Assembly (NCBI GenBank): GCA_947561715.1
Contig: OX387201.1
Span: forward strand, 17,312,001 to 17,376,000
Reading direction: 5' to 3'
Length of the DNA stretch: 64,000 bases
Source: Ascidia mentula
Taxonomy: Eukaryota; Chordata; Ascidiacea; Phlebobranchia; Ascidiidae
Part shown: positions 1-64,000 of the stretch, in pieces
Numbering within the stretch: the stretch's first letter is position 1
How the letters are laid out: the number at the start of each line of letters is the position of its first letter
Made by a program: the position numbers and the translations under genes
Notes under the pieces: generated by a model
Seen by the model: the letters and a program-made list of their open reading frames with translations, nothing else
Databases searched by the model: none
What the model was told of the DNA's origin: nothing

Positions 1-3000
1 GTGTCCTGGTTTCACCGACTTCAACAACGGAGTACTGACTTGCGACAACAGCTTTTTGTATGAATCAGTGTGTGAATTTAGCTGCAATCCTGGTTACGAA
101 CTGATTGGGGAAAGCACCTCTACGTGTCGGGCCGACCGAACCTTCTCGAATCCACAACCGGTTTGCCAGAGTAAGCGTCCATTGCTTAACTAACATTCTG
201 CAATAATTCCTACATTTTATTAACTTTCATTACTGATAAAAAATTATTGAAGACATATCATTTTTAGTTATGTTGATGTTGTTAGTCATTTAACATCATC
301 TGCAAATCCTGACACAACTAAAAAGACATTTGGTGACTTTACCTACGTTTTTATTCACTAACACTTCCCTCAATTACCAGAAATCGAGTGCCCGTCAACG
401 CACACAAGTTTAGAAAACGGCAAGGCGACCTGCTCGGATGAAGCAAGATTCCAATCGGATTGCGTTTACGTGTGCAACCCCGGCTACGAAATGACAACCT
501 CCCCCGAGGCCAACACGGAAGACAGTGATGACGTCACGACGGTGACGTGTCAAGCGGATCGCACTTGGAGCGGAGATTTACCTTACTGCAAAAGGAAACA
601 GTGTTCTATGCACGACGGGGCTCTCACCAAAGTAGGTTGTTGTATTAGTTGTGTTTGGAGTTGTGAATATAGTTTTAAAATGCATTGCCTTTATTTGTAC
701 AAATGACAACCTAAGTTAATTCATTTTATGCTGATGGCAGTAAACCACAAGTCATGGCTTTGTTGAGAATAATAGGTTCGGTGCACTTTTTATTTGGGAC
801 GTTTCGACAATAAAAAACTCTAAGGAATCATGACAATTAAAATATATTTAGAATAAAACCTTGTTTTTATTTCACAGGCAAAACTTAACGGAAATGTTGA
901 CTGCACTGAGTCTGCTTGGTACGGATCCCAATGTGCAGTCACGTGTCACGAAGGCTACCTTCTGATTGGTCCAGACACGACGCGGTGTACAGCTTCAGCC
1001 GACTGGGCTCCAACCCTAGGATATTGCGAAAGTATGTTTCAACATTTTTGTTTTAAATTATATCGTGGCTGGTCAGGATGATTTTGAAAATAGGTTTAAA
1101 AAAGAGGATTTGGTTTGTGGATCTTGTGTTGCTATTGTTTCTGTTGTTGCAAAACTAACCCACGTTTTTTTCTGTGTGTTTGCAGAGATTGAATGTGGCG
1201 AGTTAGTTGCTCCTAACAACAGTAGGATGTCTTGTACTGACGGATTCAGATTTGAATCAACTTGCTCTGTGACTTGTGATCGAGGTTATGAGAGAATCGG
1301 CTCGGCTTCCGTTTCTTGTCAAGCTGACAAAACGTACAACAACCAATTGCCAACATGTAGAGGTAAAAACGCACGATTAAAGTTAATGCGTTACATTCTA
1401 TCTTGTAGTGCTGTCTGTTGAAGTAATTATCGTTTGAAACGAAATTATCTTACAAATCTCATTTAGCATTTTATCATGAAATCACTGATGTTGTGTGATA
1501 ATCTGGAAACATTATTTTATGTTGAAAGATGCCAATAAATCGGCAATAAACGTTTAGAAATCCTCTGTTCCATCTCATTTACCGAACTGGAGAATGGTGA
1601 GGCCACATGTAGCGACAGCAACCGTTTCGACTCTGAGTGCACTTACCGTTGTCACCCGGGATATGAAATGACCCCGGAAAGCGTTGGCAAGGCAACTTGT
1701 CAGGCAAACTACAGCTGGGATGCCTCCGACAAACCAATTTGCATCAAAAAGAGATGTTCCCATGCTGATCCAATCCTAATACAGGTTAGGAGTCGATATT
1801 ATTTGTGAAAAGAACTCTTGATAAGAAACGCTGCTGCTTGATACAAATATAAAACAATTTAATGTACTAGACAAGCTTTATCTTGAAGCTAACTGTATAT
1901 TTTACAAAATTGTTTAGCTTTTTTAGCGGCTTCAAAATAGTTTAATTCAAATTTTTGAATATTTATTCTTCGTTTGAAGGCATTGCAACATGGCACAATC
2001 ACATGTACAGATGAAGATAGATTCGAATCTCAATGCACATTGACTTGTAATGAGGGTTACGAGTTGACAGCAGGAACAGGCGTCACCAGCTGTTTGGAAA
2101 ACCAAAGTTGGGAAGAAAGTTTCGGACATTGCCAAAGTAAGTGGAGTTTAATGACATACTGTTAAGATAGTTTTCCAATCACTACAGTTTTAAAAATAAA
2201 AAGAAATCGACATTTTATTTGATTGTAACAGCAATATTTAATTTAAGTGACGATTCGTGCAGAACGTCTTGTAATTGTAATGCACTAAATCCATTTGCGT
2301 GCATGTTTCCCAAGCCATGTTGTAACTGTTCGAAATTACTTTCCCCATAGAAATACAGTGCTCGGAATTGGAAGGTTTGGAAAACGGCCAAATCACGTGT
2401 TCTGATCACAACAGATATTTGTCGGTGTGTTCATTCACTTGCGACTCTGGTTACGAACTGACAGGAGAAGAAACGTCCACTTGTCAGTCAGACAGAACTT
2501 TCACCCACTCTGTTCCGTCCTGCCACAGTAAGGAATGTTCTTGTTTTTATTTTTGTTGCTTTTGTTGGTGTTCTTGTTGTTGTTGTTTAGAATTTGCTTT
2601 ACAACATCGCTGTGAATTCTTTTCAGAAACAACATGTCCTGATTCACATCTTGTCGTTGTAAACGGCGCCACCACGTGCACAGAATCAAACCTGTATGAA
2701 TCGGTGTGCGAATACGTGTGCGACGCCGGGTACGAGATTACCGCTGGGAGCGCTAGAGCGCAATGTCAGGACGACCAAACTTGGGATGGAGCGAAGGCGA
2801 CTTGCGAAAGAAAAATATGTCCCAGCAACACTAAAGCCTTCGCCGCGGTAAAAATGAAGTATTTCTATCATTTTTGTGCATAAAACCGGGTTTTATTCTC
2901 TCCGAATCAAAGGTTTTCAACTAAACTTTTAATTTAACAAAAGCTGATCCGATCTGTGGCACGAATGGTGGCAAATAAAATGGATTTTAAACCATTTTTA

Positions 3001-6000
3001 GGCCGACCGTAACGGAGTAGTCACGTGCACGGATGGTCACGTGTTTGAATCGGTGTGCTCAGTGGTGTGTGACGCCGGTTACAGGCTTGTCGAGGATGGA
3101 AGCAACCAAACTCGCTGTAACGAATCAGCAAAATGGGAACCGACCCTGGGATATTGCGTCAGTAAGTATTAAAAGCATAGTTTACCAAGGCGGTTGTTCG
3201 TTACTCTTTGTGGTTGTATTTTATGCTGATATGATTACTTCTGGTGACAATAAATTGATCAAAAATATGAGAGGTAACAAATTTCTTTGATAGAAATTGA
3301 ATGCGGAATATTCGATAATTTGGTAAACGGACAAATGTCGTGTACGGAGGAAAACCTCTTCCTTTCTACCTGTGAATTCTCGTGTGATGCGGGATATGAG
3401 ATGGAAGGTTCCTATTCCAGTGTTTGCCAAGCTAACAAAACGTGGAACTCCCCGGCGCCCGTCTGCTACAGTAAGATGTGATGTTCGTGACGTAAACTTT
3501 TACAACGAAGTGATACCTAAAAATAATTACTATACTTCGATTCTAGAAACTGTCTTTAAATATTGAATACCTCTCTGCCTTCCTTTCGCAATGTTTATCC
3601 TACATTTCACTTCGTATCAACAGAAATCAGCTGCCCGCGTTCATTCCTTCAAATTGACAACGGCGTAGCTGAATGCACAGAATCGAATAGATTCGGATCC
3701 ATTTGCACTTACACATGTGACGAAGGATACGAAATGGCCACGACAGATTTCAGCACAACTTCTTGCACGGAAACAAAAACTTGGGGGTTCGCAAAACCGA
3801 CTTGTTCCAAAAAGAGATGCCCACGAAATGATCAAAGTTTACTCAAAGTAAGTTAAGCAACCTAACCACAGAGAGTTGTTGCAAGTAGCAACTTCTAACT
3901 TAACGGATGAATTTGAATTTAATGTTTTTATCAACAGGCCGCCGAAGTTGGACTTGTCTCCTGCACCGACGCAAACTTGTACCAGTCAACTTGCTCGGTC
4001 ACGTGTCCTGTAGGCTACGAGCTGATTGGAGGAGTCGAATCAATCAGATGTCTGGCTACAGCTAAGTGGGATGCATCGATGGGATTTTGCCAAAGTGAGT
4101 TTAGTGTTATGATCAGTGGAAAATGTGTTTTGTTTCACGCAAGTCATTTAAAGATATAACAAAACAATTAAGAATCAATGATTGGTTTCAAACATCTTCA
4201 GTTCTCATCTCAACACTCAACACACATTTAAATATTTTCCTCGGTGTTGCGTAGAAATTCGTTGCCAGGAACTCTCACGACCATCAAACGGTGAACTATC
4301 CTGCAATGACGCAAACCGATATGGTTCGATTTGTGAATTCGAGTGTCACGAAGGTTACTACATGGCCGGGGAGGTTACGTCAACATGTCAAGCCAACAGA
4401 ACCTTCTCGAACCCTGAACCAACATGTAACAGTAAGTTTATTAGGGATGTTAGTGATCTGTCTATAGCACTTTGCGGTGTAGATATTTTTGCAATTTCTG
4501 GTTGGCCATTTTTTTAAAGAAAATTTTTTCTTTTTTTTTCTTTTCTATCATCCGGTGTAGCTCATGGCAACACAATGAAATCCGGGTATAAGTGCAAAAA
4601 AAAGTAAAAAATCAATCATTTTTAAAGTGTTAAGATTAGAAACGTGCAGTTAAGTGTCAAAAGACTTGACACGGCTTAATATATAATTCAAACATATTTT
4701 TTACCCATTTTTATGATTATTCTTCAATTTTAGAAATAAGCTGCGCCATGGATCACACAACTATTGAGTCCGGAACTGCTCAGTGCTCGGAGGAAAACCT
4801 GTTTGAATCGGTGTGCGCTTACCAGTGCAACCCCGGTTACCGCTTTTTCCACAATGACGTCATCGCTGACGAGGTCATGACTGCAACTTGTTTGTCCGAT
4901 GCTTCCTGGACGGACGTGGTTCCAATTTGCGAGAAGGTCACCTGCGACCATTCTGACGAAGACTTTATGCTGGTAAGTAGACGTAAATGTGTATTTGTTT
5001 TAGTAGCGTAATTGAAACCTATTTATTGAGGTGGTTGAAATATCTGGTTTATGTGAATATTTGTATCAGCTCAACTTCTTCATCTCACATTTTGTTTCAT
5101 GTAAAACTTTCACCTAAACGTGCGAAACATTTCTAACCTTCTGCCACTTGTGTTTCAGGCCCACGAGACTGGTGACGTATCTTGCTCTGAGGGAACTCGA
5201 TTCGGTTCGACTTGCACGATCACGTGTGCTGAAGGAAGGGACGTGGTTGGATATCAGGCAACCACTTGCACAGACAGCGGTCTTTGGAATGTCTCTCTTG
5301 GTCATTGTGAAAGTAATTGTCGCCAATTCTTTCCACCCAACATAGTTTTTGGACAATTAAACATGCTCTCGATTTTGCAGATGTTGAATGCGATACGCTG
5401 ACTTCACCTTTCTTCGGAGATCTATCTTGTTCCGATGGTTTCGAGTTCGATTCCCGGTGCAACTTTACCTGTCAGGAAGGTTACGAGTTTACGTCGGAGT
5501 CCTGGGACATGGTGATCACGAACCAACGTGACATGGAAAACACAAACGTCATCACGGCCGATTGCTTAGCTGATGGAACTTGGACCGTCTCGGGATCACT
5601 GGAGTGTGAAAGTGAGTATAATAGTTCAAAAAGAAATTATGATAGACCAAAAACTACTCATATGCACTCTTGTAAGAAGTAAACCTCATATTATTTATTG
5701 TTTACTGCAATTAAAGTTCAACAACAATATGATGTTTCAACGCTTGTCGTTAACATCAACATAGGACTGAACAATGTGGAGCCAATAATATGAACTGTCT
5801 GCAGCTTATACACAATAGGACTGAACTGCATTTTTTGTACACACCGAATTCTAATAATTACTTTTTACGCCATTCGTCTGTTGCTTTATTTGCTTTGTTG
5901 GTGATCGTATAGTAACAGTATCACATTGCGTCATCTCCAGGAAAAGTTTGTCCTTTGGATGGTTTCGATTCGATGGAGAATGGCGAAGTCACGTGTTCCG

Positions 6001-9000
6001 ACAGCAACTTCTACATGTCGCAGTGCCTCTTCCAATGCGACCCGGGTTACGAGGCGATGCGACCCCAAGATGACCTTGACGTCACTTCCGTCCTGGTCAC
6101 GTGCACTTCCGAGGCGCAATGGAGCGTGCCAGAACCTCCCAGATGCCAGAGGATGAAGTGTGAGATGAACGTGACGGAACTGCAAAATGTGAGTGTTTGG
6201 TCCCACCCACGTGCAAGTAGGGTACGAGTAAAGTCTTTTCAAATTTAGCCTTCGAACGTAGCCTGTCGATATAAAAGAAAAAAATGAAACATAAATTTAA
6301 ACAAACAACAATTTTGCGAATTATTCAAATTAAACCCAGAGGTTAAAGAAAATTTAAAACCAAAATTCTGGTGGCTAAAGTAACAGGAAAAGTTTGTGCA
6401 GATTGAACCACACGGGAGGGTGTCGTGTACCAACGGAGCTATGTTCGGTTCAGAATGCACACTCAAGTGTAACAAGGGATATCATTTGACGAGCGATTTC
6501 AACTCCACCGTTTGCGGAATCAACAGGGAGTGGACTGCGGTTCTACCGACATGTGAAAGTAAGTGTAACAATCATCGACAAAGCACAAAGACCACGCAGC
6601 ACTTTCTTGTCAAACTTGTAAATTTCTTTACATACCCGAATATCAATTACTTTTATTTGCATTTCCGTTTTCATCTCTTTGATCCAAACATTTAAAACCA
6701 CTTTGAAACACAGAGAATCAGTGTGAAGAGTTGGTTGATCCTAATCACGGACTCCTAACTTGCACTGACGAGAACTTCTTCAAATCCCACTGTTACCTGC
6801 AATGCGAGCCCGGCTACCGGATCGTCGATCCCGAGGAGGAGTATGACGTCACAGGAGGAATGACGTGTCGCAGCGATGGCACGTGGTGTGGGGACGTCCC
6901 TAGATGTGAAAGTAAGCAGTCTTTCCAACTCACAGTTTTAAGTAATTTAAGTAACTCTTTTCACTTACATTTGACCTTGGGTTTCTTGCAGAGGTCACAT
7001 GCCCCAAGGAGCAAATTGTTCTTGAACACGGTGACGTCACCTGCAGCGACTTTAATTTCTACCAATCGGAATGCTTCTACGATTGTGACCTCGGTTATCA
7101 CATGATCAGCGGTCAGTCATCCATGACGCGATGCACAGAAAGTGGACAATGGAGCGACCTCGCGCCCGTGTGCGAAACAAACCGATGCCCAGCGAATGAA
7201 ACCAGCATTTTGGAGGTACAAGTCACTGACAGCGAAAAATATCGATAGTCATAAATCACTGTGCAAAGTCTTCAGGGCTCAAAATTCATGTAATTAGGTA
7301 TTAATTGTCTGCATTGTTTGACCAAATTTTACCCCAACTTTGTGAAAACTGAATCTTGATTACAACGATTCATGAATATTTATATTTTTCAGGCGCAAGA
7401 GCGTGGTGAGGTCACGTGCTCAGACGAGAACAGGTTCGGATCGCGGTGCGCCCTCAAGTGTTACGACGGATATCAGCTTACCGGGGAGCCCAACACAATA
7501 TGTATGCACTCTATGGAATGGAGCAACGGACTTGGACTCTGTCAACGTATGTTGCCTGAACTAACTGTGTATATATTGTTTTTACCCAAATGAGATTTGA
7601 TGATACACCATTGTAGCAAGTGATTTTATTCAATGCTTAATGTCTGGTAATTGCGCATTGAAAAAGTATTTAGTTTTGTGTGGTAAACTATTTAAATGGT
7701 CCGATAATTGCGCAACTTGAAATTAGAGAATTGATTTCCGTATCTCCAGGCATCAGCTGCCCCCACCTGGCAATAAGTACGCACTCTTCGTTGGAATGCA
7801 CCAACCAATTCCGCTACCAGTCATCTTGCGTGACTAAATGTGATGCCGGCTACGAACGAGTGACGTCATCGGTGACAAGTAATGACAAAGCGTATGACGT
7901 GATGTGCGAAGCGGATGGACGATGGGCTGGAACTCTTGCGGATTGTCAGAGTAAGAATTACTTTATTATTTGAATAATAATTGATATATTACTCTGTGTA
8001 ACGACTCTGTGGTCTCTGTTAATCATTTACGACTCATTAACAAACAACTGGAAAACACGATGTGTTTTTTGTCAATTGAAAAGCTTAGCAACCAGTTTCA
8101 ATCAAATTTGCCGACACAGAAAAAACTTGTCCCTGGGAAGGATACAGTTCAGTAACAAACGGCCACGTCCAATGCTCGGAGAACAATATGTACGGAAGTT
8201 CGTGCGTATATATTTGCGAGCCCGGATACGAGATGAGGTCTTCAGTTGGTTTCGACACCACAGTGTCGATCGTTAACTGCTCGGTGAACGGGACTTGGAA
8301 CATGGAGCCTCCCGTATGCATGCCATCCCAATGCTCACCCACTGTGAGAGAAATGAAACAGGTAGCCATGCTTGTGTGGTTGTATTTCTGTTTCTACTTT
8401 TTTGAAAGTTCATGCAGTAAGCTGTATCGCAGCCACGTTTTAGTTTACACCTTCAGCAAAGTTAATTTGTCGTAATACAGTCACATAATCTCACTAGAGA
8501 GGAGTGTTTGAAGTGATACAAACACGTACTACAAAAGACTTTGTCTTTTCCTCAGTTTTAAAGTAATTTCTAGATTCTTGAAAGCGATTTTTAGTCCAGT
8601 AATTTTCCGTGAAATACGCAAGTGAAACTGCAGAAATTACATACTCTGTAACTAGAACAGGTTTAAATACGTCGAAATTTTCAGAACGTGGTGAATGGAA
8701 ATGTAAGTTGCACCAACGGGTCGGCCTTTGGTTCCAAGTGTTCCGTAAAGTGTGAATGTGGTTATCAAAAGACGGATGAGGGTTCGGTATCAACCGTGTG
8801 TCAACGTAATGGCAGATGGTGGCCACCCATCGCTAACTGCAAACGTAAGTTTCTTGAAAGTTTTTTCTCATCAGAAATATTCTTATGTTTCCCCTTTAAC
8901 GCAAAGTTAGCAAAAATATGCATACCTTACTTCTTCAAGTTTATTCGCTACTTTTAAAGAACCAGGGGCATCACTGACGTATAGATTCAAACTATTAACG

Positions 9001-9862
9001 TAGATTGTATTCAACCCGCAACATAGAAGGTTTCAACTTTTTTTTCATGTTATGTCAACAGGAATCACGTGTCCCGCCCCACAAGTCCCAGCTCACACCC
9101 AGATTCAATGCACGAACAACTATTTGTTCGACTCTACCTGTTCATCTGTTGGTTGCGACAGCGGATACATGTTGACATCAGAGGATGACGCCATTATCAC
9201 ATGTGCAGGGGAAGGACATTGGCTGGGCGAATTACCAGCTTGCAAAAGTGAGTGTTTTTGCCGAAAGTTCTGCTGCCAAGCATAATATTTAGTTAACATA
9301 AAGCCCTTCACTTGCCAGAAGTTCTGCTAGAAACTTTTTTGCCAATTACCTAAACTAAATCTATTTGATTTTGTACCGAAACAATTCGTTACATTTCAGA
9401 ACGCGAATGTTCGGCATCGTTTTTGACATTGGAGCACGGAAGAATGGTGTGTAGCGATTCCAATAACTACGCGTCTACCTGTGAATTCTCATGCAATCCC
9501 GGATATGTGCTGGCAACTGACGACCAGGTGGCGCAGTGTCTCGCCAGTGGAGAGTGGTCGGTAGAGGCGGTAGTGTGCAGAAGAAGGATCAGTTGTCAAT
9601 CCACTGTAAGAACTGGCGCTAGTGTGTAGTTTTTGCATTGTTATTCGATGTGTTTACAATTTGTTTAATCGTTTATTGCCCAAGATGCAGCAGGTAATTT
9701 TGTTTCAGTATTTTGCTTTTGGTTCGGTCGAATGCGGGCGAGACGGTCGATGCCAGTTATCATGTGACGTGGGAACGCAGCTGATTGGTCCGGGAGAGAG
9801 CACGTGTCGTGACGATGTTCCCGGAGTTGTCCAATGGGAACCCGCACTTGGCGTTTGCAAAA
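1..9862 (+). repeat. Nine tandem copies of a three-exon, three-CCP module
   Basis: Each module has one CCP in a phase 1-1 exon, then two CCPs over two exons joined by a phase-0 intron. The middle exon ends shortly after the first Cys of the third CCP. Modules: 1-170/381-631/878-1031; 1186-1362/1558-1784/1980-2136; 2351-2527/2627-2847/3002-3161; 3294-3470/3624-3847/3938-4094; 4255-4431/4734-4972/5159-5312; 5381-5611/5941-6188/6402-6558; 6714-6911/6992-7215/7393-7546; 7750-7950/8120-8361/8685-8844; 9062-9247/9400-9605/9709-9862. Exon lengths stay near 177/225-250/157 in most copies while introns have diverged. This indicates repeated internal duplication of a ~1.1 kb unit, as in the long homologous repeats of vertebrate CR1. 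Some third-exon CCPs (for example 9709-9862) are more degenerate. Confidence 0.88.
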
Positions 9863-12800
9863 GTCAGTTTTTTTATCATCCTCTGATCGTCAAGATTTAA
9901 TCAATCTCAAAGTGTTTGCACAACCATTTAATTTTTATTGCTTGGTGTCAAAAAGCAAAAATGGTTCATGCCTCGTTGTGGCAACAACGTATATTTTCTT
10001 TTTGTTAAAGTTGTTAAACCCTGATCATTACTTTATACTATTATTATTAATTATTAATTTTATTATACCAGAACGAAGTTGCGAGGCTTTGTCGACGCCG
10101 CCAAATGGAAGCGTCACATGCAGTGACCAAGCTCTTTACCGCTCCATGTGTCGCTTCCGTTGTAGTGAGGGATTCCGCTTGGTGGGAGAAATGAACATCA
10201 GATGTCGATCTGATGGCCGATGGTCAGGGGAATCCCCGCAGTGTGTTGGTAAGATAAATTTTGCTTGCTTTAAACCACATTTCCTGCAATCGGCATTCAA
10301 AAGGCCCTTTTTAGGTTAGAAAATTTATAGCTTTTTTTACAACAAAATAATAATAGCCTTACACAGAGTAGCGAATGTTGAAACATCTGTTTGTATTTGA
10401 TTTAGAACGAACATGCAGCGCATCGTACTTGACCATCGAAAACGGTTTAGTGCTTGCCTCCCAATCAGTTCGCAATGGGTGAGTCGTAATATATTTATAT
10501 AACTGCGTCCCTGTCAGTAAATAACTTATCCTATTCTCATACATGATTTTGTGTACGTAGGTCGGTTGCACAGTACTCGTGCGCTGAAGGCTACGAGCTG
10601 ATTGGCTCAGCGGAAGTCACGTGCCTTTCGTCCGGAGTCTGGAACAAAGCGAAGCCTTCTTGTCAACGTAAGTTGATCGAAACAAGATTAACAAACAACA
10701 ATAGAATGCTTGTGCTATATCTATTGCCTCCCTGTTTCGCACCGATAATATTAATCAACTTTATTGTAGTTTTATGGGGTTTGAGGATGACACTTCTGCG
10801 TCCACATGATGCGAACTATTTTAACCGCTATGTAGGTCTAACATGTGCTCCCCTTAAACTGGAGAACGGGATGGTGGAATGCAGTCGAGACGCATCGGAG
10901 GAGCAGGGTGTGACGTGTACATTCCGATGTAACTCTATGTACGAACTGACCGGAGCGTCTAGCGCCACCTGCCGTGCTGACGGCTCGTGGTCGAACCAGA
11001 CTCCATATTGCAAAGGTAGGGAAACACTTGCATTGTTTGTACAACTTAATTTATTTGAATGTAAACTATTCAAGTCTCCGGTGATAGAAGTTATAAACTC
11101 ACATGACATGCAAGTGTGGGCGTATGTACTGGCTTATATGCAAAGTATATCCTGTATTCCTAGTAAAGTTTAGGAATTTGCTTGACGCACACTACCGAGT
11201 AGGTATAGTTGTAATAAGTGTTGATATATTTCAGGTTTCTGTGACAGTTCCTTCACTCAGTTCAGCGGCGGTAGAATAAACTGTTCTAACTCCCACTACC
11301 ATCGCTCTCAGTGCAGGTAAAACTTATTTCAAAACACCTTTAACCAATCTCCCAATCCCAATGCATGACACACATATAAAGCATAACATTCAGAAGCTAC
11401 GCTTAAAACTTCTCAACCTTTCTGCTTTAGGTTTTGGTGCGACTCCGACAATGACGTCACAAGTCAACTTCACGGTTCACCAACCATCACGTGTGGGGAG
11501 GATGGGCGTTGGAGCGAAGTCCCTCCGTGTTGTGCACGTAAGTTTGCTATTTAGATGGCTTTTGCCAAGGGCGTGCTTTGAACCCACAACCATAGGTGTT
11601 TTACTTTGGATTTTCTGTTGCAGGGGAATGCCCCCAACACGCGAAGATCGATCTCTTCTTCGTGCTGGATAGCAGCGCCAGTGTTGGTTTTAAAAACTGG
11701 ACAAAAGTCTTGGAGTTTGTAAACACAGTAAGTTAGATTTTCCACTGCGGGAAGATGTGTATTCACACATACCTAATTCTTACTCGTCTTGCTCAGTTTT
11801 TGTCGACGCTTTCTATTGGCGGAGAGGACACGCAAGTGGGCGTGGTTCGCTACAACCGAGAAGTTGACGTCAGGTCTGAAATCAGCCTCGGGAAGATAGA
11901 AACACTTTCCGAACTTCAGCATGTTGTGACGTACATGCCGTACGGCGGCTGGGGTAAGTCCCGCTACTGTGTTTTACTTTCCATTCACAGAAATTTATTT
12001 TGGATAGCAGTTAAACTGTTTTATTTGTGGGAATTTAGAAACATACATGGGTGTATAGGTTGGCAATTTATTCACTTATTTTTACTCAGTTGTTTATTAG
12101 AAGCAAAAAAGACGCGATTAATTTTGTACAAGCTTACGCACTGTTTGGAGTAAACATTTATTTAAAGGCGGCGCTTACACGGAAACGTGTTAGACGCAAA
12201 CCAAGCGAAAGCGTGTTTAAGCAAACAAACAAATGCTTACAGGGCTTATATGTTGGTAAGCTATAGCTCGCTAGTCTTTTCATACAACGGGTTTTCAACC
12301 ATTACCCCGTGCTGCTCCGTCACGATGCTATCGTCAAAACTAGCGTCATCACCATTAATAGACGCGCACACGTCGTAAACCGCCTCTTCCTTGTGTGACC
12401 GGTTGTCGTGGCAACCCGCACCTTGTTCCTCGTATTCATCGTCTTCAAACTCGTTCACTACAACACTCACTCTCTTGGTCGGTGTTGCGTCGAATACGGT
12501 CACAATTTTGGGTCTTCCTTGTCTGTTCTTATGCTTAGCCAGCTTCTTCTTATACTGCCAGTATCGCCATGCGAATACCGCACTTACGCCCAATACAAGC
12601 ACTGCCGCCAATGTAATTAGGACAGCTGCAACCACATAAGTCCATGTTATTTCGCAAGTTGTAGGTGCATTTGTAGCTTGCGTTACATTCCTTGTCAACA
12701 AGTCATTCAAAGTGGTTTCCTCAGTTGAGTCTGTAAAGCTTCCTTGGCTCGTATTTGTCGTCGTAAGGCCGTGTGACGTCATGTTAAATTGTGACGTCGT

Positions 12801-15620
12801 TGTTTCTTGTGATGTTGTTGGTTCGTATGATGCCGTGCTGTCTTGTGGCGTCATAGGGCTGTGTGACGTCATATTGTCCTGTGACGTCATGTTGTTTTGT
12901 GACATCGTGGTGTCATCTGTCACGACTGGAGATGTATAATTATTGGGTATACTGGTTGCCGTCGTGTTGGTTGCGTCGGGTGTGGAAACATATGGTTGGG
13001 AAGTTGCTGTGGTTGTGGAGCTGTTAAATAACATTATATCTTTACTTGTTTAACATACAGCGTCGTTTAGTTTCGAAATGCAACAGTTTTCCGAATTATA
13101 ACTGATAGGAAAAATGTCCAGATTATTTTCGTGATGATTTTAGGAGTAACAATGGCAGGTTAAAATAAATTATGAGTCGTGAAATTTTTCATAAATATTA
13201 ACGTCAGAATTCAAGCACAAATTTGGTGACATCTATGGTCGTCAAAGTTGACTTACTCGCAATCTGCAGCAATTTCACAACTGCAGGTTTCATTATTTTC
13301 CCGCCATAATATTTTGTAATATTGGGCGTTGCTGTCGACCTCCGGACAACCGCATTCGCAAAATAAAACATTTTCCGCATTAGAATTATCGTATGCTTGA
13401 CAGTTTCTCCGATTCCTGGCGTTTGTGTTGGAAATCAGAAGAATAAAAGCACAACCAACGCCGAACAAACAAAACCAATACTTCATACTGCTTCAACCCC
13501 TAACGTTGTTTGTAAGGAAGCATCCAATAAGTGATTTCCTGAAAAAGTAGTTTGAAGTCGTTGAACTCAAAATAATCGCTGCTACTCATAACTGGACACA
13601 ATTTCTGCTGTTCTTGATGTAATTATTCACATATTCAATTAAACCAACTTTCAAAACTGAGCAGCTTTAACTTCCCATGTTCTCAATGCTTAAATTTTCA
13701 ATCCCACACTTTGTGAAAAACTTTGTAGTCTCCTCGGTCAGGTTTTATACAAACGCAGTACGTTCTGCCTCTTCAACGCGAGAAATGGTCTGACGAAAAT
13801 AAATTCGAACCGAGAGGCCTGTCCCCTATTTCAGCTTCAGGGTTGGTATTATATCGATCCCGGCACTGGATAAATTTGCTTTAGTGCGGAAAAATTACCT
13901 TAAAATAACTACTTTCGCTTATTGGGTTGTTTATGGCTCAGACAATATCCTTTTATTTTCTGTCGGAGTGTCGAGTCAAATGCTTTCGTTTTCATTTCGT
14001 ATCGCTTTCAGTATCCGTCCCACTCTTACTATTAATGACGTTTATTGTAACTCGAAAACGTCTTAGACAAAAAATGCACTCATACAAAACTAGTTACAGT
14101 GTAACAATATTTGTAAAAACCGTCTCAGTGAAACTAAAATCAAAAGCTCATGTCATTTTTTAACCTGGGCGTATAAGGCGCTGATGTCATCGACTTTGGG
14201 TCGATCATTACTTATGTAAGCGGGTGTTACGGCGTCGGCATTAGCACTTCCACCTTGATATGCCACATTAGCCGTCATGCCATAGTCGTTAGACTGGCCA
14301 TTAGCATTAGCATCAGCATTCGTTTTATGTTTCTTGCGTTTAATGCATAAAACAATTAGAATTACCACGCCTGAAAGTATTGCCACACCACATAATGCAG
14401 CCACAATTGCTATGGTTGTAGTTGAAAGAACCCTGATGCTGGTTGTTTTATTTGCTGCAGTTGTTGCAGTGATTGCCATACCGGTAGTAGGTGCTGGAGT
14501 TGGAAAAGAGCAGCCTGCACATATATGAGAAACCTTTTTTAGTAACTTTGCTTTTAAGTTACGGCTGATTGAAGGCTTAATTATTATTTTGTTCGCCACG
14601 TTTAATATATGGTTATCAGATGCTGGGCAAATACACTTTTATCTATTTAACGACCAAGGTTTAAGTGCAAAACACGTATTGGGCATATAGAGATTATGAC
14701 ATATGCGTGTTTCGAAACGAGATTATACCGTTAGTTGTCATGTAAATATGACATCCTGTTCCATATACCTGACAAACTTTCATTCTGTGGAGCCCAACAT
14801 GATGTGTCGTTTAGTAGGGCGCAAGTTCCGTTCAAATCTGTAATGTTTAGCTCTACCTTTATTTGTCCAGCAAGGGAAAGGTTAACGTGAATCCCACACC
14901 TGCAGAAGCACATAGAAATTTTATTTTTTCACCAACTTCCTTGTGACTTTACGAAAATGAAATTACGTCAGCTATGAAAGTATAGAAAAATACGCACTCA
15001 ATTCGCCCTATGTGGTTGGTTTGGGTTTTTTTAACGACGTCAAGAGAAACTTTTATTTTTCCCTTAAGTTTTTCGTAAGTGTTTATACACCGTGATGACT
15101 GTAAGGCCACACTTCCTTGTATTTCATAACTTACTCTCTGTAAAGCGTATGGCAATATTTCCTGCACGGGAACCGTAAAGTCTGTGGGTTTAACGACTGC
15201 TGAATACATTCTGGTAGTAACAAACGCCAACCAAAGACAATCAGTTTGTCGCTGCATGAACAGTTGAGATCCGGGATTAGGCTGCGCTTCTGGCACAGTC
15301 GGTTGACTGGAAAGTGACTGATGTTAGCGCTGTACCTCTTCCATAACCCTTCGTCAGTGTGGTTGTAGTTTAGCGTCTGTACGGTGCAATTGGCGGTCAC
15401 GTTAGCGGGAAATTGCTGACAGGGTGGTGGCGGAGGTGTTATAGAACTTGTAGATTCTCCTGTTTTTTTAGCCGGGGAAGGTGGCGGTGAATTATTTTTA
15501 CAGCACATGTATCCATTTGAAAGCAACAGTAACAGTAGTATCCTTATAAAAGTTATCATTTTCATAGTGGTACAGGTCTGCGGTATACTCTACTCGTTTC
15601 GCTATTGAATCATCCAATTC

Positions 15621-15652
<32 letters not shown>

Positions 15653-18419
15653 AACAAATGCTGAACGTCCTAGAATAACTTCACCCTGCCCGAAAAACCT
15701 CCATGTTAAAATAAAGCTTGCAGCAAAACTACGACCTAAACTGGCTGTTGTTTTGTTACGAAACGCCTTGAGAATCTGAAACTGCCCAGAAGCAGATACA
15801 AAGTGTTGTGAGAAAAGGCACGTATCCCATAACAGAAAAAAGGTGGTGACCATTTCTTGGCCCAAAGGCGACGCTTCCTTATCGCTAATTCTCTCCCTTC
15901 TCGTTTTTCGGGTGCAGAGTGCAGACATCGTGCAAAGTATTGTGAACAGCTTCCCTGTTTGTGTTGCCCCACTGGTAAATTGAAAACGGAAATTCACGCC
16001 AAACATGCGTTCAATGACGCATCGCCATTCACAGCAACTGCACAAAAATTTCGCAACAAGAACACGATGTCAAAAACGAGGGCACAATTTCTGGTCAGCA
16101 AATGCGTGAAAAAACAGATTAGGCTCCTAATGCTTATCGTGAAGGCAATTGGTGCGAACTGACAAGTTTGTTACAATCCAAATGCAAAAATTGAAAAGCA
16201 TAGAACTGTGGCATCATTTTGCAATGGATCATATTCTCCATTGCACTGTTACTTCAAATTACCACACTACGATGCCAATGTTTGCCTGCACAAAGCATGA
16301 GATAGCGCAAAGGATAATAATCTTATAATAATCTTAAATACGACAGCAATAGTTTGTAGGTTCGGGGTGGCAACCTTTTTTCAATTGTGAGTTACCACAC
16401 GAAGGAAGGGCAAACGTGTGACACGTGGTTTCCAAGCAACGCACAAGGGCGTTTATTTACGTCATCACAGACCGTTGATTGATGACGCTTCGTTAAAGCT
16501 TGAGTCGGAAAAGAAAGACGCGTCACGACCAGATAGATCTATGACGAAATCCGGAACTTGACTCACTCCCGATGTTGCTCTTTGGCTCCTCCTGCTGCGT
16601 CGACTCCGGATGCTGGCTTGAATGCGGCGCATCTGCATCATCTCTCTTCTCCGCTTCTCCTTTTTGCGGTGGTAAATTACGTGTGCTGTGAATAAAGACC
16701 AGCCCACCCCCGCCACTCCAGCCAGTCCGTACATAATGTACGTGTGTAGCTTATCCGGTTCAGCTTCGATTTCTGTTGTATTGTTTGCCTCATTTGTGGA
16801 CACTTCAATTTTTGTCGGGCTGTTGTCAAATTGGGTCGTCGTGTCGATGTCTTCGAAATCGGTTCCAGCTGCTGTAGATACGGGAATTCCATTGGTGTTA
16901 GTGACCCCTACATGAGTAACCAAAGTGTATTGTTGGTCTTTGGTTTCAGTGGCAACAGTTGTAACGCTTGCATTTGAAGGATAGCTGGTTGTAGCAGTGT
17001 CTTGTGTAACACCCGTTTCTTTCTGTGTTACGACAACCACGGCGCTAGTGAAGGTAAAATACGTTACATCATCGTCTGTGATTGTGCTATTTTCCACTGC
17101 TGATGTCGTGTTGTCGCCAAGACAGCCATTAATAAATCTTTCCGGAGCAACGAACAATAACAACAGCACACACCACAGACATTGGCCGCCTAAGATAAAC
17201 ATTCCTTCTTTGTGCAGCAATTTCCTTTAAACCTTTACCTGTTCAAACGCAACTTGCACAATGCCAGTTTAGACATGTTGTGTATGATCTGCAGCGTTTC
17301 CTGGCGAATGGACTACATCGCATAGTGGGCCGCTTTTCTGTGTTGGAATTCCTGAATTAAGTGGGCGCTGAGCTTTGCGCAATGTGAGGGTGGCGCTGTT
17401 TGTGATTTTCCGTCTATCTTTGGCCACATCGTTCCGGAATTCGTTGAGCTTATTGTTGTATTATGGCTACGTCACATACTGCCTATAGTAGTGTGGAAAC
17501 GCATAACGTAACCGAACTTACCTGTCTTCAGAATGACACACGCTAAAGCTATAAACGCAACCGAAATTGGAACCAAGTCACAAAGTTTTTTAAAAACAGC
17601 CTTTATTTATGTGGAATGCAGCCCATGCCAGGTTTCATCCAGCAAAGTCGCTATGATGTTGGATTACCAAATTTAAACATCCCGCAATACGTTTCACTAC
17701 GTCACAGTATTTTTTGGATATTTGCATATCGCAACCAAGCAACCGCTAATAAAAACATCTATCTTTGTTTTAGGAACCAACACCGGCCGAGCTCTTACTT
17801 ATGTGGCTGAGAATGGTTTCAAGACGCCTGAAAACCGACCAGACGCAAGTGACTACGTCATCCTTATCACTGACGGCGTCAGCGATGATGACGTCACTGG
17901 GGCTGCCCAAGCCCTTGCACTCAATCAAATTACGGTAAGCCTTTGCCCGAAGATACGTTTGCTAAAAACTATGACTTCGCAATAACATTGTTGTTGCCTT
18001 TTCGTCAGGTGTACGCGATTGGCGTTGGTGAAGTCGATGACGAACAACTTCGACAACTTTCGTCTAAACCGGAAAACGTACACACAGTTGGCGAAAACTT
18101 TGAAGGTCTAAATCAAGATTTGGTACAGAGAATTACGTCGAGTATATGCGAAAGTCCGTGCCTGTAAGTTTTCGTTGTTGTAGTTTGAAATCTTTTCATT
18201 CTAGTCGCATTTCCAGTGCTGTTAACGCAGCAAAGATTAAACACTTTCAGCTGCACGACGTTCTGTTAGCCTAAGTTGCTTTACGTGGGAAAATGCACGC
18301 AGTAGAATTATACACATGTAGAAAATCTATACAAGGTTGTGATATGCATTGTCTTTTGCAGAATGCAAAACTCGTGGAGAAATCTCGCCAACTCGTATTT
18401 AAGCACAAGTGAAGGCTGA
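1..18419 (+). CDS. Multi-CCP (sushi) protein with C-terminal vWA domain, 5'-partial
   Basis: Probably a secreted recognition or adhesion protein: about 2,180 residues are visible, with 31 CCP domains then one vWA domain, and no membrane segment after it. CCP signatures (four Cys, GY, final W) recur throughout. Exons after the repeat modules: 10072-10248, 10406-10478, 10561-10667, 10836-11015, 11235-11316, 11431-11537 (four CCPs), then vWA exons 11624-11727, 11797-11953, 17774-17934, 18009-18163, 18362-18419 (TGA). All junctions are GT-AG and keep phase. The vWA has a full MIDAS: DSSAS, the Thr of TNTG, and ITDG, so metal-dependent ligand binding is plausible. Complement factor B/C2 also join CCPs to vWA but carry a serine protease, which is absent here. 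The 5' end, including any signal peptide, lies outside the window. The last short exon is the least certain. Family assignment is solid; function is inferred. Confidence 0.9.
12261..13486 (-). CDS. N1: mucin-like type I membrane protein, nested gene
   Basis: Two exons, 13486-13257 and 13020-12261 (GT-AG, phase 2), give about 329 residues. Exon 1 has a signal peptide (hydrophobic residues 5-20) and a short Cys-rich segment with CECGC. Exon 2 has a Thr/Ser/Asn-rich stalk with many N-glycosylation sites and repeated MTSQ-like units, a TM segment near residues 204-228, and an acidic cytoplasmic tail. The tail includes VYDV and ends close to ENPLYEKTSEL. NPLY resembles NPxY adaptor-binding motifs. 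The region from EAVYDV to NPLY aligns with the tail of the gene at 39,380-38,355. It lies inside the intron that splits the vWA domain of the CCP gene, on the opposite strand. I do not recognise a named family; a heavily glycosylated signalling receptor is the best reading. Confidence 0.8.
14153..15565 (-). CDS. N2: Cys-rich (Frizzled-CRD-like) single-pass receptor with YAQV tail
   Basis: Three exons, 15565-15135, 14899-14769 and 14514-14153, with GT-AG junctions in phases 2 and 1, give about 307 residues. Order: signal peptide with a poly-Leu core (residues 5-16), Pro-rich linker, then a Cys-rich domain. The spacing of C...C.C..L..F.W..LLPEC...PCR..C recalls a Frizzled/sFRP CRD, though divergent. 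Exon 2 adds three Cys and N-glycosylation sites. Exon 3 has a Thr-rich stalk, TM at about 221-245, a basic stop-transfer, and a tail with NVAYQ and ending ALYAQVKK. YAQV is a YxxV, ITIM-like tyrosine motif. The last exon is clearly related in layout and motifs to those at 35,806-35,472 and 31,432-31,116. It is nested in the CCP-vWA intron on the opposite strand. Ligand unknown. Confidence 0.8.
15620..15654. repeat. (AAC)n microsatellite
   Basis: About 11 AAC units just upstream of nested gene N2, between N2 and N3. It creates a spurious long frame on the minus strand. Confidence 0.95.
16465..17202 (-). CDS. N3: Ser/Thr-rich type I membrane protein, single exon
   Basis: An intronless frame of about 245 residues starting at the ATG at 17202. 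The frame is open slightly further upstream but has no earlier ATG. Residues 1-25 form a signal peptide (Leu-rich). The ectodomain is Thr/Val/Asp-rich with several N-glycosylation sites and only one Cys just after the signal. A TM segment lies near 153-175, followed by a strongly basic stretch (RRKK-type, then a run of Arg/Ser) and an acidic end with repeated phospho-acceptor Ser. Unlike N1 and N2 it lacks clear tyrosine motifs, so membership of the same family is only suggested by layout and location. Third of the three genes nested in the vWA intron on the minus strand. No family recognised. Confidence 0.7.
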   Translation of the reverse strand: MFILGGQCLWCVLLLLFVAPERFINGCLGDNTTSAVENSTITDDDVTYFTFTSAVVVVTQKETGVTQDTATTSYPSNASVTTVATETKDQQYTLVTHVGVTNTNGIPVSTAAGTDFEDIDTTTQFDNSPTKIEVSTNEANNTTEIEAEPDKLHTYIMYGLAGVAGVGWSLFTAHVIYHRKKEKRRREMMQMRRIQASIRSRRSRRSQRATSGVSQVPDFVIDLSGRDASFFSDSSFNEASSINGL

Positions 18420-18988
18420 TCTCGAAACTACGTCACGCGAAATGAGAGAATGTTCTCGAAATGCACCAACAGTTTTGTGCAATGCATTCAACTTCCTGTT
18501 TAACCATACGGAGATTCAACGCCCTTACTACTGTTATAATTATTATTATTATTATTTTGTTTGTTTTCTTTTGTTATATTTTATTGCTTCTCTTTTGTTA
18601 TGTGCGCTCGCTGCTTGACTGTATTTCATTGTACAATTTCCCTTTGAATGTCACTCGCCATATCGCTCGTACTGCTGCTGGGCATAGATAGTTGATAATT
18701 ACATTATTAGGTACTGTGTTTTCTACGCTCATGCCAAAAGAATGTGCCTGGGTATTTAACAATTGAAAGCCAAAACGTACTGTATCCCGCCCCAGCGTTT
18801 CACAAAACAAACTTTATGTGTTTTTTAAAGTTTGAAGCCTGTGGTTTTACCTACGCTAATGCAATATTTATAATTTCTCTGTACTTACCATCATTTGCTA
18901 CAAAAAAATTGTCATGAAAAGTTATCGAATTCACAACTTTTTGGTAAGATTTACTAGAAATGTTATTAACGGTTACAAGTTTTATGGA
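18420..18988. other. Spacer between the CCP-vWA gene and the duplicated block
   Basis: Presumed 3' UTR and intergenic sequence. It contains a TTA-rich run near 18,538-18,560. No convincing gene or canonical AATAAA was seen directly after the stop. The first AATAAA (19,035-19,040) lies inside the duplicated block and recurs in its copy. Confidence 0.5.
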
Positions 18989-19660
18989 ATAGTTGCTACT
19001 TTATACCAAACTGTACTAGTGTCGTCTTTTAAACAATAAATTCATCAAAGTTATGTTGACTTTCTGGGATTGCCAGTGTATCAACCATTAACCTGGCCAC
19101 GAATCCCTATCAGTTGGTGCAGTGAATTCAAAAGCTCTTCTGGCAAAACAACTATTTGCTTGTTCGACGTTTTGGTCGTTGTGCAATCGTCCCTCATTGG
19201 ACAAGATTATGGCAAGCAGCGTCAGCAACAAGTTTTTATCATTGGTATGTGGGCATTATCGGCAATTCTGTGTCCTAGCACTATCTAGCGGTAACGCCGC
19301 ACCCACAATAAGCTAGACGGAAGTAATGTAATATTGCGACACAACGTCGGCAACATCAGTCAATGTTAGTGCTGGATAGTGCAGTCAATATTTGGACCAA
19401 TGGTTCCATTGGCACCAAACACCGGCAAACCAATGGGCGACCGCCGCGCTGCAATCAGCCATTTTTACATACATTGGGTTAATATCATTTTGCTTCTGGT
19501 AAACCACACGGTGAAAAATTACCAGAAGGGATATAAAGAAAAGCTCGCGGCACATCTGGAAGTTACAAACGGCACCGCGGCACCTTCGTTGGGAACCAAT
19601 GATAAAGACAAATGTATGGATTTGAAAAATAAAGATTAAACGTTGAAGCACTGAAGACAG
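18989..19660. other. Block leader with element fragments (copy 1)
   Basis: Non-coding as far as I can see. The plus-strand frames here survive in both copies only because the copies are nearly identical. 19,126-19,240 contains pieces of the small element seen whole at 34.8 kb: its arm (AAAGCTCTTCTGGCAAAAC), a degenerate core on the minus strand (CAATGAGG ... ACCAAAACGTCG) and its tail (AGCGTCAGCAACAA). The equivalent stretch in copy 2 is 26,250-26,919. Confidence 0.55.
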
Positions 19661-20007
19661 TCACACGATTTCGGCGTAAACGTTGTTCTGACCACCCCAG
19701 TTTTCGTACTCAGAATTGTAAATTACGTTATTCACAACAGATGTTTCCATGTTGTTGTACTCAGGTTCAGAACTGAAGGAAGGGGACGTCTCCTCGACCC
19801 TGCTGGCATACAGTACATTGTCGACCACAATTTTTTCAAGGGATTCGTCCATTCCAATTTGCTTGCGGTTCTTCTTGTGTCGTCTTTTATTGCAGTAGTT
19901 GCAGCAAAGGGCACAGACGAACAGAATAAACAAACCAACGCCAATGATAACAACTATTCCTGGCAACACCGCACACACCCACACATTGTTTTGAGTTATG
20001 CAATCCT
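19661..20007 (-). CDS. R1: TM and tyrosine-tail exon, partial receptor
   Basis: A phase-1 exon (acceptor ACATTTACAG at 20,008) encoding about 115 residues: two Cys-containing stalk residues, a TM segment (VLPGIVVIIGVGL...), a Cys-rich then basic juxtamembrane part (CCNYC, RRHKKNRK), and a tail with VVDNVLY, NNVIYNSEY and the end NNVYAEIV. The YAEI/YAQV-type end and the DNVLY element link it to the exons at 35,806-35,472, to N2 and to the 38 kb protein. The frame stays open upstream to an alternative acceptor at 20,183, and an in-frame ATG at 20,026 could start a short protein. No signal-peptide exon was found nearby. It may be an alternative 3' exon or a decapitated gene. Confidence 0.6.
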
Positions 20008-20182
20008 CTGTAAATGTTGTTATCATGGCTGTATTTTTGCGGTGTTTCTGTTCAACCAGAGATGATTGGTTAAAGTTGAAAGTTCTAATTCCGTGCAGTT
20101 GTTTTATCACCGGTTCGAATTCCCAGTGCCGATGTCCTTCCGCTAATGATGTGGTTTCAAATCCCTTTATTAGCGGTGGCAC

Positions 20183-21512
20183 CTGAATTTTGAACGAAAG
20201 ACAGATTCAATAAACATAAGTCTAGTTGCTGCTCCTGTAAAAATATTAAAATATTTCCTTGATTTCTATGTTGTCGACTGTGACATAGGAGGTTAGAGTG
20301 ACATAAATTTTGCAAAATGCCGTTTATAACGTTTTCTGTTTTTCAACTTTCGTTCTTTGTTGTACGATTTCAAACAACCTGTCTATTTCATGCTGATAAA
20401 CTTAACAGAAAAAACTTTTACATTTTACTGTTCACATTTTATTATTCACAACAATATAAGCAAACCTTTTAATACCCCTTCGTCTTCGTAATACTTATGC
20501 AAGTATACACAAGCCGTTTTGAAATCTATTGTGACTGGTTGCATGAAAACCAGCTACTTGCAATGTGGGCTCCGCGCACTTTGTCTAACAATATTTCCTC
20601 TTGACGGCTTGCCAAATTCTCGCCCACATTGCTATGTATTGTTTGCACTAATTTGATGTGAGTCTAACGCCGTACAATACTAAAGCTAAACTAAATTTCG
20701 AAAATTCATTTATTTCTTCAAGTTTATCCTAATTGTACGCAAATAAAAATTTAATTCAACAAAAGCAGTCTAAAGAGAAAAACCGGATACCATGTTATTT
20801 TCACGCTTCAGTGCGGATGGTTTCCAAGAGCTCCACGCGTCATTTACAATTAGTCCACATTGATGGAACGTTCTGTGTATATTGTTTCATCCATTTGAAA
20901 TACCTTTATCACTAAATTGCTGTCTCCTGTAATGATATATGATCAAGGACAACATTTTGCTTCAACTATTATGCTGTATTTGGTTTAAATAGCATTTATT
21001 CAAGAGTATTTGCCACAAGGATGAAACTCATTTTATTGCACCAAACAGCACACAGGGCATTGAGAATTACAAAAAGCCGTGATGACCGATTCAGAGTCGC
21101 ACGATAACAACTAAACCATTCTTATATTGGCCGTCATTACATCAGTTTTCATGTAACTTGATAATCGGAGCACAAACCATAATTACGAAAAACTCAACTT
21201 AAAAAAATTATGAGGTTTTTCAGGCTTGGCAGCCCAGGCAAATTAAACATCATGATCGCGATACGTTAGTTGTGATCGTCAAGCAAGGACCTGCGCAGTG
21301 GGGCGATCCTGCCTATCATGCCATTGCATAAAATATTACTGCGCTAATAAAATTATGGTTCGATTGATATTTCGAGGCAATAATCGCATGCACTGAAAAC
21401 AAGTTCTCATACATTTAAGAAATGAATATTTGCAAAAAATCTACAACGTTCACTCAGTCAACATCAAATGTCGATAAAACGACAACAACTGGAACACGCT
21501 TATGGTGTTAAG
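20183..21512. other. Spacer S1, copy 1
   Basis: AT-rich sequence repeated nearly unchanged at 27,469-28,737. Its distal end (about 21,340-21,512) also matches the sequence preceding 7TM-a and 7TM-c, so it is the 3' flank of the 7TM genes. No gene seen. Confidence 0.6.
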
Positions 21513-22301
21513 CTATGTAGTGGACGTTTCATTGCTTACATTCCCCATAGGGATGTTTGGCGGTCCAACAGTTGCTTTTGCCGGAATTAGAAATCGTTTT
21601 CGATAATCTTTGAATGTGAGCAGGACACAACAGGTGTTCAACAGTCCGTTAGATGAATGTACCAAGGGTGAAAGTGTCACATTGAAAACCGGGACCATTG
21701 CTACAATAATAGCGTCAGAAACCAACCCCACGATCGTGAAGACAGCTATTCTTTTAATGGTTGCTTTGTTGTGGTGCTTTATGTGGAGAAACGGGTACAG
21801 CGTGAGTCCAAGAAGTAATATTTGGGAGATTGAAAAACAAATCATGATCACACGAATAAGAAATGTTGGGTCGTTTTCATCAGGGAATTGACAGCCAAAG
21901 GCAGTTGGCGGGCGTCGGTAAAAAATAGCAATCACATCACCGACTAAAAAAGAAATCAAGGCAGAAGCCACAAAAGGAAACTGCACGAGTTTAATGAACT
22001 TCATGGTGATGGGGCCGTATCGGAATGAGGTTTTTTTGACAATTGTATTTTGCCGAAGCCATAGCAGAATTACAAATATAATTATCCTAGCACAACCCGC
22101 AACTCCCAAAGCAATAACAACAGTGTGGGACAGACCGCTTTTGACTGGTGGTGATGTAGCCCCTGACGTGAACTTGCTTTTGTCGTTGCTTCGGTTTGTA
22201 GTGATGTACAACATGTAAGTAAATGCCTTTAATAAATCCCCACTTGCTGGTACGTTAAGTTGCAATAAACAAATGGTAACATTATTATTAACACTTATCA
22301 T
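21513..22301 (-). CDS. Chimeric frame: receptor TM exon fused into the last five helices of a 7TM gene
   Basis: One uninterrupted frame (first ATG 22,301, about 262 residues). Its N-terminal part is the stalk and TM segment of the short-receptor exon (KSGLSHTVVIALGVAG, as at 31.4 and 35.8 kb). At about 22,067, inside the hydrophobic segment, it switches to the 7TM sequence at LLWLRQNTIVKK, and continues to the end of the 7TM gene with NPLY-free tail SNETSTT. Relative to copy 2 this is one deletion of about 2 kb that joined two genes in frame. The splice acceptor used by the sister exons (ACAG/GT) reads ACAT/GT here, so it could not be spliced as they are. Whether it is expressed is unknown. 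Confidence 0.65.
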   Translation of the reverse strand: MISVNNNVTICLLQLNVPASGDLLKAFTYMLYITTNRSNDKSKFTSGATSPPVKSGLSHTVVIALGVAGCARIIIFVILLWLRQNTIVKKTSFRYGPITMKFIKLVQFPFVASALISFLVGDVIAIFYRRPPTAFGCQFPDENDPTFLIRVIMICFSISQILLLGLTLYPFLHIKHHNKATIKRIAVFTIVGLVSDAIIVAMVPVFNVTLSPLVHSSNGLLNTCCVLLTFKDYRKRFLIPAKATVGPPNIPMGNVSNETSTT

Positions 22302-22338
22302 AGAATTATACAATACCTTGTCGGTCACCTTTCTCTCC
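22289..22338 (-). pseudogene. Orphan tail-exon fragment (DNVLYNSMISVN), copy 1
   Basis: The minus strand reads VTDNVLYNSMISVN, matching VVDNVLYNSTISVN in the tail of the 38-39 kb gene. Here it sits just upstream of the chimeric frame, with stops on the far side. A second copy is at 31,511-31,570. It looks like a stranded exon fragment from an ancestral receptor. Confidence 0.55.
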
Positions 22339-23619
22339 TACCCCAAAAGTGTGCATTAGATTCACACGAGTGCTTGTGCAAATCCCAATTTGCGTTTTAA
22401 ATACTTTTTGATGAGTGCACAGCATGTAGCCTACTTAATAAAAACTATATAGTGACACAAATTTAAGAAAAACTGATTATTATATCCGAGATCACAAAAA
22501 ACAGAAACAAAACAATCAACATCAGTGTGTGTGGTTTGATATTACTGTAACAGAAATAAAAATTTCGCCCTTTGGCATCGTTAGTTTCTGTCTCATTCAA
22601 TAGAATCAAACCTGCACAGGCCGATTCCTGTAGTAACTTGATGACATTTTCTATCGTAGCTTATTGATTCGAACTAAAATGCAAGTTAGACAAATCATGT
22701 ACGCAAATATGTTCAAAGACAAAGATTGTACCTTACCTAAACCATTGCCTTAGTGAGTCCACTCTTTTATTGGGATTTTGTACCAAACTCAGGTTCAACC
22801 AAACACGACAAGTACGGAATAAACAGTTAAACAACGAATACCTGGAAACAATTAATTCGTATGTTCGTTAAGATGTCGCGCATCATAAGCTTGGCTATTG
22901 CCAAGGAGAAGTGGCTCAAAAAATTGATGCCACAATTGACATTTGGAAACGCTTAGCTTGCTTACGATTTGGAAGCTTTTAGCTTAAATTCAAGTTTTTC
23001 TGTGCCATCAGATGAAATGCTGCAACCATAAGGGCCGGTCCTAGTGCGGGGCCCGATTATATATAAAAAAAACGAATGCGAGCCTGTATTTAAACCAAAA
23101 AAAAGATCTCAATTACATTTGCCATGTACTTACGATAAATTTAACGTGAAGCAGCTGCATCAGCAACTTATATCGGATAAACCCGATTCACCCGACAGGC
23201 TGAACTAAAACTTGTTTTTAACAAATTGTGTGAGGCAATTTTACATTACTCATTTTATTCCACCAAACAATACACAGAGCATTGGGAATGGCATAAGCTG
23301 TGATGTCCGCTTCAAAGTCGCACAATAACAACTAAACCATTATCATGTTTGCCGTCATTACATCAGTTTTCATGTAACTTGATATTCGGAGCACAAACCA
23401 TAATTACGAAAAACTCAACATGAAAAAATTATGGTTCGAAACCATAATTACGAAAAACTCAACATGAAAAAATTAAGGTTCGATTGATATTTCAAAGCAA
23501 TGCACTGAAAACAAGTTCACATACATTTAAGAAATGACTATTTGCAAAAAATCTGCATCATTTACTCAGTCAACACCAAATATCGATAAAAGCAACTGGA
23601 ACACGCTTATGGTGTTAAG
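22339..23619. other. Spacer S3, copy 1
   Basis: AT-rich, duplicated at about 31,571-32,845. Near 23,398-23,472 a short segment (CATAATTACGAAAAACTCAA) is repeated. No gene seen. Confidence 0.6.
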
Positions 23620-24537
23620 CTATGTAGCGGACGTTTCATTGTCATTGCTTACAATCCCCATAGGGATGTTCGGCGGTCCAACAGTTGCTTTCGCCGGAAT
23701 TAGAAATCGTTTTCGATAATCTTTGAATGTGAGCAGGACACAACAGGTGTTCAACAGTCCATTAGATGAAGGTACCAAGGGTGAAAGTGTCACATTAAAA
23801 ACCGGGACCATTGCTACAATAATAGCGTCAGAAACCAACCCCACGATCGTGAAGACGGCTATTCTTTTAATGCTGGCCTTTGTTGCATCTGTGTGGTGCT
23901 TTATGTGGAGAAACGGGTACAACGTGAGTCCAAGAAGTAATATTTGGGATAATGCAAACAAAATTACGATCACACGAATAAGAAATGTTGGGTCGTTTTC
24001 ATCAGGGAATTGACAGCCAAAGGCAGTTGGCGGGCGTCGGTAAAAAATAGCAATCACATCACCGACTAAAAAAGAAATTAAGGCAGAAGCCACAATAAGA
24101 AACTGCACGAGTTTTATGATCTTCATGCTGATGGGGCCGTACCGGAATGAGGTTTTTTTAACAATTGTATTTTGCCGAAGCCACAGCAGATAAATAACCA
24201 AGAGTCTACTGGTTCCATAGCACACGAAGCCTACAGGAAATTGGATGATGCAAATCACTTTGGTGAGCATTTGTATATATACTGTTGGAATATGTCCTAA
24301 AACTCTAAGCAGAAGTGTTAGCGTGGCAATTGTGCAGAGACGGTTGGTCCACAACAAGTTTCGATTATTTGCTTTAGACTGGTAGACGACAGTACAGACG
24401 AACACAAAAATGCAACCAAGCATTAACGGAGGCAAGAATATCATCTCATAAATACGAAATGGAAGCACTTGAGTTGTAGTATTTGTTGTGTGACTTCCGA
24501 GCCCTTCTGCTGCTGTGGTAGTTTGCAATTTTTCCAT
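23620..24537 (-). CDS. 7TM-a: intronless seven-helix receptor
   Basis: 305 residues, one exon, clear ATG (MEKLQTTT). Seven hydrophobic helices lie near 33-52, 66-86, 94-118, 141-165, 185-209, 224-247 and 252-272, with an N-glycosylation site at N19. C96 at the start of TM3 and C175 in extracellular loop 2 could form the disulfide usual in class A GPCRs. The DRY motif at the end of TM3 is replaced by LLWLRQ and there is no NPxxY in TM7. A helix-8-like FKDYRKRF follows TM7. Closest relatives are its local copies 7TM-b and 7TM-c. It is probably an orphan, lineage-specific chemosensory-type GPCR; ligand and coupling unknown. Confidence 0.78.
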   Translation of the reverse strand: MEKLQTTTAAEGLGSHTTNTTTQVLPFRIYEMIFLPPLMLGCIFVFVCTVVYQSKANNRNLLWTNRLCTIATLTLLLRVLGHIPTVYIQMLTKVICIIQFPVGFVCYGTSRLLVIYLLWLRQNTIVKKTSFRYGPISMKIIKLVQFLIVASALISFLVGDVIAIFYRRPPTAFGCQFPDENDPTFLIRVIVILFALSQILLLGLTLYPFLHIKHHTDATKASIKRIAVFTIVGLVSDAIIVAMVPVFNVTLSPLVPSSNGLLNTCCVLLTFKDYRKRFLIPAKATVGPPNIPMGIVSNDNETSAT

Positions 24538-26248
24538 GTTTCCTTTATTGACAGCGCATTATTTTCACCTGCGAATAAATCGTTTTTCAACAAATGTAAT
24601 AAAGTTTTTAGTCCACTCTCTGATTTTTAACGTTAGGTGCAGCAGCATAACTTTTATTAATTTAAAAAAACCTACAATTGAGAAATTTTTAACAGAAAAT
24701 TTTATTTGAATTATCATTTATGTTTATTTCTGCAACGTAATTTTATCTTGAAACTTCTATCTTCTATAGGCCTGTGGTAGACTTAAAAATTTTCCGATAA
24801 TGGTTGCTAGCCAAAATCAAAATTATCTACCTTATCCAGGGTAGACAAAACACATTCCCAACTTCATCTGCTTTACAGTGCGGTGGCGCTGAACTAATCA
24901 TTTTCGGCAACCGTTCGTCGAGTTATTTCTCTGCTCTTTGTTAGATTATAAATGTTTCAGTAAATTTTGTCCGACGTTTCAGAATTAAAACATTTAAGCG
25001 ACGTTGAAACGAGATCGGGTGAAACGTGATATGAACAAGCTTTTAGAACCGCGTTTGGTTTCCAATTGCCATATGTCAAATTTAACAAAAGCGCTAGGTT
25101 GCATATGCTGCCCTAATAGTCTATAAATAATGCTATGTGTGATTTGCTCCGTAGTGACGAATGTAACGATTTCAAATCAACACTCCTGTTGATTGAAAAA
25201 ACGCAAACAAATTTTTAGATATGGTTGTGTTGTTGGCTGGGTGACCACCATTTATCATGAAAATAATTACATTAAATCCCGGCCAAACTCAACTGTCTTT
25301 ATGGCGACGAAAATGAAAGTTGCATGGAATGTCAAAACGAAATGTTATCCAGCATCTTGCGTAACCGGTTGCGGGAAATTGCCACTTTATTTGACGAAGT
25401 TTCTGAGGTACATTCTAGCAAAAAAAAGGATGTAGACATCATCTGCTGGCTGCTTATGAAAAACTTTACTTAATTTGTATTTGTGTTTTTATAGTGAAAG
25501 AAAGTCTGCATTCTTTCTTGGGCAACTGAACAAGACTTTTACGCAATAGCTTACTTTTGGTGCAACTCATCTATTTAACTTTAAAAAGCCGCAAAGATAT
25601 AAACCGCGGAAGTAATTGATGGATGTGGCATCAAAACAGTTGTACAGAAGAGTGTTGACTTTGCAAATCGACAGATAATCCCAGAAAAACCATCCAAGGC
25701 AATTTTGGGCGGATTGCCAAAGCGTTGATGTAGAGAACGCAGTTTCCACTTGTTTATTTGATTAGTGTGGTTTGGTAAGTGTAAACGTAAACGTAAATGT
25801 AAGCTTTTCTACAACATAACAAGTAACATAACAATGCATCAATACATATAGCAATCGTCAACACTACACAAACGCACTCACCGACAGTATAGGATCCTTA
25901 CAACAGATTAGAAGCATGCGCCTTATAGGTCGATATTTAAATTAGGTCGATAATTAAATTATTCAGGTGTGTTCGAAACTACACTTGGCGAATTCAAAAG
26001 ATATTTAAACAATCTGTTACTTTTTCACTTGAGCGTAGTAATGTCACCGTCATATTCTGTCTCATTCAAATAGAACAGGCTAATTCCTGTAGTAATTTGA
26101 TGACATTCTCTGTCGTAGCTTGTTGATTCGAACTAAAATGCAAGTTAGACAAATCATGCACGCAAATATGTTTAAACACAAAGATTGTACCCTGCCTGAA
26201 CCATTGCCTTAGCGAGTCCACTCTTTTATTGGGATTTTGTACCAAACA
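24538..26248. other. Spacer S2 plus junction remnant, copy 1
   Basis: Repeated at 29,656-31,115 and 33,758-35,471. Near 26,040-26,075 the start of a TM-tail exon (GTAATGTCACCGTCA) runs straight into spacer-S3 sequence, marking a deletion of that exon. S3 sequence then continues to the boundary with copy 2. No gene seen. Confidence 0.6.
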
Positions 26249-26919
26249 CAGTTGCTACTTTACACCAAACTGTACTAGTGTCGTCTTTTAAACAATAAAT
26301 TCATCAAAGTTATGTTGACTTTCTGGGATTGCCAGTGTATCAACCATTAACCTGGCCACGAATCCCTATCAGTTGGTGCAGTGAATTCAAAAGCTCTTTT
26401 GGCAAAACAACTATTTGCTTGTTCGACGTTTTGGTCGTTGTGCAATCGTCCCTCATTGGACAAGATTATGGCAAGCAGCGTCAGCAACAAGTTTTTATCA
26501 TTGGTATGTGGGCATTATCCGCAATTCTGTGTCCTAGCACTATCTAGCGGTAACGCCGCACCCACAATAAGCTAGACGGAAGTAATGTAATATTGCGACA
26601 CAACGTCGGCAACATCAGTCAATGTTAGTGCTGGATAGTGCAGTGAATATTTGGACCAATGGTTCCATTGGCACCAAACACCGGCAAACCAATGGGCGAC
26701 CGCCGCGCTACAATCAGCCATTTTTACATACATTGGGTTAATATCATTTCACTTCTGGTAAACCACACGGTGAAAAATTACCAGAAGGGATATAAAGAAA
26801 AGCTCGCGGTACATCTGGAAGTTACAAACGGCACCGCGGCACCTTCGTTGGGAACCAATGATAAAGACAAATGTATGGATTAGAAAAATAAAGATTAAAC
26901 GTTGAAGCACTGAAGACAG

Positions 26920-27266
26920 TCACACGATTTCGGCGTAAACGTTGTTCTGACCACCCCAGTTTTCGTACTCAGAATTGTAAATTACGTTATTCACAACAGA
27001 TGTTTCCATGTTGTTGTACTCAGGTTCAGAACTGAAGGAAGGGGACGTCTCCTCGACCCTGCTGGCATACAGTACATTGTCGACCACAATTTTTTCAAGG
27101 GATTCGTCCATTCCAGTTTGCTTGCGGTTCTTCTTGTGTCGTGGTTTAATGCAGTAGTTGCAGCAAAGGACACAGACGAACAGAATCAACAAACCAACGC
27201 CAATGATAACAACTATTCCTGGCAACACCGCACACACCCACACATTGTTTTGAGTTATGCAATCCT
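26920..27266 (-). CDS. R2: TM and tyrosine-tail exon, duplicate of R1
   Basis: Near-identical to R1, with the same phase-1 acceptor (27,267), TM segment and NVYAEIV end. The visible amino-acid changes are few, for example in the TM (VGLLILFVCVLCC against VGLFILFVCALCC) and juxtamembrane (CIKPRHKK against CNKRRHKK), and the tail motifs are unchanged. Preservation of the frame in both copies suggests function or a very recent duplication. The same reservations about a missing 5' part apply. Confidence 0.6.
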
Positions 27267-27468
27267 CTGTAAATGTTGTTATCATGGCTGTATTTTTGCG
27301 GTGTTTCTGTTCAACCAGAGATGATTGGTTAAAGTTGAAAGTTCTAATTCCGTGCAGTTGTTTTATCACTGGTTCGAATTCCCAGTGCCGATGTCCTTCC
27401 GCTAATGATGAGGTTTCAAATCCCTTTATTAGCGGTGGCACCTGAATTTTGAACGAAAGACAGTTCAA

Positions 27469-28737
27469 GATTTAATAAACATAAGTCTAGTTGCTGCTCC
27501 TGTAAAAATATTAAAATATTTCCTTGATTTCTATGTTGTCGACTGTGACATAGGAGGTTAGAGTGACATAAATTTTGCAAAATGCCGTTCATAACGTTTT
27601 CTGTTTTTCAACTTTCGTTCTTTGTTGTACGATTTCAAACAACCTACATTTTACTGTTCACATTTTATTATTCACAACAATATAAGCAAACGTTTTAATA
27701 CCCCTTCGTCTTCGTAATACTTATGCAAGTATACACAAGCCGTTTTGAAATCTATTGTGACTGGTTGCATTAAAACCAGCTACTTGCAATGTGGGCTCCG
27801 CGCACTTTGTCTAACAATATTTCCTCTTGACGGCTTGCCAAATTCTCGCCCACATTGCTATGTATTGTTTGCACTAATTTGATGTGAGTCTAACGCCGTA
27901 CAATACTAAAGCTAAACTAAATTTCGAAAATTCATTTATTTCTTCAAGTTTATCCTAATTGTACGCAAATAAAATTTAATTCAACAAAAGCAGTCCAAAG
28001 AGAAAAACCGGATACCATGTTATTTTCACGCTTCAGCGCGGATGGTTTCCAAGAGCTCCACGCGTCATTTACAATTAGTCCACATTGATGGAACGTTCTG
28101 TGTATATTGTTTCATCCATTTGCAATACCTTTATCACTAAATTGCTGTCTCCTGTAATGATATATGATCAAGGACAACATTTTGCTTCAACTATTATGCT
28201 GTATTTGGTTTAAATAGCATTTATTCAAGAGTATTTGTCACAAGGATGAAACTCATTTTATTGTACCAAACAGCACACAGGGCATTGAGAATTACAAAAA
28301 GCCGTGATGACCGATTCAGAGTCGCACGATAACAACTAAACCATTCTTATATTGGCCGTCATTACATCAGTTTTCATGTAACTTGATAATCGGAGCACAA
28401 ACCATAATTACGAAAAACTCAACTGAAAAAAATTATGAGGTTTTTCAGGCTTGGCAGCCCAGGCAAATTAAACATCATGATCGCGATACGTTAGTTGTGA
28501 TCGTCAAGCAAGGACCTGCGCAGTGGGGCGATCCTGCCTATCATGCCATTGCATGAAATATTACTGCGTTAATAAAATTATGGTTCGATTGATATTTCGA
28601 GGCAATAATCGCATGCACTGAAAACAAGTTCTCATACATTTAAGAAATGAATATTTGCAAAAAATCTACATCGTTCACTCAGTCAACATCAAATGTCGAT
28701 AAAACGACAACAACTGGAACACGCTTATGGTGTTAAG
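27469..28737. other. Spacer S1, copy 2
   Basis: Duplicate of 20,183-21,512, with a deletion of about 60 bases near 27,645 relative to copy 1. No gene seen. Confidence 0.6.
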
Positions 28738-29655
28738 CTATGTAGCTGACGTTTTATTATCATTGCTTACATTCCCCATAGGGATGTTTGGCGGTCCAAC
28801 AGTTGCTTTTGCCGGAATTAGAAATCGTTTTCGATAATCTTTGAATGTGAGCAGGACACAACAGGTGTTCAACAGTCCATTAGATGAATGTACCAAGGGT
28901 GAAAGTGTCACATTGAAAACCGGGACCATTGCTACAATAATAGCGTCAGAAACCAACCCCACGATCGTGAAGACAGCTATTCTTTTGATGGTGGCTTTTG
29001 TTGCATCTGTGTAATGCTTTATGTAGAGAAACGGATGCAGCGTGAGACCAAGAAGTAATATTTGGGATGATGCAAACAAAATTACGATCACACGAATCAC
29101 AATCCTTGCATCGTTTTCCTTGGAGAATTGACAGCCTACGACAGTCGGTCCTCGTCCGTAGAAGATAGAAACCACAATACCAAGTAAGAAAGAAATTAAG
29201 GCAGAAGCCACAATAAGAAACTGCACGAGTTTTATGAACTTCATGGTGATGGGGCCGTAATGGAATGAGGTTTTTTTGACAATTGTATTTTGCCGAAGCC
29301 ACAGCAGATAAATAACCAAGAGTCTACTGGTCCCAAAACACATGAAGCCTACAGGAAATTGGATGATGCAAATCACTTTGTTGACTATTTGTAAATAGAC
29401 TTCTGGGATATGGCCTAAAACTCTAAGCAGAAGTGTAAGTGTGGCAAGTGTACAGAGACGGTTGGTCCACAACAAGTTGCGATTGTTTGCTTTAGACTGG
29501 TAGACGACAGTACAGACGAACACAAAAATGCAACCAAGCGTTAACGGAGGCCAGTATATCATCTCATAGATACGAAATGGAAACACTTGAGTTGTGGTAT
29601 TTGTTGTGTGACTTCCGAGCCCTTCTGCTGCTGTGGTAGTTTGCAATTTTTCCAT
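28738..29655 (-). CDS. 7TM-b: intronless seven-helix receptor
   Basis: 305 residues. The same architecture as 7TM-a: TM3 and loop-2 cysteines, LLWLRQ in place of DRY, FKDYRKRF after TM7. Differences from 7TM-a cluster in extracellular loop 2 and helices 4-5 (GIVVSIFYGRGPTVVGC against GDVIAIFYRRPPTAFGC; SKENDARIVI against PDENDPTFLI). Such concentration in the outward-facing part is what ligand-binding divergence or gene conversion would produce. This half resembles 7TM-c, while the C-terminal end is shared by all copies. Confidence 0.78.
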   Translation of the reverse strand: MEKLQTTTAAEGLGSHTTNTTTQVFPFRIYEMIYWPPLTLGCIFVFVCTVVYQSKANNRNLLWTNRLCTLATLTLLLRVLGHIPEVYLQIVNKVICIIQFPVGFMCFGTSRLLVIYLLWLRQNTIVKKTSFHYGPITMKFIKLVQFLIVASALISFLLGIVVSIFYGRGPTVVGCQFSKENDARIVIRVIVILFASSQILLLGLTLHPFLYIKHYTDATKATIKRIAVFTIVGLVSDAIIVAMVPVFNVTLSPLVHSSNGLLNTCCVLLTFKDYRKRFLIPAKATVGPPNIPMGNVSNDNKTSAT

Positions 29656-31115
29656 GTTTTCCTAATTGACAGTGCAATTTTTTCACCTGCGAATAAAACG
29701 TATCAATTTAAAAAAAAAAAATAAGGCATTTAACAAAAATTTTTATTTGACTTATCATTCATGTTTATTTCTGCAACTTAGGTTTACCTTGAAAATCTAA
29801 ACTCTTTTAAATGTTGTTCTGACGAACCCGAAGGCAAACGATCAAAAGTCTAATTCAGAAATCGATAACGCTGCGGTGAAAAATATGATTTCTTCTAGCT
29901 TTCAAAATTTTCGATAATGGTTGCTAGCCAAAATCAAAATTATCTACCTTATCTGAGGCAGACAAATCACATACAGTTCCCAACTCCAGCTGCTTTACCG
30001 TATGGTGCCGCAGAACTAATTACTTTCGGCAGCATCAACCGTTCGTTGTGTTATTTCTCAATGTCGGGTTATAAATGTTTTAGTAAATTTTGTCCGACGT
30101 TTCAGAATTAAACATTTAAGCGACGTTGAAACGAGATCGGATGAAACTTGATATGAACAAGCTTTTAGAACCGCGTTTGGTTTCCAATTGCCATATGTCA
30201 AATTTAACAAAAGCGCTAGGTTGCATATGCTGCCCTAATAGTCTATAAATAATGCTATGTGTAATTAGCTCCGTAGTGACGAATGTAACGATTTCAAATC
30301 AACACTCCTGTTGATTGAAAAAACGCAAACAAATTTTTAGATATGGTTGTGTTGTTGGCTGGGTGACCACCATTTATAATGAAAATAATTACATTAAATC
30401 CCGGCCAAACTCAACTGTCTTTATGGCGACGAAAATGAAAGTTGCATGGAATGTCAAAACGAAATGTTATCCAGCATCTTGCGTAACCGTTTGCGGGAAA
30501 TTGCCACTTTATTCTACGAAGTTTCTGAGGTCCATTCTAGCAAAAAAGGATGTAGACATCATCTGCTGGCTGCTTAACTTTACTTAATTTGTGTTTGTGT
30601 TTTTATAGTGAAAGAAAGTCTGCATTCTTTCTTGGGTAACTGAACAAGACTTTTACGCAATCGCTTACTTTTGGTGCAACTCATCTATTTAACTGAAAAA
30701 AGCCGCAAAGATATAACTGCGGAAGTAATTGATGGATGTGGCATCAAAACAGTTGTACAGAAGAGTGTCGACTTTGCAAATCGACAGTTTGTCCCAGAAA
30801 TACCGTCAAAGGCAATTTTGGGAGCATTGCTAAAGCGTTGATGTAGAGAACGCACTTTCCACTTGTTTATTTGATTGGTGTGGTTTTGGTAAGTGTAAAC
30901 GTAAATGTAAGCTTTTCTACAACATAACAAGTAACATAACAATGCATCAATATATATAGCAATCGTCAACACTACACAAACGCACTCACCGACAGTATAG
31001 GATCCCTATAACAGATTAGAAGCATGCGCCTTATGGGTCGATAATTAAATTATTCGGTTGTGTTCGAAACTGCACTTGGCGGATTCAAAAGATATTTAAA
31101 CAACCGGTTACTTTT
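29656..31115. other. Spacer S2, copy 2
   Basis: Contains a poly-A-rich stretch at about 29,707-29,722 just upstream of 7TM-b, then sequence matching 24,78x-26,03x. No gene seen; small plus-strand frames recur only because the sequence is duplicated. Confidence 0.6.
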
Positions 31116-31432
31116 TTACTTGAGCGTAGTAATGTCACCGTCACACGCCTTTTCGTTTAGGAGATCAGAATTCACAACACCCGCACTTTGGTACGCCACG
31201 TTGTCCGTCAATGCGAACGTTTGCTCTTCAGAATGTTCTGTTCTCTGCCTTTCGCGTTTCGTGCCAAAGGAACTCATAAGGATTACAATTATAAGTATCC
31301 CTGCACCACCCGCAACTCCCAAAGCAATAACAGCTGTGTGGGACAGACCGCTTTTGACTGGTGAGGGTGTGGCCCCTGGCATGCTGTTGTTTTTGTCGTT
31401 TAAAGTTGCTTCGGTTTTTAGTGATGTACAAC
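31116..31432 (-). CDS. TM-tail exon with shortened tail (orphan or alternative exon)
   Basis: Phase-1 exon with intact acceptor (ACAG at 31,433-31,436). It is closely similar to 35,806-35,472 through the stalk, TM (HTAVIALGVAGGAGIL) and TDNVAYQSAGVVN. At the end it reads DITTLK and stops, because 7 bases present in the sister exon are missing. The terminal AIYAQVKK is therefore lost while NVAYQ is kept. No signal or stalk exon lies directly upstream. It could be a pseudo-exon, or an alternative 3' exon giving a receptor without the YAQV motif. Confidence 0.55.
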
Positions 31433-32845
31433 CTGTAAATAAATGTCTTTAATTAATCTCCACTTGCTGGAATGACATACTTTAAGTTGCAATAAACATA
31501 CAGTAACATTATTATTAACACTTATCATTGAATTATACAACACGTTGTCGGTCACATTTCTCTCCTACCCCGAAAGTGTGCATTAGATTCATACGAGTTC
31601 TTGTGTAAATCCCAATTTGCATTTTAAATACTTTTTGATGAGTGCACAGCATGTAGCCTACCTAATAAAAACTATATAGTGACACAATTACAAGAAAAAC
31701 TGATTAATATATCCGAGATCACAAAAAACAGAAACAAAACAATCAACATCAGTGTGTGTGGTTTTATATTACTGTGACAGTAATTTAAATTTCACCCTTT
31801 GGCATCGTCAGTTTCTGTCTCATTCAATAGAATCAAACCTGCACAGGCTAATTCCTGTAGTAATTTGATGACATTTTCTGTCGTAGCTTGTTGATTCGAA
31901 CTAAAATGCAAGTTAGACAAATCATGTACGCAAATATGTTCAAAGACAACGATTGTACCTTACCTAAACCATTGCCTTAGTGAGCCCACTCGTTTATTGG
32001 GATTTTGTACCAAACTCAGGTTCAACCAAACACGACAAGCACGGAATAAACAGTTAAACAACGAATACCTGGAAACAATTAATTCGTACGTTCGTTGAGA
32101 TGTCGCACATCATAAGCTTGGCTATTGCCAAGGAGAAGTGACCCAAAAAATTGATGCCACAATTGACATTTGGAAACGCTTAGTTCGCTTACGATTTGGA
32201 AGCTTTTAGCTTAAATTCAAGTTTTTCTGTGCCATCAGATGAAATGCTGCTACCATAAGAGCCGGTCCTAGTGCGGGGCCCGATTATATATAAAAAAACG
32301 AATGCGAGCCTGTATTTAAACCAAAAAAAAGATCTCAATTACATTTGCCATGTACTTACGATAAATTTAACGTGAAGCAGCTGCATCAGCAACTTATATC
32401 GGATAAACCTGATTCACCCGACAGGCTGATCTAAAACTTGTTTTTAACAAATTGTGTGAGGCAATTTTACATTACTCATTTTATTCCACCAAACAATACA
32501 CAGAGCATTGGGAATGGCATAAGCTGTGATGTACGCTTCAAAGTCGCACAATAACAACTAAACCATTATCATGTTTGCCGTCATTACATCAGTTTTCATG
32601 TAACTTGATATTCGGAGCACAAACCATAATTACGAAAAACTCAACATGAAAAAATTATGGTTCGAAACCATAATTACGAAAAACTCAACATGAAAAAATT
32701 AAGGTTCGATTGATATTTCAAAGCAATGCACTGAAAACAAGTTCACATACATTTAAGAAATGACTATTTGCAAAAAATCTGCATCATTTACTCAGTCAAC
32801 ACCAAATATCGATAAAAGCAACTGGAACACGCTTATGGTGTTAAG
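31433..32845. other. Spacer S3, copy 2
   Basis: Matches 22,220-23,619. It includes the second orphan DNVLYN tail fragment (31,511-31,570, minus strand). No complete gene seen. Confidence 0.6.
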
Positions 32846-33757
32846 CTATGTAGTGGACGTTTCATTGCTTACAATCCCCATAGGGATGTTCGGCGGTCCA
32901 ACAGTTGCTTTCGCCGGAATTAGGAATCGTTTTCGATAATCTTTGAATGTGAGCAGGACACAACAGATGTTCAACAGTCCATTAGATGAATGTACCAAGG
33001 GTGAAAGTGTCACATTGAAAACCGGGACCATTGCTACAATGATAGCGTCAGAAACCAACCCCACGATCGTGAAGACAGCTATTCTTTTGATGGTGGCTTT
33101 TGTTGCATCTGTGTAATGCTTTATGTGGAGAAACGGATGCAGCGTGAGACCAAGAAGTAATATTTGGGCGATTGCAAACAAAATTACAATCACACGAATC
33201 ACAATCCTTGCATCGTTTTCCTTGGAGAATTGACAGCCTGCGACAGTCGGTCCTCGTCCGTAGAAGATAGAAACCACAATACCAAGTAAGAAAGAAATTA
33301 AGGCAGAAGCCACAATAAGAAACTGCACGAGCTTTATGATCTTCATGCTGATGGGACCGTATCGGAATGAGGTTTTTTTAACAATTGTATTTTGCCGAAG
33401 CCACAGCAGATAAATAACAAAGAGTCTACTGAACCCAAAACACAGGAAGCCTACAGGAAATTGGATGATGCAAATCACTTTGTTGACTATTTGTAAATAG
33501 ACTTCTGGGATATGGCCTAAAACTCTAAGCAGAAGTGTAAGCGTGGCAAGTGTGCAGAGACGGTTGGTCCACAACAAGTTGCAATTATTTGCTTTAGACT
33601 GGTAGACGACAGTACAGACGAACACAAAAATGCAACCAAGCGTTAACGGAGGCCAGTATATCATCTCATAGATACGAAATGGAAACACTTGAGTTGTAGT
33701 ATTTGTTGTGTGACTTCCGAGCCCTTCTGCTGCTGTGGTAGTTTGCAATTTTTCCAT
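32846..33757 (-). CDS. 7TM-c: intronless seven-helix receptor
   Basis: 303 residues. Same seven helices, paired cysteines and LLWLRQ as its sisters. Helices 4-5 and loop 2 follow 7TM-b (GIVVSIFYGRGPTVAGC), whereas the first intracellular loop and following helix (SFRYGPISMKIIKLVQF) follow 7TM-a, and the end (GIVSNETSTT) resembles the chimeric copy. This mosaic of variants points to gene conversion or unequal crossing-over within the cluster. Followed downstream by the same spacer S2 as the other copies. Confidence 0.78.
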   Translation of the reverse strand: MEKLQTTTAAEGLGSHTTNTTTQVFPFRIYEMIYWPPLTLGCIFVFVCTVVYQSKANNCNLLWTNRLCTLATLTLLLRVLGHIPEVYLQIVNKVICIIQFPVGFLCFGFSRLFVIYLLWLRQNTIVKKTSFRYGPISMKIIKLVQFLIVASALISFLLGIVVSIFYGRGPTVAGCQFSKENDARIVIRVIVILFAIAQILLLGLTLHPFLHIKHYTDATKATIKRIAVFTIVGLVSDAIIVAMVPVFNVTLSPLVHSSNGLLNICCVLLTFKDYRKRFLIPAKATVGPPNIPMGIVSNETSTT

Positions 33758-34803
33758 GTTTTCCTAATTGACAGTGCAATTTTTTCACCTGCGAATAAAA
33801 CGTATTAATTTAAAAAAAAAAAAATTATGCATTTAACAAAATTTTTTATTTGACTTATCATTCATGTTTATTTCTGCAACTTAGGTTTACCTTGAAAATC
33901 TAAACTCTTTTAAATGTTGTTCTGACGAACCCGAAGGCAAACGATCAAAAGTCTAATTCAGAAATCGATAACGCTGCGGTGAAAAATATGATTTCTTCTA
34001 GCTTTCAAAATTTTCGATAATGGTTGCTAGCCAAAATCAAAATTATCTACCTTATCTGAGGCAGACAAATCACATACAGTTCCCAACTCCAGCTGCTTTA
34101 CCGTATGGTGCCGCAGAACTAATTGCTTTTGGCAGCATCAACCGTTCGTTGAGTTATTTCTCAATGTTGGGTTATAAATGTTTTAGTAAATTTTGTCCGA
34201 CGTTTCAGAATTAAACATTTAAGCGACGTTGAAACGAGATCGGATGAAACTTGATATGAACAAGCTTTTAGAACCGCGTTTGGTTTCCAATTGCCATATG
34301 TTAAATTTTACAAAAGCTAGGTTGTAGCATGTGTTCTCCTCATAGTCTACAAACAATGCTATGTGTGATTTGCTCCGTAGTGACGAATGCAACGATTATA
34401 AATCAACACTCCTGTTGATTGAACAAATGCCAACAAATTTTTAGATATGGTTTTGATATTGGCTGGGTGACCACCATTTATAATGAAAATAATTACATTA
34501 AATCCCGGCCAAACTCAACTGTCTTTATGACGACAAAAATGAAAGTTCCATGGAATGTCAAAATGAAATGTTCTCGAGCATCTTGCGTAACCGTTTGCGG
34601 GAAATTGCCATGGTATTTGACGAAGTTTCTGAGGCCCAGTCACACTTGCTCAAAAGGATACAGGCCCAAATCACGTTATCGGTGCTTATGAAAAACTTTG
34701 CTTAATTGTGTTTGTGTATTTTCGGAGAATTGCTGAGTTTTGGGGCCACTGAGCAAAGCTTTTCACGCAATCGTTTACTTTTGGTGTAACTCATCTATTT
34801 TAC

Positions 34804-35023
34804 TTAGTAATGAAAAGCTCTTCTGGCAAAACGAAAAACTTGTTTTCTCGGCAAGAAAGGAAAAGAACGCGCGTGACTATTTATCACCGTGTTGGCGTTT
34901 AACTTCGATTATCCTGATGAAGGTCCGTTGAATAACGACCGAAACGTCGTACAAACAGGTTTTTCATTTTGCCAGAAGAGCTTTTCATTACTAAGTAGTA
35001 TGCCTCGCAGCATCAGCAACAAA
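34804..35023 (+). mobile_element. Small retroelement-like insertion with inverted arms and hammerhead-like core
   Basis: Flanked by a 13 bp direct repeat, TCATCTATTTTAC, at 34,791-34,803 and 35,024-35,036. The equivalent place in the other block copy (about 30,690) has one copy, so this is an insertion with target duplication. Inside are inverted arms at about 34,802-34,840 and 34,956-34,996 (GAAAAGCTCTTCTGGCAAAA and complement), a ribozyme-like core, and a short tail ending AGCATCAGCAACAAA. The long target duplication suggests copying by a LINE- or Penelope-type machinery rather than cut-and-paste. Penelope-like elements and retrozymes are known to carry hammerhead motifs; family assignment is inferred. 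Confidence 0.65.
34914..34948 (+). ncRNA. Hammerhead-ribozyme-like core
   Basis: Reads CTGATGA, then a hairpin GGTC.CGTT/AACG.ACC with one bulge, then GAAAC and GTC. CUGAUGA, stem II and GAAA are the conserved hammerhead core elements, and the inverted arms outside could form stem I. Stem III would be only AC/GU with no loop, so self-cleavage of a monomer is doubtful; a dimeric form may be required. Activity not shown. Confidence 0.45.
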
Positions 35024-35471
35024 TCATCTATTTTACCATGAAATGCCGCTAAAATGTAAACTGCAAAAATAAATTGGTGCCTGTGGCATCAAAACAATTG
35101 TACAGAAGAGTGCTGACTTTGCATATCGACAGGACAGTCCTTAGGCAATTTTGGGCGCATTACAAAAGCGTTTATATATTCATACGCACTTTCCACCGTT
35201 TAATTTGATTGATGTGGTTTGGTAATGGTAAAAGTAAGGTTTCCTGCAACATAACAAGTAACTTAATAATGCATCAATACACATAACAATCTTCAACACA
35301 AAACAAATGCCACTTACAGATAGTAGTATAGGGCCTTATATCAGATTAGAAACGCACCTTCCAAAGGTCGGTATTTAAATTATTCGGTTGTGTTCGGCAT
35401 TATACAATTGCCGATTTAAAAAGTCGCCAGAGTGCAGACGGAATATCATCATAACAAATTTAAACAACCAG

Positions 35472-36919
35472 TTACTTTTTTACTTGAGCGTATATGGCAG
35501 TGACGTCACCGCCACACGCCTCTTCGTTTAACAGGTGATCGGGATTCACAACACCAGCACTTTGGTACGCCACGTTGTCCGTCAAGCCGAGCGTTTGCTC
35601 TTCGGAATGTTCTGTTCTCTTCTTTTCGCGTTTTATGCAGAAGAAACCGATAAGAATTACAATTATTAGTATCCCAGCACCACCCGCAACTCCCAAAGCA
35701 ATAACAACAGTGTGGGACAGACCGCTTTTGACTGGTTGTGATGTAGCCTCTGACATGCTGTTGTTTTTGTCGTTTGAAGTTGCTTCGGTTGGTAGTGATG
35801 TACAACCTGTAAACTAATGCCTTTACTTAATCTTCACTTGCTGGTACACAATACTTTAAGTTACAATAAACATACAGTAATAATGTATTAAAATCCCAAA
35901 ACAGCGATCTGTAGACAGCTCAGATCGATTTATTGAGAGAAAAATATATTTCGCCTAAAACGGCATCATCAGTTTCTCCATTTACCAAAACTTATTCAAA
36001 TAGAAAATCGATCTGAGCTGTCTACAGATCGCTGTTTTGGGATTTTAATACATTATTATTGATACGGTGTGCGATCGACAGCCTGCCAGGGGCCTTTGGT
36101 TTTTTGATCCAGTTTTGATTTACTAATCACATTGGAAACATACAGTAACATACTAATTAGCCCAAAAGTAGCAGCACCATGGCCATTTTAGTGTTCGAGA
36201 ACAACCCTGGGAAAATGGTTTTTAAACATTTACCTGAACAAAACAGTGTGAGACCAGATTTTTCAGTTGAATCCATAATCTTTAGTTGGCCTGTCGTTAC
36301 AGAGGGTTGATGTGTGGTTGATGCGGTTGGCTGTTGTGGTATTGTGGGCAATTGTGTGGTGGGTTTTTGTGTTGTGGGTCGTTGTGTTGTGGGTGGTCGT
36401 GTTGGTTTGTTACCGCAAGCATTAGAACCTGGGATAAGGAAATAAAAAGAAAGAAAATGTTAAAAAAAAACAATCATCGTATTCTGTATTACCGGTCGAA
36501 TAAAATTAATCGTATACCAGTGTTTTTCACTGCAGACTCACAAATTAAAGCTTGCTTAACGATAGAGTTAAACTGAATGTAACCATTTAAAGATTTCTAT
36601 AGTTTCTGAGGCACTTTTTGTGACAAACTGATTGCAGAAATTGAATTACGACAGGCACTGAATAGATCTAAAAGTTACAAAAGCCAGAGACTGGCGGCAC
36701 TCCAGACATTTAAAAAACGTTTTATTTAAACTTACGCAAGTGACAAATTGTCTGAAGTTTTAAAAATCAAATAGATCACAGTGAAAATAACATTCATATT
36801 ACCTTCTCGGCATTACTTGTAAGAATTCAAGAACACCTACCTTTGTTCATTAGCAAAATTGTCAAAAGAAGCATGAAAGTTCCTTTGCGTAGAAGGTCGG
36901 TTGCAACAAACTGGTTCAT
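35472..36919 (-). CDS. Complete short type I receptor with mucin-like stalk and YAQVKK tail
   Basis: Three exons: 36919-36841 (signal peptide, MNQFVATDLLRKGTFMLLLT then a hydrophobic end), 36428-36234 (Thr/Pro/Gln-rich stalk with PTTQ-type repeats and few Cys) and 35806-35472 (short stalk, TM near residues 123-147, tail). All junctions are GT-AG in phase 1, and the total is about 202 residues. The ectodomain has no folded domain, so it may be a mucin-like co-receptor or a presenter of the tail. The tail has TDNVAYQ and ends AIYAQVKK, like nested gene N2. Tyr in a YxxV context suggests SH2-dependent inhibitory or adaptor signalling, as in ITIM receptors, but position -2 is Ala, so this is only ITIM-like. 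An element has inserted in the second intron. Confidence 0.8.
35881..36135 (-). mobile_element. Insertion with 53 bp perfect inverted arms and hammerhead-like core
   Basis: Lies between direct repeats AAACATACAGTAA (35,868-35,880 and 36,136-36,148). The paralogous intron near 31,500 has a single copy. Arms at 35,878-35,930 and 36,006-36,058 are perfect complements over 53 bases. Between them, on the minus strand, is a hammerhead-like core. About 75 bases of unrelated tail (36,059-36,135) follow the right arm. The same layout as the element at 34.8 kb (arms, spacer, core, arm, 13 bp target duplication) with unrelated arm sequence suggests a family that shares machinery. Sits in intron 2 of the short receptor gene. 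Confidence 0.65.
35949..35972 (-). ncRNA. Hammerhead-ribozyme-like core
   Basis: Minus strand reads CTGATGA, T, GCC, a six-base loop, GGC, GAAA, then an A/T-rich self-complementary stretch that could be stem III. All core blocks are in the right order, with a short three-pair stem II. Activity unknown. Confidence 0.45.
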
Positions 36920-37862
36920 TTTCTGCCTTCTCCTTTAACACCTGCTGTCTTCGAGTCACACTAAAGGCTTGTGTCTACTTTATCTCAACACGAGATTTCC
37001 GGTATAATATGTTTGTTGTATTACGCCCACGCCATATTGCCGAGGCCGACGATATAGGCTGGTTTACGCGTGAGTGCCAGACTTACAGGAAAAACCTCTA
37101 ATATCGAAGTAGAATTTTGTTTGGCTCAATGTAGTAACATTTCAAATTAACATTTCTAGAGCTCCAAAAGGGGTTAAAGACGATCACACCAGTGTAAGAT
37201 CTTTATTAAAGAATTAGTTTCATTTGTTGGTCTCTTCAGTTTCTGTCTGAAAAACAGAATAGCAAATAAAAATTCTATTCATTTCAAATTAAATAAGTCT
37301 TTGTAAACTACGTGTCGCTTAGCTCTGGTACGTCAGAATTTTCAAGGGCGTCACACAATAATTTTTCGTTGTGGCTGTGTTATGTCAGAGGACACTGCTT
37401 CCCAAAAATAGGTCGCGCAATCGTTTTTATTTTCAAATTTCGACTTTTACTCGCTTCTGTAAGCTGTGAAACAAATCTTTCCATTATAGTTAGTGTGCCA
37501 CAAGTGCGGTAAACTTTCCAAGTGTGACGCACGCAGTTCGGAAACCACAGCTAGTTTGAAAGGGGAATTTTCATCACAAACAATAAACGTAAGTCAGCAT
37601 GATGGTCACACCTCTTTTTGTATAGTCGCTGATATTTTAGACGTGGAGTGTGTGGGGATTTATATGGGGGGTTTTGTCTGGGACTTTTAATGGCGCTTGA
37701 TTTTCATGACAATTTGTTCTTATACTTAATGCTGGGCGTTTAAATGACAAGAGTCAGTGACAGACCTCAACCTAACCATGTTTGTAACTATGTTGTCGGT
37801 CCTTATCATCCAATTTTAGAACTACGTCATACGCTTGTCGGGACGTGTTTACAATACCTTGC

Positions 37863-37938
<76 letters not shown>

Positions 37939-38144
37939 GTACATGAGATTTAAATTTGTTTTTAAAACGCTGATAAAACAAGATGGGCGTTGGGTGAAAT
38001 ATTTATATTTAAACAAAACATTTATATATATGGTGCATCACAAACTGGCAAAATCAACTTTGTTACGTAACAATTAAACAATTGGCATGAAATAAAGGTA
38101 AGAACGGTATTCCAGAAAGCTGAACAATATGTCAAAACCTAGAC
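36920..38144. other. Intergenic region upstream of the short receptor gene
   Basis: Presumably includes the receptor promoter. I see no convincing exon. Contains the microsatellite at 37,863-37,935. Confidence 0.5.
37863..37935. repeat. (TA)n(TG)n microsatellite
   Basis: Nine TA units then about 27 TG units. It generates false Cys/Val frames on the plus strand. Confidence 0.97.
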
Positions 38145-38304
38145 CAGTGACCTTCAACCTGTGGGCCGTAACCCAGTGGTAGGCCACAAAACTGTTTTCG
38201 AGTGAGTGCTAGTTAAAAATGCATTTGAACACCCAAGCGAAGCGAAGCGAAGCTTTCACGACAGAAAATCTGGGCCACTTATAGAAAATGTTTGAGAAAC
38301 ACTG
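38145..38304. mobile_element. Short hAT-like non-autonomous element
   Basis: Starts CAGTGACCTTCAACCTGTGG and ends TTTGAGAAACACTG. These are the imperfect inverted ends typical of hAT MITEs. The flanking eight bases match at only 5 of 8 positions, so it is old. No coding capacity. Confidence 0.5.
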
Positions 38305-38354
38305 GCCTGGTCAAACGGAAACACACTTTTTCACAGAATAAATGACACAGAAAG

Positions 38355-39380
38355 TCATTCGAAGTCGTAGAAATTGCCGGCCTCGTGATAGACCGTTTCC
38401 TCCCTCTCCATATCATGATATTGCGCAGCGGAAAGTTCGTAAGTGTGAGAATACCTTGGTTCAATCGTCCCGAATACGGGTTCGTCGGCAAAGTCGTCTC
38501 CGCGGTAATGCAACTGGTGGTTCATGGCTGGCGAATAGGCGACTGGAGCGTTTACACTGACTGTCGATGGGTCAACGTTTAGCGTATACTTAAACCTGCT
38601 CTGGGTTTGAAACTGCGGCGAGGGGATTGTGTCGGTCATTTGGAACTGGCGGTTTCTTTCGTCGGTTGCACTGCCGGTACTAGATGTCGAATAAAGTGGG
38701 TTCCGCTTCTGTACGCCGTAAGTGTAAGTTTCCGATCCTTGTGCAAATGTGTCGTCGGAATTAACACTTATCGTCGAATTGTACAGCACGTTGTCGACCA
38801 CTTCTCTCTCCTGTCCCAGTGGGAACGTGTTCTCTCTTCTGTACTCGTGGTGATTTACCTTTTTCATATGCTTTGGTGTCAGAGCTTGTTTCTTGGGTCG
38901 GGACAGGTTTTCCATTGATTTTGCGTTGTGCAGACCATTTTGGGGCGTGTGAAGCTGGTTGCTGTGACCCTTCACATGTCTTGGCAGACTAGATGTTTTG
39001 TTCCCGAAATCGTGGAGTTTTTGGTGCAACAGGTTTTGTGGAAGACGCAATCGGTTGCCAGTGAACATGTTATGATTGTGTCCGCTCGAGCGAAGACGTA
39101 AATCTTCTGCACTCGCCGATTTTTCTTCTAGGGAGCTGTAATCCGAGCTGGAAAAATCTTCGTACACTCCTTCATCCGTTTCTTCGTAATTGTAATGGAG
39201 TTTGGGAGAATGATGAGGACTCTCCGATGCGAATGTGTAAACGGAATCTTCATTTTGTTGGTTCTTCGGCATTGGTGACCTTGTCGCTTCCGACTTGTTC
39301 ATCTTTTTCACTTCTTTCTTTAATTTGTCGGCTTGGACAGCCATTTTCTTCCACAGTTTTGTTTGCGTGATTGTCGCCAT
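38355..39380 (-). CDS. Cytosolic tyrosine-rich protein sharing the receptor tail (no TM)
   Basis: One exon. The first ATG is at 39380 (MATITQTKLW, preceded by GAAA), giving about 341 residues. There is no signal peptide or hydrophobic helix. The N-terminus is Lys-rich and possibly helical (KKMAVQADKLKKEVKKMNK). The middle is His/Asn/Ser-rich and probably disordered. The C-terminal half carries many tyrosines in acidic contexts (VVDNVLYNSTISVN, KRNPLYSTSS, EETVYHEAG, NFYDFE). VVDNVLYNS through NPLYS aligns with the cytoplasmic tail of nested receptor N1, and DNVLY is shared with R1/R2. It could be a soluble scaffold or competitor for the same SH2/PTB partners, or a receptor that lost its membrane part. 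Upstream AG sites leave room for an untranslated or trans-spliced leader. Confidence 0.72.
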   Translation of the reverse strand: MATITQTKLWKKMAVQADKLKKEVKKMNKSEATRSPMPKNQQNEDSVYTFASESPHHSPKLHYNYEETDEGVYEDFSSSDYSSLEEKSASAEDLRLRSSGHNHNMFTGNRLRLPQNLLHQKLHDFGNKTSSLPRHVKGHSNQLHTPQNGLHNAKSMENLSRPKKQALTPKHMKKVNHHEYRRENTFPLGQEREVVDNVLYNSTISVNSDDTFAQGSETYTYGVQKRNPLYSTSSTGSATDERNRQFQMTDTIPSPQFQTQSRFKYTLNVDPSTVSVNAPVAYSPAMNHQLHYRGDDFADEPVFGTIEPRYSHTYELSAAQYHDMEREETVYHEAGNFYDFE

Positions 39381-42300
39381 TTTCAAGGCTTTTTATACGT
39401 TTTAAATTTCTGAAACGTGACGTCATGAATAAATGCATTAATCTGGTACGCTACAAACCATTTAGGAAAATGATACCTTGTTAATTTTGCATTAACAGCA
39501 CTCTATGGTTAAGATCCTCATTTCCCGTACCAAGTCATTTAATCTATGGTCGATACAGTTTGACAGCTTTTAACAAATGCGTCGTACAATGAAAACAATT
39601 ATTTGTTGCAAGTATTTAATCCCTGGGATCAACATCCGACATCTGCCCTAATTTGCTTGTACAAAACGCACCAACTATACAAGCTTCCGAAACGCACACG
39701 TCTGCAAATTTTTAGTTTACGCTGACCTGCATTCTGTGTATGGGACCCGGACCATCAGCGCACGTTCACTTAACGCGGCTTGTGCGCGACTGCTTGGAAA
39801 ACCAAAGCCGACCACCAGCAACAAACCCGCCTTCACCCACGCGGGTACATTACTCCATGCACGTATGAACCGACAACAACCTTCGACAGTTCCTTCCTAA
39901 ATAACGTCTTTTATGACGCATTGTATATGGGGTGTGTGCACAATCATGCGTCCGCAGGAAAAGGTTTTAATGATCGCGACTGCGCTTAATGACGCATTAA
40001 TTTGTTCCGTTTAACGTTTGCTATGACCGAGCTAATAATTTTGGATTAAAAGGGAAATTCCAATTGCAACAAATATTGTGATGGTAGTGACGTAGTTACT
40101 CGCGTTGAATCAATATGACATCATCGGAACTTTATTATGACGTTTATGTTCTATTGTTTTCTTCATTTTGTTGGGAATTGTTGCAGCTGGTTTTAGCAGG
40201 AGTGCGATATACTTTTTTAACACATTTGTGAACAATAAAAGTTAGTTGCGGTTAAATTAAATAGGTTCGAGAGAACTTGCTTCAACTGCACATGATGATA
40301 TTTCGCGTTAAATTATTCTTGGTTGGCCACAATTTGCCCCTTTCTCGGTGATTTACCTGAGCTTTTCCTTGCGTACAGTAAATAACCGCATTTTTTGCCT
40401 TATCTGTAAACCTGTCTATCAGCTTAAAATCTGGACAAACATAATTAAAATACAAATCTGCAATAACAATGTTCGTCCTGTTCGTAGACTGCACGAAAAT
40501 CTGCTCATTAAACTTGTTCATCCAGCATCATTCCTAGGTAAGCTCCACTGAAATTTAATCGCTGTTCATTCGCCAAAGGCTCATTTATCTCAACTGCGTA
40601 TCTGTTGACGGAAGATGTAGAAATGAGTGGGGTGAGTCACGTGCTGCACACTGATATACCGATGCGTCGGAGTCATTCTACGTCACACAGATATACCTAC
40701 GTCATTCCACCATGGCTCCGGTGCTGAGACGTCGCGTCAAAGTATTCAGGTTTGCATGATAGTCCGACGAATCTGTGATGAGTATTAAAAATGTCGGGTT
40801 TCAAAACTTGAATCAGGTCTGGTTTTTTGCACTTTTGAGACGCAGATTTTAAAGTGTATATTCATTTGTAACACAAAGGTTTCTGACAGTAGGGATGTTT
40901 CGTCCCGAGTTCGCTTCGGCATCGCCCTTTGTACGTTTAATATGTGTATTTTCCAGGGGGTTTCCCAAACTTTTCGGGGGGTCACTGACCCCATATTTTG
41001 TAAATCTGGTTTTCTCGGTCTTAGGTTACAATTTTTCGCCCAATCAGCGTGAAAGTTTATAATAACAAAAAGTAAATAATGCAACAAACCTGATCTGAAA
41101 AGCTCATGGACCCCACTTTGGAAAACCCAGTTCGACAGCAATATATAACGCGATTGCGACACATTTGAGACCTTATTGTTCAAAACATCGGCAACAACGT
41201 ACATTGTAAACGTCATCAACAACGCACATTTTTATTGTTGCTGATGGAAAACTATTTTAGAAGTAAGAATGTTTCATGTTAACAAGGAAGTTAAAAAAAA
41301 TATACGTGCGTATTCTCAAAACGAATGCGTGCCTAAAATGACGTTCCCAATGGATTGTTACGTCACAATTAAACGGTTTGAATGATTTATAACCGACGAT
41401 GACAACATGCGGTTTTGGAATGCAGATAGCATGATTGACTGTTTATGAGCTGCCAGGGTGACGTCAGTTTCGGATGATTAGTGCTGATCGGTAGGTGGTT
41501 GTGAGCAATTTATGGAATGGAATGCAAACGTCATGTCAACACATCCCGTACGTTAGTTTTTTCAAATGGTTTTCCTACAGTAAATTATAGTTGTATTGTC
41601 ATTTAGAACAGCATAATTTCCCGCTTACACTAAACCGGCTTTTGGCAATAACAATGTAAGGGGTGATTGGCCTTACATAAAACACTAAATGTCATCAATT
41701 TAAACTATAACACTATAGTTTACTCCCAATCCTACAAAAGAGCTATTTGGCGCCACTAAGCGGACATTTCTCGTTGTGTAAAACAGTGTCACGATTTCTA
41801 TGCATTTGGAATTAGTTGCCGCTTTAACCAATTTTAAATAAACCTTACGTATTATATTTGTGCTTCTTTTTGCGCTCTTGTAGTTTGGAATGTTTCCATT
41901 GTAAAATGAGAGAATATTTTTGTCAAAGACATTGGTTGTCAATGAAATGGAACGTACACCGCGGACCATCACAAAGCTTTGCGAATGCTTGGGTCTGCGG
42001 TACCTGTGTGGACAACCGCTGTTCAAAAACGATGGCTCAAAGGGCAGATTAACAATAATGATTTTATATGAGAGTCGTTGTTCACTTTTCAACAATAAAA
42101 CAAATGGCCGAGAAGCAGCTTTAGCTTGTGTGGGCTACGTCAGTTTACCTTCACTAATAGATTATTTACCGAAGTATTTCGAAATTCTGTTTGCACTGGA
42201 AACCACACACATTAGCACTTTGGACACCTATAATAAGACAAAGGGCCTATACTTAGTTGAAAGATAAACGTTTTATGTTGGTGACTACTTTATGTAATCA

Positions 42301-44374
42301 AACCATGATAAAGACATATTATCCTCATTTCCTCGGGTCATTATACTGCCTAGGCCTTGTTTTTTAAAAGTGATTATGGCATCAGACACATTGGATACAG
42401 TTGTTGCGAGTTTTTCTTCAGTTTTATCTTTCCAACCGAAACATGATGTCATGAATACGGTGGTTCCCAAACTGTGCGTTGCGGACCCCAGGTGCAAGAG
42501 AATTTAACCTTTGATGGTGGGGGGGATTATATCATGGTAAACAAACGGGGATTTTCAAGCTCGGGACCTGATTTGTACATAGCGACCAAATGTGCCCAGG
42601 ACCTGTGCACACTATGTAACTATGAAACAAGGAAGGTAAATACTTCGATCATTAAAAAACGTCACTGAAGTTCTGCATTCCTTATCTTCTTGATAACTTT
42701 TCCATTGTGTCGTAACCACCGTAAAAGAACATTACCTAACCAAGCGCCATTAGAGTTTTTCAGGGCGGCGAATCTTTCTAAATGCGCCCCTCTCGGATAA
42801 GTTTGGAAACTACTTGCTAAATGAGTACCCAGCGGTGATTAAATTTTATTGCGAACGTTTTATTACCTAAGAATTGCTTGAGTAAAGACCATTTTCGTAT
42901 GTATAATGTAATTTGCTTTCTATGACCACGATTATTTTGTAGTTTCTTCAACTTTTGGGCGTTCGTTGGTTGCCAAAAAAGGGCTTTCAACTGGCGGTGT
43001 TGTTGCAAAACTAGCTCGTTGTAAGAATCGAAATTTGGTGAGTGTTTGTTAAGGTACACCGAAACCAGCGCTATGTACTTATGCGTTTACCTATTTACTT
43101 TTATACGGTACAGCCCAGGGGATACCAATCTAGGGGTGAGGGGACATGAGTGTCAGTATTTTCTTTGAAACTAAGAGATTTCTACCAGGTCGGTTTGGTC
43201 AAACGCTAATAACCCACATTGTTTGTAATTTCATGCCAAATACATGCGGTATCCAAAACAGGCACATTTTTATGTCTTTCACGGGTCGTGTCTGAATATG
43301 GGGCCTTCTGATCCTTTTTGGTTACTTTGGTGGTTTTGATCGTTTTGGTCAGTCAGGTGGAGGGTTGAAACTTTCAGGGGAGGCAAAAGCAAATGCCCCC
43401 TCTCTCCAAACCCATGATTATGGCGGTGAAAGTAAACGCACTCGTGACTGAGGTTTCGTGGGAAGCCATTGGCGGCCTGGAATGCTTTACGCAGCTTAAA
43501 CCGAAAAATCCCTTTTTTCAACAAGTTCGGTCAAGAGTCAAAAATAAATTGGTGGGGTTTCAAATCGACCGCTTCTTTATTTTTCGAAAACTTTTTCTCT
43601 TATAATATGCCTTGTAATAATATTTGTGTTACGTCTGGTTTGTAGAGTACAGTATAAGGCGCACGGAGACAAAATTGTCCACCACATGATTGCCAGTTTT
43701 TGATCCAACAAGAATCCAAGAATCCACCGCCATTTACACAAAAACATATTTCCCATAGCAAGCCTGTAATGTGGCACCGTGGTAAGCTTAAACTGTATGT
43801 GGGGTTTTCCACAAGGGTTTCGGTCCAGCAAAGTTAAACACCGTATAATGATGATGGCATGTAAGAACCAAGTATTTCTGGCATGTGCTCGTGGTTTAAT
43901 TCAGGTTTCGGTCTAGGTATCTGTTTGAATATCTTTTGGTAATGCTCAAGTAGTGGTTTCAAGTATCTTGCTATACAACGTGTTAACGAACTGCTTGGAG
44001 AATAAATGGACGTTTTTTTGACACGCCAACTTTAATACAAAGATTTTCACGGAAAAGTGTTTGTTTGCAGCACTAAAAGCAAAAAAAATAAGTGTTCAAC
44101 AAGATTACAGGAAAACATAGTGTAAGTACAAAGTAACAAACTGCATTGTTTGGTAATAAACTAATTGTTTAGTCAATGAACTTCGAATAAACAAAGAAAC
44201 GCCTAAAAAAATGGTTTGGTTCAGTTGGTGGCAAACTGTCAATTTTTGCTGCAGAAATTCGCACGACCTGCATGTCGCTGCATGGTACGACTTGCATTGG
44301 AACAACGCAAGAATATTTTTTGCACATCAAAGGCAATCTTTACAAACATTTGTACATTTTTACACTCCGTAGTT
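39381..44374. other. Long region with no convincing gene
   Basis: Contains hAT-like debris (40,954-41,130; one end near 42,458). A frame at about 40,521-40,372 (minus) ends in a donor-like GCTCAG/GTAAAT and has CPDFKLIDRF, so it might be a lone exon. Two overlapping opposite-strand frames lie at 41,700-42,267. None has a start, splice partner or family resemblance strong enough to call. Confidence 0.45.
40954..41130. mobile_element. Short hAT-like non-autonomous element
   Basis: Begins CAGGGGGTTTCCCAAACTTT and ends CACTTTGGAAAACCCAG, imperfect inverted ends of the common hAT type. No clear 8 bp duplication remains and there is no coding capacity. Confidence 0.45.
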
Positions 44375-45671
44375 TCAATAGAATTTCCTTCCCCGGTTGC
44401 ACTTTAAGGTTTGTCGGCAGAAGATGCAAATATCTGATAATAACAACAAAATATCATCAATATTCAGGTTCAAACTGCTTAAATACAATAAAAAGTGTAG
44501 GTTCTTCCAACGGTTGACTTGTATTCTGCAATGTCTTTCCCATGTATATTACCACGAACTGATTAATATGTGCAGGGATTTAGCTGCTGCCCTTAAGTCA
44601 AGGGGAGTGTCAATGTCTAAATGTGTGGTTTACGATATTGCCATGTCAACAATTATGCACAATTGGCGCAAATCAACCCGCACTCCCAATTTATACAGCT
44701 GTGATTGTCATAACACTTCCCCATAAATAATATGTGAGCAACCTTATCTTAACGTCGCCGAACCCTTTACGAATGAAGTTTACTTACAACTTCCACCCGG
44801 GCGAGTGACATCCGGACAATTGTAGAGGAATTCCCCGGTTTTGTAAATTTGACAATGACAAATGCAACCCTGCATAAAACAAAATTACAAATCAAATATT
44901 AACAATAAAAGTGTTAGTTATAGGGGTTAGTTTTTAAACATTTCTTGCACATAACCACATATTCAAGTTCTGTACTCACAAGATTGTATCTGGGAGCTGT
45001 GGTTTCATACTTGTTTCGCAAGCAGTATTTCGTCAGGGAAAAATGGTGCCTTTGAACTGGAAAAGAGAACAACAAGGCTTTGGAAGTGCCAGGAAATTTT
45101 TTTTGTTTCAGGTAAGTGCGCATTGAAGTATTATGTCATCGTAAGATATAGGCGCCAGAGTGCTGTTTAATCTTTAACAGTGTTGTAAAGACCAAACACA
45201 ATGAGTTTCTTTTTCACAACCACTTAGTCACCACAAAGCAGAGTTATGCATGGTTTGCGTAATGTCATCTGACAATTTAGCAAGTTTGTTACTTGTTCCT
45301 ATAATAAGTGTGGCGTTTATGCATTTATTGCCTGAAGCTTTTAATTCTCAAACATCGCGACGTAAATTGAAACTTGTTCGTTTCAAGGAAACAATAACCA
45401 CAACCCCACACCGGAGAATTTCAGCGAACACAAACCACACATATATCAGATCGATGGCTGCTATACAAGTTCAATCTTTAAATTGAAGCGTGCGCGTAGC
45501 GGTAAACCCAAACTCAAGCTAACTTGGCTTACACTGGGATTAAGGGGGGTACTACATGTAATGTACCATAAACATGCCAAACCATATTATTCACCTACCT
45601 TTGTTGGAGGAAGTGGAAATCACGCACAGAGTCACAAGAACCAGAAATCTGAAAAGCGGATATGCACACAT
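44375..45671 (-). CDS. Small secreted eight-cysteine peptide, four exons
   Basis: Assembled from splice signals: 45671-45599 (signal peptide, MCAYPLFRFLVLVTLCVIST), 45056-44980, 44869-44788 and 44433-44375 (TGA). Phases 1, 0, 1 fit throughout and every junction is GT-AG. The product is about 96 residues with eight Cys after the signal: KYC, GCICHC, YNCPD, ICIFC, LKC. The C.C.C...NCPD...C..C..C spacing is reminiscent of single von Willebrand C domain peptides, which also have eight Cys, but this is a weak match. Likely secreted and disulfide-rich; role unknown. A possible 5' untranslated exon is near 46,557-46,377. The last exon is the least certain. Confidence 0.6.
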
Positions 45672-48600
45672 GCTGAGTGGATCCGGTGGGCTTTAGATTT
45701 ATGATAAATTTACTTTGAAAATACCAGATGCGTTTCTCCTTCAAATAAAAAACAGTTGGTTAATATATTGAATGTTAAACTAAGCAACGTTTGCGTGGAA
45801 CAACATACTTTCGGAGGAATTGACAAAATATTCTGCATATGTATTTAAATTGCAAACAAAAAACATTTCAACCTCCAGAAAAATAAATTGCACTTGATAA
45901 TAAAGCAACTACTTTATAGCTTCACCGCATTTTAACTGCCTACTCAAGAACCTTCGTCATTCAAGAGACAAAAAAAAAGTGGAAAAAACACTATAGTATG
46001 AGAACAGTGGGTCAATTGCACTCTGCCTGTTGCTGCCAACAAGAGTACAGCCCTCACATCTCGACTTGATTCACAACTGAAGTATGTTAATTTGCACACG
46101 CAAACATTTATTGCATCGACAAACAGGCCTTTGGCAACAGACGTTAATGTTTAATTTCAACGTAAAGCACCGACGTTTGTTACTTGTAATTGCAATAACA
46201 CGCAATTGCCGTAACAATAAAAGGTCTCAAAGTTCGTTCGTGTGCCATAAAGCATACTTCCCTTCCGGTAACGTTTTCCGCGGTGCTTCACTTACTACAA
46301 ATGAATTTTTACTACACATAATCACGATTATACAGGCGGTTAAAATATGAAACATAACCACAAATCTCGCGAACTTACGCATCGAATAACGTTAGCACAC
46401 GTCGGAGAAACGAGTTTCGCAAACCTTTCGAGCCATCCGTCACAACCCCTGTCACCAGTGCCCTCAGCGACAGATCAGCGCCCATTGTTCCTCGGATGAG
46501 TTCCCGACCGAGCTTTAAACACGCCGTGAACGCATGACCGCGCAAGTCACGTGACACAAAGGGAAACCTTTTTTCTGCGTTGGTTCCTATTCACCCACAG
46601 CCATGTTTGCTTGAAAAAGACTTTCTCATTAGCTCTTCCGGGCTCCAATGACGTAGTTGTTGACAGACTGGGAGTTATCTTAAAGCGACGGCGCATTGAT
46701 AAAGTGACTACCAGTTACCCATACGGTGGATTGCAAAAGCGTTTTTAAACGTTTTGTCGTTGGTAATCTTGGCGTTTCGCCAAACTCACTATCGGTTTTA
46801 CTTCGCGGTTCTGCAAAACCGCTTCGGAGGAAGGCGGATACTTGTTTTATCTTGAACGCGATAACCAGACGGGGTTCCGTTACTCGTTACTTGGGTCGTT
46901 GCAACCAAGTGGTAATCAAGAAACCACTTTCAAAAACATCTTAGTCAGCTTTTTGTAATGAGTAATGCAAACTCTTGTTTTCGGATATTTTCGCAAAGAA
47001 TCCCCCTGTTAATACCCAATACTTCGTTTCCTCCTTGTGGCCGCCTTCGCAGCATGCTTAACGTTTTGTAACACCACTAGCACAAAGGGAAAATTTCGAT
47101 TCCGCAAATAGCTCAACAACTTTTCCATGCCCAGCTGGGCGCGTTTTTGTGTGACGTAAAATGCGGTAAACCGAATACTTGTAAGGCGCAAGTTCGCCTG
47201 GAATAACCGAAACTGTATGAGTCATGCAGGAAACAAAAAGAAACGAGAACTGATAAAATTGCACCACTTCAATGTTATGGAAGATACACCATAAACACCA
47301 AAGCCTACAAAAGAAATCGCATGCAAGCTGGGTTATATACAGTCTGGTTTATCTTTATTTGTAAGTGTTACATAAAAATCGTTAAAATTACGACAATGCT
47401 AATGTAAATTTAAACGCTGAAGAAAAATAAAAACACACTGACCCTTAGTAAAATAACATAGACTAAACCGATGCTCATATGCCTGCTTGGCATACTCATT
47501 AGCAAGTGTTGGCTATCAAATATGTGTCCTTTCGTCGCATAAAGCATGCGTCATACGATTTTGTGTTAGACGTACCTTCAAAAATTGGCAGTGTTGGCAT
47601 CGCCATTTCTCTGCTCAGCAGTTTTCGAACAATCAATGACGTTGAAAATAAAGCAAATCATCATCAATGCGACTGATTCGCAATTCGATTGTTGAAATAG
47701 AAAAATTGCTTCTTGTTTATAATAGCTATAGCGGCAAACACGTTTCATACTGAAGAAACCTTGTTATAAAATCTTTTGGCCAAAATTGCTTGCGTTTTAA
47801 AATACAAAAACCACTAAGTTTAGGAATGATTCCTTAACGCAATCATAAGTTCCGCTCCGTGGGCGGGAGTAGCTACCTCCTTCTTTGTTCGGGAAATTCT
47901 TTTGAAATAATAACTCACTTGACATTTACATTTGTTTCTCTTGAACACCTTCCCTGCTACGTTGGGTAAAACGGCGGCAGAGCAACCGATCTCTGGTTCT
48001 CAGCTAAATATAAACTATTGATGGCGTTGTGGTTTTTTGGTTAGGTCTCGGGTAACTTGTCGTCATTGCTGGGCGTCACAGTGCTTCTTGGGCATTGTCT
48101 GTCTGTTTGGGCAACTTCGCGGCATTTTAAAGCCTATTAAGTATTCAAGTGGTTAAAAAAGCTGTTAAATGATTAAGTGACTCATCTTTATGGTCCGTTA
48201 CCGGGCATTTTAGTTATTTCTCTGTTGAATAGAAAAGTTTTTTTGTGATTATGATTAAAATACAATTGCATGACTTTTTTGAATTAGGTGCCTGATGGGA
48301 ATGTAAGATAAAAAGCAAAGTGTCAGAAAAACTGAACAAAGTAGCAAATCACCACCAAAATTAAACGTTTGCCATACCAAGCTATATGTTTATTTATTAC
48401 AACCACTTATATTCCTGCTTGCTATATTATTCACTACCACGTTAAAAATTGATTGACAGGTTACAATATAACTACAAAAGAACTCGGTTTATCCGGATGG
48501 AAAAGTCATGCCTTGATCTTGAAAAGATTTGATTAAACTTTCCCGCCACACCAACGTGGATGAGGGTATCAGAGTATAGCAACATAATATCAAGGACTTT

Positions 48601-48814
48601 TGTTTTGGTTATTTGTTTGTATTTTACATTATTAATAATTATTTACAATCAAATTTTAGCCTTTTTTATGATTCTTTCAAACGAATTGTTGAAAGCCATG
48701 GTATAAAATCGCCAAAGTTTTTAATCTCATCCACGATACGGTCGATTGATTCCAAAAACAACAAACAAATCAAAAGGACCCGGCATCGGCATTCCGTGTT
48801 GTGATTGCGATTTG
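45672..48814. other. Intergenic region before the foldback element
   Basis: A CpG-richer patch at about 46,375-46,560 contains GTCACGTGAC and an open minus-strand frame ending at a donor-like GATGC/GTAAGT. It may be a promoter with a first exon. The remainder is AT-rich and shows no gene that I can support. Confidence 0.4.
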
Positions 48815-49075
48815 ACCACCCTCATTCTGGCAGAATTCTGGCAGAATAATTTTGCAAATTTGCCACATTCTACAAGGTACAACAGGCATTTACTCAAAAA
48901 TTGTTTTTTTTTTGATTAGAATCAAATTACAGAGATGAGCAAGCAGATCAAACCTCAAAAAACATTTAAACAACATTTTCCGCAGCTGTATCAATCAAAA
49001 AAATCGCGAATTAAAAAAATCGCCTGGTTTTGCGATTCAGCATAATGGCGGCATGCGAAAAACTAGTCTAATACA

Positions 49076-50371
49076 AAGAATTCTGCTCGGCGTTCTGGCA
49101 ATAGGTGCCAATATTGACCAATATCAAGAGAACGGAAATTTAATTCTCTACAACATGCAATTAACAAATTTGAAATTAAGGTGCCGGATGACCTTCAAAT
49201 CGCCGATTGAAGACGACCCGCTTTGAGCGAATCAGCAGCGTAATGGCGTAATGTCGGCATGCGAAAAACTTCCTTATTAAAACAATTCTGCTCGGCGTTC
49301 TCGCAATAGGTGCCAATATTGACCAATATCAAGAGAACGGAAATTTAATTCTCTACAACATGCAATTAACAAATTTGAAATTAAGGTGCCGGATGACCTT
49401 CAAATCGCCGATTGAAGACGACCCGCTTTGAGCGAATCAGCAGCGTAATGGCGTAATGTCGGCATGCGAAAAACTTCCCTACTAAAACAATTCTGCTCGG
49501 CGTTCTCGCAATAGGTGCCAATATTGACCAATATCAAGAGAACGGAAATTTAATTCTCTACAACATGCAATTAACAAATTTGAAATTAAGGTGCCGGATG
49601 ACCTTCAAATCGCCGATTGAAGACGACCCGCTTTGAGCGAATCAGCAGCGTAATGGCGTAATGTCGGCATGCGAAAAACTTCCCTATTAAAACAATTCTG
49701 CTCGGAGTTCTCGCAATAGGTGCCAATATTGACCAATATCAAGAGAACGGAAATTTAATTCTCTACAACATGCAATTAACAAATTTGAAATTAAGGTGCC
49801 GGATGACCTTCAAATCGCCGATTGAAGACGACCCGCTTTGAGCGAATCAGCAGCGTAATGGCGTAATGTCGGCATGCGAAAAACTTCCCTATTAAAACAA
49901 TTCTGCTCGGCGTTCTCGCAATAGGTGCCAATATTGACCAATATCAAGAGAACGGAAATTTAATTCTCTACAACATGCAATTAACAATTTTGAAATTAAG
50001 GTGCCGGATGACCTTCAAATCGCCGATTGAAGACGACCCGCTTTGAGCGAATCAGCAGCGTAATGGCGTAATGTCGGCATGCGAAAAACTTCCCTATTAA
50101 AACAATTCTGCTCGGCGTTCTCGCAATAGGTGCCAATATTGACCAATATCAAGAGAACGGAAATTTAATTCTCTACAACATGCAATTAACAAATTTGAAA
50201 TTAAGGTGCCGGATGACCTTCAAATCGCCGATTGAAGACGACCCGCTTTGAGCGAATCAGCAGCGTAATGGCGTAATGTCGGCATGCGAAAAACTTCCCT
50301 ACTAAAACAATTCTGCTCGGCGTTCTCGCAATAGGTGCCAATATTGACCAATATCAAGAGAACGGAAATTT
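49076..50371 (+). repeat. 205 bp tandem array, left arm
   Basis: The phrase CTGCTCGGCGTTCTCGCAAT recurs every 205 bases (49,086, 49,291, 49,496, 49,701, 49,906, 50,111, 50,316, counted at CTCGG). Monomers are nearly identical; the outermost differs most (GTTCTGGC in place of GTTCTCGC) and mirrors the outermost monomer of the right arm. Confidence 0.95.
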
Positions 50372-51493
50372 ATTTATTGTTTCCTAATACATATTTTGCT
50401 ATATTTATGTGTAGCTGATGGATTGTTTTCTTCATTTCTTTGTCATGTGCTGTTCAGATAAAATTGCAAATGGAACAAAATAAAAAGGTATGTAAGATGC
50501 ACAATGCTTTATGTTGGTTTATTACATAAGTTACACACTTACTAAAATATGTTTATTGGTGTAATAACAACTTATTTATGTGTTGCATTATTTTTTGGGG
50601 AAAACAGACCTGTACAATAAAACCTGCTGAATGCATGAACCAAAAGTGTAGCACAGTCTGGACTGAAGGACCAAACTTGATTACACCATAAGCCTTCTAA
50701 ATTTATAACTTTGTGCTCTTTGGATAAAATGGCAACAAATTTTAGAGGTATGTGACATATATAACGCTAAATACTATTTTTTCCAATACACACAAACATA
50801 TTTATTTACTGTTTATCCTGTGACATCTGTTGCATAATTTATTTCTGTGACAAAATACTGTAAAAAAAATATGCTCTATTTTCTGTGCAGGTCGTGATTC
50901 ATTTCTTCACTGTTCAGTTCGAAAAAAAAGGAAAAGTTGAATTGTGATGGTTACTTTTGAGGGGAAAAAAATTGAAAATGTAGTGTAATTCATACTACAC
51001 CTGACAAATTCCTGCAAATGTGTCATTGATAGGGGAGTCAGGAGATAATAGGAGGGAGGTTATTAAAAAATTTTCATGTTAGGTACCACGAATCCATACG
51101 GGTTGATAAACTTTTCGGTATCTGAGATCAAATCCTAATAGAATGCAACAGTACAGTCAAACGATAACGCGCGAAATATGTCCTCATCAACGTCAATGCG
51201 TCATAAGGGACAAACAAAAAGAAAGGCAATCTTCGACCAAAACGAATTTCAATGCCAGGACCAAACTTTATTTTATGAAAATAGGACTAAAGACCGCATA
51301 TCAGCAACTCTATTAAAATAGTTTTGCCCGCGGGGATTGCCCGTCTTGTACTCCTGCGTCATAGAGATTCTCAGTTTCGTCACAAGGCAACCGGTGATGC
51401 ATTGGGGTCAATTTTCTGGTTGAATGAGCAAGAAGTCACGTGGTATAGCGATTTTCAGCGTGTTAGGTGCAGTTTTAGTGCATTTTTTGTTTT
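50372..51493. other. Core of the foldback element
   Basis: AT-rich and non-repetitive, without a long frame. It contains splice-like phrases (for example GTATGTAAG, TTCTGTGCAG) but no recognisable protein. It could be the remnant of a transposase region or captured host DNA. Confidence 0.45.
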
Positions 51494-54400
51494 AATAGGG
51501 AAGTTTTTCGCATGCCGACATTACGCCATTACGCTGCTGATTCGCTCAAAGCGGGTCGTCTTCAATCGGCGATTTGAAGGTCATCCGGCACCTTAATTTC
51601 AAATTTGTTAATTGCATGTTGTAGAGAATTAAATTTCCGTTCTCTTGATATTGGTCAATATTGGCACCTATTGCGAGAACGCCGAGCAGAATTGTTTTAA
51701 TAGGGAAGTTTTTCGCATGCCGACATTACGCCATTACGCTGCTGATTCGCTCAAAGCGGGTCGTCTTCAATCGGCGATTTGAAGGTCATCCGGCACCTTA
51801 ATTTCAAATTTGTTAATTGCATGTTGTAGAGAATTAAATTTCCGTTCTCTTGATATTGGTCAATATTGGCACCTATTGCGAGAACGCCGAGCAGAATTGT
51901 TTTAGTAGGGAAGTTTTTCGCATGCCGACATTACGCCATTACGCTGCTGATTCGCTCAAAGCGGGTCGTCTTCAATCGGCGATTTGAAAATCATCCGGCA
52001 CCTTAATTTCAAATTTGTTAATTGCATGTTGTAGAGAATTAAATTTCCGTTCTCTTGATATTGGTCAATATTGGCACCTATTGCGAGAACGCCGAGCAGA
52101 ATTGTTTTAATAGGGAAGTTTTTCGCATGCCGACATTACGCCATTACGCTGCTGATTCGCTCAAAGCGGGTCGTCTTCAATCGGCGATTTGAAGGTCATC
52201 CGGCACCTTAATTTCAAATTTGTTAATTGCATGTTGTAGAGAATTAAATTTCCGTTCTCTTGATATTGGTCAATATTGGCACCTATTGCGAGAACGCCGA
52301 GCAGAATTGTTTTAATAGGGAAGTTTTTCGCATGCCGACATTACGCCATTACGCTGCTGATTCGCTCAAAGCGGGTCGTCTTCAATCGGCGATTTGAAGG
52401 TCATCCGGCACCTTAATTTCAAATTTGTTAATTGCATGTTGTAGAGAATTAAATTTCCGTTCTCTTGATATTGGTCAATATTGGCACCTATTGCGAGAAC
52501 GCCGAGCAGAATTGTTTTAATAGGGAAGTTTTTCGCATGCCGACATTACGCCATTACGCTGCTGATTCGCTCAAAGCGGGTCGTCTTCAATCGGCGATTT
52601 GAAGGTCATCCGGCACCTTAATTTCAAATTTGTTAATTGCATGTTGTAGAGAATTAAATTTCCGTTCTCTTGATATTGGTCAATATTGGCACCTATTGCG
52701 AGAACGCCGAGCAGAATTGTTTTAGTAGGGAAGTTTTTCGCATGCCGACATTACGCCATTACGCTGCTGATTCGCTCAAAGCGGGTCGTCTTCAATCGGC
52801 GATTTGAAAATCATCCGGCACCTTAATTTCAAATTTGTTAATTGCATGTTGTAGAGAATTAAATTTCCGTTCTCTTGATATTGGTCAATATTGGCACCTA
52901 TTGCGAGAACGCCGAGCAGAATTGTTTTAATAGGGAAGTTTTTCGCATGCCGACATTACGCCATTACGCTGCTGATTCGCTCAAAGCGGGTCGTCTTCAA
53001 TCGGCGATTTGAAGGTCATCCGGCACCTTAATTTCAAATTTGTTAATTGCATGTTGTAGAGAATTAAATTTCCGTTCTCTTGATATTGGTCAATATTGGC
53101 ACCTATTGCGAGAACGCCGAGCAGAATTGTTTTAATAGGGAAGTTTTTCGCATGCCGACATTACGCCATTACGCTGCTGATTCGCTCAAAGCGGGTCGTC
53201 TTCAATCGGCGATTTGAAGGTCATCCGGCACCTTAATTTCAAATTTGTTAATTGCATGTTGTAGAGAATTAAATTTCCGTTCTCTTGATATTGGTCAATA
53301 TTGGCACCTATTGCGAGAACGCCGAGCAGAATTGTTTTAATAGGGAAGTTTTTCGCATGCCGACATTACGCCATTACGCTGCTGATTCGCTCAAAGCGGG
53401 TCGTCTTCAATCGGCGATTTGAAGGTCATCCGGCACCTTAAATTCAAATTTGTTAATTGCATGTTGTAGAGAATTAAATTTCCGTTCTCTTGATATTGGT
53501 CAATATTGGCACCTATTGCCAGAACGCCGAGCAGAATTGTTTTAGTAGGGAAGTTTTTCGCATGCCGACATTACGCCATTACGCTGCTGATTCGCTCAAA
53601 GCGGGTCGTCTTCAATCGGCGATTTGAAGGTCATCCGGCACCTTAAATTCAAATTTGTTAATTGCATGTTGTAGAGAATTAAATTTCCGTTCTCTTGATA
53701 TTGGTCAATATTGGCACCTATTGCCAGAACGCCGAGCAGAATTGTTTTAGTAGGGAAGTTTTTCGCATGCCGACATTACGCCATTACGCTGCTGATTCGC
53801 TCAAAGCGGGTCGTCTTCAATCGGCGATTTGAAGGTCATCCGGCACCTTAATTTCAAATTTGTTAATTGCATGTTGTAGAGAATTAAATTTCCGTTCTCT
53901 TGATATTGGTCAATATTGGCACCTATTGCGAGAACGCCGAGCAGAATTGTTTTAATAGGGAAGTTTTTCGCATGCCGACATTACGCCATTACGCTGCTGA
54001 TTCGCTCAAAGCGGGTCGTCTTCAATCGGCGATTTGAAGGTCATCCGGCACCTTAATTTCAAATTTGTTAATTGCATGTTGTAGAGAATTAAATTTCCGT
54101 TCTCTTGATATTGGTCAATATTGGCACCTATTGCCAGAACGCCGAGCAGAATTGTTTTAATAGGGAAGTTTTTCGCATGCCGACATTACGCCATTACGCT
54201 GCTGATTCGCTCAAAGCGGGTCGTCTTCAATCGGCGATTTGAAGGTCATCCGGCACCTTAATTTCAAATTTGTTAATTGCATGTTGTAGAGAATTAAATT
54301 TCCGTTCTCTTGATATTGGTCAATATTGGCACCTATTGCGAGAACGCCGAGCAGAATTGTATTAATAGGGAAGTTTTTCGCATGCCGACATTACGCCATT

Positions 54401-54585
54401 ACGCTGCTGATTCGCTCAAAGCGGGTCGTCTTCAATCGGCGATTTGAAGGTCATCCGGCACCTTAATTTCAAATTTGTTAATTGCATGTTGTAGAGAATT
54501 AAATTTCCGTTCTCTTGATATTGGTCAATATTGGCACCTATTGCCAGAACGCCGAGCAGAATTCTTTGTATTAGACTAGTTTTTC
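51494..54585 (-). repeat. 205 bp tandem array, right arm, with 4-mer higher-order pattern
   Basis: About 15 monomers in inverse orientation to the left arm. Variant phrases repeat at multiples of the monomer: GATTTGAAAATCATCC at about 51,983 and 52,803 (820 = 4 x 205), and CCTTAAATTCAAATTTG in two adjacent monomers near 53,436 and 53,641. Local amplification of one to four monomers explains this. Confidence 0.93.
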
Positions 54586-55063
54586 GCATGCCGCCATTAT
54601 GCTGAATCGCAAAACCAGGCGATTTTTTTAATTCGCGATTTTTTTGATTGATACAGCTGCGGAAAATGTTGTTTAAATGTTTTTTGAGGTTTGATCTGCT
54701 TGCTCATCTCTGTAATTTGATTCTAATCCAAAAAAAAACAATTTTTGAGTAAATGCCTGTTGTACCTTGTAGAATGTGGCAAATTTGCAAAATTATTCTG
54801 CCAGAATTCTGCCAGAATGAGGGTGGTGCGATTTGCGAAAGGCAATGCAGATGTTTTTTCAGCTTTAAAACAGTTATGTGGCTTAGTTACCACAGCACAG
54901 CCTTCATGTACGATAATGGTGGTATTACAGCTTATATTTTGGTTGTATTTGTTTGTTAAGACCTATCCTTTGAAATTACTTGGTCTACAACAACTCTTGT
55001 AGGAATTGGTTGTAAAAGGCACCTGTTATCTTTTATAAATGTGGAACTATTAAAGTAGCTGCA

Positions 55064-58000
55064 ATGGAACTGAATGAATCTGTTGATGGTTTGATAAAGG
55101 TGATAGGTAATTACACTACAAAGGAAGAACTGGTGAAATCACTTAAGTCTCTGAGGTGAGATTGCAAATGCAGAAAAAACAAATTTGAAAAGAAGTAGTG
55201 TCACTTTGTTGCTACGGGTAAATTTGTTCGTCAAATGTGACTAACATGTGTCTTTCAGGTCTGCTGCAATTGAAGATGGCCTCTCAGCATCACAAATTAC
55301 AACCCTAACTCGTATTGCTACTTGTGGGAAATTTAGTGAGATGATTTTTTGTAATCCATATATAAATTTTAAAACTGGCTGCTCAAAAACCATTTTTGGA
55401 GCTTAGTGTTCACTAATCTTGTTGAATATATGTGCCAAAAAATGTCGTCGTTAACTTATAAAAATAAGCTAATGCAATAACATACGAAAAGCCTTACAAT
55501 CTGTTATATGTGTCAATGTTCTAAATTTATCTACAATTCCAACTGAATAAACAAATATGAAATTTTGGAATGCAATTTAACGAATATTTTTGAAACTGTT
55601 GACAGTTATTCTAATCTTTCAGTTTATTGAACACCACAAATTGTATGAAATCATTTATATTTTACATTTGTTTCTATATTTCATAAAGCTTGATATAAAA
55701 TTTATATAACTGTTTTTTTTGTACTTGCACAGATAGTGTGGTCTCAGGCCAAATAATAAGATGTTTAATACCAAGGGAGAGTGTACCAGAAGAAGTTGCC
55801 TTGCTGGTATTGTCCAAACTTTGTACTGGTGCTCAACACATAAAGGTTGTGTCTGGTGTTTTATAAAGTCTTTCTTATCACGCCTTAGAAATGAAATATA
55901 TACATTAAATAAAGGTTTCTGTAGATGTACTCTTGATAAACTAGTTAAATGTGTATGAATTCAAAACACTGGAACAACAAACGTGTTTTCTAGGTGCAAC
56001 ATATATTGTTGCGATGGATTGTTTTGGTTTTTGACTTGATTGCAACAAAAACCAAACTGCATGCATTGTACTCTGTAGTTCTTCATTTTATTGAAAGTGA
56101 AGTTCTATGTCCCACCGTCTGCCACCTGCTATTCTTATTGACACGAAAATGTGATGGTAAGATATTCTTTTTACATAAAATGTATATTTATCTCTGACTG
56201 TAAACTGTTTCAAATTCTTTGTTTATAATTACAGTGACACACCATCGAATTTTGAGACTTCTAAACTTGCAAAAGAGGATTGGACCACAGCCTTATTTAT
56301 GCGGACTGTTGACTGTATATAAGTGGGTATATTGAAGTGAAAATATCGGTATTTGTGCCTGTCTCATAGCAAAATTTTTACTGCAGGATGTACCAGCCAT
56401 CTTTAGTGTCGATGTCAGGTGGCTATCGAGTATTTTTTAAAAAAGTTGATCAACTCTGGGAACAAGCAATAAGGAAAGTTCAACAAAAGTATGGGCTCTG
56501 CATCGAAAGTGAAAAATTGCTTGCTTCAACCAATAAAGTAAGTGGCAAAGTTGTACAGACTTTATTGTGCTGTAGAAACTGGACACTGTTTCTTTCAGGT
56601 CTCTCGTGACTTTCCTGGTGTTGCAGACTAACGAGCCACCAGACAGAGATTATTTTATGTTTGTGGTAACTTAGTAGTCGATCTGTCGTAAATCTCCACC
56701 TGCTCTTAAAAGACCCAATAGATTGCAACAATGTGCAGTTTCTGTAACCCACTGTTCATCGTTGGTGTAACTGCTTCTGCACTCATTGTGTTAAAAAAAT
56801 GGCCTATGTAAACAAACTTTGGTAACAGAGTTGCAGAGATTTATTTTAAATAATTTTTTGATGAATATTTGATCGTCCATTTTAGGTTTTATCGAAGAAA
56901 GACAAAAGTTTGTTTTCTTCCCCTCAACCTTGCATGATGCAAGAAAGTCAACAAAGCAGTGTTCCTATTTCTCAGTTAATCACTGACAAGGTCCCAATGC
57001 ATCGGATTAAGTCTTTTCAGGAGGTGTGTTCCACTTTTATCAACACATTCAAAGCAATTTCTTGTGGTGTAATTTATTTCCAAACAAATTATAAAAGAAA
57101 GAAAATTAGAATTTGTCGTTGAAAATTCTAAGCAAATTTCTGTATATGTCGTCAAAGATTAATGGCTTGAAAGTTTTTTGCATTTATCCAAATTTTTGTT
57201 GTATTAAATTTTTTAATCTTCATTTCTGTCATGTAGGTTCTTGACCATTTTGGTCGTCTGGATTTAAGTTGTCAGTCGCACACACTTTTCTCATCCAAGA
57301 CTCTTCAACATGTGATTGCTGTCACAGCCGACCGAACTGTTGCCATTAGGTTGAGTTTTTGGCTCAACCACTGCTTGAGAAATGGTAATAATTCAAATGT
57401 TTCTAGTTATTTTGCTATAGTAGTTGTACAGAGAACATATAATGCAAATACATTTTGTTGGTTATCATAATAAAATACAGAATTGGTTGACAGACAAAAA
57501 CAATTGTTTTAAAACAGAACAAAAATATAAAAGTGCATCACAAGCGGAAAATAAACTTGTAACAACCTACTGTGGACTTGCTCTCCTGTATTATAAGTCA
57601 CACCTTGTTAATCTGAACTCTATACATCTGGCTATTTTTTACAGAACTGTTGGATGTTTCGGGAGAGACCAAAAAGGGAAAAGAACTACTTGAAACTTTA
57701 CTTAGTTTTTCCAATCTGATACAGGAATGTTTGCCAGTCTGCGAGGCATTTCTTTTCAGGTTCATAAATGTTTGTTTTTAAAACACTTTTTGAAAGACAT
57801 GTATAAACTCTCTGTGTCTCCGTGCATTTTTGTTGAAAAAATGTGTATAATATATACCCAAATTTTTAACGTTTCTGAAATAACATTTACAGGTACCTGT
57901 GTGTTTGGAATGGTGCTGACTACAGACCTCTTATACTTAAACTCATCACAAGATTGAGATTAATGCCGTTCGAAAGTAGGAAGACTTAGTTTTATTCCTT

Positions 58001-60789
58001 TTGTTGTGTGGTTATGTAATGGTTGTTATTTTTCAGCGCTACATGGTTTTGTCCTCTCACCACTTTACAAACTGTGTACACTCTCTACGAATTGTTATTT
58101 CAAGGTACTGAGTCAATATATTTTTTTTTGTACATTTTTTTCTTAGCTAAACTGCGTGGTCATTAGATTTTTAAAAGTAATGTTTTTCGGGCCACTAAAA
58201 CTATCGTTTTTTTTATCTAATTGCTGGCTTGCAAAGGCCGTTGTTGTGAAAAACACTAACACTGTATGACTGTTAGTTCGCTGTGATGACTTTTCAGAAA
58301 TTTAAAAAATAATTTTGGAATTTATATTTAAAGTTATCCAAGTGTTAAATTTTGTGTGCAGTGTTCAGTAGTGTGTGTACTCACCGAATTGTGGAGAAAT
58401 TATATTTCTATGGAGCTGCCTAAACATGAAGCAATCACGAAAATGCAGCAGCAAAGCCAAGAAACTACAGATAACACTAGGTAATATAATATATTAGTTG
58501 CTCTTGTTTGCATCTAACATATGATGGGAGAATAAAGGGCCATACAGCATAAAAATTCAACTCGATATGAAATGTATGTCAACCAACTTCAACAAGTGTT
58601 CTGGATATTCATTAAAAAATTGAAAAAAATTACGAGAGACCTGAACCAGCATTTTAACAGAGAATGGATTTCATAACTCTGTGCATTCCCATACCATCCT
58701 AACTATTGTTTGTATTATAGGCACAGTATTTTCCCCTGCATACAGGAAAATGTTGATGTGCATAATACTATACACTGTCTCATCAAGTTCGTGGACGATA
58801 TTTGTGTGCAAGGCCTCGAATGTGGTGAAAACAATCACATTTTGCATTTCTATTACATTCAATTTTACAAACAAGTAAGTGATATGTTGCACATTCGCAG
58901 CTACCGTCGTTTAATTCCAAACAAAAGTTAGCTTTAGTGTTCCTAACATAAATTTGGTTTTTATATTGTATGTTACTGTAATTAACTGGAATGTGGGTGC
59001 CATGTTTGCCACCAAAAACATGATCGACGGGTAATTGGATTTTTAGCACCCTGTGCCATTTTATGTTAATTGTCATTATTAGTGGTAGCACAGGAATCAC
59101 AATTCCTACTCTAGTTACACATGTACAAAATATTTGCTGACAAAGATATCAGTTTTTTTTATTTGATAGAATCTTATTTGTTTCAGGTCAGCAATTCGAA
59201 TGTGGTTGGTGACATCCCCATGATTTCTCTGCCACCGAAAACCTTTGTTAGGAAAACTCTATTCTCGCTTAACCCTGTATACATGTCATCTCTCTGCCGA
59301 ATTTTACTCAAGTAATTTCAACTGCATGATTTTGGTTGATCAAATTTTATTGAACTTCTTGTATTCTTTTGCTTTGTGTTTCACAAGATTGAGTCAACTT
59401 AGAAGATAAGTCAGTTTAAAATGAAACTAAAACCTTCTGTATTGTAATATATATGTATACAAAATATAAACATCAGACATAATCAACCTGATTTATACCA
59501 ACAATATTTTGTAGTTACAAAAATGCCACAATGGAGATGAAAGGGATGGGGATGCTAAATTCAAGTCATCAAGAGATAATCAAACTTCTAAATCAGTGAG
59601 TTTTGTATCCGCAAATGAGCCATAATAATCAATGAGAGCTGCAGTGAGTTTTGATTTTGGCATCGTAATTAATACACCATGAAAAAAGATTTCAAAGCTA
59701 CTGCCTAGGATTTTGAAACTTTAAAAGGCCTGTTTTTCATGATAAAAAGAATGCAGTACAGGTTTGCATTCACGTTTTTATACTTCGTAGATATCTTCTG
59801 GATTTTTATGACACTTTATGGCGCCGGAGAGCATTCCATCCAGGCTGCAGTGAGGAGTCTATTGTGTACAAAGGATTGACAGAGAAAGACATGGGCGAAG
59901 AAACAGATACCTTACCTGCAAATAGGATGTTTTCAATTGATCGGTAATGTACTGGAGTTACTTTATACTGCTTACAAAGTCATGCAATCGGCTTTGCTGG
60001 TAGAATTGCCACAAAACCCCATTTATGTATAAATTTAAAAAAGACAAAGACCAAAGCTAAGAAATTGCCTAGTAATTATGCAAATGTTTCAAACACAACT
60101 GTGTTTATGATGATTGTGATTAATAACTGACTGTATGTACACTGCACAAACTATGCTTACCAGTGAGCAGCAAGACAAATTAAAAACTAAGAAAACAACA
60201 ATCCCAAGTCAGCTATTTCCACACTGATGATGAACACAGTTGTGTTTAACAAGCCTGCATAATTATTAGGCCACTCAGCAATTTCTTAGCTTTGGTCTTT
60301 GTCTTTACAGTAATGTGCTTGAAGTATTTTGCACCACCATGTGTGGTCATTCTCTGCTTTTTTAGTGTATTGTGTTATAGATAGGAATTCATTTGTTCGA
60401 AACTAAATTCTTGAGATCAATTTCAGCCAGTTTATTTTACTAAGTATTTTTACTGAGTGATAAATATTCTGTTCCAGTCACCCAGCTTTAGTTTCCTACA
60501 CATCTCACTTTCTTTCAATCTTACATCGCGACAATATGGAGGCACTTAATGCAGAGGTAAATGTAATACATAAGCTGGGCAGTTTGTTGATGGCTTCAGG
60601 ATAAATTCTTGCTGCTAACCCAACTAAACTAGGTGGAAAAATTGCAAAGCTGTTTAGAGAATACGCCGATGGTGGAAACATGTTTAATATTTTTGTTTGC
60701 AGTTTGTTTTGGAAGATTGTCACAAGGAGTATTTGGAAAGTCAAGGTCATCGCGCAATACCTGAACTCATCAACAGTCTTATGTCATAA
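55064..60789 (+). CDS. CENPI: Centromere protein I (CENP-I / Mis6)
   Basis: Kinetochore protein of the constitutive centromere-associated network (CENP-H/I/K/M), which links CENP-A chromatin to the outer kinetochore. Eighteen exons: 55064-55155, 55259-55335, 55733-55845, 55994-56156, 56235-56322, 56387-56537, 56886-57023, 57237-57384, 57645-57759, 57893-57975, 58037-58102, 58369-58480, 58721-58874, 59187-59311, 59515-59595, 59791-59943, 60478-60556, 60703-60789; all phases agree, about 674 residues (human about 756). Recognised from CPTVCHLLFLLTRK, then RLLNLQKRIGPQPYLCGLLT, VYKMYQPSLVS, and late NYKNAT and HPALVSY blocks, matching vertebrate CENP-I in order. The start is the first ATG of the first CENP-I-like exon; a further upstream exon is possible. 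ATTAAA at 60,896 may be the poly(A) signal. Confidence 0.93.
60039..60307. mobile_element. Inverted-repeat element in a CENPI intron, degenerate hammerhead-like core
   Basis: Arms at about 60,039-60,115 and 60,228-60,307 are imperfect complements (AAAGACAAAGACCAAAGCTA at the tips). The right arm includes CTGATGATGAACACAGTTGT at 60,224, with the palindrome AACACAGTTGTGTT as stem II, but TAACA where GAAAC is expected. It resembles the two elements at 34.8 and 35.9 kb in layout. Lies between CENPI exons 16 and 17. Confidence 0.55.
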
Positions 60790-62348
60790 AGTTTGGTCAT
60801 GTGAAAACCAACTTCTTTGCAAAATGCTTAATGTGCTGTATGTTTATTCTTTCCAGGTTTACCTGTATACTGCCAAAACAATGTTTTTTTTTCAAATTAA
60901 AGTATCAGAAACAAGTTCATTCTTGTGTTTATTGTTTGCTTTTTCATTATAACCTCAAAACCACAATGTGTCTTATAGTTGTTTGTATTGTAATAAGAGT
61001 GCTATTTCTAAGGTCTCAGCTGCAGCCCACTTACAGCACGGACAACCCTTGCTAATTTGCCAAAAATTTTGGACATCAAAAAAAGTTTAAAACGTTTGAA
61101 AAACCTAAAAAATACAACTTTACAACACTTAACTGAGACAGACATTTACAATAGATCACCTCCCAGTATGACTGCTACGATAACATGGAAGACAGTTATC
61201 CCCCGAGACCCAGGTTAAAAAAGCACGAAAATAATCGGGCGGATTTTGTGTGAAAATACGGGAATGACAAATACGCTCCCCAGTTTGTAAAATATGTTTC
61301 CCGCCATATGGTCATTCGGCCATAGACGCATTGTTACGTAACAACCTCTAATAATTAAAATTCGTTTCTCCTGGTTTTCTTGATCTTGGAATGTAGTCGG
61401 TTGTAGATATGCATATAGTTTTATTCATGTTACCGCGAAGTATTTCTTGCAGTTTTACGAATCGTAATTTAGTTAGTGTGACTATATTGCTTCTCGACCT
61501 ACTTCTGTTTGGAACAATTTGCAGTTAGAAAAAGGTGCGGTCCAAGACCCTTCAAAATCACTTTCTATCACCATTTTAAAACTGTTTGAAATGTCTGTTG
61601 GATCGTAATTGCAAACAGTCCATGTTAATTTTCTGCCAGCTGGAGAACTGAAAGGTTAAATTGGCTTCAATTGCACAGTCTCTAAATCTGTTATGACCCT
61701 TTTTTAGCTCGGCGGGAAACACAGTTTCAATGCTGTTATAATGTTTATTCGTGATTGCAATTATCTTTCCAGCGAATCTGAACTTCATTACTTGTATCAA
61801 AAATTCGACCTGCTTTTTTTCAAAATACTTGCTGTGAGAAGGGGAAAGGACAGCATGTATAGGCATTGCATCATAGGCGTCGAACACATGAGAAAACATA
61901 TCTGTCGTAACAAACATTGCGATCATCAATGTCACGTAAGTAACTGGGACATACAATGACTTCCTACAAGTTTCGGAAGTTTTAATCTTTTTTGTTGTGC
62001 TGCGCAACGTACAGTGCAGAATAAGTTAGTTGTTGTTAAACTGGTGACCTCTTTGATATATCTTGGTTAGACTATCCGTATAAGTTTGCTTTACGTACTT
62101 GGTGACATGCAATGAAAACGTAGTTAATTCTTGAAATATATGTATATATCTGTAACGGATCAAAACAGATCGCAACAGGACATATTTTTGAAACTGTGGG
62201 CGATGACCGCATACTTAGGCCTACCCACCAACTACCATACCATTTAACAAATAAGACGCAACTTGTGAAAAATACAAGCTATTAAACACTGCATCAAAAT
62301 TAAACTTTCAAAATATATTATATCAAAATAAACATAGCTATTAGCAAA
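60790..62348. other. Intergenic region between convergent CENPI and oxidase genes
   Basis: No gene supported; small frames near 61,576-62,007 on both strands overlap and look incidental. An inverted-repeat end (AGGTGCGGTCCAAGACCCTT, 61,533) faces a near-identical inverse copy at 63,752. Confidence 0.45.
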
Positions 62349-63081
62349 TTAAAGTTTCGCGGACCCCAACCAAAAGCTGGAAGCCATTTTGGACACTTCC
62401 AATGCGCATCCCCAATGCTGTGCGAAACCTTTACTACCATGACCGTAATTATGAACGATCGGAAGGCTTCGGATTTCCGAAAACTCATTCGTACTGAGTC
62501 GCATGATCTCCAATTCCACACGAGGTCCTCCGATCCTTGCCGGACGAAGCCCAACACCAGTAGATAAAAATTTGGCATTTTGGAGTGATGGCAAAAGAGT
62601 TTCACATCTTTGTCTGATATCTTTGGTATCTTCAGGGTCAGGATTGACGTCATAACGTCCAACTTGACAAGTCACGCCCAACAAAACATCTTTACATCTT
62701 GGTGCAATAACAGTCTCCCGAACGTGTAAGATTTTGTCCACAAGCGGTGCGTTTACTCGAATGTATTGACCTGTGACGATTTTAAACCAGTTTTAACATT
62801 TCTGAACCTTATTATGTTGGTGGTGTTTGAATTGATTTTTTTGATAAAATTTGAAAATAATTGACGGTTTTTAAAGAGTAGTGTTACCACTGGATGGTGG
62901 GCTTTTTTGCAAAGAAAGATTTATCTGATTTGTCTCACCCCTCATTGCAATAACATTAGGATCTAATGCCAACTTTGCGGCTCCCAATCCACTGCAATTC
63001 ACCACTAGGTGGTGAGAGGAAGCCAATTCAGCAAACGAGTTGATTTTTCTTCTTTCAAACCAAACCCTTCTTTGGCCAGTC
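62349..63081 (-). CDS. D-amino-acid / D-aspartate oxidase, C-terminal two exons
   Basis: FAD-dependent oxidase of D-amino acids (the DAO/DDO family). Exons 63081-62939 and 62770-62349 join in phase 1 to restore the family motif RGQ (MRGQYIRV). Visible blocks: FERRKINSFAEL, VVNCSGLGA (FAD-domain motif), GLRPARIGGPRVELE and HNYGHGSKGFAQHWGCALE, the FAD- and substrate-site signature. The protein ends SAKL, an AKL type-1 peroxisomal targeting signal, as expected for this enzyme. The N-terminal exons with the GxGxxG dinucleotide fold were not found up to 64,000 and must lie beyond, or the copy is truncated. The Arg of GLRP is conserved; DAO cannot be told from DDO on this part. Confidence 0.85.
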
Positions 63082-64000
63082 CTATGTAATTGCAGAGTAA
63101 GCATTATATTGTAGTAGGCCTATCTATCACAGTCTGTTTTAGGTACAAACTGGCATTTAAATTTCATGAATACTAATTAAAATGAACTGTACATGAATCG
63201 AATTTTCTTCATAGATATTTCACTTCAGAAAAATTGCTTCTGTAATTTAGGTCTACAAAAGCCAAAACCATGGTATTGTAGCGATTTTGTGCGTCATTAT
63301 GCGTGTGTATGGTCATGTGTCTGGTGATGCATGTCGGTGTGATCGCGCAAATGATTAAGATCGGCGGGGGCGCAGTTGAATAAAGTGGAAAGCTGTTGCA
63401 AGAAGTGTGCAGTTATCAACTACAGTACAAAAGACAATACATATAAACATAGGCGCCGAACACGGGTATGCCGCATACCCGAGAATTTGACCATTGTTCG
63501 TCATACGTTATTTAGATTTAGTCGGTTGTTTACTTTTCCAAGTTTCTGGTATTAAATGCTTGCTTCACCAAATCACGAGGCCCAATTTGCCGCAACACCA
63601 CAGGTTACTTAGTGCCACTGCCTATAGCATGATGTTTTCCGCAATATAAGCAATAATGTCCATTGTGCTCGCAGTAAGCACTAAGTTGAACGTAAGCAGT
63701 AAACACAACAATAATTTGTGAGAGCGTTTTTAAAGGGTCTTGGACCGAACCTTATTTTAAATGACAAATATAGTTGCGTCTGTGAAAACCAGGCACCTTG
63801 ATCGGTGAAACTGTCAGCACGTGGTATTTAGTCGTCTAAATTTATCTACTGTCGGAAATCTCTTATTCAGTGGGGTCTTACCGCACATAACCATGCGTTC
63901 ATTTGCAAAAGTGCTTGGCGGCATAGAATTGCGTTGCTTGAAGTTCTTAAACTGTAAGCCTTAACCCACCCTATCCAGCGCCAAGAAAGATATTTGGCAT
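63082..64000. other. Intron or upstream region of the oxidase gene
   Basis: I searched the minus strand for earlier oxidase exons and saw none. Contains the inverted-repeat end at 63,728-63,752. Otherwise nothing supported. Confidence 0.4.

Follow-up and report, generated by a model that had tools for sequence, protein, structure and literature searches.

In a stretch of 64,000 nt of the Ascidia mentula genome (contig C69, positions 17312001-17376000; hereafter the window), a set of minus-strand genes reuses a few short tyrosine motifs, which raises the question of whether different ectodomains are displayed there on a common signalling tail. Among the close relatives of vertebrates are the ascidians, whose self/non-self systems have, to our knowledge, been described in few species. 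The first-pass annotation had described at least six such products and likened them to paired or allorecognition receptors. After correction its observation is partly supported, as one of receptor-like proteins with related tail segments and not of allorecognition. The reading that we favor, with some reserve, is that of a small local group of single-pass proteins built around tyrosine-bearing tails, which would signal as proposed below. Genome-wide searches covered the 195.8 Mb (79 contigs) of one assembly.

The models of N1, N2 and G35 (Table 1) are open and have GT-AG splice sites; the phase-2 junction of N1 fits, and the phases of N2 and G35 close. N1 is predicted to consist, in that order, of a signal peptide, a Cys-rich leader, a mucin-like Thr/Ser stalk, a transmembrane segment (TM) and a tail ending in VENPLYEKTSEL, a layout that we take to be sialomucin-like. 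The Cys-rich leader had been regarded as a separate kind of ectodomain; it does exist, but it is that of N1, in front of the mucin-like stalk. The predicted order in N2 is a signal peptide, a Pro-rich stretch, a Frizzled-like Cys domain, a TM and a tail with NVAYQ and a terminal YAQVKK, and in G35 it is a signal peptide, a Thr/Pro stalk, a TM and a tail with DNVAYQ and a terminal YAQVKK. By their models and hydropathy, N1, N2 and G35 have the general layout of tyrosine-tailed single-pass receptors, and surface receptors coupled to a kinase are what such sequences likely encode. R1 and R2 each have one TM and a 79-aa tail, which in R2 contains DNVLY, YNNM, NNVIY, YENW and a terminal YAEIV. We looked for a signal-peptide exon shared by R1 and R2 and found none, so that neither the ectodomain of R nor its membership in this general kind is established; an alternative start at 20026 would give R2 121 aa and a very short outside part. 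K38 is predicted to be a cytosolic Tyr-rich protein, hydrophilic (GRAVY -1.10) and without a TM, with 18 tyrosines in 341 aa. It contains VVDNVLY and NPLY, one YxxL, one ITIM-like site (SSSDYSSLEE) and YHDM, and it has no cysteine. These tail words support, at the level of a predicted protein, the cytosolic cousin that had been proposed.

N1, N2 and the tyrosine-poor M16 lie antisense, nested together in a single intron of a VWA gene. The tail of M16 has one juxtamembrane tyrosine and none of the tail motifs; with 18 of 1,000 shuffles reaching the score of its alignment to the N1 tail, M16 is a possible relative of N1.

Table 1. Positions of the gene models, copies and fragments in the window
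Feature	Positions	Strand	Structure or evidence	Product (aa)
N1	12261..13486	-	2 exons: 13486-13257, 13020-12261	329
N2	14153..15565	-	3 exons: 15565-15135, 14899-14769, 14514-14153	307
M16	16465..17202	-	signal peptide, Thr/Ser-rich ectodomain, weak putative TM	
R2	19661..20206	-	TM-tail ORF; 5' end uncertain	
Chimera of a G-type TM exon and the 3' part of a 7TM gene	21513..22337	-	open, in frame	
K38-like fragment, 59 bp	22287..22345	-	80% identical; upstream edge of the chimeric ORF	
Relic of the end of a G-type tail exon	26017..26052	-	pattern match 26017-26037; block alignment to 31143	
R1	26920..27471	-	duplicate of R2	
G31	31116..31434	-	copy of the G35 TM-tail exon	
K38-like coding fragment, 58 bp	31514..31571	-	83% identical; upstream of the G31 exon	
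G35	35472..36919	-	3 exons: 36919-36841, 36428-36234, 35806-35472	202
K38	38355..39380	-	intronless single ORF	341

R1 and R2 occupy a duplicated block whose copies are 95% identical and, by their sequences, are one gene recently duplicated. The six products counted at first are therefore five independent ones. Differences between the two copies number 1 in 200 bases for the tail, 5 in 163 for the TM and its immediate surroundings and 2 in 156 for the preceding open stretch; in the rest of the block, the flanks differ at 22 of 1,960 bases and the 7TM part at 57 of 556. The R tail is thus not clearly more conserved than its own flanks (1/200 versus 22/1,960), and the 5.5 replacement versus 0.5 silent differences are too few to be read in terms of selection.

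We counted the words DNVLY, NVAYQ, NPLY, YAQVKK and YAEIV in all stop-to-stop ORFs of at least 60 aa on both strands of the window (25,133 aa). All 12 occurrences fall in minus-strand genes that the first-pass annotation had named or in the copy G31, confirming where the motifs had been placed. Comparisons were then restricted to the five non-duplicate tails, those of N1, N2, G35, R2 and K38. Six 5-mers are common among them (mean of shuffles 0.09; 0 of 2,000 reached six), and NVxY occurs five times, in four of the five tails (mean 0.22; 0 of 5,000). Between genes, NVAYQ, YAQVKK and VVDNVLY are encoded with 10 synonymous changes, indicating that they are not freshly copied DNA. As these words had been chosen for their identity, the absence of replacements in them is no test.

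The tails were compared pairwise against shuffles, with 15 pairs tested in each of two sets. N2 and G35 gave the clearest result, with 0 of 2,000 segment-preserving shuffles in each direction reaching the observed score. Part of K38 aligns with the N1 tail over about 90 columns (0 of 1,000 shuffles), and 0 of 3,000 block shuffles in each direction matched this pair, the best of them scoring 63 versus 65 observed. In genome searches with K38 and with the TM and tail of N1, run to an E-value of 10, each query was listed at its own place and nowhere else, so the N1-K38 link rests on the shuffles. R and K38 both contain VVDNVLY, and the sequence relation suggested by 44 of 3,000 block shuffles each way is marginal; the pair was not listed in genome searches with K38 or the R TM-tail. 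Also marginal are the putative relations of N2 and of G35 to R (16 to 34 of 2,000 shuffles), and the tails of N1 and N2, N1 and G35, and N1 and R were not significantly alike in shuffles. On this sequence evidence, one link is firm (N2-G35), one is supported (N1-K38) and three are marginal, and the single signalling tail originally attributed to all members resolves into one N2/G35 group, an N1 tail linked to K38 by shuffles only and a marginal R.

The pattern YA[QE][VIM]KK followed by a TAA or TGA stop, which leaves out TAG, has four matches genome-wide, all of them in the window, and the reversed pattern has none. The matches are in N2, G35, G31 (out of frame) and the relic at 26017. A tail type common to ascidians, which we had considered, is not borne out for this end, its four matches all being local. 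VDNVLY, in contrast, is at chance level genome-wide, with 15 matches (3 in the window) versus 27 for the reversed control, and the word alone proves nothing. Searches of the genome with N2, K38, the TM-tails of G35 and R, and the TM-tail and leader of N1 returned the window only, bar three rows, at E 0.036 (N2), 0.74 (G35) and 1.3 (R); for the N1 queries only N1's own place was listed. The TM and tail of G35 gave five rows, namely G35, G31, N2 (E 5.1e-7), the chimera at 22 kb and the one elsewhere. We found no further copy of the N2/G35 tail in the assembly, and by the searches with N2, G35, R and N1 no sequence outside the locus appears to be a convincing paralogue. Among the matches listed in the literature, we recognised no published description of this tail family.

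The last exon of N2 and that of G35, each encoding TM and tail, sit behind a phase-1 intron, and both start with Gly-Cys across the junction. By sequence these two exons are homologous, and paralogous. Near the two shared tyrosines, 11 of 15 columns are identical, compared with 14 of 40 elsewhere (P 0.016, or 0.052 once the tyrosines are left out). The proposal that the ectodomains differ holds for N2 and G35, in front of their homologous exon. Exon shuffling through the phase-1 intron may have joined unrelated-looking ectodomain exons to one tail; alternatively, the outside may have changed beyond recognition and the tail been retained. Additional tails are carried by R, in two copies, and by N1, and their ties to K38 are weaker.

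Core YxxV/I motifs are present as YAQV in N2 and G35 and as YAEI in R2, and N1 has none. R also carries YNNM (both YxxM and YxN) and YENW (YxN), NPxY occurs in N1 and K38, and NxxY in all five tails. Canonical ITIM ([SIVL]xYxx[ILV]), ITAM (paired YxxL/I) and hemITAM ([DE]GYxx[LI]) patterns are absent from the tails of N1, N2, G35, R2 and M16. Partners of such tyrosine motifs include SH2 proteins, PI3K, Grb2 and PTB proteins, and the genome has 47 exon-level matches to SH2 domains. In the mechanism that we favor, the receptor would be clustered by its ligand, and a Src-type kinase would phosphorylate the tail tyrosines. The terminal YxxV/I motifs (YAQV, YAEI), together with YNNM and YENW of R, would recruit SH2 proteins. 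At NPLY and the remaining NxxY sites, PTB proteins or endocytic adaptors may dock. K38 could act as a cytosolic scaffold or competitor offering like motifs. We infer expression, surface location, phosphorylation and partners here, as we would any immune role.

It may be that these genes encode developmental or physiological adhesion or signalling proteins, N2 being perhaps Wnt-related, whose clustering would reflect no more than local duplication and nesting. The Frizzled-like domain of N2 is matched by Pfam Fz at E 8.3e-4 (20.3 bits, below the curated cut-off of 32.1) along positions 42-90, a partial match in an ectodomain with 13 cysteines; a comparison with PDB gave Frizzled-6 at E 0.1. The sialomucin-like layout of N1 and the nesting of N1, N2 and M16 in one intron are also consistent with such roles. 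However, the lack of a convincing paralogue outside the locus and the quick turnover of copies suggest lineage-specific work and not a developmental role that is conserved, and we consider this explanation unlikely, though worth keeping in mind. Set beside the 7TM architecture of Frizzled proteins, N2 is single-pass with a tyrosine tail, and its Fz match is below the Pfam cut-off. A single-sequence structure model of N2 exon 1 alone was unusable (pLDDT 37). As had been noted at first, there is no match to a named family: none of N1, N2, G35, R, M16 and K38 has a Pfam match above cut-off. PARM, TMEM51, FAM174-like, Glycophorin, CD34 and similar families, which appeared below cut-off for N1, N2, G35 and R, were rejected as identities and taken to reflect stalk and TM composition.

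Vertebrate paired receptors resemble these genes in being clustered, single-pass and tyrosine-tailed. Their ectodomains are alike and their tails opposite, and so the paired-receptor layout that had been suggested is inverted here, where tails are alike (N2, G35) and ectodomains different. The nearest published layout known to us, as an analogy in outline only, is the fuhc locus of Botryllus, of about 800 kb (PMC12065747). There, the fester co-receptors (FcoR; 520-610 aa) have an Ig V, a sushi and two Ig C2 domains and a tail with a core Y-x-x-I/L/V motif, an ITIM or a hemITAM, many of them one of the latter two, and BHF is a disordered, LAT-like cytosolic protein whose three N-terminal cysteines matter for its location (PMC12065747). 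Both loci are ascidian and appear to combine single-pass receptors with core YxxI/L/V tails, a cytosolic tyrosine-motif protein and turnover of gene content. Our locus might accordingly be read as a comparable one, serving allorecognition or other self/non-self recognition through YxxI/L/V receptors and a disordered tyrosine-rich organiser. FcoR and BHF share one locus (PMC12065747), and in ours the distance from K38 to the YAQV and YAEI tails is at most about 25 kb, with recent copy-number turnover. A core YxxI/L/V tail is found in N2, G35 and R2, though not in N1, and K38 (GRAVY -1.10, no TM, 18/341 Tyr, one YxxL) is a candidate for such an organiser. On the other hand, the complete models are only 202-329 aa long, the receptors have no Ig or sushi Pfam match and no ITIM or hemITAM, and K38 lacks the cysteines that BHF has (PMC12065747). 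We hold a fuhc-like recognition locus to be quite improbable. A relation in sequence between a receptor tail and the cytosolic protein, such as the shuffles suggest for N1 and K38, is not mentioned for fuhc in the portions of PMC12065747 that we draw on. Ciona vCRL1, another ascidian sushi protein, was once proposed for allorecognition, and later work, as reviewed in PMC8849226, found it important for the blood system and not for self/nonself recognition. The plus-strand gene adjoining the receptors also carries sushi repeats; the receptors themselves have no sushi match.

A bolder version, in which a locus-private signalling-tail exon is in the process of being fitted to unrelated ectodomains and K38, as a tail homologue, acts as a common scaffold or competitor for the same SH2/PTB partners, giving a fuhc-like layout made of other parts, seems to us highly doubtful. 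If true, the kept tails, exchanged ectodomains and cytosolic tail relative would be informative on the assembly of innate recognition loci. Short tail peptides from the locus are directly testable.

Between 19 and 36 kb, tandem duplication has left repeated blocks of 72-95% identity in which intronless 7TM genes are intermingled with R and with G-type tail exons. G31 keeps DNVAYQ, the codons of its terminal YAQVKK are out of frame, and nothing copied from exons 1 and 2 of G35 was seen beside it. The two source alignments of the chimera overlap by 14 bases (22055-22068). From the K38-like fragments upstream of G31 and at the chimera's upstream end, we suggest a past duplication of a K38-G unit, followed by partial deletion. 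These remains raise the prospect that most of the genes are decaying duplicates, tail exons having been copied around by the tandem array and no more than one or two genes being functional: G31 lacks an in-frame end and the first two exons of G35, a relic, a chimera and K38-like fragments are present, and for R no signal-peptide exon was found that both copies have, but the open GT-AG models of N1, N2 and G35, the single open frame of K38 and a dN/dS of 0.43 between G31 and G35 make this rather a poor candidate.

The 7TM genes were rejected as members of the tail family, since these genes are members of a family spread through the genome (56 matches at E<=1 from 89 candidates). We examined seven stretches of 9.9 kb, five around 7TM loci (contigs C69, C71 and C70) and two flanking the window. 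There, tblastn with N1, N2, G35, K38, R1, R2 and M16 returned nothing at E<=0.5, and a screen for ORFs of at least 80 aa that combine a TM-like stretch with a YxxV/I/L late in the sequence listed six, three of them copies of one sequence and none convincing. Structure models of the four 7TM sequences of the window were unusable (pLDDT 34). The tunicate origin supposed at first holds: the mitochondrial COX1 open frame of this genome has 18 AGA/AGG codons, of which 16 follow the likely start and several stand at conserved glycine sites, as in the ascidian code (table 13).

The receptor models N1 and N2 and the tyrosine-poor receptor-like ORF M16, all on the minus strand, lie antisense to a presumed gene encoding sushi and von Willebrand factor A (VWA) domains. 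Pfam matched sushi exons in all four such plus-strand ORFs submitted (5 stretches) and the VWA domain in two ORFs, one of them just under the cut-off; further sushi exons were recognised by eye. Together these exons presumably form one gene. Its intron 11954-17773, which interrupts the VWA domain at GGWG|TNTGRAL, contains N1, N2 and M16.

Coordinates of features around the receptor models
Feature	Position	Strand	Remark
Sushi/VWA gene (presumed single)	about 362-18164	+	Pfam matches; further sushi exons by eye
44-bp tandem duplication	23395-23483		3' of a 7TM gene
7TM gene, intronless	23620-24558	-
7TM gene, intronless	28738-29661	-
Putative signal-peptide-like start	31749-31692	-	upstream of G31; possible donor
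44-bp tandem duplication	32621-32709		3' of a 7TM gene
7TM gene, intronless	32846-33763	-
205-bp unit array	49043-50372		6.5 copies, 98% matches
205-bp unit array	51487-54599		15.2 copies, 98% matches

The three tabulated 7TM genes are members of a genome-wide family (56 matches, E<=1). Pfam searches with 20 members yielded nothing better than E 0.032, and a comparison with solved structures returned one row, at E 1.1. C96, R121, C175, P208 and N259 are invariant, a pattern that would suit a divergent rhodopsin-like GPCR. A survey of Ciona GPCRs mentions many 'Unclassified/Other' receptors, probably ascidian-specific (PMC2396169). Two of these genes have the same 44-bp tandem duplication on their 3' side.

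Upstream of G31, a copy of the transmembrane-tail exon of receptor model G35, the length of the signal-peptide-like start is compatible with phase 1. At the matching position the 22-kb copy, a chimera with a 7TM gene, carries a stop, as judged by eye from the ORFs. An inverted repeat was spotted by eye in the last intron of G35, at about 35890-36050. The units of the two 205-bp arrays look like mutual reverse complements.
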